From Darksidea phi (Eukaryota; Ascomycota; Dothideomycetes; Pleosporales; Lentitheciaceae): a stretch of DNA of 64,000 nucleotides. The number at the start of each line of letters is the position of its first letter. Within the stretch, counting starts at the first letter, position 1. A model generated the notes under the pieces. The model saw only the letters and a list, made by a program, of their open reading frames with translations, searched no databases and had not been told where the DNA came from. The stretch covers positions 1 to 64,000 of the forward strand of contig JASJFT010000192.1 of assembly GCA_030770425.1 (NCBI GenBank), read 5' to 3'. Below, one piece after another: positions 1-64,000 of this stretch. A program made the position numbers and the translations under genes.

Positions 1-118
1 GGGCCAAAACAAACAAAAAAAAAAAATTACCCCGGCCCCCCACCAAAAAAACCCCCTGTCGCCCCCCCAAAACCCCCATTATCGGCAAACATTTCCCCCC
101 CCCCCCCCCCGTCCCCGC
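1..118. other. Homopolymer-rich low-quality edge, probable contig end
   Basis: The stretch consists almost wholly of runs of A and C, including a run of about 18 C at roughly 93-110, while the adjoining coding sequence has normal composition. This resembles an error-rich contig terminus rather than biology. The neighbouring RRM gene enters it without a start codon, so the true 5' part of that gene is lost or garbled here. Confidence 0.7.
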
Positions 119-742
119 GCCTCGGATATCGATATCCACAGTTTTATCCGCAAGGCAGGCAGCGCCGCCCAGACCATCAAGCTTCCCCAAAATCGATTCA
201 CAGGCATGAACATTCGCGTTGCCGAAGTCAAACTCCGCGAAGGCCTTTTCGCCGAAGAAGTAGCCGCAAAGTTGGATGGGCATAAACTCCTTACAGGCCG
301 TATTAGGGTCATACTCGAGGACGCTTCAGAGAAGATCTTAGAACGCGCGGTTGGCTGCCACGCGAAATGTAACCGCCTATTTCCAATTCAGTACAGAAAT
401 TACACCGATGAAGATGTCCTAAGGCCTGTTGTTGAGCGTCGACGCCTATACATCGGGAGCATTCCTAAGCTGGAAAGTTTGGAACCGCGACCTGGGATTC
501 TCGAAAACAAGGTTATCTCGCTGCTTGCTGGATATTCCGTCGAGGGAATCAGGAATGCTCTTGCTTCGGCTCAGCAGGGTGATGGGTTCAAGGCTTTATT
601 GGTCGATCTCAAGGATGCTGAACAGGCTGCGAGCGTTTTTAAGTTGTTGAACGGGAAGGTGTTCTTTGGAAGGAAGTTGTCATGTAAGCACGTTACGGCG
701 ACGAATCGACGGCCTCGGGGGAAACAGGCAGGACGGGAATAA
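119..742 (+). CDS. RNA-recognition-motif protein, 5'-partial
   Basis: The frame is already open upstream of the first ATG (206), so the gene starts left of the readable sequence and 206 is probably internal. The visible part looks like two RRM folds. The first begins inside its helix 1 (DIHSFIRKAG) and runs to the beta-4 strand (GRIRVILED). The second has an RNP2-like LYIGSIP, an RNP1-like GFKALLVDL, and ends GRKLSCKHV. The C-terminus is basic (RRPRGKQAGRE). A role in RNA binding is inferred from the fold; the target cannot be read from the sequence. It converges on the RRM protein at 1005-2099, with a 262-bp gap between stops. Codon usage looks normal for the window. Confidence 0.7.
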   Translation, partial: ASDIDIHSFIRKAGSAAQTIKLPQNRFTGMNIRVAEVKLREGLFAEEVAAKLDGHKLLTGRIRVILEDASEKILERAVGCHAKCNRLFPIQYRNYTDEDVLRPVVERRRLYIGSIPKLESLEPRPGILENKVISLLAGYSVEGIRNALASAQQGDGFKALLVDLKDAEQAASVFKLLNGKVFFGRKLSCKHVTATNRRPRGKQAGRE

Positions 743-1004
743 TGATGCTGAGGTGATCGCTGCGAAAAAGGAAGGGGAGAGGAGAGAGTTTCTATCCATA
801 CACGGCCGTAGCTAGTAGAAGCCTACCCGCGGAAACGCAGTGTGCGAATGCGCACTCATAGTCAATTTGCATTTGGGTTTACAGGAATGCAATATATATT
901 TTCTTGTACAAACGCCGTGAGTGGTAGGTATACAAAATATTTTACAGATAGATCACACAGCTCTTTGCCAGCGAGGTCACTTTCGATAGGTGGGTTACGG
1001 TAGG

Positions 1005-2099
1005 TTAACCACGGCGCGATCGCTGGCCCTTGGGCGGCTTCTGCACAAACGGCGTCGAATACCTCTCTTCGTCAATCTCCTCCGGAGGCGGTGCAACTCC
1101 TTTTTCTTGCAGGAGCTTCAGTTTCCCCTTATCCGCCACTCCAAGCTGATATGCTCTCCACGGCGCCATCTTGTGCTGCGTGAGCCAGATCTTGAGCCCT
1201 TGAACGTCTGTATCATGAAGGGTGCTCATGGCCTCTTCTGCACCCTGCTTAGTCTTCATGTCAGCGAAGCAGAGGAACCTCGGGGTCTGCTTCATATCGC
1301 CCCAGTTCGGCGAAATTCGACCAATGGACTCGAGGCCAAACGGAGCTAAAGTGCGCTTAACAATCTCTCGGTTGGCTTCATTGCGGATCCCAATGGGAGC
1401 TTGCAAATCGGCCCATGCGGGAGGTTTGACGGAGAACACGATGCGACGCCCCTCGAGGATTGGCTGGGTAGCTGCAGTGAGTCCCGCTTCGTTGGTGATA
1501 ACAAGATAGCCGAGATCGTCCTTTTTGCTGCCATTGATGTTCCAGGCGTAGTCTGGTCTTAGTTGCCTGACGTAGACTTTGGTGCCTAGGTTTTCGTTCT
1601 CGTTGAGCAGCTCCACGGCTTTTCGAGCCTGTTCCTCGCTTGCTAACTCGATAAAGGCGTGGCGATCGTTGAAGAAGGTAAAACGATCGATCCTCAGTTC
1701 GAAATCGGCACTGCGGGCTATTAGATCAGAATGCACGTGACTGGTAAACCAATGAGGATACACATACATCTCCAGACCATTTTCCTTAAACAATGATTCC
1801 ACCGCAGTCCTGCTAATTCGCTTCGGGAAATTCATCACCACGACTGACCGCGCATTCTTGCTTCGCTGAAACTCGGGTATTTCTTCGAGTGGGACAGCGG
1901 ATTGAGCACTAGCCGCCTGATCCTGTACCGCTTCTTGGAGTAGCCAGGGTTTCGAGGTGAATTGCCGCTGTGGAAGAGCGACCGCGATTTTTGTCGTGCC
2001 AAACACGGAGCTGGCGATACGTGTTGGAGAACCCCTGGAGAGAAAAGAGCGACCGAGCAAGCAAACCCGAGGCAACGCCATCATGACCGTCGACTTCAA
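1005..2099 (-). CDS. RRM-domain protein, probably mitochondrial
   Basis: Single-exon frame of 364 aa. The N-terminus is Arg/Ser/Thr-rich with few acidic residues (MKSTVMMALPRVCLLGRS), which suggests a mitochondrial presequence. Residues ~84-160 form an RRM: RNP2-like SVVVMNFP, RNP1-like RHAFIELAS, and a final strand TKVYVRQL. A second, more diverged RRM-like unit spans ~195-310. It includes RRIVFSVKPP, RFLCFADMKT and GLKIWLTQ. The tail is basic (KPPKGQRSRRG). The start at 2099 is the upstream-most ATG; a Met at residue 6 or 7 could serve instead. An organellar RNA-processing or translation role is inference only. The gene converges on the partial RRM gene to its left, so the window begins with two RRM genes tail to tail. 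Confidence 0.75.
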   Translation of the reverse strand: MKSTVMMALPRVCLLGRSFLSRGSPTRIASSVFGTTKIAVALPQRQFTSKPWLLQEAVQDQAASAQSAVPLEEIPEFQRSKNARSVVVMNFPKRISRTAVESLFKENGLEMYVYPHWFTSHVHSDLIARSADFELRIDRFTFFNDRHAFIELASEEQARKAVELLNENENLGTKVYVRQLRPDYAWNINGSKKDDLGYLVITNEAGLTAATQPILEGRRIVFSVKPPAWADLQAPIGIRNEANREIVKRTLAPFGLESIGRISPNWGDMKQTPRFLCFADMKTKQGAEEAMSTLHDTDVQGLKIWLTQHKMAPWRAYQLGVADKGKLKLLQEKGVAPPPEEIDEERYSTPFVQKPPKGQRSRRG

Positions 2100-3737
2100 G
2101 TATACAAGTAGCGAAGAAGCAATTGAAATGAGAGAAGAAATGATGAAAAGGCAGAAATAGACTGGTATCGATGGGTGAAGACAAAAGAGAAAAGTCGAAG
2201 TTCAAACCCGCCAAGAGCTGGCACGTGCTGCTATCGATAAAGTACGTAAGCGATTCTTCGCTCTTTCCAACTTCACTTTTCGCCCACAGGCAGCGCCTTG
2301 GGCATGTTTACGGCTGTATGGCATCTTCATCGGACTATCACGGTTTGGAGGCGTCCGTAACTTGTTCAACGATCCCTTAGACGCTTCAAGCGACACAATC
2401 TTAAAGTTACGGTTGAAAGCATTCCAACTTCACACTACCAAGTCGGGCCACTCCATATACGGCTTATCGGCGGACGAAGGTGCAGCGACGCTTAGAGTAA
2501 TTGCCTAAGTTATCGCCGGGGCAGACGTAGGGACTTTTTGGTGTTAGAGGTCGGGAGCGTTGCGCAAGTGATAGCATCGAAAGCTGCTTCCCGGAACAAC
2601 GATATACTTATCGAGGGGTATGACAATATAGCATCCCGGAGCTCATCTCTTTCTTCTACCCACTTCAATATATGCGTTAAGGTTTCCAAAACTATGGCGT
2701 CCGACGACTTCCCCGAGCTTGCATGTAAGGGTGTAGCATGGACTTGGAAACACCACCCTCGGCGTCATCTGCTCCATCATACTCGGCGTAAGTGTTTTCG
2801 GCGCGTGGTTAGCCTCAGGGTTTCAGAAATGCGCACCGCGCCTACCACTCAGTCCTTTAAACAGCCTTGTCATCACTGCTGCAGCCATCCACCAGAGAGT
2901 AATCAATATGCCGCAAGAACACAAGCGAAATGGGGTACTATTCCGACCCGCATTGATACCGAGGAGCAATCTATAGTGCATCATTGCACGATAACGAGTC
3001 GAAGAATCGAAGACACTAAAAAAGGACGTTGGTACGCATAATGGTCTCTCGAGAATGACATTGGAACATCTGAGTGGACAAGGTAGCTATAAGCTGCGAA
3101 GATTATCTCTTTATACGATATTCAAAATGAAAAGAGGGGAAATTTGACTGCATACCGGTTTCATACCGGCTGAGCATCTCTGTTGCAAAGGCACTACACA
3201 GTAAAACTTCCCATCACGATTACCCCTTTGCATGTGGTACTACAATTTACCTCTACTTTTCGCTGCTAATGTATACGTAAAAAGCTTGCGTGGTTTCTAC
3301 GATCAGGTCTGTAAATCTGACTCCGGTACATGCTGGAAGGAAATGGACATACATGCGCTCTAGAACCGAGGAGATATTCAGTTGAGGACCTGCACTTTCC
3401 ACCTGGTGTAAGATTAAGAATTTTTTCCGCACTGTTAGAGAGGCGGACGACTATACATGTCCAAAATTACTGTGCTGTAATTGAAACCGCTCACACGCCT
3501 GATTATTGATGGCTCCATATGTCCCTCCATTATTTCAACCCTGGAGGGCTCAGCTGTGGAATCACATAAGAAAGTCTCGAGAAAACGGCGATTATGGCTA
3601 GCTAAAGGTTATTTACCTTAGCAAATAATCTTATTAGACGTAGCGATTAATCTGTGGGTTTCTGCCAGGGTTGTCTAGTACGTACACCGGAGATTCTTGC
3701 ATTTTATCTCGCATCTCACATCTCGCGAATAATACCT
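2100..3737. other. Gene-poor spacer, no supportable gene
   Basis: Several short ORFs exist but none shows a recognisable domain. One plus-strand frame (2737-2973) is open without a start Met and reads as a membrane-like segment (TTLGVICSIILGVSVFGAW) followed by polar residues. It could be an exon relic of a membrane protein, but no flanking exon could be joined to it. The rest shows nothing identifiable. Confidence 0.5.
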
Positions 3738-5441
3738 TTACAACTCCCTTGCCCGAAATTGCAAAATCGGCCCATCCTTTGTACTAGCAAACCGGTCCTC
3801 AATCTGATACTCCGTCGCCCTTGTCCTGCCAACCTCAAGATCATCCCTCCCAGCACCCAACGACGTCCCCGGAGCCACCCTCAAATCATACAAGAACAAG
3901 ACTCTCGCAATCGTGACCGTCAGCTCCACATACGCCAATCCCTTGCCAATGCATCCCCTAGGCCCGATGCTGAAGGGGCAGAAGGCGGATTGTGCGTCGG
4001 CGAGATTGGCGTGTAACGGGTTGGCGGAGGGATCGGAGAGCCACCGTTCGGGCATGTAGTCGAAGGGGCGCGGGTAGTAGGTGGGGTTGTGGTGGAGCGC
4101 GTAGTGGGGGACGCCTACGTCGACGCCGGCGGGGATGTGGTGGCCGTCAATGTCTATACCGCCTGGGAGCACTTGTCGGGGGAGTGCGCCGGCGACGGGA
4201 GGGGTCATGCGCATTGACTCGTCGATGCATGCACGTAGGTACAAGCAGCCACTGAGCTTAGGCCCGGTTACAATTTCCTCGACGTCGGAGAAAGTCTCGC
4301 GGATCTCCTTGCACAGTTTTTGTAGCGCTGTGGCATTATTTGCTAAATAGAAGAATGTGCCGGCCATTGCGGTGGAGGTGGTGTCGGAACCTGCAATGAT
4401 GAGTAGGTTCGATTCGCCCCAGAGCTCGTTCATGCTGAAGCCGTTGCCGGTTTCTGGATCTTTCGCGTTGAGGAGGTGGTAGAAGAAGTCTTTTCGGTCG
4501 ACGTCTAAGCCCATCTTGGTGCGCTCCATGGCTTGCGCCTTGCTGTACTGCATGTACTGGCCGCGTTGAGCAGCGATCTTGCGGAAGAGTATCTTGTCGA
4601 GATGCCATTTGTGGATCGTAAGATGGGTTCCGCACTATAAATGTTAGCATGGGCTGCAATACACTCGATAGGTGAGGTACTCACGATTAAATGCCTATGC
4701 GCCGCATTCCCGACTAAGTTGACGGCAAAACGGTTCGTCGGACTCTCCAACATGCCAAACGCCTTTCCAAAAACCAAATCACCCATAATATCAAATACCA
4801 TCCAGTTACACCAATCCGCCACATTCCACGCTTCGTTCCAACCATTCTTCTCTCCTCCATCTCCTCTCGTCCCAGCATCCCTCTTCTCCCCCAGCAACCG
4901 ACAAGCCGTTCGAACGTTAGCCAAAATATACCTCTCCAGCCCCTTAATCGCCTGATCGCTAAACGCATGGCTCATGACTCTGCGCTTCCTCGCATGCTGC
5001 ATCTTATCAATACTACTATGCACATTGACCGTAGCCTTGGTTGCCGGGAAGGCGGTGTAGAAATCGGCTTTGCGCACATTGGAGCGGAATCCGTAGATAG
5101 ATTTGAGTGCTGTGGCGGTGTTGATGCTTAGCGTATTGGGTCCGATGCGCACAATGGGCCCGTAGAGGGCGTGCGCGCGGTGGAAGGCGAGGTGGCGTGA
5201 ACCGCGGTAAGCGTAGTAGGCTAGGTAGATGTCGGTTATGCGGGCGAGGGGTGGGCCAGGGTAGCGTGCGAGCGGGTGGAGGGTTAAACGGTAGATTATT
5301 ACGGCAAGGGCCTGTGGTTGTTAATGAATGCGTTTGTGGGCACACTGGATGGCATACATAGAGAGTGAGTGCTCCGAATATGGAGGCTAGGAGGAGGAGT
5401 GGTGAGCTCAGAAGGCCCAATAGAAATTGCATGACGGGCAC
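3738..5441 (-). CDS. Cytochrome P450 monooxygenase
   Basis: Three exons on the minus strand: 5441-5358, 5311-4685 and 4634-3738. The introns are 46 and 50 nt (GTATGC...CACAG and GTGAGT...TATAG), both in phase 0, giving ~535 aa, normal for a fungal P450. The N-terminus is a membrane anchor (LLGLLSSPLLLLASIFGA) followed by a proline hinge (HPLARYPGPPLAR). Family hallmarks are the helix-I oxygen-binding AGSDTTST, the helix-K ESMR (ExxR), a PERW motif, and the heme loop FSIGPRGCIGKG with its Cys ligand. These place the enzyme in the ER membrane, using a reductase partner. The overall look resembles the CYP65/isotrichodermin-hydroxylase type clan, but the substrate cannot be inferred. No biosynthetic core gene lies beside it. 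It is intact, with no in-frame stop in the spliced model. Confidence 0.92.
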
Positions 5442-6238
5442 CTTTCTATGATGTGATCATGGACACGAACAAGCCGTCTTTCTGCCTGTGTAAGTTGCAA
5501 CCGATAATATCGACTCCTCTCAAGCAATCCAGGAACGATCAAACAGACTCTCCTACGCACACCGGCCCATATATACCGGCAAACTCACCATCCCACCTCC
5601 ATCCGGCGTGCCTTGAACTGCCAGCGTAGCATCATCAATGTCATCACTAAGAAGCCGTTCGTTCGCAAGCACCCTTCAAACTTGGTCACCTGCGAATTTT
5701 TGGCGGCGGATGTTGTGCGTATATGTTGCGGCTTGTGGCGGCTGGCACCGGCTATTGGTGTGACGAACAATGAGATAGTCACGTGCGTCGGGTATTGAGG
5801 TCGTGGGCGGATACTGGGGCTCGTTGAGTAAGCTGAGAACTTGGAATGTAGCGTGGATTTAGGGTGGTGCCTTGGGTGGAGACGGGTAGGTGGTTTGTTG
5901 GCACAGTACTTTTACTCCCGTAATTGTTCGAAATGTATGCGGCCGGTCCGTATCTGACGCTTGAGCAGAGCATGGTACAATCTCCCTTCAATGATAGTCA
6001 CAAATCCGGAAACACATTTTGAAAAGCAACTCCAGATGTTCTTCAGGGATATCAACGTTGAAGTAAAGCGCGCTAGCCAATGGCGAATGAGGCTCTCGCT
6101 TACTCACCAGGCTTGGCATCGCAGCTTCCGCGAACCTCACCAAGCTTCACATCTCGAACAGAGCCCAGAAGCACCACCATATCCGCCCATTGACCCTCTT
6201 CACTCCTCAATCGCGTAGTCGCGAGCTTGCTGCACATC
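5442..6238. other. Divergent promoter interval between P450 and complex I gene
   Basis: This ~800-bp interval separates two divergently transcribed genes. The short ORFs in it (for example at 5585-5782, 5779-5991 and 5961-6218) show no domain, start context or splice structure worth calling. It presumably carries the promoters of both neighbours, but no regulatory motif was identified with confidence. Confidence 0.5.
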
Positions 6239-6951
6239 ATGGCAGCAAAGATGGTCCCTACGCGCTTCGCGGTATGTGCAAAACCCCTCGTCTCTATCCT
6301 CGATTGAGCCACCCCTCCCTCGGATACCACCATAGCCCCGGAACAACGATACTGACATATTCGTACACAGCGCTATACGGTCCAGCCAACAGGCATCTAT
6401 GCCTTCATCAACCGTTTACTCGCCCTTGACCCTAACCGCTCCACTGGTATCCCGTTGAACCCTCAATTCCGCAACCCACCCCCGGGCGCCAACGATCCCA
6501 ACACGTATGACGATCCCGTCACCGTTCCGGCCGCCGACCTCGCCGAGAATCCATACTGGAAGCGTGACGTACGACGCCGGTACCCTCGACTGTCCACCAT
6601 CACCCAGGCTGATGCTGTGGCCCTGCTCCAGGTGGGAAGCGCAGCGGCGCCAAAGCAAGATTTGATCGGCGAGGCGGGCACAAAGCAGCTTGTAGCCGCG
6701 CAGGAGGAGGGCACGAAGGGACTAAGCGTTGCATTTGAGAGGAACACTGGGTTGGCGAAGGATGTGCTGGGTCCTGGGGGTATGCCGCCTCTGCCGGGAG
6801 GTCTGCATGTCAGCGCGGATGGGCAGAAGAGGTACGAGATCGATAAGGAGGAAGGCTTTCCTGAGCAGTAAGTAATTTCAACGTTATATGCTTGGAAATG
6901 GTGGCGCGGTACTAACTGACGTACAGATACCCGTGCCGAACCTTTATCTAA
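6239..6951 (+). CDS. NADH-ubiquinone oxidoreductase 21 kDa-type accessory subunit
   Basis: Three exons: 6239-6271, 6371-6867 and 6927-6951. The introns are 99 nt (GTATGT...ACAG) and 59 nt (GTAAGT...ACAG, with branch site CTAAC at 6912-6916). The protein is 184 aa. The short first exon (MAAKMVPTRFA) and the last exon (CRTFI) are too small to stand as ORFs but restore the expected ends. The body shows features remembered from the fungal complex I ~21 kDa subunit family: RYTVQPTG, NRSTGIPLNPQFRNPPPG, ENPYWKRDVRR, and the C-terminal pair EQYPCRTF. The protein would be an accessory subunit of respiratory complex I at the inner mitochondrial membrane. Antisense ORFs over the same stretch are shadows. 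Family assignment rests on memory of these motifs, not a search. Confidence 0.82.
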
Positions 6952-7197
6952 GTGCTTCACCGGTGGCTGGGGTCGATGAAGGTGGGACTGCTAGAACACT
7001 GTAAATATGAACACTCAAATTTCCTTGTGTGCATGCAAACTCTTTTTATGTGACGCTCGTGTCCTAGGGTTCACCTTCACTCTCCGCTTCCTGTCCGCGC
7101 CTGCCTTCCATGGGTCTTGGCACCCGGTCGTGACTTCCTCTATGGTTACGACTCGCTCTATCTTCACCGACGGAGTGTCGCCCGCCTCAACACCACG

Positions 7198-9786
7198 ATG
7201 CCTTCCTTTCTCAAGCCCTTCTTCAAGATGGGTTCCGCGAAGGCGCAGCCCGAAGAAGAGGACCCCTCCCCTTTGGATGTCATCTTCGCCTGCTCCGTCT
7301 GCGGCGACACCTTTTCCGACGTCTACAAGGGCCACGGTGAATCTGTCCAAGGCTTCTCGGACGGCATCAACCCAAAGGATCGCCGCGTCACGCGTCTCTA
7401 CGTCAGCGCGTGCTGCCATGTCATCTGCATCAAGCATATCGAAGGCGGCAACGGTGGGTGCAATCTGTTTAGAATAGAGGCGCCAGGCTTGTAGCTGATT
7501 CTTCTAGGTCCGCCGTTTCACCCCGCAGGCCAACACCCGCGCGCTCCTTGTCCGGTGTGCGCAAAAGATGGTGGCGAAGAGCGACCGCGCGAGCTTTACT
7601 CGATCCGCGGCTTCAACGAGGGCGAATACGACCCAGCAATCCCGAAGTTCTGGTTCTCAGCGCCGCCGATGAGGCTGGAGGGCAATGGGAGAGAGATGGA
7701 AGCTTTGAGGGTACATCACCGGTCATGTTACACCGTGGTCACTGTACTGATTTAGCCCAGTTCCAATATCTTGCCTTGATTCGGTACAGCAGGAAAACCT
7801 CCGCTGCCTATAAGCACACGAAAGAAGACCTTGGCGAGTCGCAACAGAAGCTGCAGAACATGGAGGAACTTGCGTCGGCTGAGCACGCCAAGGTACTATC
7901 ACTCGAGCAGGAGTTGGAGCGTCTTCGTCCGCTCGAGCAGGAGCTACTTAGATTCAAAGCACGGCTGCCCGCGATTGAGCATTACCTGAGACTACTGCCC
8001 AGGTTGGTCGAGTACGCATGCACTTTTCGCCCAATATTCTCGCCGAGCACTAATGGCGCCTTCTAGGGAGAGAGAATTAATGCAAACCCGGCTGGCCTCT
8101 GTAGGCTTTCGTATGGCTTTGGAGCCAATTCCGAATCACGGTGAACCTCTTCCATTAGATGAGGAGGGTAAATTTGACAATGGATACGTCAATCGTCTCG
8201 GCGCGGAACAACAGAAAACGGCTTCGAGTCACACGGCAGGCAGGTCGGCGCACAACACGGGTTATACGGAAGAGCTGGAAGAAGCGTACAGTCCCCAGAC
8301 GCATCGCCCATATAAGCGACCAAGGGTCGACTCATCTCCGCGGTCGAAAAACATACATGCTGCGCCGTCAAGCCGTGATTTGATGCCTCCGCCACCCAAG
8401 TCGATCTCTCGAATGAAATCGGTGCGCAACATTATTCCAACCATTCGGAAAAAGTTCTCAAGCGGGAAACAATCCGCGTTACCACAGCCTACACAGACCG
8501 TCGACCCAGACGTGCAGGTGTATGAGAACGGTTATAGGGAAGCCGTTACCCCGCCCACTCAGCCAAGCAGCGACCGGGATCGACCGCCTAGTCGTCATGG
8601 TGCACAGCAAGATACATATTACATGTCCGGCGCATTGCCGGTCGAGCATCCTCAGCAGGCAACCTACACGCGCAATCCCCAACTACTCCCCAATGTTGGC
8701 CTCGATGATGATCGAGCGGAGTTCACGTTTCGGTCGCCATCGCCCATCAAGCTAGACGGTCACCGACCCAACAAGCTACCCACAGAGCCATCCTATATAC
8801 GTCTTATGGACGGCTTAGGACACGATAATGGACTCAATCTGGGGCTTCAAGACCCTCGCAGACATCCACCTGACCGGACTCACCCAGATACATACGTAAC
8901 ACAAAGGGACGAGCACGAGCGTAGTGGAGGCAAAATACGGAACCACCGAAGTTCCGGCCATGCTCTTCCTGCTCAGTCGCCCATGCGAGTCGCTCGGTCA
9001 CAAGCATACCGCCATCCTGATTCGCTTCGGTCCCATCCAACTAACGCATCCACTAGCAACACTCCTAACCGTAGCGCTATAAACCCGGTCACGCCAGCAC
9101 CCCCCCGATTCCAACGACCAACGCAAGAGGTGGATGATGTGGTAAGTCCTTTCTTCGGAAGTAGCAAGCGCAATCCGCCGCATTTTACACGAGCCCCACC
9201 CGCTGAACGACATGATAGTATGATTCGCTCCAACGGTTATCCATTTCATCGAGAGCTGGAACGCGAGGCAGAAACAGATTGGCGAGGAGGTCGTAGCCTG
9301 AATGGGCTCTCATTTTTCAACTCGCCACTGAATGACAGGAATGAGCCTATTGAGTGGAGACGTGAACCGAAACGTTCGGAGTACATATCATCTTCGCAAC
9401 ACTATCAACCCCGAAATGTCAACTCTAGAGGCTTTATTACGAAACCGGAAAGCGGCCGTTCGCCTTACGTCAATGGTAGCTCGTACGGCTTTCTCGATAG
9501 GTCGTCTAGCACTCAGCAACAGCCTGTACACTCTCAGTCAGCGATTCCTTTTCCCTCTTTCAGTCGCGCATCGCAATCTCGCGCTGCGCCGCTTCCCACT
9601 GCAATGTCTTCCTTCGTCTCCAGTCGCGGTCGCTCTCCTCTTCGCAGCAGCTCACACTTGAACGGGCTGGAACGGGCTGGTGTGAGGAGCAGTCGTCTCT
9701 CACATACTAAAACTCCTGGAAATGCCTTTGCTACGTCGGCAAGGCCTTTATTATCCCGTTCCGGACGTCGTAGTGTTAGAAGATGA
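7198..9786 (+). CDS. Zinc-finger-like, coiled-coil protein with long disordered tail
   Basis: Four exons: 7198-7453, 7508-7710, 7761-8002 and 8067-9786. The introns are 54, 50 and 64 nt, all GT-AG, and splicing gives a continuous 806-aa frame. Residues ~31-125 hold paired Cys/His positions (CSVCGDTF, ACCHVICIKHIE, CPVCAKDGG) spaced like a RING/U-box-type zinc-binding module. Next comes a Glu/Leu-rich coiled coil (~165-240: LEQELERLRPLEQELLRF). The last ~550 residues are Ser/Pro/Arg/Gln-rich and look disordered, with many SP and RSP sites. An E3-ligase-like or scaffold role is possible from this layout but is inference; no named homologue was recognised. An upstream in-frame ATG at 7117 is an alternative start. 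The 7198 ATG is preferred because it begins the conserved-looking segment. Confidence 0.75.
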
Positions 9787-10410
9787 CTGGTTCTGAGCCG
9801 CATTTGGGTTAGGATTTTTTTTCTTTTTGCGATTTGTCAGCTTTCGGGCTTGTCATATACTTTTCTTTCGTACGAGATGGTTTTATGAAGGGGTGGTATC
9901 TTGCGAGAGGGATCTCAGGATGTGGGACGCATATGGAGTGGATAAGAGGGAGTCCGGTCAGTATGGTCGATATTGTTCAATCACAACAGAAATGCCGACT
10001 CTTAAGACCTTCAGATGTGCCGACTAGCACTGCAAATGACTTGATGCTCAGACGATCCTTAATCCTTTAGTCATTGCGCGGGGTAAGTGACAATTTCAAG
10101 GTGGAGGTAATAGTACGCTTGACTGGGAAGTTTTGAGTACTGGTCAAACTGCGCTTGTACTGCCATGCCGTAGCTATGCTGCATGAAGCTGGTGCAGGGA
10201 TCTGACCTTCGTAGGGAGCTGAGTCGCCCGGTGAACATGGTTGCGACCAACTTAACGACTTTACAACAGCCGTACATTCTTAGCTTTTGCAGTTTATATA
10301 TATGCTTCCTCTGCATTAACATACCTCCAAAACGAGGCGAATACGGTTGTACCGGTCGGTTTTGTAGCCGAGGCTGTTACTGTCAGGGAGCATATATCAA
10401 GTTGTCGACG
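9787..10410. other. Intergenic spacer
   Basis: This holds the 3' flank of the zinc-finger gene and small frames without recognisable content. No RNA gene, repeat or promoter element was identified. Confidence 0.4.
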
Positions 10411-11230
10411 CTAGCGATTTAGAAAGGATATCGAGTATTGCATCTTCGGCAGGGCAAAGCAGGCAACTCCACGAAACCGGGAACATACCTCTAATACCCA
10501 CCTCTCCTCGCTGTCAAGAATTTGAGCTACCATCTGCTCATCTTCAGGCAGATCTCGAAGGAAAGCGGACATGTCCAGTCGGACGCTGTTCTGTAAAACG
10601 ACTTCATTCGCTCTAACCGCCATCGCAAGCGGAATATGCCCTCGGCCCAGATTCTCAAAGACGTCTGTGGCAGGTCGTCCCATGATATGCTGTCTTCCAG
10701 CCTTAGTGCACTCTTCATTCGGCAAGGGTGCTGAGAAACAACCCTTAATTTACAGGATGTAAGTTCATCCCGACTCTACATTATCGAAGACGAACGCCGC
10801 ATACGGAATTCCAGCAAACACCGAAATCCCTACCGTGACATTGCATTCCGCCGGCTTTTCTTCTAGCTCACCGAAGAGGCATATAATATATGCTTTTCCA
10901 TAGAAGCCACAGCCCCGGATTGCACGTGCAAGTTTTCGGACAGTGTCTTCTTCAATCTCTCTATCAGCCTTGAGGCAGGGTCTTCATTCAAGGAAGACGG
11001 TTGAACCAGTTGCACCGTCTGAACAGAGGCTATCGATTTTGATTTTTCTAGGCTGATTGGTGCCTTACAGACATGGTTACGAGGCAAAATCAGGACTGTC
11101 GGCCATAGTTTGGGTGGAATAAGCTTGCAAATAACTTGTGTGGCACGCTTTTCGGCATCCAGCACGTTTCCATAGGGGCTTGATGATACATCCATTGCGA
11201 CGCATATCTTGGCTATCTTGAATGCTGGTG
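10411..11230 (-). pseudogene. Decayed VWA-like fungal protein
   Basis: Three minus-strand segments in different frames read as parts of one protein. The N-terminal piece (11230-10863) has a MIDAS-like start (KICVAMDVSSSPYGN; canonical DxSxS) followed by DAEKRATQVIC. A middle piece around 10880-10765 reads ECNVTVGISVFAGIPYAAFVF, shown here as two parts ECNVTVGISVF and AGIPYAAFVF. The last (10725-10500) starts at GCFSAPLP and runs to ILDSEERW. This order resembles a widespread fungal protein family with a von Willebrand factor A-like domain. Stops and frame changes separate the pieces, and no normal intron reconciles them, so the gene appears broken. Function in the family is unknown to me. It lies just downstream of the TcA-type remnant on the same strand. 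Confidence 0.55.
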
Positions 11231-11383
11231 AGCCTTACACGGTTGCCGTGTCAGCCAAACTTCGAGAAGAAACAGGGAAACTACGGTCCTGGGTTGATCG
11301 TCTGATGTAAAGTACGGGGCTTCTTTGTAGCCAGAGCCATTTGGTTTCGATACGGAAACAAGCTCCCTTGTGTGAATGGGTCA

Positions 11384-12117
11384 TCACACAATGCCGTTTT
11401 TCCTTAGAGAGCCGAAATCTAAAATACACATCATCATGCCCAACGTCCCCGCCCAGCTGAGTATGTAATTGATGATCACAAAGATCCTTTCCAGCACCAT
11501 CCTCGGATCCTTTACCTGGATTCTCAGCGTCCAATTGCCCAGATCCCTAGCCACGCCAGTTTGCGTAAACATGTTCATCTTTCCAATAGCCGTGCCAGCT
11601 CCACCGAACGTCAGCGCGTCCTCCGGCGCCGCGGGATCGTGCACAATTGAGAATGCCGTGCCGGGCAGGTCCATAGCAGTCAGCAATGTGATGTCGCTGA
11701 CATTGACCTTCTTAGCCGTCTTGGTGAAGAACGGCAGCCGCGAGCGTAGATCAGTCATGGCCACGGTGCCTAGTGGCGTGATCGGCGACGTAGTCGGAAT
11801 CGAAGGGCGCGAGGCGCGAGCCCACTCGGTCGCGAACTCAGAGCGCAGATCAAAGAGCACTACGAAGCCCGCGCCGTCCTCGGTAGTGGCCTTTTGGAAT
11901 CATCGACAGCAGCGGATGCCGCGGTCTTCATCTTCTCGCCGCCGTTGGACGACACATACAGCATGCGCAGCACGACGTCAGTGATGAAGCTATACTCGAA
12001 CTGGCGGAACGTGGGCGGGAGGTCGATCCGCCACGAGCTGATGACGCCGGCACGTTCCAGCGGGTTATACCGCTCGTCCTTGAAGTTCAGCTGTTCCACG
12101 GCTTCATTTGTATAAGT
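11384..12117 (-). pseudogene. C-terminal remnant of a TcA-type insecticidal toxin complex protein
   Basis: Two overlapping minus-strand frames (12117-~11890 and ~11893-11384) read as the C-terminal region of TcA subunits of Tc toxin complexes, the part that contacts TcB. Recognisable patches include RAGVISSWRIDLPP and FRQFEYSFITDVVLRM, and, in the second frame, FDLRSEFATEWAR and LGNWTLRIQVKD. The frames meet at a short A/T homopolymer near 11893, consistent with a single-base indel, or with a sequencing error there. Nothing upstream of ~12150 resembles the large remainder of a TcA protein, so pore-forming and receptor-binding portions are absent and the fragment cannot act as a complete toxin. 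Tc toxins are bacterial in origin, and scattered fungal homologues are usually read as horizontal acquisitions. Family assignment is from motif memory. Confidence 0.72.
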
Positions 12118-12531
12118 GGCAATTTCCGGATTGGGTGTGCATGAGGTGGGTCTGTGCCTGAGATGGTGCGAGCAGTCGAAAATCTGTCAAGGGCGTGAGA
12201 CCGCTTGTGTTTTCGCCTTCGCATGGTAGCTAGTTATTGCACGACGTCGCACAGAGTTCATATTCCGTGACAAGGCCCTTAATTAGATATTCAGCGGTTT
12301 TCTTACCCTCGACAACCTCCATGTGCAATTGCGAGCAGAACGACACATGGTCTTCAGCTGAAAGGTGTGGCGTTTCGTGGCTTATCACATCATTTCCACT
12401 TGGGCTTGTGAGTCCCGCGACTGTACCGAATATATAGACGAGAAGAATCTTTTAGTTCCCAACTATTATTCCCATTGCAATCTCAATAACATTGCCACTC
12501 TTTAATTGCATTCATACTGCAGTCTACCATA
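12118..12531. other. Spacer with an uninterpreted minus-strand open frame
   Basis: A minus-strand frame across about 12450-12237 is open (it includes HMEVVEGKKTAEYLI) but has no clear start or recognisable domain. It could be a further relic upstream of the TcA-type piece, but nothing ties it to that family. Confidence 0.3.
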
Positions 12532-13292
12532 ATGCCATTCGGCCTACGACGTGCGCGAGCCTTCCGTGTCATTCGCAGCAGGCTTTACGGTTACGATTTC
12601 TCTGGCGAGCTTAGCTTTGGCGATATCGTTTACTTACTCTCTGATGATCCTCAACCCCATGCATGGCCTGCGGGATTTCTCATTGTACGTAAACGTCGCT
12701 GCAACGGCGAGAAGACTATAGTCCATCAAGCCATCTTGTCCGAGGTTTGTCTCTTTCTTTTCCGCGCCTTCATTCCCCAGGGGGCTCGCTATTCTTAGAT
12801 TGATCCGCTGACCATCTATGGGAATGACAGATCGAACCTACAGAGCTCCGAAGACGGAACTTGCTCCCACGTACATATCGAAGTTATGCATTGCCATTGC
12901 CTTCAGTGCCATGCTCCACCGAGGCACGCCAATTGTTAGAGTATTTTGCGGCAGAGCAAGCGGAACAGCAAGCATTACTGGAAACACAGAGCATCCAACA
13001 AGCGGAACAGCAAGCGGAATACCAAGCGGAATACCAAGCGGAATACCAAGCGCTGTTGGAAATACGGTATAGCCAACAAGCACAACGGGAAGCAATACTG
13101 GCAATACGGGACATGGAGCAGGCGCATTTAGCAGGGCTGCAGATGAGCCAGATGCAGAATTCATGGATGTGGCAGCAGAATTTGGCTACAGCATCGAATG
13201 GAAATATGGTGGCAGATCAGGCGATCGCTAATAGCAGAATTGATGGATGGAGACTAGACCCGTATACCGGGGAGAGGATATATAATTATTAA
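12532..13292 (+). CDS. Orphan protein with Gln/Ala/Glu-rich repeat segment
   Basis: Two exons, 12532-12744 and 12831-13292, are joined by an 86-nt intron (GTTTGT...GACAG) in phase 0, giving 224 aa. Residues 1-100 are mixed and basic (MPFGLRRARAFRVIRS; FGDIVYLLSDD; AGFLIVRKRR), perhaps a small beta fold. Residues ~110-175 are dominated by Gln, Ala and Glu, with EYQA repeats encoded by a 12-bp tandem repeat, and are probably a coiled coil or disordered. The C-terminus is WRLDPYTGERIYNY. No family was recognised. The repeat is a whole number of codons, so copy changes would keep the frame. Transcript evidence would be needed to confirm that the gene is expressed. Confidence 0.6.
13002..13049 (+). 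repeat. 12-bp in-frame tandem repeat
   Basis: Four successive 12-bp units: one variant (GCGGAACAGCAA) then three identical copies of GCGGAATACCAA. They encode AEQQ/AEYQ-type four-residue repeats in the orphan gene at 12532-13292. Further diverged units lie on both sides. Confidence 0.9.
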
Positions 13293-14615
13293 GTCATCCA
13301 GACCATGCATCAACACTACTGGCGATCAACACCTTGGGTATGCTCTACGCAAAGCAGGGCAAGTTGGAATAGTCGGAGAAGATGTATCAGCTCTGGTCGC
13401 GCGAGCTATGAAAGGGGTTTATAGAAGAATTGAATTGATTGGATTTGTGCAGCCATTGTCGGCGGCTGTATATACCTTTAGATACTTGTTGCATCCTCCA
13501 CAACTGGACTAGGTTTGGGACCAGTTCGGTCTTGGCGGCTTATTTAAAACCCCAAGAGGTGGTAAGGGATGAAGCCGATTTTGCTACGCACTGTAATTGG
13601 AGATAGGTAAAGCTAATGTCCCAGATATAAGAGAACGCTCAATGCACACATCTACAGAGCCTCGAAGAGATCTACAGGAAGAGTTAGAAGAGTTAGACCG
13701 AACCAGTGCGTAGCATGTGTGATTCAAGCTTGATATGAGTCCGGGATGATTGTCTTTCTTGTCATATGTTATGCATTTTAGTTACCGCTATGATGGCTTG
13801 CATCTCAACCGCTAGTGGTACAAGAACAGCCCCGAAATAGTTTCTCAAACTCTGTAGTTATCAGCAAGTATTTCAGCTTGCTTCATACCTTAGGCTCTTA
13901 ATTCGTCATAATACCAAGTGCTCAGAATGCGCTCAAATATTTCCAGTTCCAACACGGAGTGGAACGGTAGTCCTGTCCATTCGGTCCGTCCTCCGTTAAC
14001 CGGGTAAGTAGACGGGCTCCACTACGATGCTTTAACACATTGAGCAAGTTTCTAGAAGGACGGAAAAGATTATGGTAATACGCGTCGAAAGTACTACGTC
14101 CATTGCGTTGCCGTGCCTTGATACACATTTCAAGCATGAAATTAGACGCAATAGTGATGCAGTTCGGCGTTTCGCAATTCTCAGTCCCAAATCAAACAAG
14201 CCACTCTCTCATCGTTTTCCCAGTTTTACGTTTCAAACAAACCACCACATCCATTTTGAACTTTTTCCGCGAATCGCGACCCCTGCAACCCCGCAAACCT
14301 AGTGCGGCGATGGGCTAGTTTGAGGTAACTAAGCACGTCTTAATTTGCCGTAGCACTATATTCTCTGCCGCGGCTCAATGGCAAGCCCATAGAAATCTTT
14401 CTTCCTACCTCTTTAGCCCTGTTTTTAAATGCAAAGAGCTGATAGGGGGAGGTGTTCATTTGGGATGCGGAGAACGTTGGTCCGTATTGCTTGGGTGCGA
14501 ATGAAGTAATTCTATTCCTACGTCTAGCGTATAAAGAGAGTAAATCCACGCCGAACATGAGCAAAGAAAGGAAGGACAGCCAAGTGATTCCTTCGACTGC
14601 CATACTACCGCCGCA
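13293..14615. other. Intergenic spacer
   Basis: About 1.3 kb without a supportable gene. Small frames at 13922-14137, 14072-14318 and 14340-14603 lack domains and start context. The right part presumably contains the endoglucanase promoter. Confidence 0.45.
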
Positions 14616-15662
14616 ATGCTCTTCAGCAAGCTCGCCGCCGTCACTGCGGCACTAGCCTCCACAGCGCTCGCGCAAAACAACAAAAAGCTCAAATGGTTCG
14701 GCATCAACGAGTCAGGCGCTGAATTCGGCGAGAAGAATTTCACCGGCGTCTATGGCAAAGAATACATCTGGTATGACCTCCATACCATCGATCAATTCAT
14801 GGCGCAGGGTGTGAACCATTTCCGTCTGAACTTTTGTAAGCTGCCCTATACGAGCTCTCCCCCACGCCACCAGCTAACCATTAAACCTACAGTAATGGAG
14901 CGCCTCACACCCAACAAACTAACCGCACCCTTCGACCCGCAATACCTAGGCAACCTAACCGAGCAAGTAAACTACATAACCTCGAAAGGCGCGTACGCAA
15001 TGATCCAACCGCACAACTACGGCCGCTTCTACGGCGCCATCATAACCGACACAGCTGGATTTAAAACATGGTGGAAGAACGTAGCCGCCATATACAAGGA
15101 TAACGCCCTCGTCGTCTTCGACACCAATAACGAGTACCACGACATGGACCAGCAGCTCGTTTTCGATCTCAATCAAGCCGCTATCAATGGTGTACGGGAA
15201 GCCGGTGCGACGAAACAATACATCACGCCCGAGGGCAATTCGTGGAGCGGCGCCTGGACCTGGGTTAGCAGCGGCAACGGCGCTTCCCTCGTCAACCTCA
15301 AGGATCCGCAGAACAAGTTGATCTACCAAATGCACCAATATCTGGATACTGACGGTAGCGGGACGCACGCTGAGTGCGTGAGCGCTACTATTTTCAAAGA
15401 AAGACTACAGGCGGCGACCAAGTGGCTCAAGGACAATAAGAAGCAGGGCGTCATTGGCGAGTACGCCGGCGGCGTTAACGCTCAGTGTATTGCTGCGCTT
15501 CAGGATGGCTTGCAGTATCTTGCTGATAATAACGATGTTTGGTGGGGTGCTATGTGGTGGGCTGCTGGGCCGTGGTGGGGGGATTATATGTATAATATGG
15601 AGCCTACTAGTGGCCCGGCTTGGGCAGGGATTCTACCCAAGATTAAGGCTTACTTCGTTTAA
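14616..15662 (+). CDS. Secreted GH5 endo-beta-1,4-glucanase (cellulase)
   Basis: Begins with a clear signal peptide (MLFSKLAAVTAALASTALAQ). The mature part is a GH5 TIM barrel that looks like the fungal GH5_5 cellulase type: FGINESGAEFG, FRLNF then LMERL, QPHNYGRFYG, the acid/base Glu in DTNNEYHDM, YQMHQYLD, and the nucleophile Glu in GEYAGG. A 57-nt phase-1 intron at 14836-14892 (GTAAGC...CTACAG) has no stop and is a multiple of three, so an uninterrupted ORF hides it. Removing it restores the expected FLMERL junction and gives 329 aa instead of 348. There is no CBM1 or linker, so this is a single-domain enzyme. It should hydrolyse internal bonds of cellulose or related glucans outside the cell. 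Confidence 0.93.
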   Translation: MLFSKLAAVTAALASTALAQNNKKLKWFGINESGAEFGEKNFTGVYGKEYIWYDLHTIDQFMAQGVNHFRLNFCKLPYTSSPPRHQLTIKPTVMERLTPNKLTAPFDPQYLGNLTEQVNYITSKGAYAMIQPHNYGRFYGAIITDTAGFKTWWKNVAAIYKDNALVVFDTNNEYHDMDQQLVFDLNQAAINGVREAGATKQYITPEGNSWSGAWTWVSSGNGASLVNLKDPQNKLIYQMHQYLDTDGSGTHAECVSATIFKERLQAATKWLKDNKKQGVIGEYAGGVNAQCIAALQDGLQYLADNNDVWWGAMWWAAGPWWGDYMYNMEPTSGPAWAGILPKIKAYFV

Positions 15663-15884
15663 CGCGGCGGGGAAGAGCCCAAAGGAGTGTTTTGCGTTCT
15701 TGTGTATATATTCTAAGGGGTTTGTAGATCGTGTTCTCTCCTTCGTTGCGGAAAGGAAAATGTACTTCTTATCTGAAAAGAGAGACACTCGTTGACCTTA
15801 TGCTTTCTTGCGAGTTGTTGGTCCTCTCACTCTACGCGTTTTTGTTTCTTTCTTCATCCCGCATTCCATTCCCACTTGCGCTTC

Positions 15885-16898
15885 CTACGGCTTCCCCTTC
15901 CAAGCCTTCGTCAGATATTCTTCCAACCCCGTAAACCTATACTCAGGGAACCTTTGATTCCATTCGTCGCTCACATCCCACGATCCATTCAATATCGCTT
16001 TGAAAAACATAATCACGAACTCCTTACTAAACTCCTCCCGGTTGTCGCTTGCGATGACCGGATGCGATATCTGCGGTATCCAAGACGTATTGAGGATATC
16101 ATTCCGGATATCTTCGCCTTTGACATGCTCGATAGTCCAGTCGCCACCTCTGAGCTTCTTTCCAAGAGTGAGCAATTCATTGATGGTAGTGCGCGAACCG
16201 CGCATACCGCCGACCGTCGGCCATGGTCTATCGTCTTCGAGCGCAAGGGCGAGCACATTGGAGATATCAGAAATGGCGGTGAGGACGATAGGTTGATTTC
16301 CGTCGTCGAGAACCATAGCGCGGCGGTTTTCAAAGTCGATGAAGAAAGGCCAAGTATGGAGGTTAGGCGAGAGCGGATTCGGATGTGCAAAGTAATCCAT
16401 AAAGATACTCGGTTGAAAAAGACAATACTCCAACCTTTTCTCCTCATTATTCAACTCTTCCAGATACGCCGCGATAGCATCTTTATTCGCGTAAGGCGGA
16501 CATCCAGAGCCATTCTTGATAGCCCATTCTGAGGGGCTGAAGCGCTTCACGCCTCCATCGATGCAAGCGTGGATTAGATTCTTCTGAGCGATGCAGTCCT
16601 CATCGAGATGTACGACTAGGAAACTGAGACATACGTCGTAGCCTGCGAGGGTGTTGGTGAGGGAAGCGCGATCGTGGTAGTCGACGCGTTTGTAGGATAC
16701 GCCCGGCGAGAGGGTGCTAGGGTTAGAGCGTGTGAGGATTGTGACAGTATGTTTGCCGGAGGCGATAGCAGTGCGAAGGATTTCGGTTGCGACATCTGGG
16801 GCGTGTTAGTATAGGGGATGCTGATGATCTGAGAGGGTAGAATATGGGAGAAAGGGAAACAGACTTCCAGTTCCGCCAGCCACTGCGATTCGGGCCAT
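15885..16898 (-). CDS. NmrA-like / isoflavone-reductase-like NAD(P)-binding protein
   Basis: Two exons, 16898-16865 and 16795-15885, with a 69-nt intron (GTCTGT...CCCAG). The donor is weak, but joining there restores the dinucleotide-binding loop VAGGTGNVATEIL exactly. The protein is 314 aa, normal for the family. Besides the Gly-rich Rossmann motif it has VKRFSPSEWAIKNG, the region that in NmrA/PCBER-type proteins follows the third strand, and an EYCLFQPSIFMDYF stretch in the substrate-side half. Members are atypical short-chain dehydrogenases that either reduce small aromatics or sense NAD(P)H; which applies here cannot be told. It is intact and lies tail to tail with the endoglucanase. Confidence 0.85.
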
Positions 16899-17358
16899 CT
16901 TGCTAACTCCGTATTCGCTTCATAGTTTCAAGAGCACTGGAGAACCTCTGGCTGAAGTACAGCTTAATGCTGGACGCCCGATTTATCAGCCTGTTGAGTC
17001 GGTCCGTAGATAAGCCCAGCGTTAACTCCGCAGTGTAATACGCCCGATCGGTGCGAGTCATTGCGAGACGACTTGTTTGCTTAGCTCAGCTAAGTCGGAC
17101 GAAAGAGGGCGAAATTCTGGGATACATGACTCGCCGAGGGGTTAATGCGGCGAAGTGGGGTGATTCGCACTGGAGGGGTGACGCTAGTAGACGCTTCTTT
17201 GAATAGGAACGAAGGGGTATTGGAGAGCTATGCAGGGAATCAAATTACATGAGAGACAGTAACGTGCGGGTTAGGATTGCGGAGTAGGGAAAGTTGAAAG
17301 CAAACAACAGAATGTTAGGTTGATGGCGCCCGCCGGTCTATGAGAGAGAAAAAATTAT

Positions 17359-18695
17359 CTATGCATCGATGAGCGGTACCGCCGGCAAAGGCTTCTCTGG
17401 TAAAGGTTTGCTTGGAAGCGGCTTGTTCGTCTGCACTTCATCTGTGTACCGTGGCGGACTGTCTTCATCGGGCTCATCCCTATACCCACCATCCAACAAC
17501 TGGTCCCGCTCTTCGTCACCACTATCGCGCCTAATCTGTTCCCAAATAGTATCCATGCCATCCCACCGCGCCAGCTCTCTCTGCTCCTTGACCACCCAGA
17601 ACAACTTGCAGGCGAACCAGATAGCCAGCATACTCGCGACAGTGCCTCCGAAGATGATGGCAACGATGTCCCAGGGCCAGTCATGGATGAATACACCGAG
17701 ATATTGGCGGATTGAGCCTTTCTTGCCGTGCCGGCCCCACTCGTCTTGTAGGTAGATAATATGGCCATCTTTCTCTACGATATCGCGGCCGAAGAATCGA
17801 CGTAGTGAACCCCGGAAGCCGAGGCTCTTCGTGGTCGGGAATGTGTACGTCCGCTCTGACAGGTCGAGACTCACAATTTCGTACTCGTAGACCTTTTCCG
17901 ACGCTGTGATCATGCCGAACAGACTGCTTCCCGCCTGGAGATCCTTCTCACCGGCATACCTCTCCTCTTCGATCTCTCTTCCTTGCACGACAATTCGTAG
18001 CATGTACTGCTCCGTGTTGTTTGCTTGCCATATCCGCTCATTATGTAGTCCGTCGTGGCCCTCAATCACATCAAAGGTGACCTCCCATTTCTCAGTCTGC
18101 GTCTCAGGCTGTGAGCCCACCCAGTGCGAGTAGTAGTCATAGTCGAGATTGGCATGCGACATGTAAGATGCCGAGACGGATCGGTTCATGCACCAACACT
18201 GGCCCTCCCCGTTCGCGCATGGCTCTCGAGTGCATTGTATGGTCCTGTCGAGGTCGGCGCGTGCGAATTCCGGCGAGACTTGGGGTGTGAGGATCCCGGG
18301 AGGATGTGGAGCGGTAGCTAGAGACGGGAAGATAGGTATTTGGTTTAAAAGGAGGGTGCGGTTGTCGTAGGATAAGGAGACGTTGAAGAACTGCGTCACG
18401 GCGCGCTATGTTAGTTGTCCACGTCTAAGAGGTACCAGAAGTAAAGGTTTGAACGCACTAGGTCATTCTTTCTCTGCTGTAGCACACCACTATCAGACCG
18501 TACAGCGCAGTCCAAGCATGGTAGCTCTACGACGTAGAAGGTGCCCGGGACAATGGTTGTGACAGGTTTTAGTGATTGCTGACACTCCTCCTTTGTGTCG
18601 CCATTTCGACCAGCGCAATCGAGCGGAAACTCGTTGTACGCAAGCGCAATGTTCGAAAAGAAGAGCGAAACAATGGTCAGCCAAAACCTAGCCAT
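17359..18695 (-). CDS. Single-pass type I membrane protein, function unknown
   Basis: Two exons, 18695-18459 and 18390-17359, separated by a 68-nt intron (GTGCGT...ACGCAG, branch CTAAC) in phase 0, giving 422 aa. A signal peptide (MARFWLTIVSLFFSNIALA) is followed by a ~290-residue extracytoplasmic region with paired Cys (LPCLDCAV; CTREPCANGEGQCWC) and several N-glycosylation sequons (NVS, NRT, NRS, NNT). One transmembrane helix follows near residue 325 (IVAIIFGGTVASMLAIWFA). The acidic cytoplasmic tail ends in PLP repeats (NKPLPSKPLPEKPLPAVP) that could bind SH3 domains. An internal ATG at the start of exon 2 gives a shorter frame, but without the signal peptide and the first Cys pair. No named family was recognised. 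Confidence 0.8.
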
Positions 18696-20351
18696 GGTGT
18701 GGGTTTGCGATGGTTCGGACGGAATGCGGCGGGACAAGTGATCGGCTTTCGGGAACTTTCATAGGGGGCCCTTAGCGTTGTTCGCGGCGGGGCAAGTTTA
18801 GCCGGACACTCCCACGAAACTACAAATTGCTCTCTGAACACTTTCTCTTTGGATCTCGCTGTTACCACACTTTACTGACTTTTTTGTTCTTTGCAATGGC
18901 TTCTCGTGCTGTGCTAGTATGCAGTCTCACCAGATTATATGCTAGCTTTAGCATTGATGTGTTCATCTCTCGTACGACCTAGTCCTCTTCGGAAGCTCTC
19001 TGCATACCCATGGTTTGCGAGAAAACAGCACTACGGCGCTTGCTCATGAGGCCAACGGCATGTATCTATAGCCATTTCTAGTTATTGACTCTCTGGACAA
19101 TACCTATGCAATCTATCGAAACATCGAGGGAGAGAGAAACCGGTTTCATGTTACAGCCTTGATCTGGCACGTCTACATAAAATTCAGAGTGCCGAGAGCT
19201 GGTTTGGAAACATATACTCTCACATTTACGGAAGGAGTAGCTTCTGAATGTGATTTTTTCAATATATCCTTGTATCTTGGCGCAGCTGGCCTGAGACCTT
19301 CAACATTCAGCTGCGCGGTCGGGGGCGGATCGCCATGGCCGGCCTCGGAGTCGTCAGCCGTGACGACCTACAACAATCTAGCCGTCATGCCATAGAACGC
19401 GAGGGCTAACTTTCTGCTCAGGATGTTTCTCTAGCGGCTAAAACAACACCAGCGAAGAAGTCTCTAAAGACGAGTCTCTACAGATCTAGGCATCTGAATC
19501 TATCGTGGTACATCCCGCCAATGTAGTCCTCAGACCAGTTCCCAGACGGCTCACGAATAGCTCCCGTATGATAGACGATGATCGTCGGTAGGGGATGCGC
19601 AAGCTAGGATTATGCCACTGCAGCTCGAGAGGAGCCCGGTTTGGACTGAGCCCTTCCGCAAAGCAAATGCACAATCAAAGTTCAAGCAGCCACATCACAG
19701 CTGAAATGCACCCCACTTTCCACACTTGGCTGGATTCCAATATTATGCCTCTCACTAAACACTCTTAAAGGGTACCGCATCTAACTATTACGTGCTACAG
19801 GGTAATAAACACGAATAAACAATACAATACCTGCAAGTGTAGCCGCTTTCGTCTTCTAAAACAGGTGAGAGCTGTGCTTACTGCTCGTATAAGACTTTTA
19901 CATAGCATCACCAATCTTTTAAATTTTCAGTCGAGGTATTTAAATGGTTAAATAATATTATCGTTAAACAGCACCATAACGGGGTAGCATAGAATACACT
20001 TGCTATTTCCGGCTCTTCAGCTCTTAGCTGCCCATGCATGAGTTTTCCGGTAAATCGAAAACGGTATTGTGCAGCTCGCTAAGAAGACTTCCAAAAGCCC
20101 TTGACTAGCATTATACGGAGGGAGCGAGGGTGCCTTATCTTCTTATTCCCCGGCCGTGCAGCATGCAGGCCAGTCTCTGAGCTGTGGCGCCGTAGAGTTC
20201 CATCCACCGATGTGAAGTTCGGAAATGCGCCACGGGCCAAGAAACACATATAACCACCCCGATTCCTTCGCAGCAGGCTTCAGCCTTCCGACCCACGCCG
20301 CATAGCATACTCGATTATTCCATACCTCGGACTCCCGTCGTCATACAGTAT
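18696..20351. other. Intergenic spacer
   Basis: About 1.65 kb with only small frames (such as 19159-19395 and 20315-20638 minus) lacking domains or splice support. The stretch 19680-20000 is moderately AT-rich. No RNA gene or repeat was identified. Confidence 0.45.
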
Positions 20352-22542
20352 TTGCTGCGAATGGACAGGATTTTCGGCAACGGCTCGGCAAGCCACCGCA
20401 CCGCGACTTGGCAACCCGAACCCAATCGGCGTGGCACGTTTGGCATCTTGTCGATCTGTCTCGTTACCCTCTCCTTATGCGTGTGGACAGCCATCCATCT
20501 GAACATTCCCTCAAGCGAGGAACGGGAGGTGTCGCGAAGCGGGTCAGGTAAGGAGGGGTCGGAGAAGGGTTTACTCAAAAACTTGCGCAAGAAGTGGTCA
20601 TGGAAAAGGTTCCGCTGGACTGCACAAACGTTACGCAAGCTCGGCTGGATGCTTCTAGGAATTTTCGCACCGGAACTGGTACGGTTCCTCTTTTACGGTC
20701 GATGGAACAATTTACTCAATACATCTCGCTGACTATCAAATCTTTAGGTCCTTTTTACTGCTCTTCAGCAATTCAGCGATGCTATTGGTCTCAGAGATAT
20801 TCCGCTTGAGACTGCCGAAGATCGTGCTGATAGAGATCCTGAGGTAAGTCCATTGCCCGAGTCATCGTTCATTGATGATAATATCATTTTTAATCACACG
20901 GCATCCAGAGCTCTCCTGAAGGAGGAGGCGGGCGTGGGGATAAGAACAGCAAGTGCACGCTTGTCCATGGTTTTTTCGCCGCTATGGGAGGATATGAACT
21001 CCTGATAAAAGGAAATCACGATATCTTCCCCAGAGAGATATCTGATAAAATACGATTCACGATAACTCCAGTTGGACTCCGCTTCCTGGCCAAAGTTGCG
21101 CCGGCGAAAATTCCGAATCTTAGTCAGAGTGTGATAGAAGACAAGAGCAAAGGAAGCATGTTGGCTAAAACCCTAGTCTGCTTTCAAGGTATTCATATCA
21201 AATATCCCTAAAACTTTGTGTAAACTCTCTGACGGGGTCTGACAAAAAGCCATCTGGTTCTGCACTCAATGCATCACACGCTTCGCTCAGCACCTGACGA
21301 TAAGTTTGCTGGAGCTTAACACATTTGGGCACGCCCTATGCGCCCTGTTGATGTATTGTCTTTGGTGGCACAAACCGCTGGACATCGGAGAACCCGAGCA
21401 AATAGAGCTCGACGAAACGTTTGCGCCTCAACTCGCCGCTATGTACGTGATTAGCAAGCTCGACCGCAGTTCTGCGGAGTTGCCCGTACTAGACTTGGAC
21501 CATTCCCGTTTCATATTTGCCGCCGAAACTGACGGCTCGGGCAGGGTTTGGATTCGAGGACGCCGTGAGGGACACGAGAAAGACGGTATCAGTCGGCTCC
21601 TTCGCTTTCTTGGCCTAAACAGGTGAGTAATCACCATTTTCACGATTTTGCTACCAGACGTCTAATGTTGCTGTTAGTAGGGCAAAGATAAGGCGCCTAA
21701 GCATATGTGTCTCTACACTTATAGCACAAACGGATGGTGACGTTCAAGTCCTCGTTGAACTCCAAAGGAGACAACTTCTACCTTCCGAGGCCGGCCCGGA
21801 TAACACGAGGATATATCGTCAATCCAACTCGGGGGTCGCGGCTGAGGGAATATCTCCTATGTTCATTGAACTTGCCGATCATGATATTCGCCTTTGGAAA
21901 CTCGCACTTCAGGAACTCTTCAAAGTTCCAAATACCACCGAACAGGAAGCCTTATCCAGAGAAAATAACCGAAACCCCCTTGCGGACCGTATACGAAATT
22001 TTCCCAGGTTCGACGGCGTCCGCCGGAATTGGCCATTGTACTTGGGCCTGAGCATTATCAGTTTCATATATGGCGGATTACACTGCCTCGCCTGGAATGC
22101 ACCGTTTGCCACCGATGTCGAAAGGCTCCTGTGGCAGTTGTCTAGCGTCATAGCATCCTCCATTGGTGTCTTGGTACTGCTCGTGTACACCTGGGAGCTG
22201 GTCCCGCCTATATGGAGCCGGGAGAGTGCGATTGATCCACTCTACGATCTAGTTTTTGGTTTCCCTCCGGTGCTATGGGTTTTTAAGAATCTATTCAGAA
22301 GGTCTAGGGATTTTCTTCGTCCTCCCTGGGATAAGCTATTCGAGGATATGGTGCTAGTTCCAATCGGATTGGGTTTAACATTCCTCAAGGTGTTGTACGA
22401 CGTTTCAATCGCCGCATATATAGTTCTTTATTGCCTGGCTAGGGCCTACTTGGTCGTGGAGTGTTTCATCAACCTCGCCCACCTGCCGGATTCGGCGTAT
22501 CTGCTGCCACAGTGGTCGCAGTATGTACCGCACGTCTCCTAA
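20352..22542 (+). CDS. Multi-pass fungal membrane protein of unknown function
   Basis: Five exons: 20352-20678, 20748-20843, 20909-21188, 21250-21622 and 21681-22542. All introns are GT-AG (58-69 nt). The last acceptor could equally be three bases upstream. The joined frame is ~645 aa. Early residues RRGTFGILSICLVTLSLCVW form the first membrane segment, followed by a juxtamembrane LLGIFAPELV. Later exons add helices (LYLGLSIISFIYGGLHCLAW; VIASSIGVLVLLVYT; VPIGLGLTFLKVLYD) and the C-terminal signature VECFINLAHLP...PQWSQYVPH. This combination marks a large ascomycete family known only as uncharacterised membrane proteins, often near HET genes and variable between strains. The gene is apparently intact and sits next to the transposon block. 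Confidence 0.8.
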
Positions 22543-23164
22543 AGGTTGAAGAGGAGGCACGGGGCGTGCAAGAACTCCATGCGTTGCACTCCATTATGGA
22601 CAGTCCGAAGGCAGTATTGTATGTTGCTGATCTTTTAGAGGTTTTGCGGATAGTCATCGCCATATATTAGGACATTATTACACTATATCCATTATCTACC
22701 CCCTCCCCCAGGAGCTTGGGCCACTACCCGGCGTGACGTCACGTTGGCTCCTGGGCTGGCTGTGTTTTTCGTGATTCTAGTTACCTTATTATGTTTTAAT
22801 GTTTCGATATCTTACGTAATAGTACAGGCAGCAACTATACGACAATGACAGCCCCCGATTTACTAATAATACATGTAGACAGTTAAACGCACCGACAACG
22901 CCGGACCCCTATAGTAGATGCTTGTACCTAGCCCTCTGGATCCTCGCGCTGCTTAACTAACAATATATCTCGGTACGGGTAACAACAACGACAGTAAGCC
23001 TCCCTAGCTAGGTATCCCCATCGTCCTCTACCCCTACGCCATCGTTCGTATCGTATCCACTATGGACACCAGCTCCATCTTCTACGTCAGGTATTAGCTT
23101 CCTCGATAGCCTACTAAGAAGGCCTTTTTCTCTATCCTTGACTATCTTCCCTGTACAAGCTTCT

Positions 23165-23420
23165 TGTCGCGGAGCAGACGGCTCAGGGACTAAGCGCGAT
23201 CAGAGATTTCGCTAGGAACAAGGATTAGCCTAGTACTGACGGGTATTTGCTGAATCTCGTGATCCAACAGCGTCCAATAGAGTCCAGCAGTGTTGGTGTT
23301 AAGGCATAGTTAGGGGTCGTTTCCGTGTATAAAATACCGTCTTTTTTAACTTATAGAAATTAGAGCTTTTACTTTTAGAGACTACGTACTATAATAATTT
23401 ATACTAAAATTACTATAATA
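23165..23420 (+). repeat. 5' LTR (256 bp) of Copia element
   Basis: Starts TGTCGCGGAG and aligns over its full length with 28464-28719. Its first ~120 bases keep normal composition, while the inner half is RIP-mutated (for example GTGTATAAAATACC where the 3' copy has GTGCATAAAATGCC). Confidence 0.88.
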
Positions 23421-26400
23421 GTTATAAGTCTAGATCGTAACTAATTACTTTTAAATAATAATAACTTATTATTCTTATTATTAATATTAATTAATATATA
23501 GAGAGCTAATATCCTTACTATTACCCTTATTATCGTTAGAAACTTCTCGACGCTTAGAGAACTATTATTATTAATAATAAATACTAAAGAAGATCCCGTA
23601 GTAATATACGTTACTATTATCTTTAAAACTTAAAGTAACTAGTATAAATAGCTATTTATCTTTAAGAATAAAGCTAAATAATATAAAGTTTAGAAATATT
23701 ATAATTCTAATCTTAAAATAGTATTAGATATTAAGAAGCTAATAAAACTCTTACTTATAACGTATAAAGCTAGTATTATTAATATAGCTTAGCTATTATC
23801 TAATAATCGAATATTATATAGAATTAAGCTTATCTAATATTAAAAAGAGAAGAAGGACTATAAATAACTAAAGAAAGGTCTAAAGATAATTAACTTAAAG
23901 ATTAGTAAAATAATTATAGTAATAAATCTATATTTAATATAGAACGAGAAAGACTTATAGAATTAACTTAAGGTACTAAAGAGGTATATTATACCTATAG
24001 ATACCTTATAATATTAGAAACTTAAAGCTAAATATAGATAATTATAAATATTCTTATATAGTAAGAAGCTAGCTAACTAGCTATATAGCTAGATTAAGAT
24101 TATAAATAAGTATAAGACTATTAGTCTTTTTAACGTTAAAATACCTTATATATAAAAGGACTTCGCGAAAGTATACTATATATTTAATACTAAGTATAAT
24201 ACCTTAGCTTTCTAAGATATTCTAAAGGCTTAATATAATAGAGTAGAAGTATAATTATTATAATACTATATTATTAAATTCGAGTTATTTCTAAAGGTAG
24301 TTAAACTAGTTATAATAACTAGATATAATACTATAGCTACTACTTAACTTATTATTATTAATATAGATAATAATAATAGCTCTAGTAATAATAATAATAA
24401 TAATTAGGAAAAAGAAAATAATAGAACCCTAAAAATATATCTTTATAGACGAGTATATTAGTAGATTAACTACTTTATACTTAATTCTTTAATAAAGAAA
24501 TATCTTAAGAACTATACTATAAGTATTAAAGTTAAATACTAAGTTAATAAAGTTCTAAAGATTAATCTAATACTTAAAGCTTATATTAACGAGACTATTA
24601 AGTATTTAATAAACTATATTAAATAGAAAATAGCTTAGTTTACTCCTATAATACTATTTAGCTTTAATAATAAGACTTACTTATTAGAACTCTTAACTTA
24701 TATAGTTTATATAATCGACGATATAGCTATACTAATAGGTAACCTAGTAGTACTTATTAGAGATTAAGATACTATATAAAATAAGTATTTTTATAATTAC
24801 TAGATATTAGATTTAGGTTCGAATATATATATTATTAACTTAAACTTATAAGTTAAATAGAAATAAAAGTATAATATTATAACTTATAAATATATTAGTA
24901 CTAGTACTAGAGTTATAAAAGTTAAAGCTTAGAACTTTATAATACTTAAAATCTATACTCCTTATAATAATATAATAGAGATCTAATTAATATATATTAT
25001 CTTAGTCTCTAGCTTTATTATTAGTATAATAGGACTAGAGAGGTATTATATTATTAATATTTATTTCGACTTAGAATACGATATATTATATTATAAAAAT
25101 TAGAGTAATATACTTACTCTACTTAAATACTTAAATAGTTACTAGCTAGTTAATACTAATACTATACGAAGGCCGTATATTAAGCTATTATCGTCGTTTA
25201 TAACTAGTTATTAAAAGTTATATACTTTAAAAGTTATATAGAATATTAGTAATTATATTACTTACTTAATATAGGGATACCCTAGCTAGAGAATAATAGC
25301 TTATCTAATAAATACCGTCTATAGAGTTATTATTAATAGAACTAATAATTAAAAGCTATATAAAATATATATTAAAATAAAACTTATAAAGTAAATTTTA
25401 TATTATTAATAGGAAGATTATATAATATAACTATTTAAATATATATTATTAAATATCGTTTAGCTTCTATTAATAGAAGAAGAGTATCTTAATAGAGATA
25501 AATATAAAGGCTATAATATTAATTAATATACTAAGTAGTATAAAGTAGAAATATTTTCTAGTTATTTAAAATCTATTATTAATTACTAGGTTATATAGAC
25601 CCTATATAAGATATAATATTAATTTAAATATAATATTATTAAAGTATAAACTAATAGCGAGTAAGAATTTAGTATTTTATCTAATCTATTTAAATAGATC
25701 TATAATAACCTAGATATTATATATAAAGAGCGAGCGCCCTATATAAATAAATAGAATAGAAGTACTAAATACGCTAGAGTAATATTAGTTATATATACGA
25801 AAGTATTATAACTTTAGACTAATCTATCTAAATTACTATTAAATAAACTATTTTGAATAGTAGTATATATTCTTAATAGAACGTTATTAGAGAAGCTAAA
25901 CTAGAAAATATCGTATAAGCTTATCTAGAGTAAGAAGTCTTAAGTTACTTATATATATTCTATTAGCTATAAAGTCTATATACTAAATAGATAGCTTAAA
26001 AAAGCTAATAAGCTTAAGAGTAAGGTATTAATAGATTATTTTATTAATTATAATTTAATAAATATCTATTATATCTAGTTACTAATAAAGGACTAGATAA
26101 TTCGAACTCGTAATATTATATTTAACTTAAATAGCTTCTTTAAGAACCTAAAAGGCTATATTAGAGAGTTAGTTATTAAGAAAATTATTAAGCTACTTAA
26201 TATACCTAATATTTAATATCTTAAGAAAATTAGTATTAATAATTTATTAATACTATATTAACTAATAACGAGTAAAATAACTATACCTACTTCTCTAACT
26301 AATACGTAGATAGGGGGTAAGAAATAGTAAGATAATTAGATATAGTAAAATAAGATTATTAAAAAGAATATTAAGTTTTATAGAGGATTACTTTTACTAG

Positions 26401-28463
26401 TACTTTTAACTCGCGCTAATTCTAATTCGGCCCGTACTAATCCTAATTAAAAAAAGAACTTTAAAAACTCTTTAAATAATACTATAATATCTTTAAATAA
26501 TACTTTAATATAATAAAATTAATTAATAAACTTATTACGAGAACTTAATATAATAGAGATACCTAGGTATAGTTCTAATTAAACTAGAAATAATACTCTA
26601 AGAAGACGAAATCTTAATTTTAATAAGTCTAATATTATTTTAAAAGAATACTTAGTATAGTTAACTTACTTAAGTAATCTATATTATTAAGTATATCTAC
26701 TATTCTATATGAATACTAATAATATTATATATAACTATCTATATAGCTTTATTATAATAGTAAGATAGAACCTAGAATATAAGATTTACTAATTATAATT
26801 ATCTAAGTTTTTAAAAAACTTTTAGTAGTTAAGTAGTTATCTATATAGTAATTAGTTTTAAGTTATTACTAATATAGAATATTATTTAATATAGGTAAAA
26901 GAATACTTTATAAAAATCTTACTTTAAGCTACTAATATTAATATAAAGATACTACTATTAATATAGATATTTATCTATAAAATTAATATAAATAGCTATC
27001 TCTTAAAGTTTAAGATCTAAATTATAATTTAAGGTAATCTATAATAGCTATATAGTAATACTTATACTACTATACTAGTTACTTACTTATTTCGTACTTT
27101 ACTTATAATTATTAATTAGTTTAGTCTAGAGTTAAAGTAATATAATATCCTAATAATCTTTTTTAATATAAAGCTTAAGAAACGTACGTATATAAGGATA
27201 TTAGATAGTTTTAAGTATAATAATAAGATTCTAAAGATACTATATACCCTTTATAGACTTAAAGAGATACTATTATTATAGTATAATAAACTAAAGAAGA
27301 TATTAAATTAGCTTAGTATATAAGAAGTAAAAGGATTTTCTTATATATATATTAATAACTAGTTAATTCTATTTATATATATTAATAATATTATTATAGC
27401 CTATTACCTTAAGAATACTAGACTTTATAAATATTTTAAGATAAATCTTATAAACTATTATAATATTAAGAAGCTAAATAACTTAAAGTAGTATTTAGGG
27501 ATTTAAGTTATATAGAATATAAAGAAATAATTAATTTAGCTCGTATAAAATATCTATATTAATAAAGTTATTAGAAAGTTTAATATCTAATTAGATTCTT
27601 ACTTTATAGAAATACTACTTATAGTAAATTAGTATAAGCTATTTACTAAGAAATCTAATAAGATATATATAAAATATTATTAACGACTAGTTAACTATCT
27701 CGTATATCTCGTATAGTAAATACGACCTAATTTAACTTACTCTTATAGTCTATTAATAAGTTATTTTATAAATCTAGAATAGTAGTATATAGTTTTAATT
27801 AAGTATATATAATAATATATTAATAAGATAAAGTATTATATTTTATAAAAGATAGCTATATAATATAGTAAAGTAGTTAAATATAATATAATTAACGACA
27901 AAATAATTAAATAGTCTAAAGCTACTAGTAATTTCCTAGAAGTAGCGGATATAGTATTTACTAATAATATTTATACTTATTAAAGTAGCTAAAACTACCT
28001 ATTTTAACTATTTAATATAATTATTAATTAGAAATTAGTTTAATAATATATTATTATAAAGAGTACGACTAAGATAGAACTACTCGTTCTAAGTCTTACT
28101 AGCTTAGAGATAGCTAAGTAGTTAAGACTATTTAAAGGACTTAACCTTAAACTTAATAAGATACCTATTATTTAGTATAATAATTAGTAAATTATTAGTA
28201 TTACTATAAAGTAAGAGGAAAAACTTAATACTAAGCTTAAATATATTAATATTTATTAGAGCTAGATTTAATAGGAGGTTATCTATAGCCGCCTTAATAT
28301 ATAATAGCTACCTACTACTAAGATACCTACTAATAGATTTACTAAGATCCTTCTAAAGTAAAAGTATATATAGTTTATAAGGTAATTAGGCCTCGTTAAT
28401 ATTAAAAGCCTAATTAAATAGGTTAGCTTTAAGAGCTATAAGTACCTCTAAGCTAAGGGGGTA

Positions 28464-28719
28464 TATCGCGGAGTAGATAGCTTAGGGACTAAGCGTAATT
28501 AGAGATTTCGCTAGGAATAAGGATTAGCCTAGTACTAACGGGTATTTGCTAAATCTCGTAATCCAATAGCGTCTAACAGAGTCTAGCAGTGTTGGTGTTG
28601 AGGCACAGTTAGGGGTCGTTTCCGTGCATAAAATGCCGTCTTTTTCAACTCATAGAAATCAGAGCTTTCACTTTCAGAGACTGCGCACTACAGTGATTCA
28701 CACTGAAATCACTGTGACA
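28464..28719 (+). repeat. 3' LTR (256 bp) of Copia element
   Basis: Mirror image of the 5' LTR in damage: its first half carries C-to-T and G-to-A changes, while its last ~140 bases look unmutated and end CACTGTGACA. The next five bases are the CTTCT duplication. Confidence 0.88.
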
Positions 28720-28724
28720 CTTCT

Positions 28725-29058
28725 CCTCTAGCCTACGCAGACGATATAACTACCTCTCGATGAAACGCCTATTTTCGTTATATAGGTCCTCGGACAGGAA
28801 CATGTTGTAGGTAACTACTAATAGCTATACGAGGATTCTATCGCCGCTCGTTTCCTTAAATATATCAAACGTATAGTTAGTTTGGTACTAATAGTTATTA
28901 TAATCGAGGAGCCCTGTCGACAGTACTTCCTACCTGTAGCACTGGGGATGCTCCGCCGGGATATTCGAAAGGTCAATAGCGCCGTATTCGAATACCAAGT
29001 TGTAGTCTAGTTTACTGTCCTGCTAAAGGACCAGGCGAACGATCGTTGGCGAAGACAT
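28725..29058 (-). pseudogene. Degenerate ORF in body of retroposon-like copy 1
   Basis: From a minus-strand ATG at 29058 the frame reads MSSPTIVRL and continues through polar, Glu/Arg-rich sequence (FIER, LYRLRRLEEK) to the Copia insertion. It is interrupted only by TAG codons where a C-to-T change in CAG is the simplest explanation. It resumes less clearly beyond the Copia element (below 23160). The product is not recognised. Whether it belongs to the repeat itself or to a captured host gene is open. Confidence 0.4.
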
Positions 29059-29414
29059 GATATGGTAAGTTCGAGAAAGAGGTAAGGAAGCTGGTTGGGG
29101 ATAAGAGATGGATGTAGTGAGTGGGATGCTGGTATCATCGCAGGCAACTTTTATACTGTGGGCGGTAGTGTAGGTGTGCTAACTTATCGCTACCGCTGTT
29201 TGTCTCCCAACCGCCTCAATGTTCGAAACATCACCTCGTCGCTTACGGTCGACAGTACTTTGTACAGCTCTACAGCTCTATTATCGTGTATAAGGTGTGG
29301 GTATGGCACCTCTACTGTGTACAAACTCCTACTGTGTCTCGTGCGGACCTTTACAAACAGACTCCCACTATGCAAATCCAAATCAAAAAAATAAATAAAA
29401 AAAATCCATTATCT

Positions 29415-30131
29415 TCTTCCAGATAAGCTATAGAATAACCATTTTTCTTGTCGCAATAGACATAGGGTAGGCAGCATCGAGAATTATCGTTAGGGCGAGT
29501 AAGTTCCAACGGAGCAGGTTAACTCAGGAACCGTGCCATATTAACCCACATGTGGCTTATAGATCCAGTAATTCTTCTTCATTCTCTAATTTCAGAAAGT
29601 AACGTATTACAAGAGTATAGCCAGAGCGGGTCGACTATATCCTCTACTAGTGTACGTACCCTCTCATGCATGGATACTTAGAGTTTGGTGATTTGGTTAG
29701 AATGAAGATTTATTGGCCAGAAGAGTAATCACTTATATCACATGCTAATGACAGTTGTTTTTCGCCTGTTTCTCTCAGTGCGCGCTGAAGCAAGGTTGCC
29801 TTGCTCTTGGGGTGGCGGTGTCCAAGCTGCACCGCCAGCTGCGCCCTGCGCCGATCATAGCTTTTAATCCTTCCACCTGAATACGGAAGCCACAACAGCG
29901 ATCCTTTTATCCTAAGCATATTTTCATAGTTGTACATGGGGTCATTGTCATGAAACTTCGTTTACGAATGTGCACTGCCTCTTTCTTTTCCCCGTACGTT
30001 GATAAGAACGGAAATCCATAAAACTCCATAAAGCCTCTCTATACTTTTGTGAATAGAATAACAAACGGCGAATTACTCTATGTGACTGCGCATCATACCG
30101 TTGATTAGGTACCGGATCCTTAACACGCAAC
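29415..30131. other. Spacer between transposon block and small-protein gene
   Basis: No gene or domain was seen. A minus-strand frame (29710-29937) has no recognisable content. Confidence 0.4.
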
Positions 30132-30512
30132 ATGGGTCTCTTCAAACTTATCAGGAGCAAACTTCCGCCCCATTCCGCCAGCAACAGCACCTCAGACTCC
30201 ACACAAGCGCCCGAAATCACCGCGTTAGGTGCTGCAGACAATCTCCAAACACAAGCGCCCGAGAGACCTTCTACAAAATCCACACCTACACCATCGGCTT
30301 CAAGCACTAAAAAGCCTTGGGTCCCCTGGATGCCCAGAGAACCTTTATCTGAGCCGCTCCCAAAGAGCACAACACCAGACGATCCGGCGAAAGTTGCAGC
30401 TGATGAGGCAAGAAGAGAGCATGTTCGCGCGTATATCAAGGGAGGGGGAGAGACGAGGGAGACGGCTCGCCTTGCCACACTTGGGGCCTCGTTCGGTGGA
30501 GGTGACGGTTGA
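30132..30512 (+). CDS. Small Ser/Thr/Pro-rich protein with KPWVPWMPREP core (paralogue A)
   Basis: Single-exon frame of 126 aa starting MGLFKLIRSKLPP. The N-terminal half is low complexity (Ser, Thr, Pro). The centre carries KKPWVPWMPREPLSEP, and the C-terminal part has a charged helix (ARREHVRAYIKGG). The same order of features (basic start, Ser/Thr/Pro spacer, KKPWTPWMPKEP core, RRAYVRAYLRNG helix) recurs at 32366-32716, so the two are local paralogues. There is no signal peptide or membrane segment, and the function is unknown. The downstream antisense frame over this gene is a shadow. Confidence 0.6.
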   Translation: MGLFKLIRSKLPPHSASNSTSDSTQAPEITALGAADNLQTQAPERPSTKSTPTPSASSTKKPWVPWMPREPLSEPLPKSTTPDDPAKVAADEARREHVRAYIKGGGETRETARLATLGASFGGGDG

Positions 30513-30599
30513 ATGTGGTTGGAAGCACAGGATTTTGAACAACGTTGGATGACCTTGAGGGAGCTATTGCTAGTTTACTACCTATGGTAGAAATTTGCA

Positions 30600-31228
30600 T
30601 TCATAAACCCCAAAATCACGCACCAATAATCTGGCCCGAGAAGAATGTCATGGTTCTCATTGAGAGTACCATCATTTGATTTGGATTTGCATAGTGGGAG
30701 TCTCTTCAGAAGGTCCGCACGAAACACAGTAGGAGTTTGTACACAGTAGAGGTGCTATACCCACACCTTATACACGATAATAGAGCTGTAGAGCTGTACA
30801 CAGTAATACCGACGAGGTGATGTTTCGAACATTGAGGCGCTGGGCGAGAAATGACATGTGATGCCGAACCACAGCCTGGTTGGGAGACCAACAGCGGTGA
30901 GAGTACCATCATATCCGACCCAGAGATCCACCTCGACGTTAGAAGTAGAAACATGTCGCCAGGATCCGACGGCAGCGATGACGACCGATCTGGCTGTATT
31001 CTCACCTTTTGCCTCTTTAGGGGGCAAAGAATGCTGTCTAGCGTCCATATTGCCCAGTGGAACATCGTCCACCACGTCTTCCAAACTTAGCGCCTCGAGC
31101 GGAGGCTTCTTAACGCAGGAGACTTTTACGCTTGAGTCGACGACTGCAATTCTGGAAACCCACTCTTGGCGCTTCGTATACACCCCGACAGCAAGCTTTG
31201 GCATGTTGTGCACGCCACTGTTCGCCAA
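30600..31228 (-). pseudogene. ORF apparently disrupted by repeat copy 2
   Basis: A minus-strand frame from 31228 (MANSGVHNMPKLAVG) is open to the repeat, ending VEVDLWVGYDGTL at the target site. On the other side of the 222-bp insertion plus one duplicate, the frame that would follow reads NENHDILLGPDYWCV before a stop near 30600. This suggests the repeat landed in a coding sequence. The frame has no recognised domain and its 5' end is unclear (a stop lies just upstream of a possible splice acceptor), so the gene itself is only weakly supported. Confidence 0.35.
30676..30897 (-). mobile_element. Retroposon-like repeat family, copy 2 (5'-truncated, reverse)
   Basis: A 222-bp reverse-orientation copy flanked by a perfect 15-bp direct repeat TGAGAGTACCATCAT (30661-30675 and 30898-30912). 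Read on the minus strand, it begins at the CCGCTGTTGGTCTCCC point of the family and runs to the common 3' end CAAATCCAAATCAA. It lacks the ~110-bp left end present in the other two copies. 5' truncation with a long target duplication is characteristic of target-primed retroposition. Confidence 0.8.
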
Positions 31229-31322
31229 TTCGAGCGCGCCAGTGATTCTGCTTGCTGATCAAAATGCGAAAACCCACGGATGTCCAGCCAAAGAACTTGG
31301 GACTCGATCGTGTGTCAGACAT

Positions 31323-32365
31323 GTTATAATGGGCGCTTGCGTCAATATCTGTTTTTTGAGTTGAGATGGGATACTTCGTATATCATACTTGTGTGGAGCT
31401 TAGAGAGGTTGCCTTTATCTGGGAAGAGTTTCGTCGCTGTCAATCGCCGAGCGAAGACCTCCGTGGGAGTTTTCGACCCAGAGTAGGAGGTATATTTGTA
31501 GCTTGCTTCTGCCACAAGTCAACTAATTCCAGCGTTTAGGATAGATCCTATGATAGTATCGGACCTAAAGTTGACGTTCGTATTCAACAGTCTAGGATGA
31601 TAAATCCCGGAGATTGCGCGTTTTCTAGAGCGATCTGGATGCCGTTCTGTCCGCCTCAAGTGACTGGCCATTGGACTTGCGGATTACCAGTGCATGATAT
31701 CAGCGTAAGCCGATGGTAGGATAGAGGCTTCAGGTATTAGAGTACCCACTATGCCCACTGAAGCCCTCCGCTCATCGTATCACCATGACCGATACCGTGA
31801 ACAATTTTCAACACCGAGAGATCATCATTGCAAATGAGTTGATCTATTTCCCTTCCAACATATCCATCTCTCTCGGGTAGAACGAGCTGAATTGGCTAGC
31901 GTTTTGGGCATCAACGGCTAGAACATGGCTGCAGGAAGGCTGAAACATTGGGAAGCCAGGCAACAGAAATTCGAGATATAGCGCATAACGTATTTTCTAT
32001 CGAGATTGTTCCGATCCATAGTAGCTTTCGTTGATATCGACGATGGTGAGTGAAACGCCGTCTCACGACGCTCGTAAACGTTTAAGGCGCTAGACCGGTA
32101 TTAGTTGCACCGCCACGCTAGGCTGCGTTCGCCGAGGCTGAGCAACAATCTCACCGATCCTGCGGGAAGCAGGAAATAACTGGGCGTGATTCCATCCGGA
32201 AAGCGTGTTAAAGTCACACTAGAGCGGTTGTGCACCGCCTCTCTCACTAGGAAAGCCGTACGCCGGTCCGGAGAAATATATACGCTAGTAGCCGACTCCA
32301 GCGACTCAGCGTAGAGGAAGCTTACAAGAAAGCCTACGGAAAAAAACTCCACGGCCTTATTAAGG
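31323..32365. other. Spacer upstream of paralogue B
   Basis: About 1 kb without a supportable gene, repeat or RNA gene. Confidence 0.4.
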
Positions 32366-32716
32366 ATGAATCTTAACAAACTCAAGAACAAGCTCTTTCC
32401 CCACAGCACCACCACCGCACACGAGCCACCCTCTATCACATTACCCCCCAACCCACCATCGCCCTCAACAAAAAAGAAGCCATGGACGCCCTGGATGCCC
32501 AAAGAGCCCTTTTCCACCTCAACTCCATCTACCTCAACCCCCAACAATGCGTCCACAACGAGTAAGACGAGTGAAATGACCGAGAAAGAAAAGGAGCTAG
32601 AGAAGGCGTTAGGCGTTAGCGATGCGGAGAAAGCGGCTGCAGCGGAGGAGAGAAGGGCGTATGTTAGGGCATATTTGAGGAATGGGAGAGATAAGGCGAG
32701 ATGGGGTATGTATTGA
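32366..32716 (+). CDS. Small Ser/Thr/Pro-rich protein with KPWTPWMPKEP core (paralogue B)
   Basis: Single-exon frame of 116 aa (MNLNKLKNKLFPH...). It shares the design of the protein at 30132-30512: short basic N-terminus, Ser/Thr/Pro-rich spacer, the KKKPWTPWMPKEP core, and a C-terminal charged helix (EERRAYVRAYLRNGR). The spacer is longer and more Glu/Lys-rich than in paralogue A. No signal peptide or membrane segment is present. It is probably a product of local duplication with the copies now about 2.2 kb apart. Function is unknown. Confidence 0.6.
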   Translation: MNLNKLKNKLFPHSTTTAHEPPSITLPPNPPSPSTKKKPWTPWMPKEPFSTSTPSTSTPNNASTTSKTSEMTEKEKELEKALGVSDAEKAAAAEERRAYVRAYLRNGRDKARWGMY

Positions 32717-33597
32717 GAGCAGCTTGGAGAGGTGGTATCAGGCTAGCTCATATAGCTACTCCTGCATATACTCCTCATGCACGTATATAAGCGGCTTTCC
32801 TATAGAGCTATTACAATCAGCTCGGTCCTTAAACTATACATCTCACAGTGATTCACTCTGTGATAGGTACTGTTGTGGTATGGCTGTGCATTTTGGAGGG
32901 CGTAAGATGGATGTGCTTTAGAGCGTGGTAACGTTGTTGGTTCGTGAGCATGAGGTGTGATGCATGAACTGTGTTGCTGGAATGCTTCTTGTTATTGGAA
33001 GAGATATGAGCGGCTACGTGTAGTAGCAACGGGTTCAATATATACGAAAATCTAAATCCCATCTCTCGGGAACAAGTTTGCCAAAAGCTGAATACATCTC
33101 CGCTATATCGAGCCGCCGACCTTTCCACCGGGACCCAACTATCTCCTTCTTTTGACCCGCAACTAGCCCATCCAATGTCCCTGTGTCAATTTGAAAACGA
33201 TTGCATCTCGCTGAGACAGAGCTGCTTTCAGGGTTCGACTGCTCATTGTCCGGAAGCAACGGTTGGCTGAGCAAAATGTAACGGGAACGCACTCCCATGT
33301 TGCCGTAAATGAGGAGAACATCGTCCGCTAAGCCTTTCTCTAGGAAAAACTGGATGGTTCAGTAGGGTGCAAGAGCTTCATACTTGGATCCTAAAAGAAA
33401 GAAAAGTGGGCATACAAGCAATTCCCAGGTTGTTACTTCCGCATAGTTTCCGCCTCCACTGCCCGAACTGGGTCTAGCGTACCATCATCTTTCTAGTGCA
33501 TAGCCAAGATCCAGCAAGCCCGATACCGTCTCCACGCTGTGTCATGGGGACATCAGTGTAGAGTGAAGAAGATCAAGAGGCATTTTCCTGCAGTTTC
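32717..33597. other. Spacer, short unrecognised frames
   Basis: Minus-strand frames at 32853-33128 and 33035-33298 (the latter containing RCNRFQIDTGTLDG) have no recognised domain. They may be remnants linked to the HET relic to the right, but this cannot be shown. Confidence 0.35.
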
Positions 33598-34516
33598 TCA
33601 CCGGTTTCTCGACTTTGGCGTTCCTCGGTCTCTGCGAAGTGCATAATTTGTCTGTTGATAATAAGCAGCATAATGAGTAAAGGATACTGGACACGATGTG
33701 CTGATTTTGCGAGGTGCTCGTGCACCCCACGAGAACCTTGAACGCACATACTTGCAACAATACGGCTTGGGAGCATCCATTGTTGCTAGATCCAATTGCC
33801 TCCGTTCGGACGGCAGATCCTGCATTACCATCATTTTCTTAAATAAACTATCGATGTCTTCACCCGGAATTGTAGCATAGCAACTTTCCGGGGGCGGCAG
33901 TCCATACTCAGCCAGTTTGATTCGAGCATATATCCCTAAGCCATCGAAGTTTGGGAACTTTTCTAGTCCGCCTGTGAACTCGGAGCGGTATTCAATGTGA
34001 TCAGAGACAGACTTGTGAAAGAATCGAAGGCGGGTGCTGAAAAACTTCGCTGAGGATTTGGAACGATATTCCACCTTTCTCGTAAAAGTCTCAAGGAAGT
34101 CTCCAGTCAAATCGTTTACTTGTCGCTTTGCTTCGGCTACCCGCCTGTGGATCTCTTCCCCTGAATACCTTGCTGGATTTTCGAGACAATACGGGAACGT
34201 CATAACTATGGCATTCAATGGTAAGCGAAAAGGTACATGCGCAACGAGGAGGAGCGAGCTCAGTGTAATTTGCCTTGTTGATACAACAGGTGTCAACCGA
34301 AAAGTGTAGTAGACCGTCGCGTTGAGCTTGTTCTGCGCAGAAGCGGATTTTGTGGTAACCAGCCTTGTCTTTTCCTGTACCGTCCACTAACTCTTGAAAA
34401 GTGACTTCCTCTGGCCCCAATCTGTGCGAAAGTATCGCATATGGGTAGAGGTTATCACCGGGAAAGTCCTCAGTAAGCGTAAAGTTGACCTCGGGTTCGT
34501 ACTTCAACAGCCGCAT
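33598..34516 (-). pseudogene. HET-domain gene relic fused to unrelated-looking sequence
   Basis: From a minus-strand Met at 34516 the frame reads as the N-terminal third of a HET domain: MRLLKYEP, YAILSHRLGPEEVTF, AGYHKIRFCAEQA, SVDTCCINKANYTEL. The rest of the domain is missing. After TEL another frame (to 33598) reads NPARYSGEEIHRRVAEAKR, TRLRFFHKSVSDHIEY and CYATIPGEDIDSLF, which does not match HET but vaguely recalls C-terminal parts of large fungal NLR-like proteins. HET domains mediate heterokaryon incompatibility cell death; this truncated form is unlikely to work. It is probably a recombination relic. Confidence 0.6.
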
Positions 34517-35030
34517 TTCTGTACATAGAGATCCTAGATCGAAAACAGCTAAGGATGGTGTAGGCGTGAGAATTGACAAAGTCAGTCACGACGGACTGTA
34601 CGAAGGAGTCGATCTCTTCTAAACGATAGCGAGAGAAGTCTGTGGGAGGCATGCCGGGGTTGATGGCTCAGCCGCAGGTCGCACAAGTTAGGCAGCAGTG
34701 CTCAGATGTGGAACGTAGCGTAGTATCACGTGCCATTCCCCTTTCTCAACACTGAAACAAGTAAAGCAGCAAGGTAGCGGGCTAGAACATCTAAAGGCGA
34801 GTAGATCGGCAAACCAACAAGGGTGTTACTCTGATCGCAACGTTGTGTTGAAGTCATGGCCACGGATGACGTCATTCACGTCACCCCACCCACATTCAAG
34901 TATCCACCCCCAACGCCACGCAATAGCATATATCAACCCCACTTCAACTCCTCCTCCTTTCAAAACCCTTACAACCCACTACAGATTCCAAAGCAGCCAC
35001 AGTCCACAAACAACCATCTCACCAGCAAAA

Positions 35031-35345
35031 ATGTCCAACAACTCCACCTTCCAATCAACCTCCTACTCCTTCTCCAGCAGCACCGTAAACGGCGCCACAC
35101 ATTCCAACAGCAAAGTAACGCACACCGACCCTTCAGGCACAAAAGTACACATCAGAAGCCAAGAGCCTGGCCAAGCGCCGCGCGAGGAGCACGCACAGTA
35201 TGATTCCACGGGAAGACGGGTTGAGGATGTGGGGACGAGGGGACGCATTGAGGATGTGACGGATATGGACGAGCAAGGGAAGAGGGATAAGGAGTATGAG
35301 GAGAGGATGGAGGAGGAGTATGCGAAGAGGGAGGGTGGTGCTTAG
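35031..35345 (+). CDS. Conserved small hydrophilic protein (EERMEEEYAKREGGA type)
   Basis: 104 aa starting MSNNSTFQSTSYSFSSS. The N-terminus is Ser/Thr-rich. The middle has THTDPSGTKVHIRSQEPGQ, and the end GRIEDVTDMDEQ...YEERMEEEYAKREGGA is a signature I recall from small uncharacterised proteins throughout Pezizomycotina. The upstream in-frame ATG at 34845 would add 62 poorly conserved residues; the ATG at 35031, preceded by an A-rich CAGCAAAA context, is the better start. No signal peptide or membrane segment is present. The protein is probably cytosolic and disordered. Function is unknown. Confidence 0.8.
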   Translation: MSNNSTFQSTSYSFSSSTVNGATHSNSKVTHTDPSGTKVHIRSQEPGQAPREEHAQYDSTGRRVEDVGTRGRIEDVTDMDEQGKRDKEYEERMEEEYAKREGGA

Positions 35346-36439
35346 ACGGGGGATAGGGGAGGATGATGCTTGGAATGGTGAAATTGTATCTCTTCCATCA
35401 ATGCCATCCTGTATTCATTTTAACATCGTTCATTCGTCCGATTTGTGTGATATCTTCAAACCTTGTGCAGAAACATCCGCTACCATGTTCGTTGTAAAGT
35501 GTATTCTGATTACCCTCGACGAGCTTCGACCTAGATATTTCCATATATTTCAGGCCGGCATGATTGCTATGAAATGCCCCTACTTAATTTTGTTCAAGAC
35601 GAAAAATGATCAATATAAAACATATCCCGGTCACCCCCAACAAACCTCACAACACATCAACACCCATCAAACAGCATAACAGCCAAAGAAAACTTTCTAC
35701 ACAGCAACTTCCGCCCTCAACACGCTGAATACGTCAAAACTGCATCAATTTCTATCCCTGTACAGCACATCCAGGTTGTCCCCACCAACCACCACAAGTA
35801 AACTTCTCAAATCTATAAAACACTCTTAGCTCCTCAAACGTAATACAATCTCATAATCCAAACAATAGCAAAGCAGTAGTGCCCCCACGAGCGCTATAAA
35901 GCGGCGTCTTTGCAAAAGTTATCCAAAGTACCTTCAACGAGTGTAGAATTGAGTGGATAATAAGTTTCAAGCTTGCGCGACTGCTACATCGCGGATTAGA
36001 AGAGCAGGTTTTGCCATTGATGATTGGAGGTCGTAGGTGGTAGCAGCGCCCGAATGGTGCGTGAATTGCCGTCGTTGTGAAGTGGGCTTAGGCTAGTATT
36101 GAGATACCGAGAGTGAGAAAACGAGTAGTGCTGAGTGGACGTGTCCCCATTATGGATTACAAGCTAGTATCAATAAAGACGACGAACCGCTGTCACAGTG
36201 GGTATCTGGACAACATATCTCGGTGACCGTCGAGAGGCATAGGGTCAACAGAGAGAAGATAGCACAAGCAGACTCAACAGCATGAGCAAACAAGTAATCA
36301 CACAAGCATAAACACAGCAACAATCGGTATCAGCGCCCTTTCATTGACGACCGAGAATCAACCAAACGGCCGCCGCCGGCATCTACCCCCAACCCAACCC
36401 AAAAGCCCCCAGGCCCAGTCCTTCCCCCCCCCCGCCCAC
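35346..36439. other. Intergenic spacer
   Basis: About 1.1 kb. A plus-strand frame (35296-35679) overlaps the preceding gene in another frame and has no domain. Nothing else was identified. Confidence 0.45.
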
Positions 36440-36886
36440 CTAAATGCACTTCTCCTCCCCCTCCACCACGATCCCAAAGACCTCTCCACTCTTCCTCTTC
36501 CTCTCCACCGCCTCGATCATCCTCCCCTTGCTAGACTCGGTCGCCGCCTCAAAGCGGTCGACGACGGCGACGATGCGCTCGTACTCGGACGTGCCGCGGA
36601 GCGGCAGACCCCACTCCGCCAGCTTGCCGTCGGCGAGACGCTCGCCGCCCGTCTCGTAGTAGCGGGCGAGGTCGGCTAGATCTGGATTAGTTGAAGAATG
36701 GGGGTTTGGTGGGCGTTGGATGGGCTTACACTCGCGGGACTTGATCTCGGCCAGGCGGACCTGGCGCTTCTGCTCCTCGGTGGCCATGAAGTGGTCGACC
36801 CGCGGAGTCTCGGCCGGGGGCTCGACCGAGGGATCGGGCTCTGCGCGGGCGCGGGCGAGGTAGGCGACGCCGTCCATGTTGGACAT
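36440..36886 (-). CDS. Small hydrophilic protein of unknown function
   Basis: 148 aa from the ATG at 36886 (MSNMDGVAYLARARAEPDPS). A longer frame starts at 37063, but its extra 59 residues are Pro/Arg/Thr-rich and look like leader. The protein is charged, with a central segment DLADLARYYETGGERLADGK and a C-terminal helix RFEAATESSKGRMIEAVERKRK. A GTGTAAG near 36734 resembles a splice donor, but no acceptor downstream keeps the frame, so the gene is modelled unspliced. The stretch between (CKPIQRPPNPHSSTNP) nevertheless reads more like intron than protein. No family was recognised. Confidence 0.55.
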   Translation of the reverse strand: MSNMDGVAYLARARAEPDPSVEPPAETPRVDHFMATEEQKRQVRLAEIKSRECKPIQRPPNPHSSTNPDLADLARYYETGGERLADGKLAEWGLPLRGTSEYERIVAVVDRFEAATESSKGRMIEAVERKRKSGEVFGIVVEGEEKCI

Positions 36887-38641
36887 GGTGGTGGGTTTGT
36901 AGAAGGTGGCGCGTGGGCGCGGACGTGGTGTGGATGCGGGTGTTTGTGTGGTAGCAACAAAAAGCGTAGAGCTGAGGTGGAGATGGGTGTTGTTGCTAAA
37001 GAGCTGAAGGATCGATTTCTGAAAGGCTTTATGTGGGCGGTGGGAGCACACACAAGCGGGCACGCTTCGTCACGTGCTTTGGTCATAGATGGGGAGCAGT
37101 GGTAGCTAGATCCTGCCCTGCAGCCCCTGTCGTCGCGTAGGCTCGCTCGGAGGGTATGGAGGCCGAGTATGGATAGCCTGCTGAGGATATTCAGGAGTAG
37201 CTTTCCGTCGTGTCCCAAATCGTACCCTTGTTCCTTGCTCCATATAACATGGTGATGGTGTTTTGCTATTTGACTTCGGTCGGCATCTCTCATGGTCGCT
37301 TTTGCCCTCAACCAACACCACAGCACCTACACGATAACAGCCAACAACGACCCTGCATGTGCCTCGCCGGAGGTACTAGTAGGACGAAGATAGCCGTCGT
37401 GATGTTCTGGCGAGCGCGAAAGGCCTTGCAATCCAGCTGCGCGTGTCTTCGTGGGCTCGATTCACAAGGGCTGGACAGAAAGGTGGGCCGCTCCTTTACC
37501 TCTCCCTCCAAGTTTCGCTCACACTTTATGTCTATTAGAGACTCCATGGCGAATGCCGGATGCGCTGACTAAACCCTATGCAAGCAGCTATAGGCGATGA
37601 TGGGTTCGCCTGAACCGCTGAAAGCGGGATCCGATGAAGGTGCAGCAAGGCCAGCTCCTACAGTCCGCTTACCATGCTGCCTTCGAACAGCGACATAACA
37701 AAAGCGGTTGGAGGGTGAGTACGGCGGCCGCCAACTTCTCCTAAAGATGGCACAGCGGGGGACGATCGTGAGAGGCAACGCAAGCGGCAACCAGCATAGT
37801 GAGTTTGCCCCAGCAAAAAACACTAACGTGCACTCGCACTTTTCCCGATGGAGCGGTCTCCTTCTATTGACGCGCGGAGTAGCATATTGGGCTTGTCGAG
37901 CTGTCGTCGCTCGCGCGTAAAGGAGCTTCTTTCATGCCCGCAGCAATGACCCCCCGAACTCCCTCCACCCGTTATAGCTGCAGCTCAAACCCACTCTCTC
38001 CAATACAGACACTTAAACTCCTAAATCGGCGCGAAGGATAGTGTACGGGGCGGCCTAGCTCTACGAGATATCGAGCCGTCGCCGGAGCTGTTGGCGCAGC
38101 GAACGACGGGCATGGATTTGCGCGCTCATAAAGTACCCAAGAAAAAGCTGTCAATAGACAGGGTTCCTGTAGCCCATCGGGCTCGACGGCGACAGGAACA
38201 CATCGGAGCCGATATAACGTCTTTCCGCAAACCTGTAGAGTTCGTCGAACGTCGGAGAATCGGAGCGGCTCCGGGAACAATCCAGGCGACACCATCGGCT
38301 CCGGCTACGATCCATCTAGCCTCGATACCCAAAATATGATCCAAGACCCGCGAAAGCTTGCGAGCCCAACCCGCAGATCAAAAGGTCTGACTTCCTGGCT
38401 ACGTGGCTACGCTGTGCAAAGGCATCGATGGCATCCAAGCAAACAGCTGCGCCTCTATAACCTTCGACTTTGACTAAAGGTAGGCAATCTTCTCTTCTCC
38501 CGATCAACAACTGGATTCTGCTAACTTCGTCGTGTGTGCTCGTGCCAGTAGCGCGACTCCAGCCCCTCATCGCCTATCGTTTGCTCGAGCCGCTCCAATC
38601 CTTCCTCGTCGACCGCCGTCCATACTCTCGATCGAGAATCC

Positions 38642-39391
38642 CTATGCGCACTCCATATTAGTGGAATAGAGTACATTGTCGATCCAGGAACACAATACGC
38701 AAGCATGACGGGAGCGTGTGGACGTTGGTGACGGCGCCATGCGATGCCCGAGGATGTCAGGGACTCGACGCATCATTCGGCAACGACGAACCAAGATGAA
38801 GATTGTTGCGTCAGCATCTCCACGCTTGTCGCCTGCGAGAACAAGAGTAAGAAAGCGTGTGGTAGGGAGATCTGACGTATGAACAAGGCGATCGGAGACG
38901 TGGCATCGGAGCGGAAGATGCGGCGACACTAAGGCTGGTACGGCAAGTCGAACCGGTGGCGCACTTCCGACCACGAACCGCACGATTCTCATCTCGATTC
39001 CTGGCCTCCAACGCTCCATGTCGATATTCCAGATAAGACATCTCGAGCTTCTAAAAGAAGGAATGACGACGTCAGGATCTATTGCTCTATCGCTCGAGAC
39101 GTCGAAAGACGTGGGCTTGCGGCGATAAAGCATAGTGCACCGACGCGCTCTACCGACTCCAAAGCGAAAACACTCATTTCCTGAGCCATCCTCACGCGAT
39201 GTTATTGAATGGCGCTCGACCGCCGGCTTGCAGAACATAATCGGGTGTCGCATATACGTCCTTCCTAAGGGATCTGCCATCGTCGTCAGCACACGCCTCA
39301 AATCCACACCGCCAAACGAACTTACCCGGAATTGGCGGATATCTTCATACCCCCGGTCATGGCATAACACAATCGCCTCTCGCATGCTCAC
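38642..39391 (-). CDS. Doubtful 249-aa ORF, no homology recognised
   Basis: The longest uninterrupted frame in the gene desert. The product is Arg- and Val-rich with no hydrophobic segment pattern, signal peptide or known motif. Opposite-strand frames of 93 aa overlap it, as expected when composition alone keeps frames open. It could be a lineage-specific gene or pure chance; no start context or intron evidence favours coding. Confidence 0.2.
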   Translation of the reverse strand: MSMREAIVLCHDRGYEDIRQFRVSSFGGVDLRRVLTTMADPLGRTYMRHPIMFCKPAVERHSITSREDGSGNECFRFGVGRARRCTMLYRRKPTSFDVSSDRAIDPDVVIPSFRSSRCLIWNIDMERWRPGIEMRIVRFVVGSAPPVRLAVPALVSPHLPLRCHVSDRLVHTSDLPTTRFLTLVLAGDKRGDADATIFILVRRCRMMRRVPDILGHRMAPSPTSTRSRHACVLCSWIDNVLYSTNMECA

Positions 39392-40289
39392 CGGGGGCGC
39401 CGGGGCTAAGGGTTAAAACACCATTGTTTCAACGATACTACATACGTACGGACTGTTCCACATTACGAAACGACTCTCATCTCATCCACTCTCCAGAACT
39501 CTCCAACTGGTATACTCCAAGACCATCATGAACCCTTGAGTCAAAAAAATAGGGAGGCAAATAAGAAACAACATGCCGGCTACAAACAGTCGCATCCAAA
39601 ATCCATAAGCGGTGCTAGGCCCTGAGAAATCCCCAGAACTGCGTCATGTATCCAAACTCTCACTCCGGTGGTAATCTCAATTCCCACGAACTTGAGACCG
39701 TAGAACGCGATCTTGGTGCTTGCAATCGAAGGGGGATGATTTCTCCAGTCTCGCGACATCATTCAGTGAGCATGATGGATGCCGGTGGTGAAGCTACCAG
39801 CAAGAGTGGCGAGGTTTTGTCCCGGCACGGTATCGTCGCACTTTTGGCGAGTGTACACCTCGAGTCTCCCCATTTTTGTGCCCAGCTACGGGTGCCCTGG
39901 TTCGTAGTAACCTTGGTCGCTTGGGGGCGTAGCATTGCCAATTGACGGCAGTGCTCCTCAAAGGTGTAAATTCACACGTTTATCTCTTGAGTTCCTTCTT
40001 CGTGAGCGTCTTGCCCCGTCGCTCGGCCATCAGACTACGGCCGTCATGGCTATTAGCCGCTGCGTCCACATCGACGCAATTCGATGTGGGACTGCGCCCT
40101 CTTGGGCGACTCCTTCTGAATGGGCGACACGTGTGACTCGCACTTTTTCTTCTTCTTGCGCGGCGGCGGTGAGCGACTGACTATATCGCCTTGGGGACCG
40201 GACGGGCCGATGGCACTTGATCACGGTCGTCGTCACTCGGCAAGGTAAAACCTCGACTATGTGTGGCATGTGGCTGACGCTGCTTAGGA

Positions 40290-40545
40290 GGTCCGGGAAG
40301 TGAAGCAGATGTTGGAGACTCCTCTTAGCATTCATCATCCATGGGTCGATGTTGCCGGAAGGCGAAGCAAATGTTGGAGGCTCATCTTAGCATTCGTCAT
40401 CCATTGGTCGATGCTGCCCTGAAGGCAAAGCAATTGTTGGAGACTCATTTTAGCATTCATCCCCCACTGGCCGCCTGGTAGGCGAACCAAGTGGGGGACT
40501 CCTCTTAGCATTCATCATCCATTGGTCGATGCCGGTCTGGATGAC
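40290..40545. repeat. Tandem repeat, ~62-bp unit, about four copies
   Basis: Units begin at about 40311, 40373, 40436 and 40491 (spacing 62, 63 and 55 bp). Each contains GTTGGAGACTC or a variant, then TTAGCATTCATCATCC, then TTGGTCGATG. The copies are diverged by substitutions and one shorter unit. The minus-strand translation repeats MMNAKR-like strings, a by-product of the unit. Confidence 0.85.
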
Positions 40546-41594
40546 CGTCCGTTTTTCGGCCTCCCCGGGGGCTTCTTTGGCCCAGGGTGGGCTGCGGCCG
40601 TTGAAGCCCCCGAGAGGATTTGCCGTACGCTCCATGGGCTTTGTCAAGACGAGGAATAGTCCCGGGGGGGCTGCGACTTGCTTATATCAATTGGGGCCTT
40701 TGGCCAGTCAAGAAAGGATCGTCTCGAAGCCCACTGGAAACGAAGGTTAGCCAGAGTGAAAAAGGTAGAAAGTCGAGTCGCTCGCCGTTCGTGAAGCAAT
40801 GGTGCAGAAGATGGTCAAGAGGAGGAAGCTTCGACTTACCGAGACGACAATGCGGTCTCGCCACCGCCGGTGCCATTGTGGATGCCCTCACATTGGGCGC
40901 GATTGTGTGCATCAGTCGGGTGTCTCCGGCCAAGGTTGATGTTGTGCTGAGGCAGTTCGAAGGCCTGGGGGCCAAAAGGTGCCCCGCCGCTCGCCACGAT
41001 AGCGATCTAATGACCCGTCGGCGCAGCTTGTTGTTGTCAGCAATGGCCGAAGCCATCTCTAAGCTGTGAAGAAGTTGGTTAGGCTTGTCGAGCTGGAAGA
41101 GGGCTGCTAAAGAGTAGTTGTGAGGAGAGTGGAGTGTGGTGTAAGGGAGGTGGCGAGCTGGTGAGGGAGTGTAAGGTTTTATACTCAGTGCGCCGGGCGG
41201 GGCCCCACTCTCGGCCTGGCCTTCACCAAGCTTACCCTCACAAGGATGCCGGGCATCTCAATGCCAACTTTTCGGGATGCAAAAACTTGGATGAGAATGC
41301 CCTGGCCCGTATCATCCTCCCCGTACCAAAACCATGAGAATCGGGTATGTGGTTGTGGATACATGGCGTTGTGGGCGTGGCGGCGAGCGAACTACACCAA
41401 GAGGCAGCCAGGGGCTAGCGAGCCGGCGAGGCAGGCGCGGTGAGAGACGGGCTGCGGGGCGGGAGTGGCGAGGAAGATGCGCCGGAAGGAGTGCATAGAG
41501 CTGCAGCTCTCCTGGATGCCTATGCAGACGCTGCAAGGGGGTGGGTTGCTTTATAGGATTTCCGAGACGGATTCTGCTACTATAAAAGTCTCCG

Positions 41595-41920
41595 GATGAC
41601 TACCGCAGCGCTCATATATCAGCCGGGCTGGCCTGATGGCTATGGCGCGCCCCGTTGGCGGCACCAAGTGACTGGAAAACGTCCGTCCAGCCGTCCCGCT
41701 GTCCGCCCTCGATGACCACGTCTCGGAGCACGAGAAACCAGATCAGAGGCGTCTAAAAGGCGCTCATGACCATAGTGCTACACCATAACAGCCCCAGAGT
41801 GACTACCACAGCGCATCTATGCTAGTCTAGGTGGCTGGATGGCTACGGAAGCGCCCCGTGGCGACACCAGGCGCTCAGAACACGTCCCTCCAGCTGTCTG
41901 CTGCCAACAGTCATGACCCC
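41595..41920. repeat. Imperfect ~200-bp direct duplication
   Basis: The segment starting GATGACTACCGCAGCG at 41595 recurs as GTGACTACCACAGCG near 41798. Matching blocks follow in the same order (GGCTATGGCGCGCCCC/GGCTACGGAAGCGCCCC, GGCACCAAG/GACACCAGG, CGTCCGTCCAGCCGTC/CGTCCCTCCAGCTGTC). The period is about 203 bp. Neither unit encodes a recognisable protein. Confidence 0.7.
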
Positions 41921-43769
41921 GAACCCACGATCAGCTCGAGAGAGCATGGGCGGTACTCATGATGGTAATGCCCCATCAGAACAGCTACTACAGAGCTATC
42001 TCGTCCATGGGGCCATCATGGTGGCCAGCAGCAGCCTCGTGGGCGCCTGAATGCCGCAGCAAATGCCCGCCGCATGGACACTACCAGAGAGCATCAAGTT
42101 CCAGAATACTGAATATGGCTTCGGATGGTGATGGAAAAGCTAGGAAATTGCTACACCAAAAATTCTATGCGACTATGTATGTGAGAGTTGAGATGAGCAC
42201 GGTTCGCACACGTCTTGCCCGCGTCCCTAGCCGCGAGCCTGGTAGGCGGGCAGTCGAGCCAGCGACACCACAGTGGTCCCTCCGCAGATCTAAACACTGA
42301 GACCTTAACCTTCTCTTCACAACAGACGGCTATGTACGTATTGGTTGCCTCGGCCCCTTTCGTTATGCCCCTTCCCGACTACCCGTACAATGTGCGGCCA
42401 CAGCCCGACACTCGAGCGTTATCCCCACCTCTAAGGGCGCGACGACGACCGCAGCGAGCGCAAGGCATCAGCTCCGCGTTGACAAGCTATTCCGGACTCG
42501 TCCGCACAAAGAAAGGGCGACGATCAGGGTACGGCCCCTTCAGAGCTCGCTGGCTTTCCATTGAGACTGGGCAAAAACCACCATCCCAAGCACCTCACAA
42601 TGGCCCGCTTCTGGCATCTCCTTACAGCCGAGGGGGCATGCATAGGTCAAAGCTCCTCGCGATCACGCCCTCAAGTCCATCTCCGAGACCTACAATAAGA
42701 CCCATCACTCGACCAGAACACACACTTGTATCGCAGAAGCCAAACGGTGGTTAGCCCATGGCACCGAGTCTAGCTCCCCCATCACCGCTTGTGAAGGCGA
42801 GTATAACGATTTGGAGGGAATGAGACGGGTTGCGTGTACTCGGGCTGATCGACGGCATGAACAAGCGCACAATACAAAGAACCCACTCCTTTGTTTCCGC
42901 GACGCCTTATGGCCGTTACTCGAACCTCACCACAACTCGGCCATTCATCATCTTGCACAGTCCAGCGCCGGACTTCCTCCAACCAACAGACACCTATAGA
43001 CAACGCTGCGAACATGGCACGGATCCGCGCTGCACCCTCCTCGTATGACCACCCCGAGGTTAAACCCATCCGTCCGTTACAAACTCGGTCGAAAGAGCGC
43101 ATACGCCTCCTCGTGGGCTGGAGAAGAACTCATCACCGCAAACGGTCAGGATGCCGACACTCGCCGGTCTGAAACCTCACTCCAGCTGCCATCGGGGCAC
43201 AGCCAGCGACCCGTGATAACATGTGAGCACTACAAGCGCTGTGGCTACTACAAACGGCGAGATACTGGTCCAGCGGACAACGGCTACGTTGAACCTCTTG
43301 GCGGCTGCTCAGCGCCGACCGTAGAGCATAGCTTCTCTACAAACGTGCGTGCGTCGGAAAGGCTTGGAGGGTCACACCTAAGGACACGAAGTAATATTGA
43401 TGGGAACGTGATCGATCCGATCGCTCCAGCATAGGCCGCGTACATATGAGAAGAACAGATATATCAGGATACAATGGAGAACCATACAAAGGCTGCACCG
43501 AAATCACTAGATATACCTCCGTCGTTAGTAGGCTATCAATAGACGTTGGGCTCGTACACCTACCACGTTCTGTACCGATTTTCCCGTTACCTCGCGAACC
43601 CCACTACATCGCAGACTGTAGAAATCATATTTGAATATTAGGCGCTCCACAACAGCGCTGCGGTTAGAATATTAGAGACGTCATAGAGCCAGAAGGTACA
43701 ATTGGTTCGGTTTTCGTCCGAAGCGGTCACTGGGTAGCAGAATGCCTTAGTGATAGCGACTATTCGCAC

Positions 43770-44276
43770 TACAGGATGAGGGTCCGGGGTAGAGAATAGG
43801 CGGGACTGGTGCCGGCACGAGAAACCGGCGAAAAGGCGGAAACGTCGGATTGCTCGAACAGAGGCTCCGTGATGACACGACGGCCAGTCTTAGGGAGTTT
43901 GGTCACCGCAATCGCGCCTTCATCAGCGTGTAGAGCGATGGCTGCAGCGGAAAGAAGTCGTCGCACGGACTTAGATTTGATGTCTGGATGCCGCGCAAGG
44001 AAGTTTTTGTACGAACTATGGCCTAACGGTTGTGTATCGCCTTTCCTTTGTAGTAGATACTAAATTTCCCAAACCTTCAATCCACGAGATTGTAATTGGC
44101 CAGCCCCAGTTAGCCATCTGGCTTATAAAGTGCTTTAGGGAGGCTTCTTCTTGTACAGTAAGGCGTTGCTGAGACTGTTGGCACTTTTTCGTAGAACGCT
44201 TGCCTGAGTTAAGCGCCTGTAGATGTTGGCGGAAGCAGCTATCCGAACATTGTTTATGGGTTATGTAATAGCTCAT
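43770..44276 (-). mobile_element. Relic of pogo/Fot1-type transposase N-terminus
   Basis: Two minus-strand frames carry pieces of the DNA-binding region of pogo-superfamily transposases. Piece one (44276-44020) has KKCQQSQQRLTVQEEASLKH followed by QMANWGWPITISW, resembling the CENP-B/Tc5-type helix-turn-helix. Piece two (~44035-43870) reads PLGHSSYKNFLARHPDIKSK and SVRRLLSAAAIA, the usual next segment ending the HTH domain. A frame change separates them near 44030. No DDE catalytic domain follows; the sequence downstream becomes unrelated. No terminal inverted repeats were found, so this is a truncated relic. Confidence 0.65.
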
Positions 44277-44818
44277 GCCCTAGCCTTAGTATATAGGCTG
44301 GCCTTCTGGCGAGCCTCCTACTTTACTTTCACACTTCAACAGTAGAGTCGAAAAATGTAGCTTGAAGATTTTGGCAGCTTGGCGGAGGGAAGCAGGCTAC
44401 CGAGCCGACCGAATCGCTGTGGAATTTCGTTAGCAGCATTTAAGTAGATATATCATTAAACTCTTATGCTATCATTTTAGTAAGATTTTTGCAATAAACC
44501 TCCATACTTCATTCCCAATACATGTGATTAGCGCTGAAATGGATACGCGCGGGGATTAAGTTCAGCTTTCTCCACTTCTGATTCGAAGTCGTTAGGCCCT
44601 GCACAGATATAAAATTGCTAATTAGAGATAGGTCAGACCTGTCGATACTCAGGGCTCGCCTCTCGGGTAAGAAAGCCGTTTTTCATATCCTTTGCTGAGG
44701 CGACAGCGATTGTGCAATATACCGAGGAGAAGACACTCTCCATAATTCTACTTTCTTTTCTCCAGTCTTCTCCGTGATGCCCCTCTTAAATTATACAAAG
44801 TGAGTCAATCTAGGGATA
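44277..44818. other. Spacer between transposase and HET relics
   Basis: No gene seen; mildly AT-rich. Confidence 0.35.
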
Positions 44819-45643
44819 CTATATATTAATCTCCGATGTTACCGTACTAGCATCTTGGAACTTCTTTGGAAGGTCGGGTACACTAAAGCCTCCTAGTTGA
44901 TGGCTGATGTTATCCTTTGTTGTGCAATACATTCTCTTCTCATTCAACGACGGTGTACGCCATCGATGAGAAAGGGCGATGTAATCTACTTTTCCATTCC
45001 CGTGGTAAGCTTGAGACACATGGGATCTTGATTGTTCGCATTGCCGATGAATAGGGGCCCGACTGGCAAGAACCCTTCTGTTCTATCACGGTGGTTGCAC
45101 CGGTGCGAATCTTCACATCGACGGAGCTATGTGCGAAGCAGTGTAAACTGCGCAGAAGATATTGCTTGCAGCATCTCTAATGTAGGATTACTCTCATTCC
45201 CAGTGTCAAGCTTGGGATGCCAATGAAGCAGTTTCTGTAAATGAGATGTCCAAAAGGTTTCTAGGAGAAGCTCGGTACGGTTTGCTGGAATGGTGAACAA
45301 AACTAACCTATATTGGGATATATCGGAAGAACCCAAGGTTCCATTCCTTGAACAGTCAACGCTATTTGCTTTCCGTATCGTTTTCGTATCCTTTGCACGT
45401 TTTCTTGGCCTCCTTCGAGATCATAGCTGAGTCTACGAAGCAGGAGAGCGCAGACTTGACAGGGTGAGAGAGCTCGTACGCCCTATACTCGAGTATGTTC
45501 GCATCTTTCAAGCTACTGGAGGGGTAGACGGGGCGCGCCCAAAGATCGAATAGTAAACTCGCAGGTTTCCGCCTACTCTTCTCTAACAGCGACCTAATTC
45601 GCACATTTAGCAAAGTAACAGAAGTGCATGAAACGCCTGACAT
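44819..45643 (-). pseudogene. HET-domain gene relic
   Basis: The minus-strand frame 45019-44819 contains the opening of a HET domain: VDYIALSHRWRTPSLNEKRM, then TTKDNISHQLGGFSVPDLPK and KFQDA. It then ends, without the following LWIDSLCI-type block. Upstream frames (45336-45127 with LLETFWTSHLQKLLHWHP, and 45643-45362 with KPASLLFDLWARPVYPSS) could be parts of the N-terminal region typical of these genes, but lie in other frames with stops. It is broken and probably non-functional. It is a different HET subtype from the relic at 33.6-34.5 kb. Confidence 0.6.
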
Positions 45644-45821
45644 GCAGCAATGGCGGTGTCAAGGTTAGTAAGTCAAGATGTTGCGGACTGGAGGACGAGA
45701 CGAGGGATGCATTGATCATCGCAACACGATGCGCAGCATTTGATCTTCGATTATTCAACTTAACAACACAAACACAGCTCTGCCATATCTCTCATATGAT
45801 GGCCCACTAATACAAGGCTAT

Positions 45822-46292
45822 CTACGCGTCTATGCTTGGACAGTAATAATCCGCCGTGCACGTGTATCTCTCCAATTCATACGTCCCCCTAAATTTGGTC
45901 TGTCCATCCTTAAAGCAAACAAACGGCTCCGCTGCAACATTCACCAATTCGCCATCACCCGCAATCTCGCCTTTCTTTATAGTCTTCGCGCCCCGCGCAA
46001 TGTTACTCGTGTACGTGCCGTCGAGGCCAAGCCGGATGCGGCGCTTCGTGCCTTCCCAGGCGGCCGAGGGGGATAGGGCACCGAGAGTCGTTGCAGATGC
46101 GGTCGCAGAGGATGGGGGACCGTTGCGGAAGTAACCAGCCGCTACGATGCTGAAGTCTCCGGGATCGCAGAGGCCGATGGGGCACTCAGTGGGCACACAG
46201 GTGCTAAGGTAGACGACATGCTTTGAGCCGAGGGCAGCGGCGGTGATAGCGGTAACAAAAGTGGAGGTCGTGAGGATGGTAGAAAGGATCAT
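45822..46292 (-). CDS. Small secreted cysteine-containing protein
   Basis: 156 aa, single exon. A hydrophobic signal peptide (MILSTILTTSTFVTAITAAALG) is followed by a mature protein with six Cys: CVPTECPIGLC near the N-terminus, one in FVCFKDG, and two in YTCTADYYC near the end. Six Cys could form three disulfides. There is no GPI signal, transmembrane helix or recognised enzyme domain. The size, secretion signal and even Cys number fit a candidate apoplastic effector or cell-surface protein, but that is inference. The gene lies at the edge of the repeat-rich, gene-poor zone, between HET relics and an F-box-like gene. Confidence 0.75.
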   Translation of the reverse strand: MILSTILTTSTFVTAITAAALGSKHVVYLSTCVPTECPIGLCDPGDFSIVAAGYFRNGPPSSATASATTLGALSPSAAWEGTKRRIRLGLDGTYTSNIARGAKTIKKGEIAGDGELVNVAAEPFVCFKDGQTKFRGTYELERYTCTADYYCPSIDA

Positions 46293-47898
46293 GGTGGACT
46301 GTATAGCGGCGCTAAGATCGCGGGTCGCGTAAAGAATTTAGATGGAGATAACGGTTCGGTTTGATCGCTAAAAATAAGGAAGAGGCGATCGATTCGCAGC
46401 GTCGCATCATCTTATAGCCTTTTCCCAACTATCATGCACAAGAAATGCATCGCTTACCATGCACAATCGCAATATCGATATAGCCCCCAGCTATTGACGC
46501 TCCAATATTTTGTTATTAAGATAGGGTTACATGGCTCCGGGTTATACAGGCAGATATACCACTTGATTGCCGATATTGGTACCGTGCGCTGATTAGTTGG
46601 ATGGGTGTTCCCCGCAGCCACGTGTATATTGGGGAGCCCAGACCCGGTGCGATATATCCGGCAAAATGGGGCAACCAAAGTTAAGAAAGGAAAAAAAATT
46701 GTGCAGCGGCGATGCGTGGTGCGGGTCCTGGAGGTGTCCTGATGTGGGTTGTTTTTGAGGGATGCGAGCGGTCTGGGCCGGTCTGGGCCGAGCACCGCTG
46801 CGAGAACCAAATCCGGGCACTAGAGCTGGCTAGTGGCAATAACAACAACTACTAGCTTCAATGTCATTCATTCTACCAGACTTGTTTTATAAGGCTTAAC
46901 TAATTTCTATTCTATTCGGATGACGATCTATAAGTAGAACACAACGCCCTCGTTCGTTGCCTTCATAGAGAGGTACATCCGATACACTGAAGGCGGGCAG
47001 GTGGAGCTATACCATGTACACATACTCGCCCATGTAAACTGTACATAGTGAAAGTAGCCGCCGTAATCGATAACTTAGCGAAGAACTAAGTCGTTATAAA
47101 CCCAGTCATACCATTTTCGATAAAGAATTTCATCGGTCGTAAGTTCACCGACGCTGAGGTCCAGGCCGACATAAAGAAATTTCCCCTTAAAGGTTATCGA
47201 GAAGGCCAGCAAGCCCGTCGTTCAGCTCAAGTTCAAGGGCGAGTCTAAACAGTATACATCCGAGGGGATTTCATCGACATTCTTGTGGTATATCAGATCA
47301 TCTCTTTATTGACTTGATTTTCAACAATTGGTTCACTGGTGGCATTAATGCTGATATTAACAACTAGATCTGCGTCGTTTTGCGTCTTGGATAGAGTTAA
47401 TGGCGGCCGCGTAGTCGACACTCTGCGTATGTCGCATGATATAGTTGCGAAAGAGCAAAAAACGCGGCATTGAGGAACGCTATGCAACGTTATTCACATG
47501 AAAAATGCCGAGCGATAAAGAATGGGGTTCATCAACGGAAGGAATATATAAGGATATAGAAGTACATTCATTTTCAGGTCTCTTGATGATTATGCTTATG
47601 GATATGCCGGGGATTTTCCCTCTTTTTTTTATTAGGGGGAGGGCGTATTTGGACATTTCAAAGCTACGCTTGGCCCAAAGGCTGACCATGAGCCCTCTCT
47701 TTGCTGCGCTCCTTGCCGCTACCGCTTATTAGAGTATGCACAAATTCGGGATGACGAATCCGGTCTTGGAGAGTGAAACAAGGAAAGAATGTGCAAGAGG
47801 AAGGCTGAACCTAACCGTTCTCAACTGGGATCCCGGTCCTATAGAATGCTCGTCTTTCCATCGGTTTTGGCCCGGAAATTAGCTAGTTAGTCCTCCAA
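46293..47898. other. Intergenic spacer
   Basis: About 1.6 kb without a supportable gene. Small frames (46454-46820 minus, 47293-47689 minus, 47505-47732 plus) have no domain. Confidence 0.45.
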
Positions 47899-49042
47899 CT
47901 ACTTGTGATAATACCTATACCGTCTTTCCCAGTTCATATTCATCCGCCAGGCATAGCTCCTGTAGTATATATGTGCGACATCTACAAGCATCAGCAGCTG
48001 CCCAAGCTCTTCTGGCCAGCCCCCACTGCTGGAGGTTTCCCCATCCAACAAGCCCATGTTAAAGCCGATATCGACTAGTACAATGCTCCGTCCATAGACC
48101 CATAAACAATCTTTGAAGGGTGTAGGCATTTGTTTGTGCAGGGTTAGCGCAGCTAGATGGCCTTGTTCGATGAGTGGTTGCCACAGTGATTTGTGGTTTG
48201 ATAGGTCGCTGATCCACGTCTCCCTGTCTGCAGCAATTTTAAAATGGCCGACAGACGCTTCGAGCAGGGCAAGAACGTCAACGGGCTTCTCCCATAGCGA
48301 TGGTCCTCCCGTGAGATGTATAGTGCCTAGCCTAGCGCCGTTACGCATGGACACAAGTGGGTGCATCTTCAAATAGTCATTGATGAACCTCATAGGAACG
48401 TTGATGCGATGCTCGGTGATCCATAGTGGTCGAAATTCTGCGCGGATAGTACGGCACACTTGTGTTAGGCCGAAGTACAACAAACTCGTACCGTCGCAAC
48501 GTGCATAAGCGGGTTCTTGCAAACGACGTCTCAAAGGATGACGAGTAAGACAGCCTAAAGTAGGGTAGAAAGTAAGTCCTTCTCTGTGGGTGACGTCTAC
48601 CGAGTGTTCGAAAACGCGGTCGACACTGTCTTCTTCGTAGGCTTCGTCGTCAAGGATGCAGCGGTATATTGCATTACGGAGCTCTACATGTTCAGCTGTT
48701 AGCCATAGATCAGTTGTACCAAATATGCGACTTACCTCCAGGTAAATTAAGAAGCCTTGAGCTAGTTTTCCGCTCCTCCACTTTTACATTGTCTCGATTG
48801 GTGCCTCGAGCATGCTCCTCACTTAGTGGCAAACACTTACATTTGGCCGTCAGCCATGGTTTGCCCCTGCCCGAAAATGGCGATGAAGTGTGGCGGAGCT
48901 TTGAGTAAGTTGTGTTGGAGCGAGTTAGGTTGGAGTAAGTTGTGTTGTAGCAACTAAGTGATATAGACAGACTTAAATAGCCCTTTATTGCCAAGACTGG
49001 GGTCGCGCTATTGCGCGGGAGCATTTGGATTAAGTCACACAT
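47899..49042 (-). CDS. F-box-like fungal protein (paralogue of 54-kb gene)
   Basis: Two exons, 49042-48736 and 48683-47899, with a 52-nt phase-1 intron (GTAAGTCGC...ATGTAG). The splice creates LLNLPGELRNAIYRCIL, the opening motif of a common fungal F-box-like domain. Downstream comes the second signature LTQVCRTIRAEFRPLWI, then a region of unknown fold ending WERRYRYYHK. The start is uncertain: exon 1 is open to 49042 but contains repetitive Ser/Asn/Thr residues, and a Met nearer the splice site may be used. Such proteins may be substrate adaptors of SCF ligases, but the fungal family is mostly uncharacterised. The intron interrupts the same codon as in the gene at 53954-54994. Confidence 0.7.
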
Positions 49043-49326
49043 TGTGAATGAATGATAAAAATTTTAGATCAGAAGCCTTCAGGGTAGTATGTTTCCCTGG
49101 CGGTTATTGCATTTCCAAAGAATCTCCATTCGACATTACCGATTCGCTCCAACATCGGTGGTGTTTCCTTTATGGTGCATGACCTGTACAAGAGCTCTCT
49201 GAGAAGTGGATTTTCGTCTGGATGTATGGTTGTTGATGCAGCTGCAAATTTTCGAATCATTTACTTCAAGAGCTCATCTGAAACTCTGTCATCTATTCCG
49301 AGCCACATAGGAATGTTCACTACCAC
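49043..49326. other. Short spacer
   Basis: A 63-aa minus-strand frame (49069-49260) has no recognisable content. Confidence 0.35.
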
Positions 49327-50685
49327 TTAATCGACTATTTTCCCCTCTTTCATCCCATCCATATCTCGTCTCCACTGCTTCTTAACCTCTTCAATCAACC
49401 CAGGCTTGCTAAGCACATCTACCGCCGTCCCCGCCAGAGCTTTTCCCACCCTCAATGCTCTCTCAAAGGCTCCCTTACTCGCAGATGCCTTCTCAAAATC
49501 TGGACTGTGTGGCTGTCCCGCCAGTGGTCCTGGAGGAATAGCGAAGCTCGCATTCACGCTTGGCATAACATAGCTGAGATTCCCCTGATCGGTGCTTGCC
49601 TTGACCCAAGTAAACTGGTCCTCGGGCGGTATTGGCGGGTCTGGTATGTCGGGCAATCCATTCCAGTACTTCGTGTATGACGCTGCGAGAACGCGATTCG
49701 GCACATGGTCAGCGTACCCTTGAACGGTGTTGACCTCCAATCTAGCACCGGTGGCTTCGGCTCCAGCGCGAAAGCAAGCCCCAACTTTTTGCTGCAGCTC
49801 TTTGAGTCGAGAAGCAGTGGTTGCGCGAAGCACAAAGACGCCGGCAGCGTACGCATGAATGATGTTCGGCGCTGCTCCTCCATTGGTAATGTGCATACCG
49901 ATCACATCGCCAGGCATTGTCTGTTGGCGCAGCACCGACACTGCATTGTACGCGATAACGAGGGCGTCAAGGGCGTTGACACCGAGCCAAGGGCTGTTTG
50001 CCGCATGCGCCGCGCGTCCAAAGTACTCTACTTCGAGGCGCACGAAAGCAGTTGTCCGGACAAGAGGGCTGTTGTTTAAGATGCCCGGATGCGAGATGAG
50101 GGAGATGTCGACGCCTTTGTAGGCGCCCGCTTCGAGAAGACGGATTTTACCGCCTCCCCATCCTTCTTCCCCTGGTGTGCCAAAGATGAAGACCTTGCCG
50201 GGCAAGTCATATCGTCTGATCATCTCGACTGTTGCAATACCAGCAGCGAGCGAGGCTATCGCAATGAGATTGTGGCCGCATGCGTGGCCAAGATTAGGGA
50301 GTGCGTCTAGATGATGTTAGTAATGTATCGATTTGTATACAATATGAGGGACTGACATACCCATTTCAACGTTGAAAGAGACATTAGGGCCTAATCTTCC
50401 GCTATCGTAGACTGCTACCCATGCCGTCTCCATTTCATAGGCCGATGCTGTGACTTGCCAGTCATGGCGTGATCGCATGAACTTCGTCAGCGCTTCGTGT
50501 GTCTTGTACTCTTTAAAGGCGAGTTCGGGGTTTTCGTGTATGAACTTGTTCAAAGGCCACAGAGAAGCTCGAAGTCTTTCAATTGAGTTGTCAATTTCTG
50601 CCAAGTAATGGTGAGAAACATCTTGATGGACATCCTCTGGGCGCTCGTCATCCCTAGAAAAAATGATGAAGCCGTCGTCTCTCAT
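49327..50685 (-). CDS. M20-family amidohydrolase/peptidase
   Basis: Two exons, 50685-50361 and 50306-49327, with a 54-nt phase-1 intron (GTATGT...TCTAG, branch CTAAC). The joined protein is ~434 aa from the Met at 50685; an ATG at 50775 would add 30 residues. Metal-binding motifs of the M20 di-zinc fold are visible: DALPNLGHACGHN (His and Asp ligands), GTPGEEGWGGG (catalytic Glu and ligand Glu), and HPG. The dimerisation/lid region follows with EYFGRAAHAA and NGGAAPNII. This is the layout of PM20D2/aminoacylase-like amidohydrolases, which cut amide or dipeptide bonds. It is transcribed divergently from the CmcJ-like gene at 50953, so the two may be co-regulated. Confidence 0.9.
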
Positions 50686-50952
50686 GCTGTCTCCTTCGTA
50701 CCGACCCTGGCCCAATAATCGTTGGGGCACTCGCGTTCGAAAATGGACGACGCAATATGGAAGGTTCGACCCCACAGCACTGTTTAGGCTGAGCTCCGCT
50801 TACATAAAGTTGCATATTGCCTACAACTAGGGCCGGAATACAAGGTTCCGCGACGTTCTAGGGTATTTAATCCTTGTAGTTGATCCGGCAGTTGGAGCAA
50901 GTTAACCTACAATTGAACGCTGAATTTTACCAGTTCGTTTTCATTCAACAAG
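50686..50952. promoter_or_regulatory. Bidirectional promoter interval
   Basis: The 267 bp between the divergent start codons of the M20 amidohydrolase and the CmcJ-like oxidoreductase must hold both promoters, if the M20 start at 50685 is right. No TATA box or named factor site could be assigned with confidence. Confidence 0.5.
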
Positions 50953-51792
50953 ATGGGAGTCAATGGGCATCAACCTAACAAACGCCATGTCCCGACGACA
51001 TTGAATTACTGGGACGATCCAGGCGACGGCTCCAAGCCAACACCAATCTTCATCGGAAAAGGCAGAATCACGAACGAGCGGCCTCACCGTGCGCACAACT
51101 TCGTGGTGACCGACGTTAACGGTGACGAACACAAGTACTCGCTCGACGGCCATGGATTCCAATACTGCTGCCACGAGAGCGTCGAGAAAGATTTCACCGA
51201 CGACAAAGCAATCCGAGCGGCGTACTACGACGAATGCAAACAGCTCTTGAAAGACGTCACCGGGGCCAGCCGTATCCACATCTTCAATCACAAGGTCCGC
51301 CGTGGACCAACGCAATGGCACCACCTGGGCTTGCACAACCTCGCGAACCGCGGGCCCGTTACAAAGACACACGTAGACCAGTCGTACGACGGAGCAGAGC
51401 TAAGGCTAAGATGGGAGTTTCCGGACGAAGCAGATGAGCTTGTAAAGAGGAGGTATCAGATTATCAATATCTGGAGGCCCATCGAGACGATTTTGAAGGA
51501 TCCCATTGCGGTTGCCGATGCAGCCTCTGTTCCGGACGCCGACCTCGTCGGGGCTGATATGACTGAAGACGATTTTAAGGGCGAGTCTTGGGTTGTCCGG
51601 CACAACCCGAATCATCGGTGGTACTACAAACACCGCATGACCCCCAAGGATGTGCTCCTCATCAAGTGCTTTGATTCGGACCTGTCGGTCGCCCGAAGGT
51701 CATTGCACTCAGCCTTTGAAGATCTCGCTCACCGTGACGGAGAGTCTCGGCAGAGCATCGAGGTCAGGTGTCTAGTTTGCTACGATGCATAG
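50953..51792 (+). CDS. CmcJ/AsaB-like (GA4-desaturase family) oxidoreductase
   Basis: Intronless, 279 aa. The start MGVNGHQPNKRHVPTTLNYW and the ordered blocks HNFVVTDVNGDEHKYSLDGHGFQ (given here as VVTDVNGDEHKYSLDG), VHVDQSYDGAELRL-like THVDQSYDGAELRL, RYQIINIWRP, and a terminal HRMTPKDVLLIKCFDSD match the family annotated as hydroxylase/desaturase AsaB or CmcJ-like. HVD with a later His (NPNHRWYY or KHR) is a plausible Fe(II)-binding facial triad. Members act in fungal small-molecule pathways such as aspergillic acid modification; the substrate here is unknown. It lies between an M20 amidohydrolase (divergent) and a 2-oxoglutarate dioxygenase (co-directional), suggesting a small pathway. 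Confidence 0.85.
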   Translation: MGVNGHQPNKRHVPTTLNYWDDPGDGSKPTPIFIGKGRITNERPHRAHNFVVTDVNGDEHKYSLDGHGFQYCCHESVEKDFTDDKAIRAAYYDECKQLLKDVTGASRIHIFNHKVRRGPTQWHHLGLHNLANRGPVTKTHVDQSYDGAELRLRWEFPDEADELVKRRYQIINIWRPIETILKDPIAVADAASVPDADLVGADMTEDDFKGESWVVRHNPNHRWYYKHRMTPKDVLLIKCFDSDLSVARRSLHSAFEDLAHRDGESRQSIEVRCLVCYDA

Positions 51793-52255
51793 ACAACAAT
51801 TGTTTGGGTAGATTCTCTATTTCCTCTTGGTGTTTCAGAAATAGTATCGCCAATTGCCGAGGGGAAGAAGTCAAATTCTCCCAACTCTGCCGTGTCATAT
51901 AGTGGAAGAAATGAGCTAGATAGCAAGCTAAGAAGCGGGGAGCTGTTTGGTTGAACAGCGTGCGACTTGTAGTGCGACACTTGGCTGTCTTCGGTGCGCA
52001 AGTAATATTGCCACAACGAGCAGAACAAACCAATCTTTATCGTGCTGCATAGTGCACGATGCCCCCTCGCCACATGGCTAGGCATTTGCCGACAAAGAGG
52101 TGGGTCCACCACTTTAGTAAAATATAGTGTTCCCCCACACGAGACGTGGAGAGCGGGGAAACGAGTTAAAGTAGCCAATTGTGTGCTGACGATCAATGAT
52201 TTATAGCAATGTCGAATAAACGCGCGGACCGACTGTCAAGTACCAAGGCCGCAAG

Positions 52256-52263
52256 TATATAAA
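52256..52263 (+). promoter_or_regulatory. TATA box upstream of dioxygenase
   Basis: TATATAAA lies 115 bp upstream of the dioxygenase ATG at 52378 and is followed by GTCTGTC. Spacing is compatible with a fungal core promoter. Confidence 0.5.
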
Positions 52264-52377
52264 GTCTGTCTCGTGGAGGCTAGGAGTTAAGCCGGACTCT
52301 CTTTGAGAAGAAGTTTGTACAGTCAAAACAAATCCTTCCTACATTTGCCTAAGAATCCACAAGTCTCACGGAACAAC

Positions 52378-53541
52378 ATGGCTCCCTCAGTTGACATGCC
52401 GCAAACCGTCGAATGGCAGGGCAAGCAAGTCCCCGTCTGGCCGGTCCAGACAATCGACTATGGGCAGCTGCTCTCGCAAGATCCCGCCGAATTGGAAAAG
52501 GTCCTCAACGCGTGCCTTGAGGAAGGGTACTTCTACCTCGACCTCAAGGGCATCGACGGCCGCAGAATGCTCAGTGACCAGCAGGAGACTCTTAAGCTCA
52601 TGCATCGATTTTTCGAGGCGCCGATTGAAGCCAAGAACGAGTTCGGATTGATCTCTTCGCACCTTGGCTATGAGCCGGTCGGCAGTCGCACAGGTGCCTT
52701 TGGGGCGGGAACCAAGGATGGTTATGAGATGCTGAAAGTATCGCGCGATGAGATTCAGAGAGGGAGTCCCAAGGTCCCGGCTCCGATCAAGAACAGCGGC
52801 GATCTGCAAGTCTTGGAGAATGCCATCGGCAGCTGCAACACCATCACCAAGGTCATTCTCTCGGCTCTCTCCACCGGGATGAACTTGACCGGAGCCTCAC
52901 GCTTTGAGAACTCGCACCGCAACGACCGCCCCTCGACAACCACGGTAAGATGAAAGAATAAGAAGTCTAAGAATTTAGCTGACCGTGGCTAGCTGTCGAT
53001 GATGCACTACCTTCCAGCGAACGAGACTGGTAACAACAAACTCGGCCACCAGAAACACACGGACATCAGCTCCCTGACACTGCTCTTCAGTGAGCAGTGG
53101 GGTCTCCAGATCCGTCCCCCAGGCACGTGTGGCGCCCGCGAGATGGGTTTCGTCGCCCCAAAGCCGGGCTGCGCTTTCGTCCACGTCGGCGACTCGTTGC
53201 GTTTCGCAAGCGGAATGAAGATGCAGTCATGCATCCACCGCGTGGTGCCCTTCGACCCGACCGAGCACCGCTACTCGATCGCTTACTTCCTCCGCGCCGA
53301 GGACGACACCATGTTCGTGGACAGTGAAGGACGGTACGTGACCGCCGGGCAGTGGCATGATGAGAAGTTCAAGGCATTCACCGACCCGTGGCAATGGCAG
53401 GCCATGGCGCCCGGGTCGATGATTTTGGGAGGCATGAAGGAGGCCGGAGAGGACGACCCTGTTGCAGGTGAAAGGCCTGCTTTCGTGCCGGGCCCTGTCA
53501 TGGCAAAGGAGGAACTCATGAAGATAGCCGTTCAGGCATAA
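52378..53541 (+). CDS. 2-oxoglutarate/Fe(II)-dependent dioxygenase, IPNS-like
   Basis: Two exons, 52378-52944 and 52993-53541, with a 48-nt phase-0 intron (GTAAGA...GGCTAG), giving 371 aa. The N-terminal DIOX_N-like half includes VPVWPVQTIDYGQL and EEGYFYLDLKG. The catalytic double-stranded beta-helix half has the metal triad HTDISSLTLLF (His-x-Asp) and the distal His in CIHRVVP, then the 2-oxoglutarate-binding Arg in HRYSIAYFLR (Arg-x-Ser). This is the layout of fungal isopenicillin-N-synthase/flavonol-synthase-like oxygenases that hydroxylate, desaturate or cyclise small molecules. The ATG at 52378 is preferred over the in-frame 52303 because the upstream residues (RRSLYSQNKSFLHL) look like leader. 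The M20 and CmcJ-like genes sit just upstream. Confidence 0.92.
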
Positions 53542-53953
53542 GCTTGCTAGTCAGTTTCGAGTAAATTGAATCAAAGTGAACGAAGCTATGTTAGCCCAAA
53601 AGAGAATGGTGAACCGATGTGGTACGATGAGCGGGGAAATGACTGACATAAGCGATAATTGCGCTAACTCAATGTGGAAGCACGTGATTAGAGCTCTCCA
53701 ACATTATATGAGGATTATCGTACTTAGTAGTCGCTATAACTGCAATGAAGACGAGTTTATAATACATGAAAGTTGGAAGTGTCATGAGAACACCTGAATG
53801 ACTCACGCGCCATGAAGGGCGCTTTGCGACCCTCAGCTGGCCGAAGAAGCGATCTAGGCAGTCACTTGGCGCCATGCATCACCTTTTCGTCTTTCCTTCT
53901 TTCCGGAAACACCACTTCCATTTACACTCAGAAGGCCGTTAAATCTAAGAGAA

Positions 53954-54994
53954 ATGTGCATTACGTTGAAGGAGGCGGAGTCCAGCGATTCGAGAGCTGC
54001 AAGCCGCGATGCTTGTAGCGATGAGGAACAAATTGCGGACCACAAGCCGATAAGCTCCTCGACTTCGATAGAACTAAGCTTGAACAGTCATTCAGATGGA
54101 GATACTATGTTATCATTTCTGGACATCCCTGGAGGTAAGTAGAAGTGTCTGCAATGCTTCTAACAAATGCCAACCATGATAGAACTACGCAATCGCATCT
54201 ATGAACATGTTGTGGCTTGCCCAACGGATGTCAAAGCAGAACTCTGCTCTGCAGACATGGCAAACCCCACTTCCTCGATTTGCCGCATCAAAGAACCCCA
54301 GTTCAGGCACCCAATGGTGGTTTTCTCTTCAAAAGAAGACGACGAGCCCATCGTCGAGACTGCAAGAAACTACCACCGCCGGTCCCAATACCTTCATCTA
54401 ATGCATGTATGTCGCCAAATACGGGCTGAATTTCGCGTAATGTACCTACGACATCCGATCCGAGTGAACTATAGCACAGCAACCAACTACGTCAAAACAT
54501 TCTATCCAACACAACCCGTCTTCCGCGCCGACACGGAACGTCTTACCGGGGACATCCAGATTGATGTGGACAAAGTTTCAAATGCGAACATCGTAAGCCT
54601 ACTCCAGCACCTTTATCGACTTCCCAAGCTTCGATTCGAGTTCGGATACCAGCTTCCTAGTATGGACGATCCCGCTAGCGTACAACGCTCCCTCTTTGGA
54701 CGTCTGAACTCCGTGGGGTTGAATGAGCTGTTCAAAGGCCACGCAGACGCTTGGAAAAAGCACCTGGGCGCCAATATTGGACGCGTGTCTTTCTTCACAT
54801 GGCATACATCGGATGCTACCACGGATGCTCACCATTTGGAAGTTCATTTTAAGCCGCATACACCGGGGATGAACGGCTATGGTACCAATTTGCCTGGGTC
54901 TGAGCATGGAAGTTTGGGCCCTATTCTCAAAGATTTAGGTCTGAGTGATATGAAATGGATGACAGTCCAGATCCGCCGCTTTCTTGGTTCTTAG
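53954..54994 (+). CDS. F-box-like fungal protein (paralogue of 48-kb gene)
   Basis: Two exons, 53954-54134 and 54183-54994, with a 48-nt phase-1 intron (GTAAGT...GATAG), giving 330 aa. The junction creates FLDIPGELRNRIYEHVV, followed by LMHVCRQIRAEFRVMYLRHP, the two signatures of the fungal F-box-like family also present in the gene at 47899-49042. The first ~55 residues are Ser/Asp-rich and probably disordered. The C-terminal half (HLYRLPKLRFEFGY; MKWMTVQIRRFLGS) has no recognised domain. The intron splits the same Gly-Glu codon boundary in both genes, which supports common descent. A role as an SCF adaptor is possible but unproven. It is intact. Confidence 0.75.
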
Positions 54995-55268
54995 GCGGCG
55001 CGAGGTACTAGTTACGTGAACTCTGTTCTCGAACTTGCCCGCTCCCAATACCTTTCGACCTTCGAGAACCCTCACCATTGAAGCATGTGTTGCGTAAAAA
55101 AGGTCTTTTGCGCACCGAACTTTGGATAATACGCATCTTAATAACCATATCTTATTATTCCCTAATGCAGAAAACATCGAGCCATCTTCCTTCTACCCTC
55201 CATCGACACCTTCACATTGATGAAAACCTCCCCAAAGAAGAAAGAGCCCAAGAGTTCCATCCAACCCC

Positions 55269-55796
55269 TCATTGATGTAGCAGAATCCAAATGCCCACAA
55301 CTGCTGCTCCGACCACGATAACAATAATACACCCTATCAAATAAACCCCCAAACACGCATTCCACTCATCAAAATCGATCTCCCACCACCTCCTTCTTCC
55401 CGCTAACTCACGCCGTTCCCTCCTCCGTCTTGGCGAGTAAAACAGCTCCGGAATATCGCCGCTGTTGTATGATTCCGGGATCGATGACCCGGGCCCGTCA
55501 TTTCCGTAAATGGGAGGAGGAAGGTAACGTAGTAAATGTTGCCGAGGGTCGGACTTCTGAGCGTGGGAATTGTGGAAGTCAGGTTTTCCAGCTTTAAGGT
55601 CATCGTTAATGTCGGAAAAAGTGTCGAAGCCCTCTTCGCGCCTAGCGTCTACGGTAGTATGATGATGGTCGTAGGCAATGTCAATGGTGCGAGCCGAAGT
55701 TAGGTGGCGGTTCAACATTCTGTTCATTGCCCCTCGGGCTTCGTGGGTTGCGGTTGAAGCGCTAGCCCTTGTATTGTCGGATTCTGAAGAAGGCAT
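55269..55796 (-). CDS. Tail-anchored membrane protein, function unknown
   Basis: 175 aa, single exon, start MPSSESDNTRASAS. Most of the protein is hydrophilic and probably disordered, with a basic cluster (SPRRRRERRELAGRRRWWE) just before the acidic segment IDFDEWNACLGVYL. A single C-terminal transmembrane helix follows (LIGCIIVIVVGAAVVGIWILL), ending only two residues later. This geometry predicts a tail-anchored protein facing the cytosol. No family was recognised. Confidence 0.7.
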   Translation of the reverse strand: MPSSESDNTRASASTATHEARGAMNRMLNRHLTSARTIDIAYDHHHTTVDARREEGFDTFSDINDDLKAGKPDFHNSHAQKSDPRQHLLRYLPPPIYGNDGPGSSIPESYNSGDIPELFYSPRRRRERRELAGRRRWWEIDFDEWNACLGVYLIGCIIVIVVGAAVVGIWILLHQ

Positions 55797-57638
55797 GGTG
55801 AAATTTTGGGAAGGTTGACTTTGTGTTCGTTGTTCTTGAGGATGCGTTTGGTGGGTGGCCCGCGACGTTTGTGCGGTCTCTAGGGTTTATGAGAAGGGTT
55901 TTTTTGCGTTAGGAGACCTCCTTCGCTGGCCGTTCGCTCGTTGCAGGAAACGGGTGTTGAATTGTTCGGGGGTCACGCCGTGGACGGTTACGGCAATTAT
56001 GCTGTCTTGCATAGTGGATACCTTCAATGTATAGCGCCAGCAGGGTCGCAGTTTATCACGTCCAACGAAACAGCCTCCACGACGTACCAGCCCTCGAAGG
56101 CCGCCAGGATATACAGTACGATTCGCAGGTTGGTTCTCTCTCAGTAAAGTTGTCGCGGTGCAATGATTCTACGCCAAGATAGCGGCCCTGCTTGGTAACA
56201 TGGTCTCTCGTTGTCTGAGATTCGCGCGTACAACAGAAATTAATGCCTTCCACAAATACGATTGGGTATGGTCACTTGCTGATGTCACGCATGCAGGCCT
56301 TGATAGTGAAAAGGGGAAAGTTTCACCCAAGGCCGAGTTCTGCAATTCAATCTCCCTTCTAGTATTCTGCAAAGAGGCATCTGACTCCGCCAGCTGCGTT
56401 CCGCGAGAACTCCGACATAGCGAACCCGTCTCGCTAGGCCCCCGGTCTCGATATGCGGGATGATCGTCATGCAGCGGTATCAGAGATGGCTGATTTTCCA
56501 ATGCGAAAGGCGTCCAGTTGGCGAATACACTTGCCCAAAATATCTTTATCGCCCCAAAGTTCGGCATCTTACGATTCGGATGGCTGAAAGAGAAGGGAAT
56601 GTTGGCGGTGACGCGCAATATATGCGTGAGTCTGAGCGATCATGCCATGCTTAGAGAAAATTACGAAACCTCCAACGGGTTTGGGTGTGAGAAGGCACTT
56701 CGAAGAGTGTTGTTCTTAAGGACGAACAGGAAGAATCGCGCAAAACCGGATGCTTGGTCCAGACACGTCCTGTTCGTTCACATGCTACGACTGATTGCAA
56801 TCATATGCAAAGTTCAAAAGAAGCGCTGTCTCTGGAAGCTTTGTTGGTAACCGCGGGAAATTGCGCCTAAAAGAACGGTCACTGTAGTAATAGTCTTCAG
56901 AAGATCAAAGACCTGGGATAAATTGTGAGTGTAACTGTCTTATCAACCACGGCATACATCAATATTTAACCGTTATATTTCTTTGTTTATGACCTTCGAT
57001 CTACTAGGGCGATGAGATGGAGAAAGTAGCATTTCTCGTACCTTTGGTTATGCTGTGTGGCTATTGCATAACAAGATCACGAAAACAAAACAACCAATCA
57101 TAAATTGAAGGCGGGAATCAGTGACTTGTAAACTGCAAGAACTCCGGTAACGCGTATCGTGGACCGAATCTCCATACGACACGATGCTGAATTGGAAACT
57201 TCGCGTCGTATAGTGTTCCAACGGTCAACTATCTTAGGGCGAAAATTCACACTCCCCACTCCACACCGGCTATTAGGATGGTGCCAACGATGAGATATGA
57301 CCAGAATACTGGGTTGCTTTACTGCTATAAATATTTGTATGCAATAGGTAATTCGCCGGCAGATTCAAATGCTAACACTTTCCTACAGCGGAGCATCTTC
57401 GGCCAACCTGATCCACAGTTATTTAGGCACGGATTCGAGCAACTCTTCCACGGCTCAGTACCTCAACAGCACCGTGGAAAAACATATTTTTACCCAAAAA
57501 CCATAATTACGCACTCCGTAATGCGGGTATAAAAGTCTGTCCTTCTTACCTCAAGCTTCATCACCTCAAAGCATCTTCCAACACACTTCCCACGTCTAAT
57601 ACAACACTCAAAACGTTCCCCACGATAAATCGCCCATC
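55797..57638. other. Intergenic spacer
   Basis: About 1.8 kb. Overlapping frames on both strands at 56169-56850 have no domain or splice logic and look like chance. The last ~120 bp contain the promoter of the secreted protein at 57639. Confidence 0.45.
57528..57534 (+). promoter_or_regulatory. TATA box upstream of secreted-protein gene
   Basis: TATAAAA lies 111 bp upstream of the ATG at 57639 and is followed by GTCTGTC, the same bases that follow the TATA box of the dioxygenase at 52256. Confidence 0.55.
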
Positions 57639-58361
57639 ATGGTCAAGTTGACTGCGATTCTCTCTGCGGCAACCCTGGCGCTCCCTTTGCTCACGGCCTT
57701 TCCAACCACCGATCACCACACTCACCACATCGAGCACGACGAGCGCAGTGAGTAACACTGATCTTGCACTGCAATCACCACCATAGCGGTCTCGCTACCT
57801 TGAAATATTGCTGACATTTACCTTCCTTGATTGCAGGTCTCGAGAAACGCAAAATCTGGCTCGACTGTGCGGCCGCCTGCAACCCTGAGGAGAAAACCTT
57901 TCAACAGCGGGTCTGTTGGGCTGTCTGTGAAAAGTCGAAGTTTGATCACGTATGTGTACCACTCTAGTCCACATACACACAGCCCGCGCGTCAGCATCCT
58001 TTCCATCCCACGCTGCATCACATCTCAAAATGAAGAGCATCTCTATTATCTCGCTAACAAAACACAGAGCAAAAGGCTCAACAAGAAACTAATGCGCGCT
58101 TTTCTCAGGGTCTACTATCCCGAGAGGGAGGGGGAGTACGCACACATGGGACACGTACGCCTCGAGAAAGAGATCCTTCAGCTGATAGGACATAAAGAGG
58201 AGCGCATTCATTTTGTGAGTTTGCATTTATCTGTTTCTTTTATCTTGTCTAGTGGATAGGTGTATGCTAATATGGTCGGAATACAGTTGGATTATTATAT
58301 CATCGCGCCCCAGGGACCTCCTCCGATCAACTGGGATGATTACTTTGGGGGCGGCGCCTAA
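57639..58361 (+). CDS. Small secreted protein with Kex2 site (candidate effector)
   Basis: Four short exons, 57639-57747, 57837-57949, 58068-58214 and 58287-58361. All introns are GT-AG (89, 118 and 72 nt) and phases agree, giving 147 aa. No single reading frame shows the gene. A signal peptide (MVKLTAILSAATLALPLLTA) is followed by a short His-rich pro-segment (TTDHHTHHIEHDE) ending in LEKR, a Kex2 cleavage site. The mature part begins KIWLDCAAACNP and continues RVCWAVCEK (four Cys in two CxxxC pairs), then a basic helical stretch (SKRLNKKLMRAFLRVYY), ending DDYFGGGA. No family was recognised. Secretion, small size and processing make it a candidate effector or secreted peptide. A TATA box lies at 57528. 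Confidence 0.75.
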
Positions 58362-59125
58362 TGACGGTCAAGAGTTTGACGCGTAAGGGTAGTGTTGGAT
58401 TTGATATAAAGCCGTACGGGGGCCCGGTATGAGTGATTAGAGAAATTATTCGCGGTTCATGGCCTTGGAGGCTTGTGGCGACGGGATTACCGGTGCTTCT
58501 ACGTACGGTGAACGTTGGGCTCCACTACCAGCCGTTAGCTTCCACTTGAGATATAAGTAGGCAACTACATAGTTGTTCCCCTTCAGTACATTTAGCTCGA
58601 TGCTGTTGATGGTGCGATGACGGGTCTGCTGGAACGAGTCACGTGATCAAAATCAATATATTAGACCCCTACCAATTCCGGTTCACTCCCCTAATTCCAT
58701 TCAGGGACTAGCTTAGCATACTCTGATGGTCTACAGCTCCGACCTTTTACTCTTCAATACCCTTGAGAGACGTCGCAAGCCTCAATCCATCTATCATATT
58801 GCTTCAATCCGTCTCAGTCTTTGATTCTGTCTTCCAGCATGCTACAGCTAGGCTAAACTCGCACTCGATAATGGTCTTCGGCTAGCAATCAACATCACGC
58901 ATTGACAAACGAATGGGCGTATGCATAAATTTACTGAATCCAGAGACGCGAACGCACAACGCTACATCAATGTAGTGAAGTTGAATGCGGAACATCACAC
59001 TATTCCTTCGTTAACTATATATAGGTAATATATAATTGTAAATCTGCGCGGATCCCTCTTTGATATCACGCACCTACAACTTATGATAGGGCAGATAAAC
59101 CAACACTTCCGCACGACATAACACC
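58362..59125. other. Intergenic spacer
   Basis: No gene seen; only short frames without domains. Confidence 0.4.
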
Positions 59126-59491
59126 ATGCATCCAGAACACGTAAGTGTCTTGCCTTTGTTCGCGTGTTGCATAAGCAAAGGCCAACAAATAGCTCGTACG
59201 TACTCCGCGGCTCAAGGTATGCAGGACAGACTTCATTCGCACATGGGTGCAATAACAAGTATCGCCAACAGAACAACGCTGCCGTTCCTACTCAGGGCGA
59301 GTCTAAGTAACATATTATGGGAACTCGATACGCAACTGAGGGATCTTCGTTTCTCAATATCTACAGAGGATTGCAAGGCGAATAAACACCTGAGCGACAT
59401 CGAGAAAACGGCTCGAAGACTACCTACGCTTCAGGAGGATCCGTTATATCTACATACAGCTACTAATAGAAGCCGATGGAGAAGAACGTGA
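59126..59491 (+). CDS. Uncertain small hypothetical protein
   Basis: 121-aa frame starting MHPEHVSV. A GTAAGT directly after the fifth codon and an AG near 59181 suggest exon 1 may be very short. An alternative downstream frame (RYIYIQLLIEADGEEREHL...) stays open past the stop at 59491 to about 59640. These observations hint at a spliced gene, but no consistent model could be built. No domain was recognised. Confidence 0.3.
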   Translation: MHPEHVSVLPLFACCISKGQQIARTYSAAQGMQDRLHSHMGAITSIANRTTLPFLLRASLSNILWELDTQLRDLRFSISTEDCKANKHLSDIEKTARRLPTLQEDPLYLHTATNRSRWRRT

Positions 59492-59910
59492 ACACCTCGG
59501 GAGTAGCGGGGGTGATGTCATATCGCAGGATCGTGCGTGGGAACCTTCAGCATTTGTATACAACAAGGGTGATAAATCAGGTACGTATCGGTCTGCAAAT
59601 GTAGTTAGGATAACACCAATCGAACGAAAGCATGTAAAATCGTAAAGTGATCAAATTGCACGCTGAGTATAGTACATAATCATGAACGTTGAAGCGACGC
59701 CGCTCCCCCTGATATTGCAGTGCTATAGATACAAAGATACATGTCGGGTATCGAACGGTATGTGATGGAATGCGCTCAAAAGAAAACTCCTCGCTCAGTA
59801 AGAAATGGTCATCATCGTCGGTAATCATACACATCCGCTAGAACCTATCGCCATAGATCCAGCATAGTTCGGTGGAGCTCGGTACATAATGGCGGAGCCA
59901 TAACGGTAGC

Positions 59911-60376
59911 TTAGACATGGTCATGACCTGGGTGCATCAGCAACTGACCGTCACATGTATGTAATAAGGAAGAACTTACGACCGAGAGCCTTCCCCCTCT
60001 TCCCAATAGCCTTGGCCTGATTCTGTTTAATCTTGGCCAACCTGGCTTCCTCCTTAGCCTCCAACTCCAAGCGTCGCACATGCTCCCGCGCCTCTCTAAC
60101 AGCGTTCTTAGCAGCGAAGAGCGCGCGGTCTGCTTCGCGCTCTGCGGCTTCGGCGCGCATGACGCGCTCGCGTGCGGCCATTATAGAATCATCTTCTGTG
60201 CCAGACTTGTGCAGCAGCGAGTGCCGTTTGGGTGACGTGGCGTTGGTGGTGGTGATGTCGGGGGAGGAGGAGCGACGGCGGGAGAAGAGGGTTCGGCTGC
60301 GGGTGGGTGAGGTGGTAGATGTGGTGGGTGGGGGAGGGGAGACAGTGGTTTCTTTGTGAGAGCCGAAGAGAGGCAT
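59911..60376 (-). CDS. Conserved small coiled-coil protein
   Basis: Two exons, 60376-59980 and 59927-59911, with a 52-nt phase-1 intron (GTAAGT...CCCAG), giving 137 aa. The tiny last exon supplies the conserved ending ALGRHDHV. An unspliced reading instead ends in an unlikely FFLITYM. The N-terminus MPLFGSHK and a Ser/Pro/Arg-rich linker (RTLFSRRRSSSPD) precede a long charged helix, SIMAARERVMRAEAAEREAD through AREHVRRLELEAKEEARLAK. This layout, ending in LGRH[DY], is one I recall in many Pezizomycotina as a small uncharacterised protein. There is no membrane segment. The promoter of the AVT-type transporter gene is not shared, as both genes are on the minus strand. Confidence 0.8.
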
Positions 60377-61129
60377 GTTTGGATGTTAAGGGCGAGGGTT
60401 TGTAGGTGGAAGAGAAGAAGTGCTTGAGTGTGTGATTTCAAAGTTGGACGCGAGGACTGTTATTTGATATGGAAGGATAAGAGTACTTGTGGAAGACCGG
60501 TGCTGTTTATATGCCCTTTCCCTTTCTCCTATGTCATTGATGCCGCGTGCTGGCCCCGGCAAGCAAGATCAAGATCGCGGACACGTGTGACGTCAGGATC
60601 AGCCTCGCTCTCCAATCCTTCCGTATCACGAGTGAGGTCATCGCAGCCACGGCATCATCAATAATTGGCATGAAACACATCACTAAAGCATTGAAGCAAG
60701 CGATGGCATTGTGAATGTTAGGTCTTATTTTGGTAGTGCGCTTGCGGAGAGATGGTGGGTCTTTGTATGCGGCTTGGACCCTTGAGTCTTGGGGCTAGTG
60801 AGCTTATCCCGATGACTTGCTCAGGGTATGCGCCGAGTTATCCGGAATACTTGTCGAAAGAATATTTTGCCGTCAGCCTGCTAGGAGCCGCGCACCTTGA
60901 TGCGAAGGAGTTGTAGAGTGGAGATGGCGCCGCATTCTTGGGCTGGTGCCCTGATCGTCATCGCATCCCGCCCACGAACGTGTAGCCAATCGCTAAAATT
61001 CATGCGTTTTGACAAGATATGATACATTTCAACGGTTGCCCCTAGAAAAAGGAATACTCCATCTATCCATTGCGCGCGCACCATGCAAAGCCCAAAACAC
61101 CCATGTATGCATGCAATAAACCCAAGACA
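60377..61129. other. Intergenic spacer
   Basis: Contains the promoter side of the coiled-coil gene and the 3' side of the transporter gene. No separate gene was recognised. Confidence 0.45.
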
Positions 61130-62944
61130 TCAGCTACATTGGCCTTCAGACGAATCACCACCCGCCATCTTGCCCATAGTCTTGAACAGCGAAATAGCCA
61201 TAACCGCGCATCCAAATCCCACTACAGCCATCGCAATGTACGTTTTATTGCTTCTTTTACTAAGCTTAATATAGCACAGTGGCGGTAAAATATACGCTAG
61301 CGCGCAAGCCGATGTTGCGCCGAAGAGTTCGAAGACGACACCGAGGTCGCAGGTCATAAGGGAAAGCACCATAGCAGAGACGACGAGGGCCGTGGTGAAG
61401 ATCATATGGCGGTTCGGATGGTAATGCTCGTCGGGGAACCAGTAGTTGTTCATCACTTCACGGCACACGAATGCTTCGAGGGGTAGGGTGGTGAGCATGT
61501 TAAGGCCGAAACAGAGCCGAGCAATGTTGACCATGAGGTTGTCGTTGGGGAAATTGTTGAGGACGTTGCCTAGGGTCTTGTCGCCAAACGTGAGGTAGCC
61601 GAAAAGTGCCATGACAAGGCATGCTACTAGTGATATACCGGTGCTGTAGTGCGTTACTCGTGAAAAGCGGTCGATGGTGGGCTTTCGTAGAGAGCCGTAG
61701 ATTAGGAGGGAGTTGTGGTGGCAGACGAAGGCGAAGGAGATCACTCCTATGGACTCAAATAGTCCTGAGTGGATTACGATGGAGCCCCGCAATTGGCCGC
61801 GCGACTCGGCGGGGACACGGAACGACTGGGTGATCACGGTGATGATGATTATGGTCATGCTGATCAGAGCAAGACCGCTGGCTTTGGCAAGCTGTTAGAC
61901 GTTAGTGCATGTGGTGCATTGGGCTGGGAAGTATTTGCCTTGGAAATGTCTCGGTAGAGAGAAAGAGGATACGAGATGCCGAGAATCAAGATCACGATGA
62001 CGGCTCGTCGGTTCGTGAGGAGCCACAGAAAGGACATGTCGGACAGGGAGGGAAACAAAGCGTCCATCACACGTGGTATCGTGTCGCCTACAATGACGCA
62101 GAAGGCTACCATGCCGCCGAAAGCGCTGCCCCGGTTAGCATCATTGCAACATTTGTCCCATATTGTACGTACAACAGCCATTGTGCCAGCGATATGGCCA
62201 CCAGCCCTGACTTCCCAAAACAATGCTCGACTGTCGCCTGAAACGAGTCGGTGCCGCTGAGCTTGGAATTGATGACAATGAGGCGTATTGTCCAATCCAC
62301 AGTAATTGTGAGGCCGATGAGGAGGATGGTGCCAGTGATGAGGCCTGCGTTGCGGAAGGCGTAGGGTTGCCCGATGATACCAGCCCCTCTGCACCTTGTG
62401 AGTTGTATTCCGGTGACGGGTTCGAATATACGGTCCCCACTCACATTATGCTATTCGCCATATTCATGAAGGCGCTGCGCATCCCGCTCCGAGGTCTGGC
62501 GCTTTCCAGATGTTCCTCGGGGTTAAATGCCTCCTCCGCAACCGTCACGCTCGGCGCCTCGATGCCCGTAAGGAGAGGCAGCCGCTGCACTCGTTCCCTC
62601 CCTGGCGCATCATCACCAATGTAATCATCCCCATCCAGCTCTATCCAGTCATCGCCTCGCGCATCGCCGCCGTTCATGCTCCTCCGCACCGGATCATCGT
62701 CAAAGTGCACCCGGTTCGGCGTCCGCGGCGTGCCCGGAGGCCGCGGCTGCGCAAAAGAAGACTGACGCTTGCCGTGGCCATTCGGTCTGCCGCCTGGCGC
62801 CGCTGGCGATGTCGAGGATTGCCGTGACGATGACGGGGAAGGGGATTGTCGGCGGGCGGGGCTGAGCTTTGGCTCGTGTTCGACGTCGGAGTCGGAGTCG
62901 GAGTCGGATGGGTGCTCATGCAGGAGCTTCTGCGACTCGCTCAT
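61130..62944 (-). CDS. AVT-type (SLC38-like) amino acid transporter
   Basis: Four exons, 62944-62445, 62388-62173, 62125-61939 and 61891-61130, giving 554 aa. Introns 1 and 2 are GT-AG (56 and 47 nt); intron 3 (61892-61938, 47 nt) appears to use a GC donor (AAG|GCAAAT) with branch CTAAC and acceptor ACAG. The ~150-residue N-terminus is acidic, Ser/Pro-rich and cytosolic. The membrane domain begins NMANSIIGAGIIGQPYAF and continues SFQATVEHCFGKSG, FAFGGMVAFCVIVGDTIP, SFLWLLTNRRAVIV, FAFVCHHNSLLIYGSL, and NMLTTLPLEAFVCREV. About 11 helices are expected. The family moves neutral amino acids across the vacuolar membrane. Each splice join restores the family's conserved string, which fixes the model. 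Confidence 0.92.
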
Positions 62945-63202
62945 CGTGGCATTGTCGAAGGTAGACGCGGGCTGAGAGTCTTGTGAAAGGTGGTGTCAGC
63001 GTGCGTGACGCTCCAGAAAGTTGATGGCCCCTGTTGGCTTCTAGGCCGGAAATAGAATAGCGTGCCAAGGGCTCCGGAGGCGAGTGTGGGGGTTCCAGAC
63101 CCCTCAGTCATGCGTCCACCGGGAACCCTTCAATGTAGATTTATATTCATCGTCGAGAGCATCTCTCGAAAGCTTGCATTCAGATTGGTATAATCTTTCT
63201 AG

Positions 63203-63561
63203 TCCCCTCGCCCGGGAGTTTGGGCCACTACTCGGCGTGACGTCATGTTGGCTCCTGGGCCGTGTTTTTCGTAATTCTATCACCTTATTATGTTTCTATA
63301 TTTTGACATGTTCTATAATAAGACTCATCACTACCGCTGTTGGTCTCCCAACACCCTGCGGTTCTGTAGCACATGTTATTGCTTGTCGCCTCAATGTTCG
63401 ATGTTCCAAATATCTCCTCGTCGGTATTACTGTGTACAGCTCTACAGCTCTATTATCGTGTATAAGGTAGGGGTATAGCACCCCTACCCTGTATAAACTC
63501 CTACTATATTTCGTACAAAACTTACAAAATGTCTCCTACTATGTAAATCTAAACCAAATAC
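63203..63561 (+). mobile_element. Retroposon-like repeat family, copy 3 (internally deleted)
   Basis: 359 bp flanked by a 9-bp direct repeat TCTTTCTAG (63194-63202 and 63562-63570). The first ~110 bp match the left end of copy 1 (GGGCCACTACTCGGCGTGACGTC), and the last ~235 bp match the right ends of copies 1 and 2, so the middle ~800 bp of copy 1 is missing. Several C-to-T changes relative to copy 2 suggest mild RIP. Confidence 0.8.
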
Positions 63562-63659
63562 TCTTTCTAGTGAGTCTCGCGCCCGAAAGCACATATCAGC
63601 ATGCGCTGATAACTGCAGCTTTGCCCTCCTAAACGAACAGTTGATCTACATCTCCTCCG

Positions 63660-63971
63660 ATGGCATCCTTCGATATGAGAAGAGAACAAGACGTTCGTCC
63701 ATTAGATGGGACCGATAGCAATTGCTACTGCCTCAATAATGTTCCAAACGTCACAGAGCGTCTCTTGCGGTCTCGGCAAGAGGCTCTGAACTTCCGCGAG
63801 TTATACCAACGCGGTGTGCATTTAGTACCGGCCTCGACTTTCGACTTATCATACATACAAGGTCATTCAACTCGATTCATAGACTTTTGTACCATGACCA
63901 TTCTTTCGTCCCGGTACCGCTACCACTCCCCTCCACCACCATCCCCGCTGATTCTGGTCAAGCATGTTTGA
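63660..63971 (+). CDS. Uncertain hypothetical ORF near window end
   Basis: 103-aa frame starting MASFDMRREQDVRPLDG, hydrophilic in its first two thirds, then SRYRYHSPPPPSPLILV. No domain was recognised. It may be exon 1 of a gene continuing past the window, but the closing stop precedes any obvious splice donor. Confidence 0.25.
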   Translation: MASFDMRREQDVRPLDGTDSNCYCLNNVPNVTERLLRSRQEALNFRELYQRGVHLVPASTFDLSYIQGHSTRFIDFCTMTILSSRYRYHSPPPPSPLILVKHV

Positions 63972-64000
63972 GAGGACTCTGTGTATCTATGCTATCACTG

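Follow-up and report, generated by a model that had tools for sequence, protein, structure and literature searches.

A dispersed non-coding retroposon family in Darksidea phi with splice-like boundaries between its length variants

Closest described systems

SVA elements (SINE-R-VNTR-Alu) are about 1-2 kb in length. The literature excerpts on which the comparisons made here rest describe them as elements of hominid primates that are moved by a LINE in trans (PMC7353768) and whose subfamilies have been shaped by splicing (PMC6139936). The excerpted account of Magnaporthe describes WEIRD as a non-coding RNA of ~1.1 kb with LINE-made retrocopies and duplications of 10-20 bp; no solo WEIRD is reported there, its copies being fused to the 5′-truncated LINE MGL and twice to Mg-SINE, itself an element whose 3′ end resembles its MGL partner (PMC2104539). 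AfuSINE2 is given in excerpt as non-autonomous and tRNA-related, with target duplications of 4-14 bp (PMC5063351).

The family described here is from the ascomycete Darksidea phi (assembly GCA_030770425.1) and was examined from a window, this being the whole 64,000 nucleotide stretch of DNA analysed (contig JASJFT010000192.1, positions 1 to 64,000). It looks to be a dispersed non-autonomous retroposon inserted by LINE-type machinery, with hundreds of copies, whole or shortened, and we read these as retrocopies that may work in the manner of primate SVA or Magnaporthe MINE/WEIRD. Like SVA, the unit is non-autonomous and non-coding with a variable-number repeat in mid-element, and in the view proposed below it would also be moved by a LINE. 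Unlike SVA, its host is a fungus, in it no resemblance to Alu or HERV-K is expected, its repeat array is shorter and the proposed splicing would remove short introns within the unit, while that of SVA joins outside exons. With MINE/WEIRD as excerpted, a comparison made with WEIRD by description and not by sequence, it would share the nature of fungal retrocopies of a non-coding RNA with duplications. In contrast to the excerpted MINE, no LINE sequence was found in its copies, whose 3′ end is the unit's own; the unit is not a 5′ non-coding RNA fused to a 5′-truncated LINE, and the LINE-like loci read have no similarity to it. As with Mg-SINE and AfuSINE2, so far as these are covered by the excerpts, the unit is non-autonomous with target duplications. 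It differs from AfuSINE2 in its length of 1.0-1.3 kb and in having no tRNA-like head recognised by ARAGORN or Rfam, and from Mg-SINE in that its partner end was not found among the loci read. No such fungal family was found in the literature excerpts, which does not show the family to be unpublished.

Copies in the window

Three copies (copy 1, 2 and 3) lie in the window and, as the preliminary description had stated, copy-to-copy alignment gives them a common 3′ end, of the form CAAATC(C/T)AAA(T/C)CAAA. Copy 2 has 87% identity to copy 1 over 189 bp, while copy 3 has 77% identity with the 3′ end of copy 1 and 82% with its 5′ end. Exact flanking repeats of 11, 15 and 9 bp had been reported; the first two stand, and that of copy 3 is actually 10 bp.

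Copy 1 begins with ACCCCCTCCCCCAGGAGCTTGGG and is in two parts on the plus strand, the 5′ part at 22698-23164 and the 3′ part at 28720-29387, with an A-rich tail at 29388-29403 (plus strand) and an 11 bp target-site duplication on either side (ATCCATTATCT, 22687-22697 and 29404-29414). The element itself measures ~1.15 kb and reaches a span of 6.7 kb only because it is interrupted by a 5.6 kb LTR retrotransposon (23165-28719, listed nominally on the plus strand). The nested element is AT-rich (21% GC) and RIP-degraded, possessing LTRs at 23165-23420 and 28464-28719 that are 86.7% identical over an aligned 248 bp, and has a 5-bp duplication, CTTCT, at 23160-23164 and at 28720-28724, the latter opening the 3′ part of copy 1. 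The reading of this long copy as a possible LINE parent was rejected, since the extra 5.6 kb is the nested retrotransposon; what looks like a retroposon of 6.7 kb can prove to be a short one that houses another element. Copy 1 has a splice-like junction at 22998/22999, where longer copies carry GTAACC...GGCAG, and retains a predicted donor GTAAGT at 29065.

Copy 2 (30676-30897, minus strand) is a 5′-truncated copy of 222 bp with a 15 bp duplication (TGAGAGTACCATCAT) at 30661-30675 on the element's 3′ side and 30898-30912 on its 5′ side. Copy 3 (63204-63561, plus strand) is a short form lying between the repeats of its 10 bp duplication (TCTTTCTAGT, 63194-63203 and 63562-63571), in which the first ~120 bp of the unit are joined to the last ~236 bp, with no GT-AG seen at this internal junction. 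The reading of this 359-bp form as the basic SINE-like unit was dropped, it being a shortened copy of the 1.0-1.3 kb unit. The splice-like structure of the length differences between copies had been missed in the preliminary description.

Family size and structure of the unit

In the 51 Mb genome a RIP-tolerant 22-mer from the 3′ end is matched exactly at least 376 times (control 0), and 56 copies, all from this one genome, were compared. The unit is non-coding and 1.0-1.3 kb in length. Among 24 copies longer than 1 kb, 23 span from the 5′ end, or at most 7 positions from it, to the 3′ end (1036-1283 bp), the remaining one (L078) having no 5′ part. Both the 5′ and the 3′ end are constant among full-length copies, and there is an internal tandem repeat of 35-38 bp, with 1-3 units by script count in copies over 1 kb. 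The two ends, compared by eye, are unlike each other and no terminal inverted repeats were found, in agreement with the first account of the family. The unit also has no LTRs of its own, those inside copy 1 being the nested element's. A coding function was rejected, as no consistent long reading frame was found in ten translated copies. RIP-like C-to-T mutation is proposed to degrade the copies.

Insertion

In the 49 3′-complete copies, 26 begin at the 5′ end and 23 at scattered model positions from 461 to 1117, the start at 461 being the 3′ part of split copy 1, counted again. Exact target duplications of at least 9 bp were found for 17 of the 26 full-length copies (chance 0.4% by shuffled flank pairings) and of at least 8 bp for 9 of the 23 truncated ones (chance 2.9%), with variable lengths of 8-17 bp. 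The strict script used recovered the repeats of copies 1 and 3 and missed those of copy 2. AT begins 21 of 26 duplications, and for 19 of these 21 the A could be assigned to the tail as well as to the target (manual count). A tails beyond the usual AAA are present in four of 48 distinct copies, one with more than 40 A (manual count). The original claim of a dispersed retroposon family with variable-length duplications, 5′ truncation, occasional A tails and no inverted repeats is supported. The duplications, far above the level of shuffled flanks, also agree with the claimed fit to target-primed reverse transcription by a LINE-type enzyme, and with their presence in both full-length and truncated copies this mode of insertion is well supported.

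Sequence features bearing on the putative RNA

SINE units are roughly 100-700 bp long, and at 1036-1283 bp the present unit falls outside the short length of a strict SINE. ARAGORN identified no tRNA in the window or in six loci, and no Rfam family exceeded its gathering score in the window; with Rfam on four loci at E up to 5 there was one match, below cut-off and outside the element. No pol III head derived from tRNA, 5S or 7SL was recognised in the unit. A conventional pol III SINE that has undergone random indels could have the observed target-site duplications, truncation and lack of coding capacity, and GTTCGAAAC near the 3′ end is a candidate B-box-like motif. Such an element is nevertheless highly improbable here given the length, the internal runs of at least five T in 23 of 24 copies longer than 1 kb, the lack of a tRNA or Rfam match and the non-random ends of the indels. 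The T runs, the negative tRNA and Rfam results and the few longer A tails speak for pol II in preference to pol III. A 5′ ribozyme or special fold was also rejected, with no Rfam family over cut-off and fold z values in four copies that are not significant (5′ end -1.2 to -1.5, 3′ end -0.8 to 0.3).

Splice-like block boundaries

Blocks that are present in some copies and absent from others have sense GT/GC...AG ends in 13 of 59 indel classes, a class being positive when at least a quarter of its pairs have such ends. Sense-strand splice dinucleotides at these boundaries are commoner than chance, for which the mean is 0.92 and the maximum 5, with none of 1000 random shifts reaching 13; on the antisense strand there are 2 against a mean of 1.1. 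Wider merging of the classes gives 13 positives of 45 against 0.80 expected, and 1 in antisense. In a set of 13 classes without a shared boundary, picked blind to the ends, there are 7 positives against 0.17 (maximum 3) and 0 in antisense, of which two are local tandem repeats, another two border the 35-38 bp repeat array, and one (columns 1450-1491) has splice ends in only a third of its pairs. At a half-of-pairs threshold this set retains three positives, a number reached in 1 of 1000 trials. Examples of such blocks are AG|GTAACC..GGCAG|, CAG|GCAAGC..TATCAG|, GCT|GTACGAG..TCGAG|, GTAAGTTTG..GATGTAG|, GTATATT..TGTAG| and GTTTGT..TTATAG|. CTRAY branch sites, found in three of eight proposed introns against a background of 12%, were too weak and were discarded as evidence of splicing. 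It is the sense-strand GT/GC...AG ends on blocks differing between copies that are new here.

A single fixed left end, GAACCCCCCAC, is found with at least six different right ends. Five of these have an AG before them in one or more longer copies, namely CAACAACG, GCCACTT, CCTCCC, TAAGGAAG, and GTAC(GC)TAAC. Some longer copies have no AG before TAAGGAAG and GTAC(GC)TAAC, and CCCCTACG has it in only one of the four forms seen. The further right end, AGTAGATG or TATAGATG, is found in six scored copies including copy 1, and no longer copy showing what precedes it was found among those compared. Where a junction class has two or more scored copies, as five classes do, both states of the GTAAGT intron are seen in it (script-called). 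A GT or GC directly after GAACCCCCCAC, as the start of a retained intron, is absent from every copy read. A pattern search for GT at this position gave two matches: L095, which is a short form, and L096/L097, a rearranged copy in which a segment is inverted. As only these matched, a master copy keeping the intron was rejected.

The length variants could instead reflect template jumping, with no splicing: at favoured sites the reverse transcriptase would move to another place in one element RNA or on to a second such RNA. Hot-spot switching is described for LINE-made chimeras in the excerpted Magnaporthe report (PMC2104539), and the fixed left end, given the number of right ends found with it, could be a site of this kind. 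One copy is rearranged and has a segment inverted, and splice ends are lacking from the junction of copy 3 and from the most populous indel class, that of 35 bp (113 pairs). However, jumping predicts neither GT/GC...AG ends in a single orientation nor the AG that stands in front of five of the six right ends (each in one longer copy or more), and we regard it as unlikely.

Proposed explanation

The family is probably a LINE-dependent non-autonomous retroposon, the intermediate of which is a pol II non-coding RNA alternatively spliced in several ways. The family with its ends, duplications and truncation is observed, as is the sense-strand excess of splice dinucleotides at block boundaries; transcription by pol II, a spliced intermediate and a helper LINE are inferred from sequence. 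A source copy or gene would be transcribed from the CCCCTCCCCCAGG end. Its RNA would be spliced partly and variably, through seven proposed introns (GT/GC-AG, 44-82 nt) and a fixed upstream splice point that pairs with several alternative acceptors. The RNA would terminate near CAAATCAAA, in some cases with poly(A). An endonuclease of LINE origin would nick A/T sites and the RNA would be reverse transcribed from the nick, giving rise to the 8-17 bp duplications and frequent 5′ truncation, after which RIP-like C-to-T mutation would degrade the copies. If true, this would be a fungal counterpart of SVA, independently arisen, in which a spliced pol II non-coding RNA could become a high-copy retroposon despite RIP-like mutation and with few LINEs findable. 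The copies would also record past alternative splicing of one RNA, readable without RNA data.

LINE-like loci

The preliminary description had called for a search for a full-length parent, and the loci read yielded no reverse transcriptase that shares the unit's 3′ end. Three LINE-like reverse transcriptase loci, C323 (L014), C65 (L091), and C433 (L089), were rejected as partner so far as their sequence was covered, in which there is no shared 3′ end and the unit is matched over 10-20 bp at most, as by chance. C323, cut by the contig end, has an uninterrupted reverse transcriptase frame, and C440 is LINE-like by endonuclease match only. The unit may also be considered an internally deleted derivative of an autonomous LINE with both its 5′ and 3′ untranslated regions kept, for which the constant ends of full-length copies and a length great for a SINE would speak. 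This appears quite improbable, as the unit has no consistent long frame and no above-chance similarity to the LINE-like loci read, a comparison that covers C323 up to the contig end, short of its 3′ end.

With the spliced, LINE-dependent RNA as the preferred reading, a more far-reaching form of it is tentative and has, in our judgement, slightly less than an even chance. Here the family would have amplified as an alternatively spliced non-coding RNA and its hundreds of copies would form an archive of splice isoforms. Among these, a single donor would have been used with six or more acceptors, the intron start of this donor never having been copied. The helper LINE would be extinct or nearly so, because about four LINE-like remnants were found against at least 376 copies of the unit. 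Among other loci read, C346 (L090) presumably encodes a telomerase, and of the RNase H matches, which include two in C429, those read in C112, C390, and C65 belong to what we take to be cellular RNase H1 genes.

Retroposon copies in the window

The genome searched comprises 51.35 Mb in 477 contigs, and the window is part of its contig 104. The preliminary description reported three stretches with a common 3' end, flanked by perfect direct repeats of 11, 15 and 9 bp, namely copy 1 (22698-29403, + strand), copy 2 (30676-30897, - strand) and copy 3 (63203-63561, here placed at 63204-63561, + strand). The common 3' end and the first two repeat lengths hold, while the third exact repeat is 10 bp. 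Copy 1 is not a single 6.7-kb retroposon; it owes its large size to an LTR retrotransposon nested within it at 23165-28719, with the retroposon proper amounting to 467 + 668 bp on either side and possessing an A-rich tail (29388-29403). The nested element has 256-bp LTRs that are 86.7% identical (248 aligned bp) and a 5-bp duplication, CTTCT. Its 5' LTR starts with TG and its 3' LTR ends with CA, the remaining two ends being mutated. The element has a GC content of 21%, and its (CA+TG)/(AC+GT) ratio is 0.11, compared to 1.04 and 1.19 elsewhere in the window (8053-9786 and 31000-62000), the retroposon copies being intermediate (0.68-1.03). This low ratio is the mark of RIP-like mutation.

An open frame of 577 aa occupies window positions 8053-9786 (+ strand) and has 159 relatives at E <= 0.001. 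Among its named matches the best, at 59% identity, is from Lentithecium fluviatile, and the remaining ones we take to be from Pleosporales too, which makes a filamentous ascomycete of this order the probable host. Of the 120 relatives listed, those with names are hypothetical or uncharacterized fungal proteins, and a Pfam domain is tabulated for none of the 120.

Family size and structure of the unit

In DNA searches of the genome, the best 40 were scored of 848, 318, 329, and 817 first-look candidates. A RIP-tolerant 22-base pattern of the 3' end gave 376 matches in the genome and 0 in the control, a lower bound as the pattern allowed zero mismatches. The family is dispersed, as was first proposed, with at least 376 genomic 3' ends. 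Extraction from the window and 94 loci yielded 65 distinct copies or fragments. Of these, 23 span the unit from its 5' end (or at most 7 positions from it) to its 3' end, with lengths of 1036-1283 bp, and a 24th copy exceeding 1 kb (L078) is without the 5' part. Full-length copies have CCCCTCCCCCAGGAGCTTGGGCCACTACCCGGCGTGACGTCACG as first bases and CACTATGCAAATCCAAATCAAA as last bases, although RIP variants occur. Near the 3' side lies a variable-number repeat with a unit of 35-38 bp, present as 1-3 units per copy >1 kb (script count). No consistent long coding frame was identified in the ten copies translated.

Among the first pattern matches listed, five contigs (C29, C42, C73, C80, and C85) carry the retroposon 3' end close to their start, the matches lying at bases ~48-75 on the + strand and in the same orientation. 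From these contig starts, the assembly probably breaks at the retroposon repeat.

Insertion mechanism

Target duplications were assessed in 49 copies that are 3'-complete and have sufficient flanking sequence (26 full-length, 23 truncated), a non-random sample obtained from similarity searches in which the 3' half of copy 1 is counted again. Exact duplications of at least 9 bp were found in 17 of the 26 full-length copies (0.4% with randomly paired flanks), and of at least 8 bp in 9 of the 23 truncated copies (2.9% with randomly paired flanks). The script detected no exact repeat in 23 of the 49 copies, at least two of these being script misses, namely L003, whose repeat has one mismatch, and copy 2 with its 15-bp repeat. 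Duplication length ranges from 8 to 17 bp. By manual count, AT starts 21 of 26 duplications, with the A possibly derived from the tail in 19, and a longer A run follows the 3' end in 4 of 48 distinct copies, one with >40 A. Duplications, truncation and A runs match the expected traces of target-primed reverse transcription, in agreement with the earlier proposal, and a LINE-type insertion mechanism is highly probable for this family.

At L005 881-1306 (contig C100; also L043), two truncated copies in head-to-head orientation, separated by 3 bp, point their 3' ends outward, which might result from double (twin) priming. Tandem head-to-tail pairs occur at L041 202-1993 and L086 6-1915, in which a truncated copy abuts a full copy's tail, an arrangement that would fit the tail being favoured as a target.

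Search for a helper LINE

A reverse transcriptase (RT) family search of the genome returned 367 candidates, of which 150 were listed with scores; most of the 150 are ~480 bp and presumably Gypsy-type. Long LINE-like matches among the 150 were found in contigs C323, C433, and C65 (split in two). A search with the C323 RT returned C65, C433 and a weak match in C223, while the LINE endonuclease family added C440 and a below-cut-off match in C4. The single LINE-like locus with an uninterrupted RT frame (328 aa) and an endonuclease match is C323:1-3713. LINE-type proteins seem rare in this genome, with the proviso that RIP-degraded LINEs may escape these searches. An RT-bearing parent with the same 3' end, suggested as a check in the preliminary description, was not found in C323, C65, or C433, the 3' end of C323 lying beyond the contig. 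The helper LINE may have been lost from the genome, may be missing from the assembly or may have decayed beyond detection.

Splice-like boundaries of indels

Aligned copies differ by blocks with sharp, recurrent ends. Pairwise alignment of 56 copies >240 bp gave 880 gaps of at least 25 bp with good flanks, forming 70 classes, of which 11 were set aside as apparent tandem-unit changes and 59 kept. A class was scored positive with a GT or GC start and an AG end in at least a quarter of pairs, ambiguous placement being allowed. On the sense strand 13 of the 59 classes were positive, whereas random shifts averaged 0.92 and never exceeded 5 (1000 trials); on the antisense strand there were 2 against 1.1 expected. 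Wider merging (45 classes) gave 13 sense against 0.80 expected and 1 antisense against 0.86. As some of the first 13 positives have a boundary in common, a second set of 13 classes without common boundaries was picked by support alone. Seven were positive against 0.17 expected (maximum 3), with none antisense. Two of the seven are local tandem repeats and are to be discounted; the remaining five exceed every trial, although two of them border the 35-38 bp array and a further one is positive in no more than a third of pairs. With the threshold raised to half of pairs, three classes are positive, a number matched in 1 of 1000 trials. Against splicing, splice ends are absent from the class with most pairs (113), a 35-bp indel, and from the internal junction of copy 3.

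The proposed introns are of 44 nt (GTAACC..GGCAG), 69 nt (GCAAGC..TATCAG), 82 nt (GTACGAG..TCGAG, missing in one copy, L066), 53 nt (GTAAGTTTG..GATGTAG), and three times 51 nt (GTATATT..TGTAG; GTTTGT..TTATAG; GCAGCAAC or GTAGCAAC..TGCAG, the last missing in three copies). Branch-point motifs are uninformative (3 of 8 proposed introns against a 12% background).

A fixed left end, GAACCCCCCAC, is joined to alternative right ends: CAACAACG in 12 copies, CCTCCC in 4, CCCCTACG in 3, GCCACTT in 2, TAAGGAAG and GTAC(GC)TAAC in 1 each, and AGTAGATG or TATAGATG in 6 scored copies including copy 1. No longer copy shows the bases preceding AGTAGATG/TATAGATG. Apart from this end, AG precedes 5 of 6 right ends in at least one longer copy, compared to 6% of random positions; it stands before CCCCTACG in one form and is absent in three others, and some longer copies lack it before TAAGGAAG and GTAC(GC)TAAC. 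By script call, each of the five junction classes represented by two or more scored copies includes both the retained and the removed state of the GTAAGT intron proposed within the unit, which favours repeated processing over a few inherited deletions. It counts against splicing that none of the copies read has GT or GC directly behind GAACCCCCCAC at the beginning of a retained intron; were splicing correct, this beginning would always be removed and hence unseen.

A pattern search for GT after GAACCCCCCAC gave two places, neither a retained intron. One, L095, is a short form of 0.5 kb that carries a duplication of its own, TAACATCTTATG; its GT is part of the right-hand segment. The other, L096/L097 (C20:91900-93780, minus strand), is a rearranged copy possessing both ends; an inverted CCCTATGTGAGTAT delimits its large inverted segment, and a short telomere-like GGGTTAGGGTTA stretch lies at one joint.

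Transcription and comparison with known systems

Runs of at least five T are present in 23 of the 24 copies >1 kb, and such runs would stop pol III early. The tRNA search found none, and no Rfam family scored above its cut-off in the window. Added to the splice pattern and to the A tails of a few copies, these features would make pol II the better guess for transcription of the family, and an alternatively spliced pol II intermediate appears quite likely.

The family has the defining features of a LINE-dependent non-autonomous retroposon, a LINE-shared 3' end aside. It departs from a strict-sense SINE in two defining features, length and pol III head, and on the features compared it is not a MINE. 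The family is genuine and belongs to a known kind of retroposon, with one unusual trait that is open to testing; the passages available from PMC4905642 and PMC4112212 do not describe it. In the SVA elements of primates, splicing shapes subfamilies (PMC6139936) and a LINE acts in trans (PMC7353768). The likeness is one of working (non-coding, with a tandem repeat, a LINE in trans and splicing-shaped subfamilies) and homology is not expected. MINE/WEIRD of Magnaporthe works alike (PMC2104539).
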